Below, one piece after another: positions 1 through 38,491 of a stretch of DNA of 38,491 nt. The position numbers and the translations under genes were made by a program. Under the pieces are notes generated by a model. The model was not told where the DNA came from, made no database searches, and saw only the letters and a list, made by a program, of their open reading frames with translations. This stretch comes from Xanthobacteraceae bacterium. GTDB lineage: Bacteria > Pseudomonadota > Alphaproteobacteria > Rhizobiales > Xanthobacteraceae. Location: contig JASHQI010000010.1 of assembly GCA_030037645.1 (NCBI GenBank), positions 1 to 38,491 on the forward strand, in the 5' to 3' direction. The stretch's first letter is position 1; every line of letters begins with the position of its first letter.

Positions 1-2
1 CG

Positions 3-2654
3 CAGAAGGAGAAGCGCGGCAAGCTGAAAATCTTCCTCGGCGCGGCGCCGGGGGTGGGCAAGACCTACGAGATGCTGCTGGCCGCCCGCAAAAAGCAGGC
101 GGACGGCGTGGATCTGTGCGTGGGGGTGGTGGAGACCCACGGCCGCAAGGAGACCGAGGCCCTGCTGGCCGGGCTGGAGGTGCTGCCGCGCAAGGACGTG
201 GAGTACAAGGGCCGCACGCTCCAGGAGATGGACCTGGACGCCATCCTCAAGCGCCGCCCACAACTCGTGCTGGTGGACGAGCTGGCCCACAGCAACGCCG
301 AGGGCAGCCGCCATCCCAAGCGCTACCAGGACGTGGAGGAGCTGCGCGCCGCCGGCATCAACGTCTGGTCCACGCTCAACATCCAGCACATCGAAAGCCT
401 CAACGACGTGGTGGCGCAAATCACGCATGTGCGCGTGCGCGAGACGGTACCGGATGCCGTTTTCGACCGCGCCGACGCCGTCGAACTGGTCGATCTGACG
501 CCGGACGATTTGATCCAGCGGCTCAAGGAAGGCAAGGTCTACGTTCCCAAACAGGCCGAGCGCGCGCTCGAGCATTTCTTCTCTCCGGCCAACCTCACGG
601 CGCTGCGCGAGCTTGCATTGCGACGCACCGCTGAGCGCGTGGACGACCAACTGCTCACCGAAATGCAGGCCCATGCCATTTCGGGACCGTGGGCGGCGGG
701 CGAACGCATTCTGGTATGCATCAGCGATGATCCGCGCTGCGTCGGCCTCGTCCGTTATGCCAAGCGGCTGGCTGATCGCCTGCACGGACCATGGACGGCG
801 CTCTACATCGAGGGACGACGAAGCCTGCAACTCTCGGAGGAAGAGCGCGACCGCATTGCCGACACGCTGCGGCTAGCCGAAGCGCTCGGCGGCGACGCAA
901 TCACGCTTCCCGCCGCGGCTCGCGACATCGCGACCGACCTGATCGGATATGCGCAGGCCAATAACGTGACCCAGATCGTGATTGGAAAATCGGCGCGCAC
1001 GCGCTGGTTTGAGATCCTGCACGGCTCCGTCGTGCACGATCTCGTCCGCCGCTCCGGCAACATCAGTGTCCATGTCATCGCCGGCGATACGATCGGACAG
1101 CCGATTCCGAAAAAGTCGGTGCGAGCGGCCGAGTTGGACGCGGCCGTCAATCCGCGGCCTTACGTTCTTTCGCTCCTTGCTGTGGCGTTGGCGCTCCTTT
1201 GCGCCGAAGGGGTCGATTATCTGATCGGCGTCGAGAACGTCGACCTGGTCTTTTTGACCGCCATTGTCGGCGTGGCCGTGCGCTTCGGCCTTTGGCCATC
1301 TTTGCTGGCAAGCCTTGCCTCAGCGTTTTGCTATAATTTTTTCTTTTTGCCGCCGATCTACACGCTGACCATTGAAGACCCGCACAATATCGCGGCGTTC
1401 TTTCTGTTTACGCTGGTTGCCATCATCGTATCCAATGTCGGCGCGCGCGGGCGCATGCAAACGATCGCGGCGACCGAGCGGGCGCGCGTCACCGAATCGC
1501 TTTATTCGTTCAGTCGTAAGCTTGCCGGCGCCGGCGCGCTCGATGATGTGCTGTGGGCGACGGCATATCAGACGGCGTTGATGTTGAAAGTCCGTGTCGT
1601 GCTGCTGCTGCCGGAACGCGGCTCGATCACGGTGAAGGCTGGCTATCCGCCCGAGGACATTCTGGACGATGCCGATCTTGCTGCAGCTAAATGGGCATGG
1701 GAGAACGATCGTGCCGCCGGCCGCGGCTCGGATACTCTTCCCGGCGCAAAGCGCTTGTTCCTCCCCATGCAGACCGGCCGGGGCGCCATCGGCGTTATGG
1801 GAATCGACAGTGACAAGCCTGGCCCGCTCCTCACGCCGGATCAGCGGCGGCTGATCGATGCACTCCGGGATCAGGGAGCACTCGCGATCGAGCGCGTCAG
1901 GCTGGTCGAGGAGATGGACCGCGTCGAACGTGTCGCCGAGACCGATCGGTTGCGCTCGGCGCTTCTGACCTCCATTTCCCACGACCTGAAGACGCCGCTT
2001 GCCGCTGCGCTCGGAGCAGCGGCAACGTTACGCGATCTCGGCGACAAGCTCAGCGATGCCGAGAAAACGGAGCTGCTGGTGACGATCATTGATGAATCGG
2101 AGCGGCTCAATCGTTTCATTGCCAACTTGCTCGACATGACCAAGCTGGAATCCGGTGCGATCACGCCGAATGTCGCGCTTCACGATGTCGGCGAGATCGT
2201 CGGCAGCGCGTTGCGGCGCGCCGGCCGAATTTTATCTCGTCATCACGTCGAATTGGAGCTGGCACCGGATTTGCCGATGCTTGAACTCGATGCCGTACTG
2301 TTCGAGCAGGTCCTATTCAATCTTCTCGACAATGCCGCAAAATATGCTCCGCTGGAAACCACAATCCGCATATTGAGCTGGCGAACTGCGGACACCGTCA
2401 ACCTTCAGGTTGCCGATGAAGGCAGTGGCATTCCTGCCGCCGATCTGGAGCACATTTTCGACAAGTTCTATCGAGCTCAAAAGGCCGATCAAATTCGCGC
2501 CGGCACCGGGCTTGGGCTCGCGATCTCGCGCGGCTTCGTCGAGGCGATGCACGGCACTATTGTCGCGGCAAATCGCACTGATCGGACGGGCGCAATGTTC
2601 ACAATCGGCCTGCCCATTCCGCATGGCCGGCAACGCCTGGACGTCGCCGCATGA
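3..2654 (+). CDS. kdpD: KdpD osmosensitive K+ channel sensor histidine kinase (5' end outside window)
   Basis: Membrane sensor kinase of the KdpDE system, which controls the high-affinity K+ pump KdpFABC. The reading frame is open from base 3, so only a short N-terminal piece is missing; the GTG at 54 lies inside the Walker A motif (GAAPGVGKT) and is not the true start. Domains in order: N-terminal KdpD nucleotide-binding domain with Walker A and an LVLVDELAHSN Walker B; a universal-stress-protein-like domain; four membrane helices around window residues 387-490; a GAF-like region; HisKA with the phospho-acceptor His at about residue 660 (SISHDLKTPL, codon at 1980); and a HATPase_c domain with DNAAKYAP and GTGLGLAI boxes. 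The stop overlaps the kdpE start (ATGA). No kdpFABC is seen; it is probably upstream of the window. Assignment is secure. Confidence 0.96.
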   Translation, partial: QKEKRGKLKIFLGAAPGVGKTYEMLLAARKKQADGVDLCVGVVETHGRKETEALLAGLEVLPRKDVEYKGRTLQEMDLDAILKRRPQLVLVDELAHSNAEGSRHPKRYQDVEELRAAGINVWSTLNIQHIESLNDVVAQITHVRVRETVPDAVFDRADAVELVDLTPDDLIQRLKEGKVYVPKQAERALEHFFSPANLTALRELALRRTAERVDDQLLTEMQAHAISGPWAAGERILVCISDDPRCVGLVRYAKRLADRLHGPWTALYIEGRRSLQLSEEERDRIADTLRLAEALGGDAITLPAAARDIATDLIGYAQANNVTQIVIGKSARTRWFEILHGSVVHDLVRRSGNISVHVIAGDTIGQPIPKKSVRAAELDAAVNPRPYVLSLLAVALALLCAEGVDYLIGVENVDLVFLTAIVGVAVRFGLWPSLLASLASAFCYNFFFLPPIYTLTIEDPHNIAAFFLFTLVAIIVSNVGARGRMQTIAATERARVTESLYSFSRKLAGAGALDDVLWATAYQTALMLKVRVVLLLPERGSITVKAGYPPEDILDDADLAAAKWAWENDRAAGRGSDTLPGAKRLFLPMQTGRGAIGVMGIDSDKPGPLLTPDQRRLIDALRDQGALAIERVRLVEEMDRVERVAETDRLRSALLTSISHDLKTPLAAALGAAATLRDLGDKLSDAEKTELLVTIIDESERLNRFIANLLDMTKLESGAITPNVALHDVGEIVGSALRRAGRILSRHHVELELAPDLPMLELDAVLFEQVLFNLLDNAAKYAPLETTIRILSWRTADTVNLQVADEGSGIPAADLEHIFDKFYRAQKADQIRAGTGLGLAISRGFVEAMHGTIVAANRTDRTGAMFTIGLPIPHGRQRLDVAA

Positions 2655-3340
2655 GCGCAGCGCCGCCCCGAGTGCTGGTCGTCGATGATGAGCCACCCAT
2701 CCGCAAGCTCCTCCGGATGGGGCTGACCGCGCACGGCTATCAGATTCTGGAAGCTCCAAACGGAAAAGCTGCGCTTGACATGCTCACGCAATCTCCGGAC
2801 TTGATTATCCTCGACCTCGGTCTGCCTGATGTCCAGGGGCACGATCTGTTGCGCACAATCCGCGCCCGCAGTGAGAACGTTCCGATCGTTGTCTTGTCCA
2901 GCCGCGGCGACGAGGCAGGCAAAGTCCAAGCATTAGATTACGGCGCTGACGACTATGTGACCAAGCCGTTCGGGATGGACGAGCTGCTGGCCAGGATGCG
3001 GGCGGCGCTGCGTCACCAGCTACAGACGCAGGGCGAGCGACCGATCTTCCGTGCCGGCGATCTCTCCGTGGATTTGGTCCGCCGCATGGTCAAAATTGCA
3101 GAGAGGGAGGTCAAGCTTTCGCCGAAGGAATACGACCTCCTGCGCGTGCTCGTGCAACACGCGGGCAAGGTGCTGACGCATAAGTTCTTGCTCGGCGAGC
3201 TGTGGGACAATTTGACCGACGCCCAGTATCTACGCGTCTATGTGCGGCAACTCCGGCAAAAGATCGAAAGCGATCCCGAACGACCGCAGTACGTTCTCAC
3301 TGAGACTGGAATCGGTTATCGGCTGCGCGCCCCAGATTGA
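2651..3340 (+). CDS. kdpE: KdpE OmpR-family response regulator
   Basis: DNA-binding response regulator of the Kdp system, 229 residues, the usual length. It has an N-terminal receiver with the acidic pair D12/D13, the phosphorylation site D55 (IILDLGLPD) and a conserved Lys in VTKPF, followed by an OmpR/PhoB winged helix (LSPKEYDLLRVLVQHAGKVL, then VYVRQLRQKIE and a terminal TGIGYRL). Start chosen at the ATG that overlaps the kdpD stop by 4 nt, indicating translational coupling. On phosphorylation by KdpD it is expected to activate kdpFABC transcription. Nothing unusual seen. Confidence 0.96.
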   Translation: MSAAPPRVLVVDDEPPIRKLLRMGLTAHGYQILEAPNGKAALDMLTQSPDLIILDLGLPDVQGHDLLRTIRARSENVPIVVLSSRGDEAGKVQALDYGADDYVTKPFGMDELLARMRAALRHQLQTQGERPIFRAGDLSVDLVRRMVKIAEREVKLSPKEYDLLRVLVQHAGKVLTHKFLLGELWDNLTDAQYLRVYVRQLRQKIESDPERPQYVLTETGIGYRLRAPD

Positions 3341-3442
3341 ACGCCGTCGAGCTTTCATCCCCAGTCCAAAGATCGCGAAAGCTTGTAAGGGACACGGGCT
3401 CAGTCTAAGGTTTACGCGCGTCAGTTACGGGGTGATAACGAG

Positions 3443-3458
3443 TGGAGTTATGACTCCA
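3443..3458 (+). promoter_or_regulatory. Hairpin around the start codon of the TolC-like gene
   Basis: TGGAGT (3443-3448) and ACTCCA (3453-3458) are exact inverted repeats enclosing a 4-nt loop that contains most of the ATG at 3450. The left arm holds the only plausible Shine-Dalgarno sequence (GGAG), so in mRNA the hairpin could reduce translation initiation. Only 6 bp long; may be chance. Confidence 0.3.
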
Positions 3459-4895
3459 AGTGTGCGGGGAAGGTTGCCCAAGCCATCGCTTCGACGTTCG
3501 CTAGCGGCAACGCTCCTGCTCGGTGCCGCGGCTGCTGTCATGTCCCGTCCGGCTGCCGCCGAAACGATCGAAGCGGCACTTGCACGAGCCTACGAAAACA
3601 ATCCCCAGCTCAATGCCCAACGTGCGATCGTCCGCGAGACCGACGAAGGCGTGCCGGAGGCGCTTTCCGGTTATCGACCGACCATTTCCGCCAACGCCAG
3701 CGTCGGACGAGAATATACGGACACCAAGGAAACCATCCCGCCGACGCCGCCCCTGCTGCCGTCGGGCGCGTCGTTCGAGGCCAAGGGGCTGACCACGCCG
3801 CGCTCGGTCGGAGTCAACGGTTCGCAGACCCTTTTCAATGGTGAGCAAACCTCCAACAAGGTCCGCGAGGCCGAAAGCAAGGTGTCGGCGGCACGCGAGA
3901 CGTTGCGCGTCATGGAACAGGCGGTGCTGCTATCGGCTGCGACCGTCTACATGGACGTGTCGCGCGATACCGCAAGTCTTGAAGTCCAGCAGAACAACAT
4001 TCGCGTCTTGCAACGCACCCTCACGGACACGCGCAATCGTTTCACGGCCGGCCAGGTAACCTCGACCGATGTCGCCCAGGCGGAGGCACAATTGGCGGCC
4101 GGCCAAGCGACTCTGCACGCGGCCGAATCCACTCTGATGACGACGAGAGCCAATTACAGGCGCATCATCGGGGTCGATCCATCCAATTTAGCACCGGCAT
4201 CACCGGTCGATCGGATTGCCCCATCCACGCTGAATGCCTCAATCGCGGTCGGCTTGGCGGAAAATCCATCCATCATCGCGGCCTTATATGGCGTCGATGT
4301 CGCGCAATTGCAGGTGAAGATCGCGGAGGGAGCGTTGTACCCGACGCTCACCGCCCAAGCCAGCGTTCAACAGCAAGTCTTTGCAACCATTACCACGCCC
4401 AAGTTGTTCACCGACGAAGCGATGCTGAACCTGACCATTCCGCTCTATCAAGGCGGTACGGAATATTCGGCCATTCGCCTGGACAAAGAGACCGTCAATC
4501 AAGAACGTCTGAACGCCGATCAGGTGCGCGACCAGACTCGGGCGGATGTCGTCCAGGCTTGGGGCCAACTGCAAGCGGCAAAGGCGGAGGTCGAGGCCGC
4601 AATTCGTCAGAATGACGCTTCCGAGCGGGCCCTGACCGGCGTTCGCAATGAGGCACTCGCCGGCGAACGCACGACTCAGGACGTGCTCAATGCGGAGCAG
4701 GTTCTGGTCAATGCGCGGCTGAGCCTGATCACGGCGCAGCACGATCACGTCGTCACCTCGTACAGTCTGCTGTCGGCAGTGGGTCGGTTATCCGCACAAG
4801 CGCTAGGCTTGAGGGTCCCAATCTACGATCCAATGGTGCATTATCAACAAGTGCGCGACTCCTGGTTCGGACTGCGCACGCCCGACGGTCAATGA
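3450..4895 (+). CDS. TolC-family outer-membrane efflux protein
   Basis: Outer-membrane channel subunit of the TolC type, 481 residues. The frame is open upstream into kdpE, but the ATG at 3450 gives a normal secretory signal: basic N-region, then a hydrophobic Ala/Leu-rich stretch, and cleavage near RPAAAETIEAALARAYENNP. That last stretch is also the typical start of mature TolC proteins. Two OEP repeats follow, with characteristic Q/A-rich coiled-coil helices, for example the FTAGQVTSTDVAQAEAQLA and GERTTQDVLNAEQ type motifs. No inner-membrane pump or membrane-fusion partner lies beside it. Its stop overlaps the start of the SLOG-type gene by 4 nt, so the two are probably made together, perhaps also with the patatin and lipoprotein genes downstream. 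What it exports cannot be told from sequence. Confidence 0.88.
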   Translation: MTPSVRGRLPKPSLRRSLAATLLLGAAAAVMSRPAAAETIEAALARAYENNPQLNAQRAIVRETDEGVPEALSGYRPTISANASVGREYTDTKETIPPTPPLLPSGASFEAKGLTTPRSVGVNGSQTLFNGEQTSNKVREAESKVSAARETLRVMEQAVLLSAATVYMDVSRDTASLEVQQNNIRVLQRTLTDTRNRFTAGQVTSTDVAQAEAQLAAGQATLHAAESTLMTTRANYRRIIGVDPSNLAPASPVDRIAPSTLNASIAVGLAENPSIIAALYGVDVAQLQVKIAEGALYPTLTAQASVQQQVFATITTPKLFTDEAMLNLTIPLYQGGTEYSAIRLDKETVNQERLNADQVRDQTRADVVQAWGQLQAAKAEVEAAIRQNDASERALTGVRNEALAGERTTQDVLNAEQVLVNARLSLITAQHDHVVTSYSLLSAVGRLSAQALGLRVPIYDPMVHYQQVRDSWFGLRTPDGQ

Positions 4896-5614
4896 CAGCC
4901 ATGGAACCGCCCAGTCGCCGCTTGCGAATCGGTGTTAGCGGCCATCGCGTGCCGCCGAAGTTGCCGGCGGACTCTTTAGCGCCACTACACGCGCTGCTCG
5001 ATCGTATCTTGGCAACTATGGTCGATGCGGGGCGGAAACTCGAAAGCGACCGCATCGCAAATACCGGCGGCCGCGCTGGCGATTTGGTCACCGAGTTCGT
5101 CGTTGTCTCATCGCTGGCAGAAGGTGCGGACCGCATCGTCGCCGAAGCTGGGCTTGCCGCAGGCTTCTCATTGCAGGCTGTGTTGCCGTTCAGCCCCACC
5201 GAATACGCGCGCGACTTTGAGACGCAAGCCTCGCGCGCGGTGTTCAAACGGCTGCTCGATCGCGCTTCCGCCGTATTCGATCTCAAGGGGGCCGCCGACG
5301 AGCGTCCTCACGCCTACGAAGCGGCCGGCCTCTTCATGCTGGCAAACATCGATCTCCTCATCGCCATTTGGGACGGCGAGATCGCCGCAGGCGTCGGCGG
5401 CACCGCCGATATGGTCGATCGGGCGATTACCGATGGCATTTTGGTGGTGTGGATCGAGCCAATTCATCCCGATGCGTTCAAGATGTCACGATTGAACGAC
5501 GGCAAGCGCCGGCGAGCAGAGTCTCACACGCTGCCGAACAACGTCTTTCAATCGGCGGATATGGCAGCGGTCAGGCAGGCCGTCAAAAAAATACTCGCTG
5601 TGCCGTCACCATAA
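4892..5614 (+). CDS. SLOG/LOG-like Rossmannoid nucleotide-ligand-binding protein
   Basis: A 240-residue cytoplasmic protein. It shows the marks of the SLOG/LOG (lysine decarboxylase-like Rossmannoid) fold: a first strand with IGVSGHR (residues 13-19), then VVSSLAEGADRIVAEAGL (71-88) for the nucleotide-binding turn and helix, a VLPFSPTEYARDF segment and a later LLIAIWDGEIAAGVGGTADMV segment typical of the distal ligand-binding loop. The family is proposed to sense or process nucleotide-derived ligands, often beside toxic effectors. The start ATG overlaps the TolC stop; a second Met three codons on is possible. The next gene, 29 nt away, encodes a patatin phospholipase, a common effector type. 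The pairing with a lipase is suggestive, not proof, of a sensor-effector unit. Fold call is by motif recognition only. Confidence 0.68.
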   Translation: MTAMEPPSRRLRIGVSGHRVPPKLPADSLAPLHALLDRILATMVDAGRKLESDRIANTGGRAGDLVTEFVVVSSLAEGADRIVAEAGLAAGFSLQAVLPFSPTEYARDFETQASRAVFKRLLDRASAVFDLKGAADERPHAYEAAGLFMLANIDLLIAIWDGEIAAGVGGTADMVDRAITDGILVVWIEPIHPDAFKMSRLNDGKRRRAESHTLPNNVFQSADMAAVRQAVKKILAVPSP

Positions 5615-5643
5615 ACGCGAAAATCTGCGACAAGGCGCCAACA

Positions 5644-6900
5644 ATGAACGAAACGGCAACTTCATTTGCAACGTCCCGAGATCGTCATCTATTCGGACCC
5701 GGCCCCAAACGGTTGCTTGCACTCGATGGTGGCGGCGTGCGCGGCGCAATCACGGTGGCTTTTTTGGAGCGCATCGAGGCGCTGCTCAAGGAACGCCACG
5801 GCAGCGATGTTCTGTTGGGTAATTACTTCGATCTCGTCGGTGGAACCTCGACGGGAGCGATCATCGCCGGCGCACTCGCGCTCGGCTACAAAACCCAGCA
5901 GGTCAAAGAATTTTATTTGAAACTTGCACCCTACGCTTTCAAGCGCGGGCACTTTCGCGTTCCACTCCTGCAGGCGAAATTCGACGCTCGCGGTCTGCGC
6001 AACCAGATCGAGGGCGTGGTCGGCAAGCGCGAGCTGTCGAGCCCCGACCTCGTTACCGGGTTCTGCGTCATCACCAAGCGCATGGACACCGGCAGCCCTT
6101 GGATCATCTCCAACAATCCGCGGGCTCCCTATTGGGAGGACGGCGAGGATTATATCGGCAACAAGCATTATCCACTCGTCAATCTTGTGCGTGCCAGCAC
6201 TGCAGCGCCGCACTTTTTCGACCCTGAGCTCTTACCGATCAGCCATACCAAAGCGTTGCCGGATTCGGTGGCCAAACCGCTCAACACGCCATGGCTCGCG
6301 CGCGCTCTTCATACGCTGCTTGAGGATTTTGGCCTGCGTAAGCCCGTCAAAATCGACACAGACGACTATGGACTTTTCGTCGACGGCGGCGTGACGCCGC
6401 ACAACAATCCTGCCCTGGCACTCTTTCAGATGGCGACGTTCAATCCATTCAAAATCAGATGGCCCACCGGCCCCGACAATCTAACCGTGATCTCGCTCGG
6501 TACCGGCACCTATCGGCCGCGGCTTCAGTATAACGACTTAGGTTTCGCTCGTAATACCAAGCTTGCACTTCATGCGCTCATGTCCCTGATGACCGATACG
6601 GAAATGCTGGCGCTGCTGCTGATGCAATGGATGGGAGAATGCCCGCAACCTTGGACGATCAATTCGGAAATTGGCACAGGCGCTGACGGGTCCCCGAAGG
6701 GCGGCAAGATGTTCCGTTTCCTTCGCTATGATGTGAAACTTGAGACGAAATGGCTGGCGACGGAGCTCAACTACAAAATCAGCGATCGGGCGCTTGAGCG
6801 TCTCCGTGGCATGGACGATCCCACGGTCGTACCATTTCTCTATGAGATCGGACGTGCTGCCGCCGAAGCTCAAGTCAAATTGGAGCATCTCTCTGCTTGA
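5644..6900 (+). CDS. Patatin-like phospholipase
   Basis: Predicted cytoplasmic serine acyl hydrolase of 418 residues. The catalytic set is complete: Gly-rich oxyanion loop DGGGVRG (residues 28-34), nucleophile Ser69 in GTSTG, and the dyad Asp247 in a DGG motif (FVDGGVTPHNNP). Such enzymes cleave membrane phospholipids; relatives act as effectors in CBASS-like defence (CapV) but also in ordinary lipid turnover. The frame is open upstream, but residues before the ATG at 5644 overlap the SLOG gene in another frame and look random, so 5644 is taken as start. No transmembrane helix or signal peptide. It is encoded 29 nt after the SLOG-type gene, probably in one operon with the TolC-like gene. No cyclic-nucleotide synthase (CD-NTase) is nearby, so a standard CBASS is not supported. 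Confidence 0.88.
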   Translation: MNETATSFATSRDRHLFGPGPKRLLALDGGGVRGAITVAFLERIEALLKERHGSDVLLGNYFDLVGGTSTGAIIAGALALGYKTQQVKEFYLKLAPYAFKRGHFRVPLLQAKFDARGLRNQIEGVVGKRELSSPDLVTGFCVITKRMDTGSPWIISNNPRAPYWEDGEDYIGNKHYPLVNLVRASTAAPHFFDPELLPISHTKALPDSVAKPLNTPWLARALHTLLEDFGLRKPVKIDTDDYGLFVDGGVTPHNNPALALFQMATFNPFKIRWPTGPDNLTVISLGTGTYRPRLQYNDLGFARNTKLALHALMSLMTDTEMLALLLMQWMGECPQPWTINSEIGTGADGSPKGGKMFRFLRYDVKLETKWLATELNYKISDRALERLRGMDDPTVVPFLYEIGRAAAEAQVKLEHLSA

Positions 6901-7175
6901 AGTTGCGCCCGGTGCGCGTCGGTCCCAAAAATTGTTTCGATCGGCTTTGTCCTATCAGTCGACACAATTCGTCATTGAGTTGCCGTTTGGCCACAGATTG
7001 AAGCTCTGCCAGGCAATCCAAAAAAGGCCACGGTGTCAAAGCCTTGACTAACAACCGCGAGAACGGGACCGGACGATCTGCATGCCGAGCGGCAGCATCG
7101 AGCTTGATTGACGCATCATGTTAGGGATGTTCAAAATGCCGAAAAATATAGGCGTAGTTCGGGTTTGGGGGTTCA

Positions 7176-8483
7176 ATGTTGTCCCGTGCGTTGCTTGCCG
7201 GATTGTGTCTCACCGGCTTGCTGACCGCGTGTGCCGTCGTCGACCCGGTCGATAGCCGGTACGACACCGTCAGCCGTAGCCTGGCGAAGGCCCGCAACGA
7301 AGCCATTTTCTTAAATCTCGTGCGCGCCAGCCACGAATACCCCCTAAGCTTCGTCACCATTTCCAACGTCACGCCGTCGATGACGAATACGTCGAGCTTC
7401 AGCTTGCCCTCGTTTCTGTTCGGCCCGCATGTCGCCTCATATCCAGGCGGCGGCAGCGTCACCGCGCCCTTGTTCACCCCTGGGCGCGACGTGATTTTCG
7501 GCAACACGACAGCATCGGACTCGACGGCTATCAGCACCAACTTCAACGTCTCCACTCAGGAAACGAGCACCTTTTACGAAGGCTTCCTGAAACCGATCGA
7601 TCTGCAAACCTTGGATTACTTCATTCGCCAAGGTTATCCGCGTGAACTGCTGTTTTGGCTGTTTACGGATTCGTTCGAGCTGACCATAGGCAACAATTCG
7701 CTCGGCTACCGCTACGCCCCGCCAGACGACTATGGTTGTTCCAAGCTTGATCCGAAGCATCGATGCTTCATCGATTGGGTGCATGCCGCCGCTCTGACCG
7801 GCCTGACCGTTGAAGAGCTGACGCAGCAAACAGTCGCCCCGGCGGGTGAGGCGTCAAAGGGTGGCGCCAATGGCGCGGGCTCTGCTAATGCCAAGCCCGA
7901 GACAACGATCTACTCGCGATTCTGCTTCAATCCAGTGCTGGCTCAGGAGGCCCAGGCGCTGATGACGCCGCAACAAGTGAAGCAGGTTCAAGCCGACTTG
8001 GACGTGAAGCCGGCGCAGCTTTACCAGTCCGACCTGACTTGCGGATCTCCGGACTGGAACCCGGCGTCGACCACCGGCAAACCGCAGCCCGACATTCTGC
8101 CGCTAACATTTCTCAACGGCGCACTCAGTTTCAACATCGTCCCCCGATCGGCTTACGGCGTTTTCGAATTCCTCGGAACGCTGATGAGGATGCAGCGCGA
8201 CCGCCTGATGCCGTCGCAATATGCCTATATCCCGCCTGGTCGTCCTTACGTCACGAGGCCGCCCACCTTGGAGACGGTGCATGATGACCCGAATTTGATG
8301 ACTGTGTTGCGGAACATCGGCGGAGACTGCTTTGTACATACTTGGTTCGAAGACGGCGACTATTGCGTGCCGGAGCAGGCCCGGACCACCAAGCTCGTGT
8401 TCGGTTTGCTGGCGCAGCTCATCGCGATCCAGACCGCGGCGACCGATCTCTCCATAACGCCGATCGTGCGGGTCATTCAGTAG
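7176..8483 (+). CDS. Putative lipoprotein of unknown function
   Basis: 435 residues. The N-terminus is a lipoprotein signal: short hydrophobic run, then lipobox LLTAC with the acylated Cys at about residue 19, followed by Ala-Val (no Asp at +2), which favours outer-membrane sorting. The mature part has the segment YDTVSRSLAKARNEAIFLNLVRASHEYP near its start, then Ser/Thr/Gly-rich stretches and two late hydrophobic segments (ILPLTFLNGALSF and the Ala/Ile-rich end). I do not recognise a family. A G-rich sequence about 6 nt before the ATG at 7176 can serve as ribosome-binding site. It follows the patatin gene by 275 nt in the same direction; that gap holds no gene that I can see. Confidence 0.7.
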   Translation: MLSRALLAGLCLTGLLTACAVVDPVDSRYDTVSRSLAKARNEAIFLNLVRASHEYPLSFVTISNVTPSMTNTSSFSLPSFLFGPHVASYPGGGSVTAPLFTPGRDVIFGNTTASDSTAISTNFNVSTQETSTFYEGFLKPIDLQTLDYFIRQGYPRELLFWLFTDSFELTIGNNSLGYRYAPPDDYGCSKLDPKHRCFIDWVHAAALTGLTVEELTQQTVAPAGEASKGGANGAGSANAKPETTIYSRFCFNPVLAQEAQALMTPQQVKQVQADLDVKPAQLYQSDLTCGSPDWNPASTTGKPQPDILPLTFLNGALSFNIVPRSAYGVFEFLGTLMRMQRDRLMPSQYAYIPPGRPYVTRPPTLETVHDDPNLMTVLRNIGGDCFVHTWFEDGDYCVPEQARTTKLVFGLLAQLIAIQTAATDLSITPIVRVIQ

Positions 8484-8581
8484 CGCGCAGCGCCTTCGGC
8501 ATGACAGTCCGCTCACCAAATGTGAGTGACAATCTACCTATTTACACCGATTGGCGCGTCAACGGTTGCCATTCCGGATCG

Positions 8582-8710
8582 CTACCACCCTCGCGTCCAA
8601 ATAACGCTCAATGCCTGATTGATGGCCTCGAAGTACCAACCATTGAACCAAATGGCGTCGACTCCGTAGAGAAAAGCGATGCAGACAGCCGCTGCAGTCA
8701 GGTGCTTCAT
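8582..8710 (-). CDS. Small membrane protein (42 residues)
   Basis: A short frame on the minus strand, starting ATG at 8710 and ending TAG at 8582. The product begins MKHLTAAAVCIAFLYGVDAI, a classic short cytoplasmic tail plus one membrane helix, followed by a Trp/Phe-rich part (WFNGWYFEAI) and ends in GW. A strong purine-rich site (GGGGGA) lies about 6 nt upstream of the ATG. Small proteins of this shape, with one N-terminal helix then WFxGxYF, are common in Rhizobiales genomes. It is isolated from its neighbours and its role is unknown. Confidence 0.6.
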   Translation of the reverse strand: MKHLTAAAVCIAFLYGVDAIWFNGWYFEAINQALSVIWTRGW

Positions 8711-8939
8711 CTTCGTCCCCCAGCTGGAGGAGAAGCCGCATTTTCACCTACGCAATATGACGGATCGTTATGGAGACCAGGTGTCTTAGCTTCAAATTAA
8801 ACTTAGATCGCCCGCTACCTGCAAGTCAGCGATTGAATAGCTGGACGCGGTTTGCGCCGTGACCAACGGCAGGTTCACACCCCCTCCCGGATGCCGCCTC
8901 AGCCCGATACGATGCTTCGTCGAGAGGTTTGCAGCGTGC

Positions 8940-9181
8940 ATGCTGCGGCGGGAATTCACGGCGTTTCTCGGTGGCGCGGCGAGATCGAGCAAGACCGATC
9001 TGTTCCGGCGTACCGCCGACATAGTCGACAAAATCTTGCACGGTGCGAAGCCACCAGATATCCCATTGAGCAACCGACCGGATTCGAACTTGTCGTCGAT
9101 CTCAACATCGTGAATGCACTCCGTCTGGACAATTCCCTAATCGTTCCGTCCCTCACCGATCAGGCGATCAATGAGCTTTAG
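8940..9181 (+). pseudogene. Decayed ABC substrate-binding protein gene (internal deletion plus frameshift)
   Basis: Remains of a gene of the same family as the two intact binding-protein genes downstream. The ATG at 8940 begins with the family N-terminus (MLRREFTAFLGGAA). After a few residues it jumps straight to the family C-terminus (ADIVDKILHGAKPPDIP), so roughly 270 internal codons are gone. Near 9060 the frame must shift to continue as PIEQPTGFELVVDLN and on to the stop at 9179-9181. Neither frame alone can give a working binding protein. Confidence 0.75.
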
Positions 9182-9197
9182 GGTCAGGAGAGCAGTC

Positions 9198-10184
9198 ATG
9201 AGACGCCGCGAACTCCTTCAAATGCTTGCCGGGGCGACGGTTGCTGCGGCCGGCGCCACTGCTGCGCAGGCCGCCAAGACCTATCACCTCGCGGGCTTTA
9301 CGGCCGGCGCCACTGCCGCCTTCGCGCCAAACAGCCCGAATGGAACGATGCTCCTCAGGGCGCTGGCGGAGCACGGCTATAGTCTCGGCCAAAACCTCGA
9401 CTACCAGCCGTATGGCGCGGACATGCAGGTTGCCCGCCTACCGCAAGTGGCACGGCAAATTGCCGCGAGCAAAGTCGACGCTGTGGTGGTCCTTGGCTGG
9501 CCGCCGGCTGCTGCGCTGAAGGGCACCGATGTGCCGACAGTCGTAGCGGCCGGCGCCGGAGATCCGGTCGCAACCGGTCTCGTCGCCAGCCTGGCTCATC
9601 CCGGCGGCAATATCACCGGCATATCCGACAACGCGGCGACACTGAGCACCAAGCGTCTCGGACTGCTCAAGCAGGCCGTGCCCGGCATTCACAAGGTCGC
9701 GATGCTGTGGAACAAGAACGATCTTGGCATGACTTTGCGCTACCAGTCTTCAGCGGACGCCGCCAAGGCTCTCGGCGTCACGGTGCAGCCACTTGGCGTC
9801 GGCGAGCCCGACGACTTCGCAGAGGCGTTCGCTGCGATGGACCGTGCTCCGCCAGACGCGATCCTGATGGTGTCGGACGCGCTCACCATCCTAAATCGCA
9901 AGCGCGTAATCGACTATGCCGCCGCCCACCGTCTGCCGGCGATTTACGAAACCGATCCCATCGTCCACGAGGGTGGCCTCATGTCCTATGGTGCGGACGT
10001 CAAAGAATCTTTCGCGCGCGCCGCTTCGTTGGTCGATCGAATTTTCAAGGGCGCGAAGCCCGCCGATTTACCGTTCGAAGAGCCGACGCACTACCTGTTC
10101 GTCATCAATCTGAAGACCGCAAAATCCATCAACCTTGAAATCCCGCCGACCGTGCTCGCACTCGCCGATCAGGTGATCGAATGA
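9198..10184 (+). CDS. ABC transporter substrate-binding protein (ABC_sub_bind family)
   Basis: Periplasmic binding protein of 328 residues, of the type annotated as ABC_sub_bind (tryptophan/tyrosine-like). The N-terminus (MRRRELLQMLAGATVAAAG) resembles a twin-arginine or long Sec signal. The body has the two-lobe binding-protein pattern, with SLAHPGGNITGIS in the middle and a C-terminus DRIFKGAKPADLPFEEP followed by INLKTAK and ADQVIE. A good ribosome-binding site (AGGAG, 9186-9190) precedes the ATG at 9198. The stop overlaps the start of the next binding-protein gene (ATGA). No ABC permease or ATPase is present, and the run leads into a sensor kinase, so it may supply ligand to that sensor rather than a transporter. 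The ligand is unknown. Confidence 0.85.
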   Translation: MRRRELLQMLAGATVAAAGATAAQAAKTYHLAGFTAGATAAFAPNSPNGTMLLRALAEHGYSLGQNLDYQPYGADMQVARLPQVARQIAASKVDAVVVLGWPPAAALKGTDVPTVVAAGAGDPVATGLVASLAHPGGNITGISDNAATLSTKRLGLLKQAVPGIHKVAMLWNKNDLGMTLRYQSSADAAKALGVTVQPLGVGEPDDFAEAFAAMDRAPPDAILMVSDALTILNRKRVIDYAAAHRLPAIYETDPIVHEGGLMSYGADVKESFARAASLVDRIFKGAKPADLPFEEPTHYLFVINLKTAKSINLEIPPTVLALADQVIE

Positions 10185-11167
10185 GACGGCGCGAGTTCAT
10201 CACACTGCTCGGCGGCGCGATGGCCTCTTGGCCGCTCGCCGCGCGCGCACAGAGCAGTCGAAAAAAGCGCGTTGCGGTGGTACAGGGCGGCCTGCTGCCG
10301 GGCGACGCGGATGGACAGGCGGAGGTCGCCGCGCTCGAGGCGGGACTCAAGGACCTTGGCTGGAAACCAGGCGACGACATCATGCTCGACTACCGTTGGC
10401 CTGGCGCCGAGCTCGTGTCCGTGCGTGCCGCCGCGAAGGATGTCGCCGCGTCGCGGCCTGATCTGGTGGTCAGTCGCTCGACACCGACCACGGCGGCACT
10501 GATGCGCACCGGGCTGCCGATTGTCTTCGTGCTGGTGGCCGATCCGATCGGCGCGGGATTCGTCCACACATTCGCGCATCCCCGCGGCAATCTCACCGGA
10601 TTCTCAAATTTCGAAGCATCCGTCGGCGGCAAATGGCTCGAGCTACTCAAGGAAGCCGCGCCAGACGTTTCGCGGGCCGCGCTGCTGTTCAATCCCCAGA
10701 CGGCACCTTTCGCAAGCGGTTACCTCCGCGCGGCGCAAGCCGCGGCCTCAACACTTGGCATGTCCGTGATCTCCACGCCATGCAACAGCCCCGCCGACAT
10801 CGACAACGCAGTTACCGCGCAGGCGCGCGAGAGCGGCGGCGGATTCGTCGGCATCACCGACACGTTTCTTGTCGAGCACCACGACCGCATCGTTCAGCTT
10901 GCCACGCGCTATCGGCTGCCAGCCGTGTTCGGGACCCGGGTTTTTGTGCAGAGCGGCGGACTGATGGCCTATGCAGCCGACTATCCGGATATCTATCGCC
11001 GCGCCGCCGGCTATGTTGATCGCATCCTGCGCGGCACCGGCCCTGCCGATCTTCCGGTACAGGAACCCGCCAAGTTCACGCTATCGGTCAATCTCAAGGC
11101 AGCAGGCGCAATCGGTCTCGCCCTGCCGCAGACGCTCATTGCGCAGGCCGACGAGGTGATTGAATGA
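10181..11167 (+). CDS. ABC transporter substrate-binding protein, second copy
   Basis: A paralogue of the preceding gene, with exactly the same length (328 residues). The N-terminus is the family hallmark MRRREFITLLGGAMASWPLAARAQ-like signal with a double arginine and an Ala-x-Ala cleavage site. Core motifs HTFAHPRGNLTGFS and the C-terminal DRILRGTGPADLPVQEP, VNLKAAGAIGL and ADEVIE match the family. It starts inside the stop of the first copy and its own stop overlaps the next (decayed) frame, so the three were once a translationally coupled tandem. No transporter membrane genes are adjacent. The ligand is not predictable. Confidence 0.86.
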   Translation: MRRREFITLLGGAMASWPLAARAQSSRKKRVAVVQGGLLPGDADGQAEVAALEAGLKDLGWKPGDDIMLDYRWPGAELVSVRAAAKDVAASRPDLVVSRSTPTTAALMRTGLPIVFVLVADPIGAGFVHTFAHPRGNLTGFSNFEASVGGKWLELLKEAAPDVSRAALLFNPQTAPFASGYLRAAQAAASTLGMSVISTPCNSPADIDNAVTAQARESGGGFVGITDTFLVEHHDRIVQLATRYRLPAVFGTRVFVQSGGLMAYAADYPDIYRRAAGYVDRILRGTGPADLPVQEPAKFTLSVNLKAAGAIGLALPQTLIAQADEVIE

Positions 11168-11299
11168 AGCGGCGTTACTCGTTCTTCGTCTCTCCACGGG
11201 GGAATGGTGAATGTGGATGCACCCTCAAGACTGCCAAAAACGCTCGGCATCACGGTGCGGCCGGCTCTTTCTGTAGCCGCCGACGCGGTGATCGAATGA
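11164..11299 (+). pseudogene. Remnant of a further ABC substrate-binding protein gene
   Basis: The ATG at 11164 overlaps the preceding stop and gives MKRRYSFF, a degraded form of the MRRREF start. Soon after, LKTAK appears in this frame, and a +1 shift then continues the family C-terminus TLGITVRPALSVAADAVIE to the TGA at 11297-11299. Nearly the whole body of the protein is missing. The original frame stays open to 11421, but that reading has no family similarity. Confidence 0.7.
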
Positions 11300-11417
11300 G
11301 CTGGCGCACCGTTCGAAGTGCAAAAAGCCGCATTGCCGGATGCGCGACAATCGGCGGGAATACGGATAGATTCGCGACCGAGCCCCAGGTGTCGGGGCTT
11401 GGGACCAGGATAATCGA

Positions 11418-14012
11418 ATGACGGCGGACGCGGAGCATCGGAGCGGTGCGTTTCCCGTAGCGATCAATCGCCTCGGCGGCGCCGCTTCGACGACCGGCGC
11501 ATCGATCGTACGCAGCCGGCTGTTCATCAAATACGTCGCGCTGTTTGTCACCGTGGTCGTACTCGCTCTAGTCGCCAATGGCGTGTTCGAGATCTGGTTC
11601 ACATACGAAGCACAGAAGTCCTCCCTGATCAGCATCCAGCACGAGGAGGCCGAGGCAGCTGCCGGCAAGATCGAGCAGTTCATTACCGAGATCGAAAGCC
11701 AGATCGGCTGGACCACGCAACTGCCGTGGTCGAGTTCAACGCTCGATCAGCGTCGGTTCGACGCGCTGCGACTGCTGCGCCAAGTGCCCGCCATCACCGA
11801 ACTGGCCCAGATCGACGCCACAGGACATGAGCAATTGCGGGTGTCGCGGCTGACCATGGACGTCGTTGGCAGCGGCATCGATTATTCGCACAAGCCGGAA
11901 TTCACTGAAGCCATGGCCCACAAGGTTTATTACGGCCCGGTTTACTTCCGGCGACAATCCGAGCCCTACATGACCATCGCGCTCTCGGGTACGCGGCGCG
12001 ACACCGGCGTGAGCATCGCGCAGGTCAATCTCAAGCTCATTTGGGACGTGGTTTCGAACATCAAGGTCGGCGAGCACGGCCTCGCCTATGTGGTCGACGG
12101 CGATGGACGGCTTATCGCACATCCCGATATCAGTTTGGTGCTGCGCAATACGGACATGTCCAAGCTTGCGCAGGTAAAAAGCGCCCGCGCTGCCGAGGCC
12201 GATCATGCCGGCGAGGAGGTCGAGGAAGCCGAAAACATCGAGGGCCAGAAGGTGCTCACTGCCTATGCGCCGGTTCACCCGCTGCGCTGGCTGGTTTTCG
12301 TGGAAACGCCGATCCAGGAAGCCTACGCACCACTCTATGCGTCGATCCGGCGCACCGGCTTCGTGCTGTTCGGCGCCCTTTTGCTTGCCTTCATTGCCGG
12401 CATGTTCCTCGCTGGCCGGATGGTGGTGCCGATCCAGGCGCTGCGCACGGGCGCGGCGCGCATCGGCTCAGGCGACCTCGGCCAGCGCATCAATATCAAG
12501 ACCGGCGACGAGGTCGAAGCGCTTGCCAATCAGTTCAACGACATGGCGGGCCGATTGCAGGAGTCCTACGCGGGCCTAGAGCAAAAAGTCGAGGACCGCA
12601 CCAAGGAATTGAGCGAATCACTAGAGCAGCAGACAGCCACGTCCGAGGTACTGCGCGTCATTTCAAGCTCGCCCGGCGAATTGGAGCCGGTGTTTCAGGC
12701 CATGCTGGAGAGCGCGACTCGCATCTGCGAGGCCAAGTTCGGACTCATGTTCGAGTATGCAAATGGCATGTTCCGCGCGCTGTCGTGGCGAGATATTCCG
12801 CCGCAGCTCGCGAATTACAGTCGTGAGCCCCGGGTCTGGGGTCCAGACACAGCGCTGGGCCAAGTCGCCCGCACCAAGCAGACCGTCCACGTCGCAGACA
12901 TGCTCGCCGATCGCGCTTATGGCGACAAAGACCCGGGCCGACTGGCGGCGGTTGAAGGCGGCGGTGCGCGAACGATCGTTGCGGTGCCGATGCTCAGGGA
13001 AGACGAGTTGATCGGAGCCTTCACGATTTTTCGCCAGGAAGTGCGTCCGTTCACCGACAAGCAGATTGCATTGGTCACGAGCTTTGCTGCCCAGGCCGTC
13101 ATCGCCATCGAAAACGCGCGGCTGCTCAACGAATTGCGCCAACGCACCGACGATCTCAGCGCATCGCTCGAGGATTTGCGTACCGCGCAAGATCGCCTGG
13201 TACAGACCGAGAAGCTCGCATCCCTCGGCCAATTGACTGCCGGCATCGCCCACGAGATCAAGAACCCGCTCAACTTCGTCAATAATTTCTCCGGCGTTTC
13301 CGTCGAAATGATCGACGAGCTACAGACCGCGCTCGCCGACGTGAAGGCCGACGATAAGACTCGTGTGGAAATCACCGAGTTGATGGACACATTGAAGGGC
13401 AATCTGGAAAAGATTGTGCAACACGGCAAGCGTGCCGACTCGATCGTCAAGAACATGCTTCTGCACTCGCGCGAAGGCTCCGGCGAGCACCGGCCGGTCG
13501 ACATCAACGCCATCGTCGAAGAGAGCCTTAATCTCGCTTATCACGGCGCACGTGCCGAGAAGCAGGGATTCAATATCACGCTCGAGCGATCGTTCGATCC
13601 GGCCGCGGGCGAAGTCGACCTTTACCCACAGGAGATCACGCGGGTTCTGTTGAATTTGATTTCCAACGGTTTCTATGCTGCGACCAAGCGAAAGGGACAG
13701 CTCGGCAACGGCGACTTTGAGCCCGTTCTGGCGGCGGCCACCAAGAACCTTGGCGACCGCGTGGAGATCAGGATTCGCGACAACGGCACCGGGATACCGC
13801 CCGAGGTGAAAGAGAAGATGTTCAATCCGTTCTTCACGACTAAGCCCGCCGGCGAAGGAACCGGTCTTGGTTTGTCCATCAGCCATGACATCATCGTGAA
13901 ACAACACGCCGGTTCCATCTTCGTCGATACCGCACCCGGCGAATTCACCGAATTCAGGATCGTGCTGCCACGCAAAGCAGCTTCACTTGCCAAGACAGGA
14001 GGGCGGGCGTGA
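11418..14012 (+). CDS. Membrane sensor histidine kinase (Cache-HAMP-GAF-HisKA-HATPase)
   Basis: Hybrid-input sensor kinase of 864 residues. Order: cytoplasmic tail; membrane helix at about 36-58; a periplasmic dCache-like domain (about 60-310) with YYGPVYFRR and [13 protein letters not shown] segments; second helix at about 314-337; HAMP (338-390); coiled coil [21 protein letters not shown] (about 415-565); a second coiled coil; HisKA with His612 in [12 protein letters not shown]; and HATPase_c with [19 protein letters not shown] and GTGLGLSI boxes. It overlaps the degraded frame upstream (ATGA at 11418) and the receiver gene downstream (GTGA at 14009). The periplasmic domain and upstream binding proteins suggest sensing of a small periplasmic ligand. 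The exact start is uncertain, since about 30 residues precede the first helix. Confidence 0.93.
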
Positions 14013-14398
14013 GTCTTCTCATTCTCGTTGTTGACGATGAGCCGGACGTGGAAACGTTGTTTCGCCAGCAGTTCCGCCGCGACCTTCGCGCCGGCCGCTT
14101 TATGATGGAATTTGCGCAATCCGCTCCGGATGCATTGCAATGCATCAGCAGCGCCGGAGACACCTCGCTCATTCTGATTCTGTCGGACATCAACATGCCG
14201 GGGATGAGTGGCCTTGAATTGCTGCCCAAGGCCAAGGCTTTGCGACCGGATGTTCCGGTCATCATGATCACCGCCTATGGCGATGCCGATACCAAGCGCA
14301 AGGCGCTGGAGAGAGGCGCCGACGCCCTCTTCACCAAGCCGATCGATTTTATGATGCTTCGCAACGAAATCGACACGCGGGTCGAACAGGCCGCATGA
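14009..14398 (+). CDS. Single-domain response regulator
   Basis: Stand-alone receiver of 129 residues with no output domain. It has D9/D10 as the acidic pocket, phosphorylation site D60 ([11 protein letters not shown]), Thr in MITAYG and the conserved Lys in FTKPIDF. It starts with GTG inside the stop of the sensor kinase gene and ends inside the start of the receiver-cyclase gene, so three proteins are translated as a coupled set. It may act as a phosphate sink or relay between the kinase and the cyclase, or signal by protein contact. Confidence 0.93.
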
Positions 14399-15645
14399 CC
14401 GCGCAAATCCTAGTGGTTGATGACGAGCCCGATCTAGAGGCTCTCGTCCTGCAGAAATTTCGACGCCAGATCCGCGATGGCGCGGTTAGTTTTCAATTTG
14501 CGCACGATGGCGTCGACGCGCTAGCGGCGTTGAAGGCGAACGGCGCCATCGACTTGGTCGTCACCGACATCAACATGCCGAGAATGGATGGCCTGTCGCT
14601 ATTGCAAAAACTGCAGGAGAACGAGGAAAGAGTGTCGACGATCGTCGTGTCTGCGTACGGCGACATGGCCAATATTCGCACGGCGATGAACCGCGGCGCA
14701 TTCGATTTCGTCACCAAGCCGATCGACTTTGTCGATCTCGAAACCACCATCGCCAAGACGCTGCGGCATATCGAATTCCTGCGCGACGCCCGTCAGCGGC
14801 AAGCGGCGGCGGAGCGAGCCTATGCCTCGCTGTCGAGGTATTTTTCGCCCAATTTGGCGCAGCGACTTGCCGATGACGCGGACGCGATCGAACTTGTCGG
14901 CCAGCGTCGAGAGATCGCAACCTTATTTTCGGACATCACCAGCTTCACCGCGCTCGTGGAGGCGCTGGAACCAAGCGTTCTCGGGCCGCTGCTCAACGAC
15001 TATCTCACCGGAATGACCGACATCGTGTTTTCCCACGATGGCACGGTCTCCAAGATTGTCGGCGATGCTCTGCACGTCCTGTTCGGGGCCCCGGGCGAGC
15101 AGCCGGATCATGCGACCCGTGCGGTAGCCTGTGCATTGGGCCTGGACGAATGGGCGCAACAGTTCCGCGAACGTCATCGGCAGAAAGGCATCACGCTTGG
15201 AGCCACTCGGATTGGCGTCCACGGCGGGCCGGCGATCGTCGGCAATTTCGGCGGCGGTCGTTTCTTTGACTACACCGCCTACGGTGACACCATCAACGTG
15301 GCCGCGCGACTCGAGGCCGCCAACAAACCACTTGGCACCCGCGTTTTGGTGAGTGCAACACTTGCGGCCAAGGTGGAGAATTTCCGCGGCCGACCGGTCG
15401 GCGACCTTGTGCTTCGCGGCAAAACCGAAGCGCTGCGTGCATTCGAGCCGCTTCGCATCGAAGACCACGAAAGCCAAGCGACCAAGACATACCTCGACGC
15501 ATTTGCCAAACTGGAGACGGGCGATCCGGGCGCGATCGCAGCCTTTGCCTCGCACGTTGGCACTCAGCCGCAGGATCAGCTTGCGAGCTTCCACCTCAAG
15601 CGCCTGTTGAACGGCGCCACCGGCACGCGCATTGCGATGGAATGA
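14395..15645 (+). CDS. Receiver-adenylate cyclase (class III) response regulator
   Basis: A response regulator of 416 residues whose output makes a cyclic nucleotide. The N-terminal receiver has D9/D10, phosphorylation site D58 ([11 protein letters not shown]) and Lys in VTKPIDF. A helical linker leads to a class III cyclase domain (about 175-350): metal-binding Asp in LFSDITSFT and in [12 protein letters not shown], substrate-side Lys in the same motif, Asp in FFDYTAYGD, and the transition-state Asn/Arg pair in INVAARLE. The Lys/Asp set favours ATP, hence cAMP. It overlaps the receiver gene by 4 nt. The likely flow is kinase to receiver to cAMP. Confidence 0.92.
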
Positions 15646-15666
15646 TGCCAAAAGGTCGGCGGACCC

Positions 15667-15897
15667 GTGCCCACGCCGTCCGGCATCCACACAACGGCGA
15701 TCTCACTGGATGCCCTGGCCGCAGAGCTACCGAACAGCGTAGTCGACCTGGACGCCGCCAAGAGAATTTACGAGTCCTATGCGGATCTGGCGATACCTGC
15801 CGAGTCGTTCGCGCGGGCGGTCGCCTTCGCCACGAACCAGCCGAACGGTATGGATGTGAATGAAATCTTTTTCAGGCCGACCAGACAGGAACTCTAG
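15667..15897 (+). pseudogene. C-terminal remnant of a short-chain dehydrogenase/reductase gene
   Basis: The frame (GTG at 15667, stop at 15897) matches only the last 70 or so residues of an NADP-dependent SDR. AELPNSVVDLDAAKRI, then IPAESFARAVAFA and the ending DVNEIFFRPTRQEL are the usual tail of this family, with the preceding GIHTTAISLDALA matching the beta-6 strand region after some decay. The Rossmann fold and the Ser-Tyr-Lys catalytic residues are missing, so it cannot be an enzyme. It sits 21 nt after the cyclase gene. Confidence 0.72.
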
Positions 15898-15943
15898 AGC
15901 ACGATGATTTTAAGTTGATGCCGCAACGCTGGCGCGGCGCACT

Positions 15944-15965
15944 CCCTCTCCCGGCGGGGAGAGGG
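15944..15965. repeat. G/C-rich dispersed palindrome
   Basis: CCCTCTCCC and GGGAGAGGG form a perfect 9-bp stem with a 4-nt loop, followed by GTTGGGGTGAGGGGG. This matches from memory a dispersed intergenic repeat common in Bradyrhizobium-type genomes. The gap between the dehydrogenase remnant and the glycosyltransferase (15898-16095) holds nothing else visible. There is no T-run, so it is not a standard terminator, although it lies between convergent units. Confidence 0.5.
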
Positions 15966-16095
15966 TTGGGGTGAGGGGGCCCGGAAGCTGGCCTTTGAGC
16001 GATGCCGGCCTTGACTGGCTCCTGTCGTAGAGCCGCGTCCCCACTTTCCATGTGATATGGGTAATCACCGCGCCGAGCCTTACCGTTCGCAGTCA

Positions 16096-17085
16096 TCAAT
16101 GCAATGCCAACGCGCGGACTAGCGCCTTACGCGGGTGCCGTAGGGCCCAGATAATCGGCCCGTCATTGCGGGGAGGCTTTGCAGAGGCCCTCGGCCAGAG
16201 CTGATGCCATTGAGCGATGGCGCTCTCCCATAGCCGACGCCATTGAGCGCCGCTCCAAGGGTACAGTTCCAATCGACGCTGGAGCCACCGGGGAAAACAG
16301 ATGATCATAAGGCGACGCGAAACAAACGTCGTGCCTGGCAGCGCAGATCGAAGATCGTGCGGCGTGTCGCGATACATCTTGGCGAAAAGGCGCAGTTCGT
16401 GAATGTAGCGTCTGCGGTCGTTGCATGGGTGCATCTGACTTAGATGGCCGCGCCGGATGCGCGTCAGGACGACTTCCACCTGATGGATGGTGTGGCGCCA
16501 TGAAATACGCCGCCATAGATCGTTATCCTCGGTCCAGCGCAGGCGCGGATCGAAGCCGCCAATTTCATCAAGTACGCGCTTACGAACTATGACAGCGGAT
16601 GGCGCAGCCCACCAAGACAGATGATTGAGCGCTTTGGTATGGGTCCCCCCGTCAAGCAGGCGCGGCTTACGAAAGGTTTCTCGGCCGTCGACAAAAAACT
16701 CGACATGGTCACAGGCAACCATATCGGCACCCGTGCGTTCGGCCTCGGCAAGTTGTCGTTCTAGCTTGGTCGAGTCCCACAAATCGTCGTCGTCCAAAAA
16801 AGCGATCCACTCGCCATTCGCGCGTTTGATCCCGAAATTGCGGGCGGCTGAAATGTTGCCTTTGGGGAGTTCGATATAATGAGCGTTGAAGGTCGCTGCG
16901 GCGGCTCTGCTCGCTCGTCGCATTTCCGGGCTTTCACCGTTCGACACCACTATAATCTCGTAATCTTGAAAAGTCTGTGCTTTCACGCTGCCGATGGCTT
17001 CGGCCAGCATTTCAGGACGATTACGTGTGGGGATCACAACTGAAAAAAGCGGCACTGGTGCAATCTTAATGCGGTTAGTGCGCAT
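16096..17085 (-). CDS. Family 2 glycosyltransferase
   Basis: GT-A fold sugar transferase of 329 residues. The N-terminal domain begins FSVVIPTRNRPEMLAEAIGSV (substrate nucleotide site), followed by NISAARNFGIKRANGEWIAFLDDDDLW with the metal-binding DDDD at 98-101. WTEDNDLWRR near 185 holds the likely acceptor-site acidic pair. The C-terminal 100 residues are Arg/Trp-rich with a short hydrophobic stretch and could lie on the membrane. It is transcribed alone on the minus strand, with no polysaccharide genes next to it, so sugar and acceptor cannot be named. Confidence 0.88.
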   Translation of the reverse strand: MRTNRIKIAPVPLFSVVIPTRNRPEMLAEAIGSVKAQTFQDYEIIVVSNGESPEMRRASRAAAATFNAHYIELPKGNISAARNFGIKRANGEWIAFLDDDDLWDSTKLERQLAEAERTGADMVACDHVEFFVDGRETFRKPRLLDGGTHTKALNHLSWWAAPSAVIVRKRVLDEIGGFDPRLRWTEDNDLWRRISWRHTIHQVEVVLTRIRRGHLSQMHPCNDRRRYIHELRLFAKMYRDTPHDLRSALPGTTFVSRRLMIICFPRWLQRRLELYPWSGAQWRRLWESAIAQWHQLWPRASAKPPRNDGPIIWALRHPRKALVRALALH

Positions 17086-17475
17086 AGCTTACGCAGGCAT
17101 TCGCGCGGCCGTCAAGTACGGCCAATCAAGAAGCCGTCTCGGGAAGATTTTTGTCTCTATGGCGCTGTTTCGCGTCGTGTGGCCGCCGAGAAGGCATCTC
17201 AGATGGCCGCTCTTACTTGAAAAATTTTTCAAAAAATATTTGGTCGCCACTCCACTTGGGAGAACTTTCACCTCAATATTTTTGGGTCGAGTATGGTGTC
17301 TTCTGATTTATTGGGAGCGTGGTGATCGGGCTTCTCTACAATGTGTCCCTGTGGGGTGTGATTACGTTCTGCATGATCAGCCAGTGGTGCGCCGTTCCCT
17401 TATTGGTCTGGGTCGGCCGCCGATCAAGTAGAAGACACCGGCCACAATACGCACTGATGCCACCGCGTTGCTGGC
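17086..17475. other. Intergenic region without a recognisable gene
   Basis: This 390-nt stretch separates the divergently transcribed glycosyltransferase gene from the first riboswitch promoter. It is more A/T-rich than its surroundings. A perfect 14-bp palindrome, TGAAAAATTTTTCA, lies at 17218-17231 and could be a protein-binding site or just A/T-rich promoter sequence of the glycosyltransferase. No credible coding frame was seen. Confidence 0.5.
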
Positions 17476-17504
17476 TTGCACTAAGGCAGGGCGGGAATTA
17501 AATT
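17476..17504 (+). promoter_or_regulatory. Sigma70-like promoter of riboswitch unit A
   Basis: -35 TTGCAC (17476-17481), 17-nt spacer, -10 TAAATT (17499-17504). Transcription would begin near 17511, directly before the first aptamer base at 17512. The match is by eye. Confidence 0.55.
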
Positions 17505-17511
17505 TGTAAGC

Positions 17512-17556
17512 GGCGGTGGAGTTCGCCATTAAGTGCCTAACGGCCGATGACTCCTG
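17512..17556 (+). promoter_or_regulatory. Fluoride (crcB-motif) riboswitch aptamer A
   Basis: Matches the known fluoride aptamer. GGCG (17512-17515) pairs with CGCC (17524-17527) as the pseudoknot. GGAGTT pairs with GACTCC as helix P1, closed by a G-U wobble. GCC-TAAC-GGC forms P2, followed by the invariant GATGACTCCT (17546-17555). It lies about 150 nt before the dynamin-like GTPase gene, same strand. One oddity: the conserved A after the 5' pseudoknot strand (GGCGA) is G here (GGCGG), at a position that helps form the fluoride site in known structures, so affinity could differ. Confidence 0.87.
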
Positions 17557-17579
17557 CTGGCGATAGCGCGGCGGGAGTC
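17549..17579 (+). promoter_or_regulatory. Expression-platform hairpin of riboswitch A
   Basis: GACTCCTGCTG (17549-17559) pairs with CGGCGGGAGTC (17569-17579) over 11 bp with a 9-nt loop. It competes with P1, because both use GACTCC. The right arm contains GGGAG, exactly 8 nt before the ATG at 17586, so this hairpin would hide that ribosome-binding site when fluoride is absent. No T-run follows, hence translational rather than termination control is likely. Confidence 0.65.
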
Positions 17580-17585
17580 TGAAAG

Positions 17586-17711
17586 ATGGCACTAGGACCA
17601 CCCTCGCCACCCCCTTCATTTTTCCGCCGTCTGCCGCTCATCTCGCGCACTTGGACTGCCGTCTCTCTGGAAGACGGTTTCGCCGGTATCGCGTCGAGGG
17701 CACTCCCATGA
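17586..17711 (+). CDS. Possible leader ORF of riboswitch unit A (41 residues)
   Basis: ATG at 17586 stands 8 nt after the GGGAG that the riboswitch hairpin can hide. The frame runs without stop to a TGA at 17709-17711, which overlaps the ATG of the GTPase gene (ATGA). The peptide begins MALGPPSPPPSFFRRL and resembles no known protein. It may exist only to couple GTPase translation to the riboswitch. Not certain to be translated. Confidence 0.4.
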   Translation: MALGPPSPPPSFFRRLPLISRTWTAVSLEDGFAGIASRALP

Positions 17712-19402
17712 TCCTCCGAGAATACGAACAAGACAAATTCGCAATAGCCGACGTCCTGCGATCCGCCTCCGCGCTATCTGAACCGAGCGCACACAATTGG
17801 CAGCAACGCGCGCGTGACCTCTTCATCCGCCTCGCCGAGGATCGATTCAATCTTGCGGTCGTTGGACAGTTCAATCGCGGAAAGACTTCGCTCATGAACG
17901 CAATCATTGGCACCGATCGTCTGCCGGTCGGCATTATCCCGCTCACATCCGTTATCACAACGGTCTCGTACGACACGAGTGAGCGGGTTATTCTCGAGTT
18001 CTACGAGAGGCGGCTCGCGCAGGAGATCCCTATCGATTCGCTGCGCAGATACGTGACCCAAGACGGCAACCCCGCGAACGTACGTGGCATACGGACCGCA
18101 GACATAAAGCTGCGCGCCGAGATTCTTCGTCGCGGTTTCTTCTTTGTTGATACCCCGGGATTGGGGTCAGCAATCGTCGAAAACACCCGCACAACTGAGG
18201 CCTTCCTGCCCGAGGCCGACGCCTTTCTGGTTGTCACGAGTTACGAAAGCCCCATGTCCGAGGAAGAAATCAAGATCTGTCGTCATGTGGCGGCGTCGGG
18301 AAAGCTCATATTTGTTGTTATCAACAAGCAAGACGTGGTTACGCAGACCGATCGCGATGTGGCACTGAGCTTCGTTCGAAACCAGCTGCAAGAGGTGTTT
18401 GGAGAAAGCACTCCGCCTGTATTCTCGGTGTCCGCGCGTGATGGCCTCGAAGCCAAGCTGAACCACAACAGTTCGCGACTTGCGGCGAGTGGGATTCCGT
18501 CGCTCGAGGACGCCCTCGTCAACTATCTGCTAACGGAAAAGAGAGGCCAATTCCTGCGACACATGTGTCATCGAACTTCCGAGGTGATACGTGCACTACC
18601 GCCATCGCTACAGACTCGCGCGCTGATCGACCAACTCGCCGAACTCGCGACGCAAGTGGCGGGCCGCGATCGGGCGGATTACGAGGAAAAAGCGCGGACG
18701 CCGACATGCGCGGAGGCCCCTACCCTACGGCAGCTCAGGTCATGTGAGATCTGCGCGCACATCAACGATGCGCTTTGGGATTTTGAGTGCAAATATCAAT
18801 ATGAGCTTTCCGCCAGTCGAGACGTGCAACGAGATTTTGTCGAATCGGGCGGCTTATGTAGCTTTCACACGTGGCAATACCACTCGATTGCTTCCTCATA
18901 CGGCATCTGCGCAGCGTACCCGCCTTTTCTCGATCATTTAGCGGCGCACCTGCGCGCCCACAGTGAGACGCCTCCAGATTCCGCCGTTGAACACACGCTA
19001 TCGTTGCGGCGGCATTGCATACTGTGCAATGTGCGAAACGAGGCGGAATCAAGAGCAATCACCGCGCTGGCCAACGATCTGTCTAACCAGCCAGCCTCAA
19101 CGCTGACATCGCTGTCAGCGATCTGCATGCCACACTTGGCATTATTGACGAGCATCCTGAACAACCGCGCACTGGTTCGCCGACTCATCAATCACCAAGC
19201 AGGTCTCCTTGAGCGTCTATCGGAAGAAATGCGGCGCTTCACCCTGAAGCGGGATGCGACGCGACGCAACCTTGAGACCAAGGAGGAACTGACCGCCTCC
19301 CAGCGAGCCCTGCTGCTTTTGGCAGGACACCGCAATGTATTTGGCAGCGATTCGCGGCCGTCGACGAGTGGCTTCGTGCCAACCAAGGATACCGCGCCAT
19401 AG
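17708..19402 (+). CDS. Dynamin-family GTPase with C-terminal CxxC/CxxH region
   Basis: Large GTPase of 564 residues under riboswitch A. GTPase motifs: G1 GQFNRGKTS (53-61), a conserved Thr in the LTSVITT segment (G2), G3 DTPGLG (148-153) and G4 NKQD (206-209), the pattern of bacterial dynamin-like and related membrane GTPases. The C-terminal half lacks an obvious dynamin stalk. Instead it shows two C-x2-C plus C-x2-H sets: C346/C349 with C384/H387, and C437/C440 with C473/H476, likely two zinc sites. The ATG at 17708 has GAGGG 7 nt upstream; an in-frame TTG at 17651 would add 19 unlikely residues. Seven nt downstream begins the HEAT-repeat gene. A membrane or nucleic-acid role is inference. 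Confidence 0.8.
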   Translation: MILREYEQDKFAIADVLRSASALSEPSAHNWQQRARDLFIRLAEDRFNLAVVGQFNRGKTSLMNAIIGTDRLPVGIIPLTSVITTVSYDTSERVILEFYERRLAQEIPIDSLRRYVTQDGNPANVRGIRTADIKLRAEILRRGFFFVDTPGLGSAIVENTRTTEAFLPEADAFLVVTSYESPMSEEEIKICRHVAASGKLIFVVINKQDVVTQTDRDVALSFVRNQLQEVFGESTPPVFSVSARDGLEAKLNHNSSRLAASGIPSLEDALVNYLLTEKRGQFLRHMCHRTSEVIRALPPSLQTRALIDQLAELATQVAGRDRADYEEKARTPTCAEAPTLRQLRSCEICAHINDALWDFECKYQYELSASRDVQRDFVESGGLCSFHTWQYHSIASSYGICAAYPPFLDHLAAHLRAHSETPPDSAVEHTLSLRRHCILCNVRNEAESRAITALANDLSNQPASTLTSLSAICMPHLALLTSILNNRALVRRLINHQAGLLERLSEEMRRFTLKRDATRRNLETKEELTASQRALLLLAGHRNVFGSDSRPSTSGFVPTKDTAP

Positions 19403-19409
19403 GTTCATT

Positions 19410-20204
19410 ATGGATCCCGTTGATCGCGCCATCGAAAAACTGAAATCCTTTACCGCTGGTGACAGTGGGATCATTGAAGTAGTCGCCTGCGGCGACCGCG
19501 CCATTCCCCTACTCCGCGCGCTTTTGTTCGGCCGAGAGCCCAGCGGCCTCTTTCAGGCGCGGGTGCGGGCGGTCGATGCTCTTGCGCGTCTCGACGCTCA
19601 CGACATATTGGTCGAATACCTTAACATGCCGCAAGAAATTCTCGATCCGGTCGAGCGCTTAGGTGAGGATGCCGTCATCAATGCCGCAGCGCAGGCTCTG
19701 GCGAATCAGCGCGAGCCGCGCATACTTGACTTACTGCTGCGGCTTGCCCGGCGGCCCTGCCTCACCGGCGTTATCTATGCTCTGGGTGTGTTTCGGGAGG
19801 TCGGAGCAATACCCCTATTAGTTGAGGCATTGGCCGAGGACGCCAGCCGCGTAACTGCTGAAACAGCCTTAAAGCGGATCGGCGCAAGCGCTCGTGCCGC
19901 ATTGATCGCGGCTGCAATCCGGCGTCGGGATGAACCACCTGAGTCGGAGAGCCGATTGCGACAACGTCGGAGTGCATTGAGGCTGCTTTTGGAAATGGGC
20001 GCGTCGCGTCGCATTTGGCAGGAAGTGAAGCCTCTGATGCATGACGACGACGCGCAGATCGCGGTGCTGGCTTGTGAAGTCGGCTTGTCGAGCGGATCGC
20101 CGTCCGAAAAGCGAGAAGCTGCGCGATATCTTGTTAATTTGGCGACAAAAGTTGATTGGATCTTGCGCAATGAGATAGAAAGACATTTGATCTTGAATAT
20201 GTAA
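19410..20204 (+). CDS. HEAT-repeat protein
   Basis: 264 residues, almost all alpha-helical, with repeated helix pairs of HEAT/PBS-lyase type, such as RVRAVDALARLDAHDILVEY, DAVINAAAQALANQREPRI and PLLVEALAEDASRVTAETALKRIG. These form curved scaffolds for protein contacts. No signal peptide or enzymatic motif. The ATG at 19410 lies 7 nt after the GTPase stop, so it is very probably co-transcribed with it and under riboswitch A. The last third (SRRIWQEVKPLMHDDDAQIAVLA) is also repeat-like. A natural guess is a partner of the neighbouring GTPase, but nothing in the sequence proves it. Confidence 0.78.
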   Translation: MDPVDRAIEKLKSFTAGDSGIIEVVACGDRAIPLLRALLFGREPSGLFQARVRAVDALARLDAHDILVEYLNMPQEILDPVERLGEDAVINAAAQALANQREPRILDLLLRLARRPCLTGVIYALGVFREVGAIPLLVEALAEDASRVTAETALKRIGASARAALIAAAIRRRDEPPESESRLRQRRSALRLLLEMGASRRIWQEVKPLMHDDDAQIAVLACEVGLSSGSPSEKREAARYLVNLATKVDWILRNEIERHLILNM

Positions 20205-20424
20205 ATTACAAGAGACCCGCGGATGGAAGTCGCGCTAAGCAAAGAAGCATCAACGGCGGGAAGCGACGCGGCGAAAGATCTTATCGAACGTGTGCTGCGC
20301 GGGATTCGATCGTAAAAGACACGGATTGATGTAGATCGAAACTCCGGTCATCCAAGCGACTGCATTTCCTAGCAGTCATTGACTTGACAGTGAGCACCGT
20401 CTCGCCGAAACCTGGATTACCTTC

Positions 20425-20631
20425 ATGACGATCGTGCAGCGCATCAGCATTTGGCTACGGGAGGTAGGCGGCGCGCATTGCGACGATTGCATTGCCATCG
20501 AACTTGGATTGGCTCGGCGTCAGCAGGCCAATCGAGCTTCCAATGCACTTTCAAGCACTCTCAACTTCAGCCGCGAGAGAGGATTCTGCTCGTTATGCGG
20601 CGCCGAGAAGAAGGTGATCAAAGCGGTCTGA
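20425..20631 (+). CDS. Small zinc-finger-like protein
   Basis: 68 residues with two CxxC pairs, HCDDC near residue 20 and FCSLC near 56, separated by a helix-rich Gln/Asn/Ala segment. The N-terminus MTIVQRISIWLREVGG looks like a helix of a small winged-helix domain, so this may be a helix-turn-helix fused to a zinc ribbon. It lies 220 nt after the HEAT gene on the same strand and converges on the MutS-like pair. Its ATG has no strong ribosome-binding site. The gap before it contains only a doubtful 30-codon frame at 20223-20315. It could belong to the riboswitch A unit or be separate. Confidence 0.6.
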   Translation: MTIVQRISIWLREVGGAHCDDCIAIELGLARRQQANRASNALSSTLNFSRERGFCSLCGAEKKVIKAV

Positions 20632-20645
20632 TCCGATAGCCATCG

Positions 20646-22265
20646 CTAAAGCATTGCGGTTTTGTCCCTGGGTTTGGATTCTGACGGTCCGCGGCGTCTA
20701 TCCTCCGAGAAGACCGCGCGGTACAGGTCCTCCCCATAGCTTGTTTGTAGTGGTTCGGCCTCAATGAGTTTGAACGGTCGCGTACCATCCGGCCGCCTTT
20801 CGGCACGAAGGAACTTTACTCGATTGGACCTTCGTACATAGAAGGAATTGGCAAAATGGTAGAGGTGAGTGACAAAGAAGATCTTTACTTTGTTGTCGAG
20901 CAACGCAGTGACGATTTGGTTCGCGATCTCGGAACCTTCGCGTTCGTTTGTCGAAGCAAACGATTCGTTCAATAAGAGCATTGCGTTCGCCCGAATGGTG
21001 CTGACAATTTCGCTCATTCTGCTGAGCTCTTCATCCCACTTGCCGCTTTCCATCGACGTGTCTTCTTCGCGCTTATAGTGCGTAAAAAGCCCGTCACACA
21101 CTTCACCGGCAAAGGTCTCGCCCGCCACAAACATACCCGCCTGCATCATCAGTTGGGCGAGACCGATGCTCCGCAAGAACGTGGATTTTCCCCCAGTATT
21201 GGCGCCGGTCACGATCACCAAGTCCTTACCGGTGACGGCTTTGAGATCATTGCCTACAATCTTTCGGCCCATGCTCAGTGCCAGCGAAGCGTCGTAAAGG
21301 CCCGAGCAGGATAGCGTTCGTTCCCCCATGGGAGCGGGAGCCGGAAAGCAGATCGGTTCGCCGATCCGCTCGAGCTCTGCGTCTAGATTCAGGCAACCGA
21401 TATAAAAGGCCAATTCCGTCCGCACCATCTGGAAGAAGCTAAGGATATGATCCGTCGATTGAGCCAGTGCGTTAGCGACCAGGTTCACGCCGCGATCGTT
21501 TAGGTTTGACAGCGCGCGCGCACCGTTTTCATCGCGGGGGTGAAGCTGAAATGAGTACCCAACCGGCTTATCCGCCAGCAACCGAACTAACCAGCTCCGC
21601 GGCTCATGGTTCGGCTTTCGAAGCACATATTTTGTTCCCCCATTTCCTGGACCCAGTTGGGCACTGATGAGCGTTCCGTGCCGGAAGGCTAGCCGGTTTA
21701 GGTGGTCCTCGATGGAGGCGAAATATTCATTGCTAAGCTCTTTTTGCAGCATAGTGAACAACGTCGAAAAGCCTTCTGACTCGAATTTTTCGGCGTGCTG
21801 GTCTGCTATACTCCTCAGGCGCTTCAATGCTCGAACGAACGTTCGCAGCACATCGACCGCGCGATGAAGCGTACCCGTGGGATACCGGCCAAATGAACTC
21901 CAGTAGTTTTTTCTTTCACCCTCAATCGCTTCGACCACAATCTTGTACAAATCACGGACAATGGCCGCATTCTTTAAGCTGTCAGCAAGGACGCGTTGGC
22001 GATATCGAATGGCGTCAAGGTCAGTTAGGCTAGACAGCACCGCGACCTCGGCGACTTCGAATAGGAACTTGTCCTCACCCGACATCGCCTTGCACAGTAT
22101 GTCCAGTCCAAGGTCCTGTCGCAGTGCCTGCTGATTCCATTGAAGGACCTGATCTAGCTTTAGACCTTCATCGGAACTTCGACTGCGCCGCAATTCCCGT
22201 TCCCGTCGGACGAGAAGCTGCTGCGGATCGAAATCCCGGTCTCGGTGCATCAGGAACGCTTTCAT
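20646..22265 (-). CDS. MutS-like ATPase, second of a pair
   Basis: 539 residues with the MutS core and ATPase domains but without the N-terminal mismatch-binding domain (no F-x-E motif). Helical clamp-like region first, then ATPase: Walker A GANTGGKST (354-362), signature-like segment DEELSRMSEI, Walker B MLLLNESFAST (429-439) and the H-loop FFVTHLYHF. Acidic Glu in Walker B is present, so ATP hydrolysis is expected. Start: ATG at 22265, which overlaps the stop of the partner gene; the frame is open upstream but that part overlaps the partner. Together with the partner it probably forms a heterodimer, as ATPases of this family work as two-site dimers. Control by riboswitch C is likely. Substrate unknown; not the canonical repair MutS. 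Confidence 0.83.
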   Translation of the reverse strand: MKAFLMHRDRDFDPQQLLVRRERELRRSRSSDEGLKLDQVLQWNQQALRQDLGLDILCKAMSGEDKFLFEVAEVAVLSSLTDLDAIRYRQRVLADSLKNAAIVRDLYKIVVEAIEGERKNYWSSFGRYPTGTLHRAVDVLRTFVRALKRLRSIADQHAEKFESEGFSTLFTMLQKELSNEYFASIEDHLNRLAFRHGTLISAQLGPGNGGTKYVLRKPNHEPRSWLVRLLADKPVGYSFQLHPRDENGARALSNLNDRGVNLVANALAQSTDHILSFFQMVRTELAFYIGCLNLDAELERIGEPICFPAPAPMGERTLSCSGLYDASLALSMGRKIVGNDLKAVTGKDLVIVTGANTGGKSTFLRSIGLAQLMMQAGMFVAGETFAGEVCDGLFTHYKREEDTSMESGKWDEELSRMSEIVSTIRANAMLLLNESFASTNEREGSEIANQIVTALLDNKVKIFFVTHLYHFANSFYVRRSNRVKFLRAERRPDGTRPFKLIEAEPLQTSYGEDLYRAVFSEDRRRGPSESKPRDKTAML

Positions 22266-23797
22266 GATCTCATGCGCTCCTTGATAGCGTCGTAGGTCAG
22301 GCCATACTTTTGAGCAATCGCCATCGCATACGCGAGACCATCCGCCGGCCTCCTCACGATCTTGAAGGTCCGCAACGCAGGGTTTTCCGGAACAACTGTG
22401 CTGACCATAGAAACGATCTGTGGCCCGAAGGACGCCAGTTCGTCCACGAAAGTAACCCAAACGCACAGCACGCCAAGGCGAACGATCCTCTCCATGACTT
22501 TGCTGCTGAGGAAAGTCTCGTCCTGTATGGTCGTCGACGTGAAAACCTCATTGAGGATGATGATCGACTGCGACGTAGCTTCATTGACGATCTCGCGTAT
22601 TCTTACTAAATCGTCTTCCAGCTTGCCCCGTAGATTCTCGACCTTCTCCTCCTTTTCAAAATGAGTGAAGAGCTGATCGCACAAGAATAGTTGGGCCTCC
22701 CTCCCTGGAACAGGCAGACCGATGCTTGCGAGGTAATGCAATTGACCGAACGCCCGCGCGAACGTCGTTTTGCCTCCCTGATTGGGGCCGGATACGACCA
22801 AGATGCGTTCGCTTTCCTTTAGGTGAAAATCGTTGCACACGACGGACGAGCCGTCACCGACCAGTTTGTGTGCCAACGCAATATCGAAACCGCCGTAGTC
22901 GTACACTTCTTTGGTCTGATCGGAGACACGCGGATAGCAGAACCTAAGGCCCGCGCTCCTCATCGCCGCTATGTATTCTAAGTAGACAAGGTAGAATTGA
23001 ACCTCGCGATCAAACGCGGCTACGGTGCTATCGATGAACTCGCGGTGCCTCGCGCAGAAATTTGTCAGCGCCGTGAACACTTCAGGATGTAGTTTCGCTA
23101 CAAACTCCAATATCTTTGCTTCAATATGATTCATATCCGCGCTTTCGGTGAAATTCACGCGATAATCGCGCACCGCACCCTGCTTGAATTTTGCGAATGT
23201 CGCTTCAACCTCGGCGCTGTAATCCATCTCGCCTTCGGTCTTGCGAACTGTGAATCCATTGCTCTTGATGTGGATGCAATAGTCCACCTTGATCAATTCG
23301 ACCTTGAGCTTTTTTGACTCAACGGCAAGTCGTTGGAATTGATTGGAATTGGCATATTGCAACAAATAGTCTCGAAAGCCGAGGAAGCCGCGCGAGTGTA
23401 ATTCAAGGTTCTTAAGATCGTCGGCAAAGGACGCAACAGCCTGACAATAGGTCTCGATTGCATCGAGGAACCAGGCCTGTTGCTGTTCCTTGTAATAGAG
23501 CTTTTCAACACGAGCGAGACGATCGCGGATGGAATGCATCGCCCCGGCAAAAGCGTTCACGCGATCATGCAATGGCATGCCATCGAGATCTTTCATCACA
23601 TCGTGGCGATAATTGACCGCATTAAGCCGGCGCAGGCGAGAGTAGTAAAACGGCCTTAGATTGTATTCGTCTTTTCCTGTGGTAATGGCCGCGACAACTT
23701 GATCGCAGTTTAGATCGGTGAAAAAGGCGGGCGAAGCGAGAGGACCACCGTCACTTCGATCCTGGGCAGTTTCAAACAAAATGCTATTGAAGCTCAT
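22262..23797 (-). CDS. MutS-like ATPase, first of a pair
   Basis: 511 residues. An alpha-helical core (about 1-320) leads to a MutS-type ATPase: Walker A GPNQGGKTT (about 337-345), a segment LEDDLVRIREIVNEA, Walker B IIILNEVFTST, and a VTFVDELASFG region where the family His is replaced (VTF instead of VTH). The start MSFNSILF at 23797 is chosen because this opening is typical. The frame stays open a further 104 codons upstream through the riboswitch terminator, but that part is Arg/Ala-rich with no likeness to the family. No mismatch-recognition domain. Its stop overlaps the second MutS-like gene by 4 nt. The loss of the H-loop His here but not in the partner suggests unequal ATPase sites. 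Confidence 0.82.
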   Translation of the reverse strand: MSFNSILFETAQDRSDGGPLASPAFFTDLNCDQVVAAITTGKDEYNLRPFYYSRLRRLNAVNYRHDVMKDLDGMPLHDRVNAFAGAMHSIRDRLARVEKLYYKEQQQAWFLDAIETYCQAVASFADDLKNLELHSRGFLGFRDYLLQYANSNQFQRLAVESKKLKVELIKVDYCIHIKSNGFTVRKTEGEMDYSAEVEATFAKFKQGAVRDYRVNFTESADMNHIEAKILEFVAKLHPEVFTALTNFCARHREFIDSTVAAFDREVQFYLVYLEYIAAMRSAGLRFCYPRVSDQTKEVYDYGGFDIALAHKLVGDGSSVVCNDFHLKESERILVVSGPNQGGKTTFARAFGQLHYLASIGLPVPGREAQLFLCDQLFTHFEKEEKVENLRGKLEDDLVRIREIVNEATSQSIIILNEVFTSTTIQDETFLSSKVMERIVRLGVLCVWVTFVDELASFGPQIVSMVSTVVPENPALRTFKIVRRPADGLAYAMAIAQKYGLTYDAIKERMRS

Positions 23798-24060
23798 AGG
23801 ATGGCGATTTTCCGTTGGTCCAGTATTAACCGATGCGACCCAACCTGCGGCACGACGCTCTGCACCCGTTCGGCGGGCGCTATCAAGATTGACGATCGTC
23901 GGCTTTGATCCTTTCATCGCGGTATCGCTCAATAACGTCCCGCTCGGCATCTGCAGCTGCGGCCTTGGCGCGGTGATCGCAGCAGGAGCTATCACCAGAC
24001 GGCGCTGTCTGATGCATGCCGTCCCGCAAAGAGCCCGGGGCTCTCTCCCTGGCCGGCGAC
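23798..24060 (-). other. Long 5' leader between riboswitch C and the MutS-like pair
   Basis: About 260 nt follow the terminator of riboswitch C before the first MutS-like gene. No clear gene is present. A frame in phase with the gene and another that ends on its ATGA are both open, but lack good start sites. A weak purine stretch (CGGAAAA) lies about 12 nt before the ATG at 23797. Confidence 0.4.
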
Positions 24061-24084
24061 AAAAAAACCGCCTCGCGGCGGGTT
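24061..24084 (-). terminator. Intrinsic terminator downstream of riboswitch C
   Basis: On the minus strand CCGCC-GCGA-GGCGG is followed at once by seven T. It lies about 10 nt after the platform hairpin and about 265 nt before the MutS-like coding start. It could stop transcription when fluoride is low, or act as a second stop after the platform hairpin, which itself ends in a short T-rich run (GTCTTTT). The short 5-bp stem makes it moderate in strength. Confidence 0.65.
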
Positions 24085-24092
24085 CAAAAGAC

Positions 24093-24122
24093 ACCCCTAC
24101 CGCGATCATCCGCGGTAGGAGT
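24093..24122 (-). promoter_or_regulatory. Expression-platform hairpin of riboswitch C
   Basis: On the minus strand ACTCCTACCGCG pairs with CGCGGTAGGGGT over 12 bp (one G-U) around a GATGAT loop, and GTCTTTT follows. It shares ACTCCT with aptamer helix P1, so the two folds exclude each other. Stem plus T-rich tail fits transcription termination in the absence of fluoride. Confidence 0.62.
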
Positions 24123-24160
24123 CATTAGCCTTTCGGCGGATATCGGGCGACTCCATGCCT
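24116..24160 (-). promoter_or_regulatory. Fluoride (crcB-motif) riboswitch aptamer C
   Basis: Minus strand. GGC-A-TGGAGTC-GCCC gives the pseudoknot (GGC with GCC) and the P1 left strand. GCC-GAAA-GGC is P2 with a GNRA loop. CTAATGACTCCT (24117-24128) is the invariant right part, with GACTCC closing P1 perfectly. The conserved A and T after the 5' pseudoknot strand are present. It heads the MutS-like pair (first ATG at 23797) and lies just 44 nt after the stop of the GTPase gene upstream. Confidence 0.9.
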
Positions 24161-24166
24161 ACTTAG

Positions 24167-24194
24167 ATGCTAGCAAATGCTCGGCTTTGGTCAA
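24167..24194 (-). promoter_or_regulatory. Sigma70-like promoter of riboswitch unit C
   Basis: On the minus strand -35 TTGACC (24194-24189), 16-nt spacer, -10 TAGCAT (24172-24167). The expected transcription start, about 24160, coincides with the 5' end of the aptamer. It lies in the gap between the GTPase stop (24204) and the aptamer, so the MutS-like pair has its own promoter. Confidence 0.6.
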
Positions 24195-24203
24195 GCTCTC
24201 AAA

Positions 24204-26030
24204 CTAATTGCGAGACGACCTGCAAACTGCGGGCGCGCGTATGTCAGCCAGTGTGAGGAACTCTGCTTGTGCCGCCTTCAATCTTTCCGAACACTGCTCA
24301 AGTCGATCAAGTTCCGCTTTGGCGCCAAACGAGCGATCATGTCGACGCTTTACGGCATCCTCGATAACGCCCTTGGTAGCGGATTTCGCGTCGCTCAGCC
24401 TCTCCTCTAACTGGCTAGTTGCCGCCCTAAAGGTCTCGTCGAGCCCCCTCAGAACCGCCCAGCGAAGACTTTCGGCATTCCGTATGATGAGCTCTCCGGT
24501 CTCTGTAACGATGCGCCTTCGCCGCCGGCTCAGCCAAAGGCTAGTTGGCAAGAACCGGTCGATGACCGTACTAACGTCCGGTATGAGCGTCGCTGCGAGG
24601 CGCTCGGTGACCCAATAAGGCTCCCGCGCGAGACGAAACGCCTCCGGTTCTTGCTCTGGAGCGAACGCCACATCGAACATTTCCGCCGCTGTCTGGCGCA
24701 CATCGTTGACCAACGCGTTAATTCTTTGGCGACGATCTGAAAGCACCGCATCCGCTCGTGCAGAGAACGCGCCAATGAACTCATCGCTCGCCGCATTGAA
24801 GAGTTCTTCGGTCGCACTCGCGACCCCTGACTTGACGCGCTCCTCCCACGAGGACAAGCCCTCTACGTGACATTCGTCAATGACACGTTTGAGGCTAGAC
24901 GACGCAGTCTGGCGGAGCGCTTTGATTCTCGTTTCAAGCTCATCCACGAGGCGACGCCTGTCGCCCGCCAGGAGATCACCCACCGTCAGCCGTTCCGTTT
25001 CAATCGAGTGAAGGGCGCGCGAGAATTCGGACGATTTCTGTTCCAATTTCTCCAGCGGCATTGAAAGCGCCCGCAAGCCAAGCTCTACCTCCGCTCTCGC
25101 CTGCCCGACAATCTCCGCAGCTTTCAGCCTGATCGCTTCATCCAACGCCCGCGTTTTCTCGGTCGCCAAGTACCGGACAAGCGCACCCTCAATTTCCTGT
25201 ATCCCGCTTTTCCTCAGCGCCTCCTCGTCGTGGCTTTGTCTGGCCATCAATGCGAGCCGCGCTGACACACCAAAGATGGGCGCCTCCGGATCGATGAGTG
25301 ATTCTTCCATCAATACTTTGCGCATAAAATCGGCAACGCATCCTCGTTCCTGGAACGTGAGATAGTCGATCTTGTTGATCACAAAAAACGTATGACCAAT
25401 TCTCGGCTTCAACTGGTGCAGATAAGCGAGTTCCATCTCCGTGAGCGGCGGGTCTGACGACACGATGAAGAGTGAGCCGTCGCATTCCGGCAGTACGCGC
25501 ACAGCTGCCTCGGTGTTATGCGCCAAGGTCGAGCCAATACCGGGCGTATCTATCAATACGGTTCCGTCACCTAATATTGCAGCTGGATAGAAGAGATCGA
25601 CCCGCTCGACGCGGAGCCTGTTCCTGGGGTTTGCCTCCTCCGTAACGAATCGCGACAGAACGTCCTGAATAGCCACCGCCTCGCTCGCTTCGAAGTGTTC
25701 CGCCGCTTTGCCATTTGAATATTCGACACGAATGAGCGGTGTTTGCCTCCAGCTGATAAAAGTAGGGACGGCGGTGAGGGGCACCACGGCCGTTGGCAAG
25801 ATCGGAGCGCCAAGCAAGGCGTTAATGAATGTACTCTTTCCACGCTTGAACTGGCCGAGTATCGCAATTTGTAGGCGCTTCTGCTGCAAACGCTCTCTGA
25901 GGCGTTCCGCCCCTCTACATAGCGGTGATTCGGCTCCAACCGAGGACTCAATGAGGAGACAGGCACGATCGAGCTCGCGCATCAGAGTGCTTTGAGACGA
26001 TGTCTCCGGCTGTTCTACCCAAGCTGTCAT
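24204..26030 (-). CDS. Dynamin-family GTPase, second
   Basis: 608 residues. GTPase domain: G1 GQFKRGKST (59-67), Thr in the VVPLTAVPT segment (G2), G3 DTPGIGSTLAHN and G4 NKIDYL. The N-terminal helix and the long, charged, helical C-terminal half (coiled-coil rich, with a short hydrophobic patch around RLAATLIPDVSTVIDRFLPTSLW) match the stalk and possible membrane-contact region of bacterial dynamin-like proteins. This differs from the other GTPase of the island, which has Cys/His clusters instead. The gene starts ATG at 26030, 45 nt after the 139-residue gene in the same direction, and therefore probably responds to riboswitch B. The two GTPases lie in opposite arms of the island and could form a pair, as bacterial dynamins often do. 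Confidence 0.86.
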   Translation of the reverse strand: MTAWVEQPETSSQSTLMRELDRACLLIESSVGAESPLCRGAERLRERLQQKRLQIAILGQFKRGKSTFINALLGAPILPTAVVPLTAVPTFISWRQTPLIRVEYSNGKAAEHFEASEAVAIQDVLSRFVTEEANPRNRLRVERVDLFYPAAILGDGTVLIDTPGIGSTLAHNTEAAVRVLPECDGSLFIVSSDPPLTEMELAYLHQLKPRIGHTFFVINKIDYLTFQERGCVADFMRKVLMEESLIDPEAPIFGVSARLALMARQSHDEEALRKSGIQEIEGALVRYLATEKTRALDEAIRLKAAEIVGQARAEVELGLRALSMPLEKLEQKSSEFSRALHSIETERLTVGDLLAGDRRRLVDELETRIKALRQTASSSLKRVIDECHVEGLSSWEERVKSGVASATEELFNAASDEFIGAFSARADAVLSDRRQRINALVNDVRQTAAEMFDVAFAPEQEPEAFRLAREPYWVTERLAATLIPDVSTVIDRFLPTSLWLSRRRRRIVTETGELIIRNAESLRWAVLRGLDETFRAATSQLEERLSDAKSATKGVIEDAVKRRHDRSFGAKAELDRLEQCSERLKAAQAEFLTLADIRAPAVCRSSRN

Positions 26031-26075
26031 AACCGTGATCGCGATCCTTGCATTCCAGCCGATCTCCCTGCCGGA

Positions 26076-26495
26076 TTAGCTCTCGATATCGTCGTCCAAG
26101 ATTTCCACGTCGGAAGCGTCAGCGGTACCTGACGTCCGTGAGCGGTTGCTGGCCAGCCGTCGGTCCAACACCGCCTCTTGCGCACGAAACCAGGCCATGA
26201 TGTCGCTTCGCTGCCCTTCGATGGGCTTCGCCCAACGCAATGCCTTCAATGCTTTGCTTTCCTTGCCGCCCCACCAGTATTCTTTAACGATCATCAAGCT
26301 CCAGCCGCGTTTGCCCGGCTTCGTGACTGTGACGATCTCGATTGTTTGACCGTGCGTTGCCCCGGTGAAACTATGGCGTTCGCGTTCCCAGGCGATACCA
26401 TCGTAGGTCCATGACGGCAGCTTAAGGCCAGGGTTGGTCGTTCCCAGCAATAGGTCGAACACTCGAAAGAAAGAAGGCCGCGCCAAGCTTTTCAT
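26076..26495 (-). CDS. Conserved-looking protein of unknown function
   Basis: 139 residues, first gene after riboswitch B. I do not recognise the family. It begins MKSLARPSFFRVFDLLLGT and has a compact Trp-rich centre (PSWTYDGIAWERERHSFTG, then WSLMIVKEYWWGG and RWAKPIEGQRSDIMAWFRAQE), ending in a disordered acidic tail (VEILDDDIES). No signal peptide or membrane helix. Its ATG at 26495 overlaps the stop of a leader frame that starts next to the riboswitch hairpin, so its translation may be coupled to fluoride sensing. It is followed after 45 nt by the second dynamin-like GTPase and is a likely partner of it. Confidence 0.65.
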   Translation of the reverse strand: MKSLARPSFFRVFDLLLGTTNPGLKLPSWTYDGIAWERERHSFTGATHGQTIEIVTVTKPGKRGWSLMIVKEYWWGGKESKALKALRWAKPIEGQRSDIMAWFRAQEAVLDRRLASNRSRTSGTADASDVEILDDDIES

Positions 26496-26704
26496 TGCGA
26501 TCTATCCGTGCGTTGCCACAACAAACGCAGCGAACAGCATCGCCTAGAGACAGTTTCGCCGTGCAGTCCGGCTAGCACTGCACGCCCCACCCTCGGCGTC
26601 GAACATTGCAAGTCACCGTACGAGCCATGCGACATCGATCGCCGGCGCGGAAAATCTCGCGGACAACTGTTGGACGATCGATAAAGGTGAATGACCTGCA
26701 ACAA
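26492..26704 (-). CDS. Possible leader ORF of riboswitch unit B (70 residues)
   Basis: TTG at 26704 stands exactly 8 nt after AGGAG (26717-26713), the right arm of the riboswitch B hairpin. The frame runs to a TGA overlapping the ATG of the 139-residue gene (ATGA at 26495). The Arg/Ser/Cys-rich peptide resembles no known protein. The layout is the same as at riboswitch A: hidden ribosome-binding site, leader frame, then coupled start of the main gene. Whether it is translated is unproved. Confidence 0.35.
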   Translation of the reverse strand: MLQVIHLYRSSNSCPRDFPRRRSMSHGSYGDLQCSTPRVGRAVLAGLHGETVSRRCCSLRLLWQRTDRSQ

Positions 26705-26712
26705 CTCAATAT

Positions 26713-26743
26713 CTCCTACCGCCCAATGTCCCGGCGGCAGGAG
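26713..26743 (-). promoter_or_regulatory. Expression-platform hairpin of riboswitch B
   Basis: On the minus strand CTCCTGCCGCC pairs with GGCGGTAGGAG over 11 bp (one G-U) around a 9-nt loop. It shares the CTCC of P1 and hides AGGAG, which is spaced 8 nt from a TTG start. No T-run follows, so translational control is more likely than termination. Confidence 0.62.
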
Positions 26744-26782
26744 TCATCAGCCCAAAGGCGCTTGCCGGGGGACCCCATCCCC
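26738..26782 (-). promoter_or_regulatory. Fluoride (crcB-motif) riboswitch aptamer B
   Basis: Minus strand. GGGGATGGGGTCCCCC keeps the pseudoknot with changed bases (GGGG with CCCC instead of GGCG with CGCC), a compensatory change. GGGGTC pairs with GACTCC (one G-U) as P1; GCC-TTTG-GGC is P2; CTGATGACTCCT (26750-26739) is the invariant right side. It lies about 240 nt before the 139-residue gene and is divergent from aptamer D, 137 nt away. Confidence 0.88.
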
Positions 26783-26801
26783 GTCGCTTGTAGTGGATGT
26801 G

Positions 26802-26829
26802 GATATAGTAGCCGGTTCCGGACAAGCAA
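26802..26829 (-). promoter_or_regulatory. Sigma70-like promoter of riboswitch unit B
   Basis: On the minus strand -35 TTGCTT (26829-26824), 16-nt spacer, -10 TATATC (26807-26802). Transcription would start near 26795, about 13 nt before the aptamer. Assigned by eye and by position. Confidence 0.5.
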
Positions 26830-26876
26830 GCCAAGTCTACGTTCGCCTGATGGTCGTGGCGGAATCCCGAACCCGA

Positions 26877-26905
26877 TTGATCGATTGGGGTTAATATTCT
26901 AGATT
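26877..26905 (+). promoter_or_regulatory. Sigma70-like promoter of riboswitch unit D
   Basis: -35 TTGATC (26877-26882), 17-nt spacer, -10 TAGATT (26900-26905). Expected start near 26912, a few bases before the aptamer at 26919. A second possible -10, TAATAT at 26892-26897, lacks a well-placed -35. Confidence 0.55.
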
Positions 26906-26918
26906 GCCGAATCGAATT

Positions 26919-26965
26919 GGCGATGGAGTCCGCCTCAACCGCCCTAGCAGGCTGATGACTCCTAT
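26919..26965 (+). promoter_or_regulatory. Fluoride (crcB-motif) riboswitch aptamer D
   Basis: The best match of the four. GGCGATGGAGTCCGCC (26919-26934) gives the pseudoknot (GGCG with CGCC), the conserved A and T, and the P1 left strand. AACC follows as in the known consensus. GCC-CTAGCA-GGC is P2, and CTGATGACTCCT (26952-26963) is the invariant right side, with GACTCC closing P1 perfectly. It heads the Hyf-like operon (first ATG at 27147). Confidence 0.93.
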
Positions 26966-27007
26966 GGATGCTGCGTGATCGTAAGAATCGCGCGGCTTAC
27001 CGTAGGA
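26960..27007 (+). promoter_or_regulatory. Expression-platform fold of riboswitch D
   Basis: TCCTATGG (26960-26967) can pair with CCGTAGGA (27000-27007) over 8 bp with one G-U. The 32-nt interior contains its own 7-bp hairpin (GCGTGAT with ATCGCGC). TCCT is shared with P1, so ligand binding and this fold compete. The right arm holds AGGA. No terminator T-run is seen. Confidence 0.45.
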
Positions 27008-27030
27008 CGAAGTCGCGGGGTGATCTGCGA

Positions 27031-27150
27031 ATGGCGACTATTGCCGATGTAATCCGCATGTTGCGGATGCGTGCCGAAGCGGCAGCGTGGCGTAAGTCAC
27101 GACGCGCGATCCAACGGCTGCTCTATTGTGCCCGTGGGGTCGCTTCATGA
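27031..27150 (+). CDS. Possible leader ORF of the Hyf-like operon (39 residues)
   Basis: ATG at 27031 follows GGGGTGAT (27017-27024) at a suitable distance. The frame ends with TGA overlapping the ATG of the HyfC-like gene (ATGA at 27147). The peptide (MATIADVIRMLRMRAEAAAW, then Arg-rich) is a basic amphipathic helix type and matches no known family. It could be a small real subunit or a leader that couples translation of the operon to riboswitch D. An in-frame ATG at 26968 gives a longer version starting inside the riboswitch fold. Confidence 0.42.
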   Translation: MATIADVIRMLRMRAEAAAWRKSRRAIQRLLYCARGVAS

Positions 27151-28097
27151 TCGAGCGGATCGTCTACAACCTTATCCAAGTGGCCGTCGTGGTGGGGTTT
27201 GCACCGCTGGTCGAAGGCGTGACCACGCGACTCAAAGAAATCCTTCAATCAAAGCGCGGCCCGAGCATTTTTCAGCCATATCGGGACATCTGGAAGCTAC
27301 TGCACAAGGATGAGATCGTATCAGAACACAGCTCGTGGATTTTTCGCGCCGCGCCGTATGTGGCTTTTGCGGCGCCGGTTTTCTGCGCACTTCTCATCCC
27401 TGTCTTAACACGCTACCCGTTGTTCTTCGCCTTCATGGGCGACATGCTTGGCGTCGGCTTCGTGTTGGCGCTTGGTGGATTTTTCACCACTCTGGCTGCC
27501 GTGGACACCGCCAATCCATATGGACCGATGGGCGCGAGCCGGACCCGCATGGTCGGTTTTCTCGCCGAACCGGCCTTCATAATGGTGTTTCTAACCATTT
27601 CTTTTGTGGCAGGATCGACTATTCCCTACATCGTGCAAACGCGTTGGGTTACTCCAATCGCAAATTTCTTCGAACCATCGCATATTCTGCTGCTCATCGC
27701 CTTTCTGATGCTCATCCTAGCAGAGGATGGTCGCATCCCGGTCGACAGCCCTTCCGGTCAGTTCGAACTCGCGATGATCGATCGCTCGAAGTCGCTGGAA
27801 TATTCCGGACGAGGAGCGGCATTGCTGAAATGGGCCAGTGCCATGAAATTCTTTGTGCTCTTAGTTGTTTTTCTCAACGTCGTGGTGACGCCTTGGGGCT
27901 TGGCGCAGGGGAAGGATCTTGGAGAGGTACTTTTGGCGATCCCGCTCGTATTGTTCAAGATGTTCTGTTTCGTGCTCGCGCTCGTCTGCATCGAGTCATC
28001 GCTAGCCAAGCTGCGACTGTTCCGTATTACCGAATTTATAGGGGCCGCCTTCGTGATTTCTGTTATCGCCGTAATCACTCAATTATCGCAAATATGA
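27147..28097 (+). CDS. HyfC/NuoH-like membrane subunit
   Basis: Membrane subunit of 316 residues, homologous to HyfC/HycD of formate hydrogenlyase and NuoH of complex I, which connects the soluble and membrane arms. About eight helices. Family signatures: RGPSIFQPYRDIWKLLHKDEI near residues 37-57, ASRTRMVGFLAEPAFIMV, and the acidic loop LAEDGRIPVDSPSGQFELAMIDRS with EYSGRGAALLKWA. These residues line the quinone/proton channel in relatives. It is the first standard gene after riboswitch D, with GTGGGG about 8 nt upstream. Six genes follow the order C-E-F-G-I-B in one tight operon. Confidence 0.9.
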   Translation: MIERIVYNLIQVAVVVGFAPLVEGVTTRLKEILQSKRGPSIFQPYRDIWKLLHKDEIVSEHSSWIFRAAPYVAFAAPVFCALLIPVLTRYPLFFAFMGDMLGVGFVLALGGFFTTLAAVDTANPYGPMGASRTRMVGFLAEPAFIMVFLTISFVAGSTIPYIVQTRWVTPIANFFEPSHILLLIAFLMLILAEDGRIPVDSPSGQFELAMIDRSKSLEYSGRGAALLKWASAMKFFVLLVVFLNVVVTPWGLAQGKDLGEVLLAIPLVLFKMFCFVLALVCIESSLAKLRLFRITEFIGAAFVISVIAVITQLSQI

Positions 28098-28107
28098 GAG
28101 CGCGACG

Positions 28108-28779
28108 ATGAATAGTTCATCGATCCTCTTCGCCCTCGACGCACTGACAGGCGCTCTGTTTTTACTTACGGCAATTGGTGTCGTTGCCACTCGCCAAGTG
28201 CTTGCCTCGCTGCAGCTATTCATTTTGCAGTCGGTGCTGCTAACGCTGTCGGCGGTGCTCCTTGGTTTCGCGCAGGGCTCCATTCATCTGTTCGCTGTGG
28301 CCGCGATCACCATCGCCACCAAAACGCTGCTGATCCCATGGCTGCTTCGGCACACAGTAAGCGCGGAGGTGTATCGCACGCGCGAGATTGAAAGAGTCCT
28401 CAACATCCCGAGCTCGTTGCTGATCGCCGCAGTGCTCATTGTTCTTGCCTATGTTGTCGCCAACCCACTGCTCGGCGCGGTCAGCGTACCGTTTGCACAG
28501 ATCAATCTGCCACTTGGTATTGCCGCGATGTTTCTCGGCACGTTCACCATTGTAGTTCGACGCGAGGCAGTACCGCAGTTGCTCGGATTGCTTGCGGTGG
28601 AAAATGGCGTGTTTTTCGCTGGCGTGGCGATTGTACCAAGCCTGCCGGTCATCGCGGAGCTCGCAGCCGCGGTCGACGTGCCAGTGCTGGCGCTTGTCAT
28701 TGGCATGCTAACCCGGCGGATCCATGTGCGGCTCGGCACCACATCGGTCGGTCAGCTGGCATCGTTGCGCGACTGCTGA
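28108..28779 (+). CDS. HyfE-like membrane subunit
   Basis: 223 residues with about six to seven hydrophobic helices; the C-terminal half is related to NuoK/MrpC. Family marks are ATRQVLASLQLFILQSVLL at about 25-43, ATKTLLIPWLLRHTV, and LLGLLAVENGVFFAGVAIVP, whose Glu corresponds to the conserved NuoK glutamate used in ion movement. Start ATG at 28108, 10 nt after the HyfC-like stop; the next gene follows 7 nt later. Part of the membrane arm of the Hyf-like complex. Confidence 0.88.
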   Translation: MNSSSILFALDALTGALFLLTAIGVVATRQVLASLQLFILQSVLLTLSAVLLGFAQGSIHLFAVAAITIATKTLLIPWLLRHTVSAEVYRTREIERVLNIPSSLLIAAVLIVLAYVVANPLLGAVSVPFAQINLPLGIAAMFLGTFTIVVRREAVPQLLGLLAVENGVFFAGVAIVPSLPVIAELAAAVDVPVLALVIGMLTRRIHVRLGTTSVGQLASLRDC

Positions 28780-28786
28780 GGACGCC

Positions 28787-30232
28787 ATGGAACTCTTCGG
28801 AATACTCGTTATTCCATTGCTTGCGAGCGGATTTTCCTTGCTTCCGCTCGGTCGTCGTTTCGCTGCGCCCGCGACGCTCCTCGCGACCGCGATCGTTCTC
28901 GGCCTCGCCCTCGCCGTCGCGCTCGAGGCCTCCAGGACAGGGCATGTCGCGGCGTCGGGCCAGTGGCTGACGTGCGACGGACTCGGCGCCTTGGTGCTGC
29001 TGCTGGTCGCCTTCGTTGGATTCACTGCCGCTTTGTTTTCCTGGGGTTATGTGGCGGAAAGCGTAAAGCGCGGCCGTCAAAAGAGCATCCACCAGTATTA
29101 CGCGCTCTATAATCTGTTCGTTCTTTCGATGCTCTGCGTACCACTTCTGGCCAACGTTGCTCTCATGTGGATCGCAGTGGAATTAACCACGCTACTGTCG
29201 GCCTTCCTGGTCGGCTTCGAGGATACCCCTGAAGCTCTCGAAGCGGCTTGGAAATACGTCATTCTCACGACGCTCGGCGCCGTCCTCGCTCTGCTCGGCT
29301 TTCTCATTCTTTATTGGGGATCGCGCGTCGCGGGCATGGAGCCGTTCACCTGGATAGGCCTCGTCGGGGCGGCACCCCATACGCCGCCTGCACTGATTTG
29401 GATCGCCTTCCTCTTTATCCTGGTTGGTTTTGGGACCAAGGTTGGGCTCGTTCCGATGCACACTTGGCTACCGGACGCCCATAGCCAAGCACCGGCCTCG
29501 ATCTGCGCTCTCCTGTCAGGCGTCGAAACGACGACGGTGCTCTACGTCATCCTACGGCTGTTTCCGGTGGTCAGCGCCGCGCCGGGCCTCGATGCGCGAC
29601 CATGGTTCATTGCCTTTGGACTGATCTCGGTGACGGTAGCGACGCTGCTGTTGATTTATGTCCGTGACTTCAAGCGGATGTTCGCCTTCTCGACCGTTGA
29701 GCACATGGGCATCATCCTGGTCGCCGCCGGTCTCGGTGGTGCCGACGCTCATCTCGGCGCCGCCTACCAAATGACCGGTCACGCGATCGCAAAATCGTTT
29801 TGCTTTTTCGCGGCTGGCGCGACCGTGCTCAGCGTCCGCACCCAGGAAATCGCATCGGTCCGTGGGCTCGTGCGCTCGTCTCCCGTTGCCGCGATTGCAT
29901 TGCTGGCTGGCGCCTTTGCGATCGCAGGGGCACCACCCTTCGGTTTGTTCGTCAGCGAATTCGTCATTCTCAAAGCGGGGCTGGCGAGCGGGCAGTACGC
30001 GGTGGTCGGACTTCTGGCCTTCCTCGTTGTGATCGCATTTTGCGCCGTCATGCTGCACGTGAATCGAATGGCATTTGGCACACCGGAGCGCGAGATGCAC
30101 ACTTGGGCGCTGCCGCGCACCTGCAAGTTGACCTTGGCCTTTGCCGCTATTCCACTCATCATCATAGGCATCTATGTGCCCGCGCCGCTCTTTGAATTGC
30201 TAAAGGCAGCGGCGAGCGCGATGGGAGGTTGA
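28787..30232 (+). CDS. HyfF-like antiporter-type subunit
   Basis: 481 residues, about thirteen helices, member of the NuoL/M/N-Mrp antiporter-like family, HyfF branch. The conserved Glu is in LMWIAVELTTLLSAFLVGFE. KVGLVPMHTWLPDAHSQAPA carries the broken-helix Lys and the HTWLPDAH box, and FAFSTVEHMGIILVAAGLGG supplies the further His/Glu. All the charged residues of a working proton path appear present. Start ATG at 28787 has GAGGA about 5 nt upstream; the frame is open further upstream but overlaps HyfE. Predicted to move protons (or Na+) across the inner membrane. Confidence 0.92.
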   Translation: MELFGILVIPLLASGFSLLPLGRRFAAPATLLATAIVLGLALAVALEASRTGHVAASGQWLTCDGLGALVLLLVAFVGFTAALFSWGYVAESVKRGRQKSIHQYYALYNLFVLSMLCVPLLANVALMWIAVELTTLLSAFLVGFEDTPEALEAAWKYVILTTLGAVLALLGFLILYWGSRVAGMEPFTWIGLVGAAPHTPPALIWIAFLFILVGFGTKVGLVPMHTWLPDAHSQAPASICALLSGVETTTVLYVILRLFPVVSAAPGLDARPWFIAFGLISVTVATLLLIYVRDFKRMFAFSTVEHMGIILVAAGLGGADAHLGAAYQMTGHAIAKSFCFFAAGATVLSVRTQEIASVRGLVRSSPVAAIALLAGAFAIAGAPPFGLFVSEFVILKAGLASGQYAVVGLLAFLVVIAFCAVMLHVNRMAFGTPEREMHTWALPRTCKLTLAFAAIPLIIIGIYVPAPLFELLKAAASAMGG

Positions 30233-30240
30233 GCGGTCTC

Positions 30241-31863
30241 ATGGCCACGCTCGATCGCCTAGGAGACACGGTCGACACCGCACACGGCATCGCGGAACGG
30301 TCTCGCGAACTGTGGCATGGAAGAGTGCTCGCAACTGCAAACGATGCCAGCCGCTTGTGTCTGTTGGCATGCGGGCGCGACGATCTCTCCGGAATATGCC
30401 AATGGCTAACTCGCGATCTCGACTTTTCATTTGCGACGTTGATCGTCGAAGAACTGGCGCAAGGCGAATGGTCGCTCGTCTATGTCTTTTACAAGGGCGC
30501 AGCCTCACCCTCGGTGCACGTCACGCTGCACCTTGGCGTGGGCGCATCTTCTGTTCCCTCTCTGGTCGGTCTCGTTCACGGACCCTCATTCGACTGGCAC
30601 GAGCGTGAGGCTGAGGACCTTTTTGGGCTGCGATTCGAAGGTCACCCACGTCTTGGCGAATTCGTCCTCCACGAAGACTGGCCGGAAGGCATCAACCCGA
30701 TGCGCCGAAACTTCAATGGAAAGGAGCGGTTCGGCCCGAGAACTCGCGAGCCTGAGTGGGACCCGCAAACGGTTGTTGCAGCGGTAGGCGCTTTTACCAT
30801 GCCGATCGGCCCCGTCTTCTCGGACTTCGCCGAGTCCGCACACTTTCTCCTGGAGACGGTTGGTGAAGACGTCATCCGGACCATTCCTCGCTTCTTCTAC
30901 AAATACCGCGGCGTCGAGAAAATCGCTGAGGGACAGATGGCGGATCGGGCGTTGCTGCTTGCTGAACGGTTCTCTGGCATTGCCGCATTCGCACATGGCT
31001 TGGCCTTTTGCCAAGCCGTCGAGACGATCTGCGGAGTTTCAGTGCCGCCGCGGGCGCGCGCCTTGCGCACGGCGCTCGCCGAACTCGAGCGGCTGCGCAG
31101 TCATGCAGCAGTCATCACCGGCATCTGCAATTCGACAGCGCTCGTCGTAGCGGCAAGCCAGGCCGCGCTCATCGAGGAGAGCCTTATCCGTTTGAGCTGT
31201 GACATAACCGGCCATCGCTATCTGTTCGGTGCTGTTGCCTTAGGAGGCGTGTCGTTTGACCTGGGGGACGAAGACTGCAGCCGGTTGACGAATAGAACCG
31301 CTGAAGTCGCGGAGCGACTGCGCGATCTGTTTCATATGCTTCGCTATTCATCCAGCTTCCTGGACCGTCTCGAAGAAGTTGGCATCGTCGCAGAGAGCTA
31401 TGCGCGGTCCTACGGGCTGGTGGGACCGATCGCGCGCGCGTCGGGGGTGGCACGCGACGTCCGCAAACTCTTTCCTTACGCTGCCTATGACTCGGTTGAG
31501 TTTTCTGTTTCGCTTGAACACGAGGGTGATGGCTATGCCCGCCTGCGTGTCCTGTTCGAAGAAGCGGCCCAATCTGCCGCGATCATCCGTCGGGTCCTAT
31601 CCTTACCACCGGCCGGTCCCGTTGGTGTTGGTCACGTTCCACTGCGCGCCGGCGCAGCGCTCGCCGCGGTGGAGGCGCCGATGGGAGCTGCCTTCCACTG
31701 GCTACGGCTCGACGGTGATGGGTCGGTTGTACGCTATCACGTCACACCGCCTTCGTTCGCGAATTGGCATGGCTTCCACATCGCGGCGGAAAATTTCGCG
31801 TTTCAAGACTTTCCGATCATTCTCGCGAGTTTCGGACTGTCGAACGCCGAGTGCGATCGATAG
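30241..31863 (+). CDS. HyfG/HycE-like large subunit lacking Ni-Fe ligands
   Basis: 540 residues, a fusion of a NuoC-like N-terminal domain (FDWHEREAEDLFGLRFEGHPRL) and a NuoD/hydrogenase large-subunit domain. In true Ni-Fe hydrogenases the first site reads R-x-C-G-x-C-x3-H; here R243-F-S245-G-I-A248-A-F-A-H252 has lost both Cys while keeping Arg, Gly and His. The C-terminal Cys pair (DPCxxC) is likewise absent: the protein ends with DFPIILASFG followed by about ten residues. It therefore cannot carry the Ni-Fe centre and resembles the 'energy-converting hydrogenase-related' (Ehr) class. A TTG at 30229 overlapping the HyfF stop is an alternative start; ATG at 30241 is preferred, with GGAGG 12 nt upstream. 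Confidence 0.88.
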   Translation: MATLDRLGDTVDTAHGIAERSRELWHGRVLATANDASRLCLLACGRDDLSGICQWLTRDLDFSFATLIVEELAQGEWSLVYVFYKGAASPSVHVTLHLGVGASSVPSLVGLVHGPSFDWHEREAEDLFGLRFEGHPRLGEFVLHEDWPEGINPMRRNFNGKERFGPRTREPEWDPQTVVAAVGAFTMPIGPVFSDFAESAHFLLETVGEDVIRTIPRFFYKYRGVEKIAEGQMADRALLLAERFSGIAAFAHGLAFCQAVETICGVSVPPRARALRTALAELERLRSHAAVITGICNSTALVVAASQAALIEESLIRLSCDITGHRYLFGAVALGGVSFDLGDEDCSRLTNRTAEVAERLRDLFHMLRYSSSFLDRLEEVGIVAESYARSYGLVGPIARASGVARDVRKLFPYAAYDSVEFSVSLEHEGDGYARLRVLFEEAAQSAAIIRRVLSLPPAGPVGVGHVPLRAGAALAAVEAPMGAAFHWLRLDGDGSVVRYHVTPPSFANWHGFHIAAENFAFQDFPIILASFGLSNAECDR

Positions 31864-31872
31864 AGGGGTGCG

Positions 31873-32631
31873 ATGGCAAACTGGGTTTTTAAAGGACTGC
31901 GCACGGGCATCAAAAGCTCCGCCTACCCCGCCGAGCACGATGAGGCTTGCGGCGTCTCGCCCGGCCGTCCGATCGGCACAAGCTTAAAGTCTCCCGCCGC
32001 CGTCGAGGAGCTCGTCACACGATGCCCTACTCAAGCGATTGAACATGCAAACGGCGGCATCGCGATAGAATATGGACGCTGCGTTCATTGCTTCCGCTGC
32101 AAGCGGGGGCTGGACGATGCGGCGACATGGCAGCAAGGCTTCGAATGGGCGGCTTTTGAAGGCGAGTCCCCGCCGGAGAAGCTCGCGCGCATATTCGGTC
32201 GTTCCCTGCATGTCCGTTTTGTCGATGCCGGAGCGTGCGGCGCCTGCATGAGCGAAGCGCGCCAAATCAATAATCCGTATTACAACATGCACCGCCTTGG
32301 CATTTTCACCACTCCGACGCCGCGCAACGCCGACGTTCTGCTTGTTGCCGGGCCGATTTCGGACGCCATGCGGCTGCCGCTTCGCAAGACCTACGACGCG
32401 ATGCCAACTCCCAAACGCGTCGTTGCAATCGGGACTTGCGCAGCATCCGGCGGCATTTTTAGCCCTAGCTTTGCCGCAGCAGGCGGCGTCGCCGACATCA
32501 TCCCTGTCGACGTGATTGTGCCAGGATGCCCACCGCCGCCCTTGGCTATTTTGCACGGTCTCCTTCTCGTCGTGGAAAAAAAGCCGGCATCGACGCTCAC
32601 GTCACTGCCACCGCGCACGGAGCACGCATGA
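31873..32631 (+). CDS. HyfI/NuoB-like small subunit with N-terminal ferredoxin part
   Basis: 252 residues carrying two predicted [4Fe-4S] sites. The N-terminal ferredoxin-like part provides C51-P and C70-x2-C73-x2-C76, one cluster, in place of the separate two-cluster HyfH protein. The C-terminal part is NuoB/HyfI-like, with C122-x2-C125 (GACGACMSE), C189 (IGTCAASGG) and C219 (PGCPPPP), the complete ligand set of the proximal/N2 cluster. So electron transfer to quinone or another acceptor remains possible although the large subunit has no Ni-Fe site. Starts 9 nt after the HyfG-like gene; its stop overlaps the HyfB-like start. No separate HyfA/HyfH gene is found. Confidence 0.88.
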   Translation: MANWVFKGLRTGIKSSAYPAEHDEACGVSPGRPIGTSLKSPAAVEELVTRCPTQAIEHANGGIAIEYGRCVHCFRCKRGLDDAATWQQGFEWAAFEGESPPEKLARIFGRSLHVRFVDAGACGACMSEARQINNPYYNMHRLGIFTTPTPRNADVLLVAGPISDAMRLPLRKTYDAMPTPKRVVAIGTCAASGGIFSPSFAAAGGVADIIPVDVIVPGCPPPPLAILHGLLLVVEKKPASTLTSLPPRTEHA

Positions 32632-34775
32632 GAACGACCGAGCTCCTCTGCGCTTTCTTCCTCCTTTGCGCGACTGGCGGCATTTTGGCCTTTCTCGCGC
32701 CGCAACGACGGCTTCCCCTCGTGCTCGCGGTGGTCGGTTCGCTCGCAGCCGCGGTCCTGTTGGTAGTTAGCGGCATATTGCTGGTATCCGCCGCCGAATT
32801 TCACGCGGCCTTGTGGCCGCTCCTCAACCTTGGAACGCTTAAGGTCGGAGTTGATCACCTCTCTGCATTTTTTCTCTTCGTGACTGCGCTAGTCTATCTG
32901 CCGGTCTCGATTTTCTCAGGCGCCTACCTGGAAAAATATCTCAATCATTACAGCCTTCGCCATTTGAGCGCTCTCTACCATGCCTTGTTCGCCTCGATCG
33001 TACTCGTCCTCATGGCGAACGATGTCATTTCGTTTCTAGTGGCGTGGGAATTCATGTCGATTGCCAGCTATTTGCTCGTCAATTACGAATTCGAGCGTCC
33101 CGAAAGTTCCAGAGCCGGCTACGTGATGCTGGCGATGAGCGAAGGCGGGACCATTGCAGTCGCGATTGCGTTCATCCTAATCGCTGTGGCCGCTGGCAGC
33201 CTCGACTTCGCGACAATGCAGTCCTCAACCCTCGGCCTCTCTGGGCCGCTCCGGACGGCGATTTTCTTGCTGTCGTTCTTCGGCTTTGCTGTGAAAGCTG
33301 GGCTCGTGCCCCTCAACAGTTGGCTGCCGCTTGCTCACCCTGTGGCCCCCACCAATGTTTCCGCGCTGCTTTCGGCTGTCATCGTCAACTTGGGAATATA
33401 TGGCATCGTCCGGGTGAACCTCGATCTTGCACCCACCACGGGCGCGGCACACGGTCTTTTCGTCCTCGTGGTCGGCAGCATCTCGGCGCTGATTGGTATC
33501 CTGTACGCGACGATCCAGACCGAGATGAAACGTTTGCTCGCACATAGCACCATCGAGAACATGGGAATCGTCACGGCGGGCATTGGCGCCGCTATGGTCT
33601 TTGTTGCAATGGGACATCAAGTTGTCGGTGCGATAGCCCTGATCGCGGCCTTGTACCACCTTGCCAATCACTCCGTGTATAAAGCCCTCCTCTTCCTCGG
33701 CACCGGCGCGGTGGAAGGAGGCACCGGGACTCGCGATCTCGACCTTCTCGGTGGCATCAACCGCCACATGCCATGGACGAGCGGCTTTTTCCTTGTTGGC
33801 GTGCTGTCGATCGCAGCGCTGCCGCCCTTCAACGGTTTCGTCAGCGAGTGGCTGACTTTGCAAACGGTGCTGCGTTCGGCCGAATTGGCCTCGACACCCA
33901 TCAAGATCGCGTTCGCAATCTGCGGCGCGCTCTTGGCACTGACCGCCGGCCTCGCGGTGACCTGCTTCGTGAAAGTGTTTGCCATGGGCTTCCTCGGCCT
34001 GCCGCGTTCGACGGGCGCCGAAAAAGCAACCGAGGCAGGACTCGGCGTCCGGGCGCCGCTGGCGATCCTAGCTGCGCTTTGCATCCTACTCGGCCTTCTA
34101 CCGACGTACGTCATCCCCGTTATCGATCGGGCAGCCGCTCCGCTTACTCACGCCCGCGCCACCGGTGCGCTCGTTCCGCCATTTTTTGTTTCGAATACGC
34201 CGCAACAAGACCAGCTACCGCCCGCCTTCCTTTCGGAATTCCACGATCTTGGAGCCATGGTGGGTCGTGGTTTTGTCCCGGGACGAGGACTCGTCGTGCT
34301 GCATCGGGGGGAGGAGCGCAACCCTGTGATCTTCGCGATGTCCACGTCCTACATGACTGCCGGATTTGTCTTCATTCTTGGGGCGATCTTCGTCGTATTT
34401 AGGGCGTTAACGCGATATAGACGTCTTACGCGCGGTCCGACCTGGGACGGCGGTTTGCGCAAGCTCACGCCTGCCGTCACGTACACGGCAACCGGATTCT
34501 CTAATCCCGTTCGCGTCATTTTCGACGCCGTGCTCCGTCCCGCTGCCAGCGAAGAGAGCACGGAGGCCATAGCAGGTCATTTCCGTGTCGCGATTAAGCG
34601 GGAGTACACCGAGGTCCATATCATCGATCGCTTCATCCTGCAGCCGCCAATCAACGCGCTGCGCACGCTGGCGATGCTCGCTCGACGGATGCAGGTCGGG
34701 CACGTGAACGCCTATGCCGCATACGTGCTGATAGCGATTTTGGTCGTTCTCATCGTCGGTGTGAGCGCGTTTTGA
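32628..34775 (+). CDS. HyfB-like antiporter-type subunit
   Basis: 715 residues, the largest membrane subunit, NuoL/HyfB type with about fifteen to sixteen helices. Signatures: WEFMSIASYLLVNYE (conserved Glu), KAGLVPLNSWLPLAHPVAPTNVSALLS (Lys and His), AHSTIENMGIVTAGIG, HSVYKALLFLGTGAVEGGTGTRDLDLLGG and ALPPFNGFVSEWLTLQ. A hydrophilic insert near residues 500-565 and a last helix at the very C-terminus are as in HyfB. Overlaps the HyfI-like stop by 4 nt. It completes the operon; no formate dehydrogenase or hydrogenase maturation gene follows, again unlike a working formate hydrogenlyase. Confidence 0.92.
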   Translation: MRTTELLCAFFLLCATGGILAFLAPQRRLPLVLAVVGSLAAAVLLVVSGILLVSAAEFHAALWPLLNLGTLKVGVDHLSAFFLFVTALVYLPVSIFSGAYLEKYLNHYSLRHLSALYHALFASIVLVLMANDVISFLVAWEFMSIASYLLVNYEFERPESSRAGYVMLAMSEGGTIAVAIAFILIAVAAGSLDFATMQSSTLGLSGPLRTAIFLLSFFGFAVKAGLVPLNSWLPLAHPVAPTNVSALLSAVIVNLGIYGIVRVNLDLAPTTGAAHGLFVLVVGSISALIGILYATIQTEMKRLLAHSTIENMGIVTAGIGAAMVFVAMGHQVVGAIALIAALYHLANHSVYKALLFLGTGAVEGGTGTRDLDLLGGINRHMPWTSGFFLVGVLSIAALPPFNGFVSEWLTLQTVLRSAELASTPIKIAFAICGALLALTAGLAVTCFVKVFAMGFLGLPRSTGAEKATEAGLGVRAPLAILAALCILLGLLPTYVIPVIDRAAAPLTHARATGALVPPFFVSNTPQQDQLPPAFLSEFHDLGAMVGRGFVPGRGLVVLHRGEERNPVIFAMSTSYMTAGFVFILGAIFVVFRALTRYRRLTRGPTWDGGLRKLTPAVTYTATGFSNPVRVIFDAVLRPAASEESTEAIAGHFRVAIKREYTEVHIIDRFILQPPINALRTLAMLARRMQVGHVNAYAAYVLIAILVVLIVGVSAF

Positions 34776-35135
34776 CGAAGCTCGGAGCAATGCTTTTCCT
34801 CGATTTGTAACAAACAATGAATAAGGGCGTGACGGGAGGCGGAGTAGCTCAAGACGCCGGAGACTTCCTGTTGGCGCTTGCGATCGCGAGAGAAAGTGGC
34901 TGCGAACCGCCATGCACAAGAAGTGGCTGATTTAAAGGGCTTTTGCGAACATAGGCGAACGCCATGGTGGCGGAGGGAGTGGAACTGGAAACGAACATTC
35001 TCCACGCAGTGTCGCGCAAATCCGCGAATTGCTGCGAGTTACCGCAGGCCCCGCTCCGTCATTTTTTCCCGTGACTGCCGGCTAGCATTCTGTCCCATAG
35101 AGTGGTACATCGACACAAGATGAATGGACGCTGGC
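34776..35135. other. Intergenic stretch with direct repeat, no gene seen
   Basis: The 360 nt between the Hyf-like operon and higB contain the first 37-bp direct repeat (34966-35002). No terminator with a T-run and no credible coding frame were seen. Confidence 0.5.
34966..35002. repeat. Direct repeat, left copy (possible attachment-site remnant)
   Basis: GGTGGCGGAGGGAGTGGAAC and the bases to 35002 match 37508-37544 at 35 of 37 positions. The first part, TGGCGGAGGGAG(T/A)GG, equals the reverse complement of a typical tRNA-Ser 3' end. The two copies bracket HigBA and the 466-residue gene, as direct repeats bracket integrated DNA. Confidence 0.55.
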
Positions 35136-35432
35136 ATGATCGTTTCGTTCCGGGATGGTTGGCTGCGTGACTTCTTCGTGGACGATGTTCGAGCCAAGAG
35201 GATTCCGGCGAATTTGGAGAACCGGCTGTTCAGAAAACTGCAAATGCTGGATGACGCCAGGACTGACGCCGACCTTCGCGTACCGCCCAGTAGCCATTTC
35301 GAGAAGCTGAAGGGCACTCTCGCCGGCTGGCATTCAATCCGTGTCAACGAGCAATGGCGGCTTGTGTTCCGCTGGCACGGTTGCAAGGGCGAGGCGTCCG
35401 AAGTGTATCTCGATAACCATACTTATCTGTGA
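35136..35432 (+). CDS. higB: HigB-family toxin (RelE superfamily mRNA interferase)
   Basis: 98 residues (102 if the ATG at 35124 is used). Typical HigB layout: MIVSFRDGWLRDFFVDD start, then helix, then beta strands with HFEKLKGTLAGWHSIRVNEQWRLVFRW and the ending VYLDNHTYL. The basic and aromatic residues of the active face (Lys/His/Arg and terminal His-x-Tyr) are present. Toxins of this family cut mRNA at the ribosome. The ATG at 35136 is preferred by likeness to family members. Encoded 8 nt before its antitoxin, toxin first, which is the usual hig order. Confidence 0.88.
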   Translation: MIVSFRDGWLRDFFVDDVRAKRIPANLENRLFRKLQMLDDARTDADLRVPPSSHFEKLKGTLAGWHSIRVNEQWRLVFRWHGCKGEASEVYLDNHTYL

Positions 35433-35440
35433 GGTAAATC

Positions 35441-35752
35441 ATGTTCATGACCAAGCGCAAGCCTGCGAGCGTCAGTGAAATCCTGGTCGAGGAATTCATG
35501 GGGCCGCTCGGCCTGACGCAAGGCGATCTTGCAAAGGCGATGGGCGTGCCGCGCAAGCACGTCAATGAACTATGCAATGACCGGCGCGCGATAACCGCCG
35601 ATACCGCACTGATGCTGGCACGTGTGTTCGTTAACAGCGCTGATTTCTGGCTAAACGTGCAACGCCGCAGTGACCTTTGGGAAGCCCTGCATTCTCCGGA
35701 GCGCCGCCAGCGCATCGAACGGGCTCGGCCCGTGCGCCCGGCTGCCGCATGA
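35441..35752 (+). CDS. higA: HigA-family antitoxin
   Basis: 103 residues with an Xre-type helix-turn-helix: GLTQGDLAKAMGVPRKHVNELCNDRRAITADTALMLARVF at about 25-65, then the HigA tail FWLNVQRRSDLWEAL. Binds and neutralises HigB and represses its own promoter. The first Met (35441) or the third residue (35447) may be the start. Follows higB after 8 nt; convergent with the next gene, only 19 nt apart. Confidence 0.9.
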   Translation: MFMTKRKPASVSEILVEEFMGPLGLTQGDLAKAMGVPRKHVNELCNDRRAITADTALMLARVFVNSADFWLNVQRRSDLWEALHSPERRQRIERARPVRPAAA

Positions 35753-35771
35753 GGTTCGGATGGGCCAAGGC

Positions 35772-37172
35772 TCAACGCCGCAGATGGGCAACGCCAAGTT
35801 CGCCCCACATCCAGCTTAGATCGTAGCCGACCATGGTTGACCCATGGCCGTGCCGGGCCGCGCCGTTCTCCAGAAATTTGAGCCATGTGACGAGCCTTAC
35901 GCGGCCCTTTGCCGACTTGGCGGCCCGGCGCGGCGTCGTATTGCCAAGCATCGGCACCGGCTCATTGAGCAGGTTCATATAATATCGGGCCATGTTCGCC
36001 TGGACGACAGCCCGCTCCTCATCCGGCGAAAGCCCGGACAACACCGGTTCAGATTTTTCCGCCGGCCGCGACGCCATCAACTGAGCCACCGTCCGGGTCT
36101 CGATGAGCGGTTCGCCAACCATCCCTCGGAGAGCCGGCACGATTAGCGTCCGCCCTCGTTCCGCCCGCTGCGGCGAGTTTGCCTCAAGGATGAGCATCTT
36201 GCCCTTCAGCTCAACCGTTCCCAGCAGGACCGATCCATCGTCGAGTGTCGTGATGAAGGTCTGGCTGCCGGCTCGTCGCTTCTTGCGGACGCGCTCGTTT
36301 GGGCCAAGCCAGTTCCAGAATGTTTCGCTCTCGGGCCGAAGCGCTGGAATTGCAGCAAGCGCAAGCCGGATCGCAGCTGCGCTCGCCTCAGGCTTGAACG
36401 GATAGCTGACCGTCGTGAACGCAAGTTCGTCGCCATCCGTGTTGTACATCTGGGGCAAGGTCGGGTTCAACGTCCGCTGCAGCAGATCATCGAGCCAGAT
36501 ATTTGTGAACAGGAATGCCCAAGCGCGCAACAGCTCGGTATCAGTCAACGCCTCGGCGAATGCGCCGTCGATTCCCTGCCCGAGCTCGCGAGCAAACTTG
36601 TCAGCGTCCGCGCGCGCCTTTTTGTCAACACGACGAAGCGCCTTCAGAACGGTCTCGCTCGCCTCGTGATCGAATGGCAAGGCACCACCTGCCATTTCGA
36701 TTCGTGAGCCAGTGCGCACTAAACGGGCTGCCATCCGATCCCACGGCTTGAGGTACCGCGTGCCCGACCGCTCGCTCACCCGCACCGGTTCTCCTCCCCG
36801 CACGAGATCGCGGGCGAGAAACGACTCGTCCAACACGATGTCGCTGATCTCATAGAGGCTCATTACCGAGGAGCGCAGCGCGGTTATGTACGCCTTGTTC
36901 GAGGCGCTCTCTTTCCAGCCACGCTGTTTCAGATAGTCGTCGACGATGTTGCGGCCGTCATCGAGGTCACGCGCCAGAAAGTCTTCGAAGACGCAGCCCC
37001 AGAGTACAGCGGTATGGTGGTCTCCGATGAGGTCAGGCAATTCGTCGATCGAGACGTCGGCCTTCACGCAAGCCGGCGCCAGGTGCCGGTCCAGTATCTC
37101 ATTGAAGGCGTCCTGCCAGCTGTCACGACCCAGCCATTTCATCAAGCCTGCGAGTAATTTGGCGGTTGCCAT
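35772..37172 (-). CDS. Protein of unknown function beside HigBA
   Basis: 466 residues from the ATG at 37172; an upstream TTG would add 14 residues. Cytoplasmic, without membrane helices. I do not recognise the family. It is mostly helical at first, has a stretch resembling a nucleotide- or zinc-free beta region (FITTLDDGSVLLGTVELKGKMLILEANS) and ends with LARYYMNLLNEP-like text followed by VPMLGNTTPRRAAKSAKGRVRLVTWLKFLENG. This last part recalls the short helical 'xLGxxTPR' modules seen at the end of Xre/MbcA-type antitoxins and SEC-C-linked proteins. It lies convergent to HigBA between two direct repeats and could be cargo of the same insertion. Function open. Confidence 0.6.
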   Translation of the reverse strand: MATAKLLAGLMKWLGRDSWQDAFNEILDRHLAPACVKADVSIDELPDLIGDHHTAVLWGCVFEDFLARDLDDGRNIVDDYLKQRGWKESASNKAYITALRSSVMSLYEISDIVLDESFLARDLVRGGEPVRVSERSGTRYLKPWDRMAARLVRTGSRIEMAGGALPFDHEASETVLKALRRVDKKARADADKFARELGQGIDGAFAEALTDTELLRAWAFLFTNIWLDDLLQRTLNPTLPQMYNTDGDELAFTTVSYPFKPEASAAAIRLALAAIPALRPESETFWNWLGPNERVRKKRRAGSQTFITTLDDGSVLLGTVELKGKMLILEANSPQRAERGRTLIVPALRGMVGEPLIETRTVAQLMASRPAEKSEPVLSGLSPDEERAVVQANMARYYMNLLNEPVPMLGNTTPRRAAKSAKGRVRLVTWLKFLENGAARHGHGSTMVGYDLSWMWGELGVAHLRR

Positions 37173-37480
37173 GGTCGTGCTCGCCGCGAATCGGTCTGGT
37201 CGCCAAAATAGCAAAATTGATCACAGCGTAGCTTGGCGTTTAAGCGCTCTCCCCAGCCGAATTCGTGCTCGCGAATCCAGCAAATGCAACGATCAGGAAA
37301 GCCGCATATTTTCAAAGGCACGAGAAATCCGTACCGAATTCCAGCAGTGCACAGATTCGCCGACATCAGCCCCGAAAGAACGTCGGCGCCAGAGGTCGTG
37401 AGCGGCGGCGGTCCTGAGGTTTGCCGCAAAAGGAGCGAGGAATATGGAAATTTCAATCCGAGCGATCGGGCAAGAGAAAA

Positions 37481-37538
37481 GTTAGTTTCCAGGTCCTCTC
37501 GCCTTGGGGTGGCGGAGGGAGAGGAACTGGAAACTAAC
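37481..37538. repeat. 20-bp inverted repeat
   Basis: GTTAGTTTCCAGGTCCTCTC (37481-37500) and GAGAGGAACTGGAAACTAAC (37519-37538) are inverted copies with one mismatch around an 18-nt loop. The right arm lies inside the right direct repeat. AGAGA before and TCTCT after extend the stem past a small bulge. No T-run follows. It could be an integrase/core-type site or the fold-back end of a mobile element. Confidence 0.6.
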
Positions 37539-37544
37539 ATTCTC
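37508..37544. repeat. Direct repeat, right copy (possible attachment-site remnant)
   Basis: Second copy of the 37-bp repeat found at 34966-35002, with two mismatches. It begins with the same tRNA-Ser-3'-end-like bases TGGCGGAGGGAGAGG. The rest of the 428-nt gap (37173-37600) holds no gene that I can support. Confidence 0.55.
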
Positions 37545-37600
37545 TCGCAGAATTTCGCGCGGCTTCGCAGCACTTCGCCGAAAAGGCCTACTGCCCGAGG

Positions 37601-38029
37601 TCACGCCTTCCTTGCCGTCGCGGGTTTGCGCGGGCGACCGCCCTTCGCGCCGTTTCGCCGGGCTGCCGCCGCCTTTGCAGCCGACGTTGCTGCGCCCGCC
37701 CGTGCGGCTCGCTGGCGGTCCATATAGGCTTTCGTGCCGAAAAGTCCGGCGAGTAACCCCGGAACGCTGAGGTCGACATCGAGGCGGTCCCAGTGCAGCC
37801 CGAGTCCAAGCCCGAGAATTTCGACTTGTGCCAATTCCGTGTCGCTGGCGCGTTCCAGTCCTTGGGCGTTGCGCGCCGGAAAGGCGAATGTGCACCCGTT
37901 TGTCAGATCAACGTGGACGCGGCCGGTCCTGCGATCGTATCGGGCGGCGCGGGCGCGAGGTTCGGTACGCAGCGAGCGTTGGCCACGCCGTTCGGCCTCC
38001 GCGATCATCGTTCCCACATCATCGCTCAT
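37601..38029 (-). CDS. DUF2442-domain protein (putative antitoxin-like partner)
   Basis: 142 residues. The DUF2442 core is clear: ARYDRRTGRVHVDLTNGCTFAFPARNAQGLERASDTEL, then EILGLGLGLHWDRLDVDLSVPGLLAGLFG. The C-terminal tail is Ala/Arg-rich with GRPRKPATARK, an AT-hook-like basic segment suggesting DNA contact. Its start at 38029 overlaps the upstream DUF4160 gene by 11 nt, so the two are made together. DUF4160/DUF2442 pairs are listed as likely toxin-antitoxin modules; which partner is toxic I cannot tell from sequence. Confidence 0.82.
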   Translation of the reverse strand: MSDDVGTMIAEAERRGQRSLRTEPRARAARYDRRTGRVHVDLTNGCTFAFPARNAQGLERASDTELAQVEILGLGLGLHWDRLDVDLSVPGLLAGLFGTKAYMDRQRAARAGAATSAAKAAAARRNGAKGGRPRKPATARKA

Positions 38030-38261
38030 GAATTGTCCTCCACATCGCGATCAGCCGCTCCTGCTCGCGCTGCACTTCCTGCATCAGCTTGCGCACATCG
38101 CCTCGGCTGATGCCGGCGACCCAATCGAGAGTGATCCCGCCTGGGCCTTCCAAAGCAATCCTCGCTTCACCACCCTGTCCGAACACGTGCACGTGCGCCG
38201 GACTGTGATCGTTCGAAAAAATTACAAACCGGAAGCCGTAGGCGCGGTGGATCGTCACCAT
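38019..38261 (-). CDS. DUF4160-domain protein
   Basis: 80 residues, full-length for the family: MVTIHRAYGFRFVIFSNDHSPAHVHVFGQGGEARIAL. The invariant HxPxHVHV core (DHSPAHVHVFG) is present, followed by a helical end (RGDVRKLMQEVQREQERLIAMW). Overlaps the DUF2442 gene by 11 nt and comes first in the transcript. The 230 nt beyond it to the window end hold nothing recognisable. Confidence 0.85.
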   Translation of the reverse strand: MVTIHRAYGFRFVIFSNDHSPAHVHVFGQGGEARIALEGPGGITLDWVAGISRGDVRKLMQEVQREQERLIAMWRTIHER

Positions 38262-38491
38262 TGGACATAACCCATCTTCGTTGGGTTTTCAAGGAGGCGC
38301 TCCCGTCGCGCCCAGATTACGAATGACCATCGATGTGGTCGATGACGACCGAGGGGAACGACGATTCCCGCGACTGCCGAGTACCGGCTGCTAAGTCGGA
38401 ATCAAAGCCCCCTCTTTCGTGACGCACAAGGAAAGCCCAGAAGCCACCGCCGCACTCCGGCTGTCACCATAATAATGACATAGCGCTTGAC

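Follow-up and report, generated by a model that had tools for sequence, protein, structure and literature searches.

The RNAs of the RF01734 family bind fluoride and switch genes on. Among the genes behind this crcB-motif RNA, mutS and formate hydrogen lyase have been in print since 2010 (Weinberg 2010), as the preliminary description of the present locus had mentioned, in single cases, for MutS-like and formate-hydrogenlyase-like genes, and a 2024 review counts formate hydrogen lyase among the most common ones. Riboswitch-driven multi-gene resistance is found in the GI3 operon of E. cloacae FRM, which contains enolase, PPase, Usp and CrcB and for which fluoride resistance was demonstrated by knock-outs (PMC5533749); 'MutS' and 'GTPase' are absent from the text of that paper as available to us. 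Two other kinds of described system are relevant: the Ehr complexes, with a group-4-hydrogenase-like makeup and antiporter-like subunits but no Ni-Fe ligands, a class for which charge translocation is suspected (PMC6349859), and the bacterial dynamins Cj-DLP1/2, BDLP, IniA and DynA, with two dynamins per locus (PMC6104087, PMC8844932).

The window (the whole stretch of 38,491 nucleotides of DNA that was analysed) contains what is likely a fluoride-resistance island, with four switches, a membrane-and-energy gene set and no recognised exporter. Its aptamer is that of the known RF01734 regulons, and mutS and formate hydrogen lyase were already named there; however, dynamins, a HEAT protein and the small protein p139 are not among the genes named in the available portions of those sources (Weinberg 2010; 2024 review), and here four switches share one island and the lyase-like complex lacks NiFe ligands. 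In contrast to E. cloacae FRM GI3, the island has no recognised exporter, enolase or PPase, whereas an operon in another genome of our comparison, G166, is similar to GI3 (PMC5533749). Unlike the known Ehr complexes, that of the island has a fluoride riboswitch in front and the gene order C-E-F-G-I-B, with B last (PMC6349859). The island dynamins are like the known ones in the G domain, in their best sequence and fold matches and in being two per locus, but they are encoded in two different operons, a Cys/His module is present in dyn1 and the expected stimulus is fluoride (PMC6104087, PMC8844932). The features are as follows:

17503..17563, + strand: F1, fluoride aptamer 5' of dyn1-HEAT (RF01734, 43.6 bits)
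17549..17580, + strand: F1 hairpin, putative expression platform, captures ACUCC (z -5.5)
17708..19402, + strand: dyn1, dynamin-like GTPase, 564 aa from ATG (Dynamin_N 1e-25; G1/G3/G4 motifs)
19410..20204, + strand: HEAT-repeat protein (HEAT_2 4.3e-5, under the Pfam cut-off; start read by eye)
20646..22265, - strand: mutsB, MutS-like ATPase without mismatch domain (MutS_V only; start read by eye, overlaps the mutsA stop)
22262..23797, - strand: mutsA, MutS-like ATPase, partner of mutsB (MutS_V only; 21-row alignment A4)
24061..24122, - strand: F2 hairpins, the ACUCC-capturing one at 24093-24122, then UUUU, then another hairpin bearing a run of seven U
24109..24169, - strand: F2, fluoride aptamer 5' of mutsA-mutsB (RF01734, 32.4 bits, below the gathering score of 34)
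24204..26030, - strand: dyn2, dynamin-like GTPase, 608 aa (Dynamin_N 2.5e-24; motifs present)
26076..26495, - strand: p139, small protein (no family match; homologue in Methylovirgula)
26712..26743, - strand: F3 hairpin, captures CUCC (z -5.3)
26731..26791, - strand: F3, fluoride aptamer 5' of p139-dyn2 (RF01734, 47.1 bits)
26910..26971, + strand: F4, fluoride aptamer 5' of the Ehr operon (RF01734, 55.7 bits)
26960..27007, + strand: F4 hairpin, captures UCC of the ACUCC strand (z -6.1)
27147..28097, + strand: HyfC/NuoH-like membrane subunit (NADHdh 3e-31)
28108..28779, + strand: HyfE-like membrane subunit (hydrogenase 4 membrane subunit 3.2e-18, below the model cut-off)
28787..30232, + strand: HyfF/antiporter-like subunit (Proton_antipo_M 4.9e-50; start read by eye)
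30229..31863, + strand: HyfG-like subunit, a 30/49-kDa fusion of the Ehr type lacking the four NiFe cysteines
31873..32631, + strand: HyfI/NuoB-like subunit with N-terminal ferredoxin-like part (Oxidored_q6 2.5e-25)
32628..34775, + strand: HyfB/antiporter-like subunit, final gene of the operon (Proton_antipo_M 6.8e-55; start read by eye)

The preliminary description had placed four crcB/fluoride aptamers at 17512, 24116, 26738 and 26919, and an RF01734 site lies within about ten bases of each. When the Rfam covariance model was run over the window (cmscan), as that description had suggested, F1, F3 and F4 exceeded the gathering score of 34, but F2 (E 1.3e-5) fell 1.6 bits short. Each aptamer faces a separate gene set, as had been proposed, with 145-312 bases between its 3' end and the likely gene start. 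The P1, P2 and pseudoknot read earlier are legible in all four, P1 being weak in F2 (24169), where two of the model's pairs are broken. The pseudoknot has five base pairs (GGAGU or GGGGU with ACUCC), and the core is GAUGACUCCU in F1, F3 and F4 and AAUGACUCCU in F2. F1-F4 are the only fluoride aptamers in their own genome (4.57 Mb in 336 contigs, 90% complete); the E-values and this genome-wide count rule out a four-fold occurrence by chance. Our own aptamer model, R1, was trained on F1-F4 too, so its scores for them hold by construction. Among 29 aptamers including these four, the covariation score was reached by none of 500 shuffles and the six pairs changed on both sides by 11 of 500; the count of pair types was ordinary (347 of 500).

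Each aptamer has on its 3' side a hairpin 12 to 20 pairs long, whose 5' arm incorporates ACUCC, whole at F1 and F2, as CUCC at F3 and as UCC at F4, where the overlap is three bases. These competing hairpins in the leader, which would capture pseudoknot bases, are arranged as in an ON switch. Their z-scores range from -5.3 to -6.5 against mononucleotide shuffles, each folded segment being the best chosen among many, and those of the whole leaders from -2.0 to -4.2 against dinucleotide shuffles. A U-run is present at F2 only, the three other hairpins having none. From aptamers and hairpins together we infer fluoride control of the four operons in their own organism.

Both dyn1 and dyn2 possess a dynamin G domain with G1, G3 and G4 motifs, and neither sequence has a clear transmembrane stretch. 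In sequence and fold, dyn1 is nearest to BDLP, IniA and the C. jejuni DLP pair; beyond the G domain its model and BDLP superpose poorly (rmsd 25 for 545 columns), and the AlphaFold folds serve as support only (mean pLDDT 70.8 for dyn1 and 61.9 for MutS-A). The C-terminal region of dyn1 holds a double CxxC..CxxH module with conserved Cys/His columns. Membrane action may be expected of the two proteins by family only.

The linkage of such dynamins to fluoride aptamers extends well beyond this genome. Among Acidobacteriota selected solely by dyn1-like dynamins, 36 of 37 genomes had fluoride aptamers, compared with 23 of 50 without dyn1 (32 matches in all), although these controls, taken as the first 50 from 162 genomes negative for dynamin, were run with stricter filters than the positives, which biases toward a difference. 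The counts of aptamers over the curated cut-off are fairer: 34 of 37 vs 21 of 50 (Fisher p 1.2e-6). A dynamin followed a same-strand aptamer at a distance of at most 5 kb in 33 of the 37 genomes and in none of the other four. In 25 genomes not selected by dynamins, our own excepted, 15 of 26 dynamin places followed a same-strand aptamer by no more than 1 kb, and nine of the 11 dynamin-bearing genomes had a dynamin so placed. Both here and in the Acidobacteriota the dynamin places are alignment pieces, so that some genes are counted twice, and in all these linkage counts the genomes share ancestry. Dynamins are a new part of the fluoride-riboswitch gene set. In our literature search no paper connected dynamins with fluoride or with 'fluoride riboswitch' and, to our knowledge, the natural triggers of bacterial dynamins are mostly unknown. 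If the reading proposed here is true, they gain a simple inorganic inducer, and their membrane action becomes testable by adding fluoride.

The MutS-like pair contains the domain V ATPase of MutS, and MutS_V was the sole Pfam match at 0.001 in both proteins, with no match to mismatch-recognition domain I, connector or Smr. Their matches in the sequences of solved MutS begin at the ATPase and its approach, and the best structural match of the low-confidence MutS model is the core of T. thermophilus MutS2. MutS carries a DE motif, at the position of which the pair has LNE. Compared with MutS2 and KamC, the ATPase core is alike, but the island presumably encodes an unlike pair, with neither a mismatch nor a Smr match. 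Homologues of mutsB are 42-59% identical, and the MutS-A tree comprised 21 of 23 loci, the window and G166 (L083 and L085, which are in pieces, were left out). Homologues of the HEAT protein stand behind aptamers in two other loci (L091 and L087). No Pfam or NCBIfam model matched p139 at 0.001, and among the loci compared one other genome, the Methylovirgula bin, has a homologue, located after mutsB behind an aptamer.

MutS-A homologues occur in 23 genomes from seven named phyla, 22 of them with fluoride aptamers (the exception is G411). At least one aptamer, some weak (E<=0.1), was present in 20 of the 23 fetched loci; L069, L071 and L079 had none beside the MutS pair. The aptamers of these genomes often adjoin CrcB, antiporter, enolase and Usp genes. 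G166, for instance, has one aptamer before antiporter-Usp-mutsA-mutsB and another before PPase-Usp-enolase-CrcB-P-type ATPase. For 65 de-duplicated aptamers (scores down to 17.9 bits, genomes chosen by MutS-A, window and G166 included, seven overlapping-locus duplicates and a 14.5-bit match in L078 left out), the closest recognised gene, up to a distance of 1.5 kb, was a dynamin in 13 cases, an antiporter in 12, mutsA in 11, crcB in seven, hyfC in five, HEAT in four and others in eight, with none in five. The preliminary description had suggested searching other genomes for the same gene set with riboswitches, and it does recur. In the Methylovirgula bin, an aptamer precedes each of the HEAT protein, the MutS pair with the p139 homologue and the hyf-type genes, and dyn2 adjoins an aptamer without being downstream of it. 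Three aptamers precede dyn2, HEAT plus the MutS pair, and hyf-type genes in a Myxococcota bin, and in Acidobacteriota CrcB and enolase accompany dynamins, HEAT, hyf genes and a partial MutS-A. Candidimonas nitroreducens has aptamers ahead of its Ehr genes, its MutS pair and CrcB. The earlier proposal united the dynamins, the HEAT protein, the MutS-like pair, the 139-residue protein and the Hyf-like complex in a single fluoride-response system; this recurrence supports such a predicted system, and we regard it as well supported. Since the same genes lie behind the same switches in several phyla, they are probably part of bacterial survival under fluoride.

The Hyf-like complex keeps its place in this gene set but loses the hydrogenase identity that its earlier name implied. 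The cysteine motifs that ligate NiFe are named L1 and L2; where aligned hydrogenases carry CGxC and CYSC, the HyfG-like subunit has RFSGIAAFAH and SFGLSNAECDR, with one Cys one place past the last ligand position. All six riboswitch-linked homologues read (L070 was left out) have also lost the four NiFe-binding cysteines, and the alignment shows that the HyfI/NuoB-like subunit keeps its cluster cysteines. The lost ligands rule out a NiFe hydrogenase 4 or formate hydrogenlyase; nor was there a Pfam match to formate dehydrogenase among the island proteins scanned. A hydrogenase-like core without Ni-Fe ligands, together with antiporter-like subunits, is the makeup of Ehr complexes, for which redox-driven ion translocation is suspected as a class and which would, if our reading is true, gain a physiological condition.

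In the mechanism that we favour, fluoride entering the cell would be bound, as Mg-fluoride, by the four aptamer copies; each bound aptamer would hold ACUCC in the pseudoknot, away from the downstream hairpin, and with ACUCC thus kept out of the hairpin the four operons would be switched on together. The two dynamin-like GTPases might then tether, remodel or reseal the membrane under HF/acid stress, and the Ehr-type relative of complex I might draw on electrons, with ferredoxin as a possible donor, for H+ or Na+ transport and so rebuild the ion gradient and the pH lowered by fluoride entry. The MutS-like ATPases, with HEAT as partner, would act as a conformational ATPase and not in mismatch repair. 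All these protein roles are inferred. An island of the exporter type would contain CrcB/Fluc; here the products of the four operons include no recognised exporter, and PF02537 had no match in the 90% complete genome. A bolder version, which we put forward tentatively as possible, is that dynamins form an unrecognised core class of fluoride resistance, riboswitch-controlled membrane guardians used, our own genome apart, by three or more named phyla, and that with a NiFe-less Ehr pump and the MutS-like pair they replace the exporter strategy where CrcB seems absent.

The same genes could be read differently. The dynamins, the HEAT protein and the MutS-like ATPases might reactivate, or stand in as spare copies for, nucleotide-dependent enzymes that fluoride or phosphate-mimicking metal fluorides have poisoned, as is thought for the enolase and pyrophosphatase copies, which accompany the pair in G166 and were interpreted as spares in E. 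cloacae FRM (PMC5533749). The NCBIfam model of KamC, an aminomutase reactivase, is indeed the best match of mutsB and the fourth of mutsA, but at 69.7 and 46.5 bits, far from its cut-off of 300. Moreover, no essential dynamin target needing a spare copy is known to us, which counts against such repair of targets, and we hold it unlikely. Fluoride export by the antiporter-like Ehr complex itself (with the dynamins), in place of CrcB or CLC-F, appears more doubtful still. It would agree with the lack of a CrcB match in our genome, with the two CLC genes that this genome carries elsewhere without aptamer, and with the absence of CrcB wherever Ehr-plus-dynamin stretches were fetched (Myxococcota L070, G403 and Methylovirgula). 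However, CrcB adjoins the Ehr operon in Candidimonas and in the Acidobacteriota genome G419, our genome is only 90% complete, and motif reading of its CLC genes gave no decision between fluoride and chloride type.

Two further readings would remove fluoride from the picture. That the four RNAs are degenerate or have another ligand seems very improbable: F2 does not reach the gathering score and two of its P1 pairs are broken, but all four have the pseudoknot and competing hairpins, and the GAUGACUCCU core is intact in F1, F3 and F4. We reject, as the least probable of all, an anti-phage defence island with incidental riboswitches, for which PADLOC gave matches partial over the models (dynamins to LeoA and LeoBC, mutsB to NsnB). 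The same kinds of genes stand behind aptamers genome after genome, sharing loci with CrcB and enolase, and the dynamin-aptamer linkage counts make defence unlikely.

The island components are sparsely distributed among 398 genomes of the same phylum. With the stricter filters used for this large set, 67 had an aptamer match at E<=0.001; nine besides our own had two each, and none had more. A true MutS-A homologue was found in two of the 398, and dyn2 in one (E<=1e-15, three first-look candidates scored per genome). This rarity counts against the fluoride-resistance reading, and close relatives yielded little as a possible origin of the island. The remaining MutS-A matches in 337 tallied genomes, 22-31% identical over the ATPase among the matches listed, are taken for ordinary MutS. 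Of 72,556 plasmid records none matched dyn2 at E<=1e-25, and MutS-A was present on 45.

Each of the four operons of the island lies behind an aptamer of the crcB motif (RF01734), a family that binds fluoride and switches genes on. The preliminary description had claimed four such aptamers, each oriented toward its own operon, and both points held: the Rfam covariance model matched all four sites, three of them above the gathering score.

Fluoride aptamers of the window and the genes behind them
17503-17563, + strand: F1, above the gathering score; followed by dyn1 (dynamin-like GTPase) and a HEAT-repeat protein (HEAT)
24109-24169, - strand: F2, 32.4 bits (E 1.3e-5) for a gathering score of 34 bits; followed on the - strand by mutsA and mutsB, two MutS-like ATPases with overlapping genes
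26731-26791, - strand: F3, above the gathering score; followed on the - strand by p139 (139-residue protein), then dyn2 (second dynamin)
26910-26971, + strand: F4, above the gathering score; followed by hyfC-E-F-G-I-B, which encode six complex-I/hydrogenase-4-like subunits

These were the sole fluoride-model matches in the genome (4.57 Mb, 336 contigs, 90% complete). Among 398 genomes of the phylum, searched with the stricter filters applied to so large a set, 67 carried a match at E ≤ 0.001; besides our genome, nine had two matches and no other had more. Across 29 aptamers, the window's four included, 96.6% of cells were paired, and the compensating changes described earlier were seen as both-side pair changes in P1, P2, and the pseudoknot. 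On two measures, all 500 shuffles fell far short; the count of pair types did not exceed the shuffles. From this pairing and covariation, the aptamer structure is real. A strong hairpin follows each window aptamer on its 3' side, and its 5' arm takes up the ACUCC pseudoknot strand (the hairpin window being the best of many tried): all five bases at F1 and F2, CUCC at F3, and UCC at F4. The F2 hairpin leads to UUUU and then to a second hairpin with seven U; no U-run was found after the hairpins of F1, F3, and F4. Since aptamer and hairpin are mutually exclusive, ligand binding should favour expression from F1-F4, by analogy with known fluoride switches.

Both dynamins keep the G1, G3, and G4 motifs. 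The C-terminal module of dyn1 contains two CxxC..CxxH sets that show little or no variation across ten sequences; related modules are encoded as stand-alone proteins in other fluoride islands, with no more than weak similarity in some. The domain V ATPase was the only match of both MutS-like proteins, which carry the GxNxGGK[ST] and LNE motifs. Their sequence and structural matches were the cores of MutS and MutS2, and the mismatch-recognition domain had no match in either.

That dynamins, HEAT, MutS pair, p139, and Hyf-like complex form one fluoride-response system, as had been proposed, was supported by the recurrence of these sets behind aptamers elsewhere. In a Methylovirgula bin (G414), aptamers stand ahead of HEAT, of hyfC-E-F-G (66-82% identity to the window), and of mutsA-mutsB with a p139 homologue behind them; dyn2 adjoins an aptamer there without lying downstream of one. 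Another aptamer of this bin (L094:10362-10422) precedes a cyclopropane-fatty-acid-synthase-like gene (CMAS 1.6e-57), another membrane-directed gene, and one more (L091:10859-10918, - strand) overlaps the 5' end of a Nudix (RppH-like) ORF. In genome G403, an aptamer is followed by dyn2, two further genes (144 and 331 aa), and hyfC-E-F-G-I-B, the subunit order of the window. The Myxococcota locus L070 has one aptamer ahead of dyn2, one ahead of HEAT-mutsA-mutsB, and a third leading to a 250-aa protein, enolase (two frames), a 162-aa protein, and hyfC-E-F-G.

With two aligned MutS-A rows as the query, a scan of one genome per species (84,980 species) yielded 23 loci, from Pseudomonadota, Bacillota, Chloroflexota, Bacteroidota, Acidobacteriota, Spirochaetota, Myxococcota, and bins (labels from record titles). 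mutsB was present in 21 of them and not found in two Acidobacteriota loci, where mutsA itself is partial. With R1, our aptamer model trained with the window's four, 20 loci had at least one aptamer at E ≤ 0.1 and three (L069, L071, L079) had none; RF01734 matched in 22 of the 23 genomes (up to eight each, E ≤ 0.01), with G411 alone at zero. G166, which belongs to the window's phylum, has antiporter-Usp-mutsA-mutsB behind one aptamer and PPase-Usp-enolase-CrcB-P-type ATPase behind another; the latter operon resembles that of Enterobacter cloacae FRM, which was tested with knock-outs and qRT-PCR (PMC5533749). In a set of 65 de-duplicated aptamers, which comprised the window's four and extended to weak scores as low as 17.9 bits, the closest recognised gene (up to 1.5 kb away) was a dynamin in 13, an antiporter in 12, mutsA in 11 (a count inflated because genomes were picked by mutsA), crcB in seven, hyfC in five, HEAT in four, another known islander in eight, and none in five. 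MutS-A homologues also occur on 45 plasmid records, 21 of them predicted conjugative; the best 25 include Klebsiella, Rhodococcus, Burkholderia, and others, and are often annotated as mismatch repair MutS.

In 25 genomes (our own, G166, and the 23 picked by MutS-A, not by dynamins), a dyn2 homologue occurred in 11 (E ≤ 1e-8); 15 of 26 dynamin places, in nine of these 11 genomes, lay at most 1 kb downstream of a same-strand aptamer, for which a random gene has a chance of ~3 in 10,000 by simple arithmetic (79 aptamers, ~116 Mb). As an independent test, dyn1 alone was used as the query against 200 genomes from G419's class (Acidobacteriota by label), 38 of which had a homologue (E ≤ 1e-25). Besides G419, 36 of 37 dyn1-bearing genomes contained fluoride aptamers at E ≤ 0.01 (150 in total, up to 11 per genome). 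From the 162 dynamin-negative genomes, the first 50 served for comparison; 23 of them had any, with at most three each. Over the curated cut-off, the figures were 34/37 and 21/50 (Fisher p 1.2e-6, uncorrected for kinship). For the 79 dynamin places in these 37 genomes, a same-strand aptamer lay upstream at up to 1 kb in 32 cases and at up to 5 kb in 60, against six and 14 for opposite-strand aptamers upstream and seven and 13 for same-strand aptamers downstream. Counted by genome, 26 had at least one dynamin with a same-strand aptamer no more than 1 kb upstream, and 33 had one at up to 5 kb. In four stretches of the Acidobacteriota G419 and G420 (L096, L097, L098, L106), the dynamin sits between enolase and CrcB. 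Aptamers lie ahead of enolase or antiporter and again between enolase and dynamin (L097 starts too late to show the first), which places the dynamin inside the core resistance locus. Besides the window, probably of Pseudomonadota, the named phyla in which an aptamer directly precedes a dynamin are Bacillota (Desulfosporosinus; truncated in Moorella), Myxococcota, and Acidobacteriota. The Moorella frame behind the aptamer (L066:12986-13450) encodes 154 aa, and its match to the dynamin G-domain model is confined to positions 1-44. Tandem fluoride aptamers ~25-30 bases apart occur in G435:C82 and G465:C131, of G419's class.

The complex described as Hyf-like has lost the hydrogenase metal ligands: the HyfG-like subunit has RFSGIAAFAH and SFGLSNAECDR in place of the CGxC and CYSC of aligned hydrogenases. 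Of 54 HyfG-like places in the 25 genomes, seven have a same-strand aptamer 3-7 kb upstream; nearly all others, without aptamer, served as paralogue controls, except the second half of a split Methylovirgula gene and a small piece in G402. All four ligand cysteines are missing in the six linked homologues read (window, G403, Methylovirgula G414 on two contigs, both Candidimonas, and Acidobacteriota G419; the seventh, L070, was left out). A cysteine one place past the last ligand position occurs in the window and four of the five other linked rows, being absent in G403. Among four homologues without aptamer in the fetched stretch, L103, L107, and L111 keep both cysteine pairs and L110 does not. 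Linked subunits fall into two groups with good support: window/L070/G403 and Candidimonas/Acidobacteriota. The window's HyfI-like subunit retains its cluster cysteines. Complexes of this NiFe-less kind are called Ehr, and a coupling of their redox reactions to charge translocation is suspected (PMC6349859). L110 (G410:C46, Mesorhizobium hawassense) encodes an Ehr-like complex without most NiFe cysteines. The HyfI-like subunit of G403 (L101:12917-13633), alone among the ten aligned rows, has Gln at the last cluster-cysteine position.

Fluoride enters as a weak acid and lowers cytoplasmic pH and proton-motive force (PMC11139923); bacterial dynamins, most of them in pairs, remodel or tether membranes, with a proposed repair role (PMC6104087, PMC8844932). 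Switches, gene order, lost metal ligands, unmatched mismatch domain, and recurrence were observed here. In the proposed mechanism, the Ehr complex would restore the ion gradient, the dynamins would hold the membrane together, and the MutS-like pair with HEAT might be a conformational ATPase acting on a putative client. CrcB had no match in our genome (90% complete), which has two CLC genes of either fluoride or chloride type; the island may therefore be its main fluoride defence.

A 2012 study reportedly identified the ligand of this RNA. The association with MutS-like and formate-hydrogenlyase-like genes was traced to the literature: a 2010 paper names mutS and formate hydrogen lyase among the genes behind the RNA (PMC2864571), and a 2024 review lists the lyase among the commonest fluoride-riboswitch genes, described as formate oxidation in fermentation (PMC11139923). 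Our search missed most subscription papers, so priority is not proven; within it, no paper joined 'fluoride riboswitch' with dynamin or with MutS, and none joined dynamin with fluoride, riboswitch, and bacterial. Papers naming crcB and dynamin were, from titles and abstract starts, cell-biology papers. As far as the literature searched goes, three things are new: the recurrence of dynamins in fluoride regulons, the lost NiFe ligands of riboswitch-linked complexes, and multi-switch islands joining dynamins, MutS pair, and Ehr complex.

Outside the island, positions 54-6900 encode a KdpD-like kinase, a response regulator, a patatin-like phospholipase, and an efflux protein of the outer membrane. 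Two adjoining genes for ABC substrate-binding proteins (9171-11167) share one Pfam family and are followed by a sensor kinase and by response regulators, of which one has a cyclase domain.
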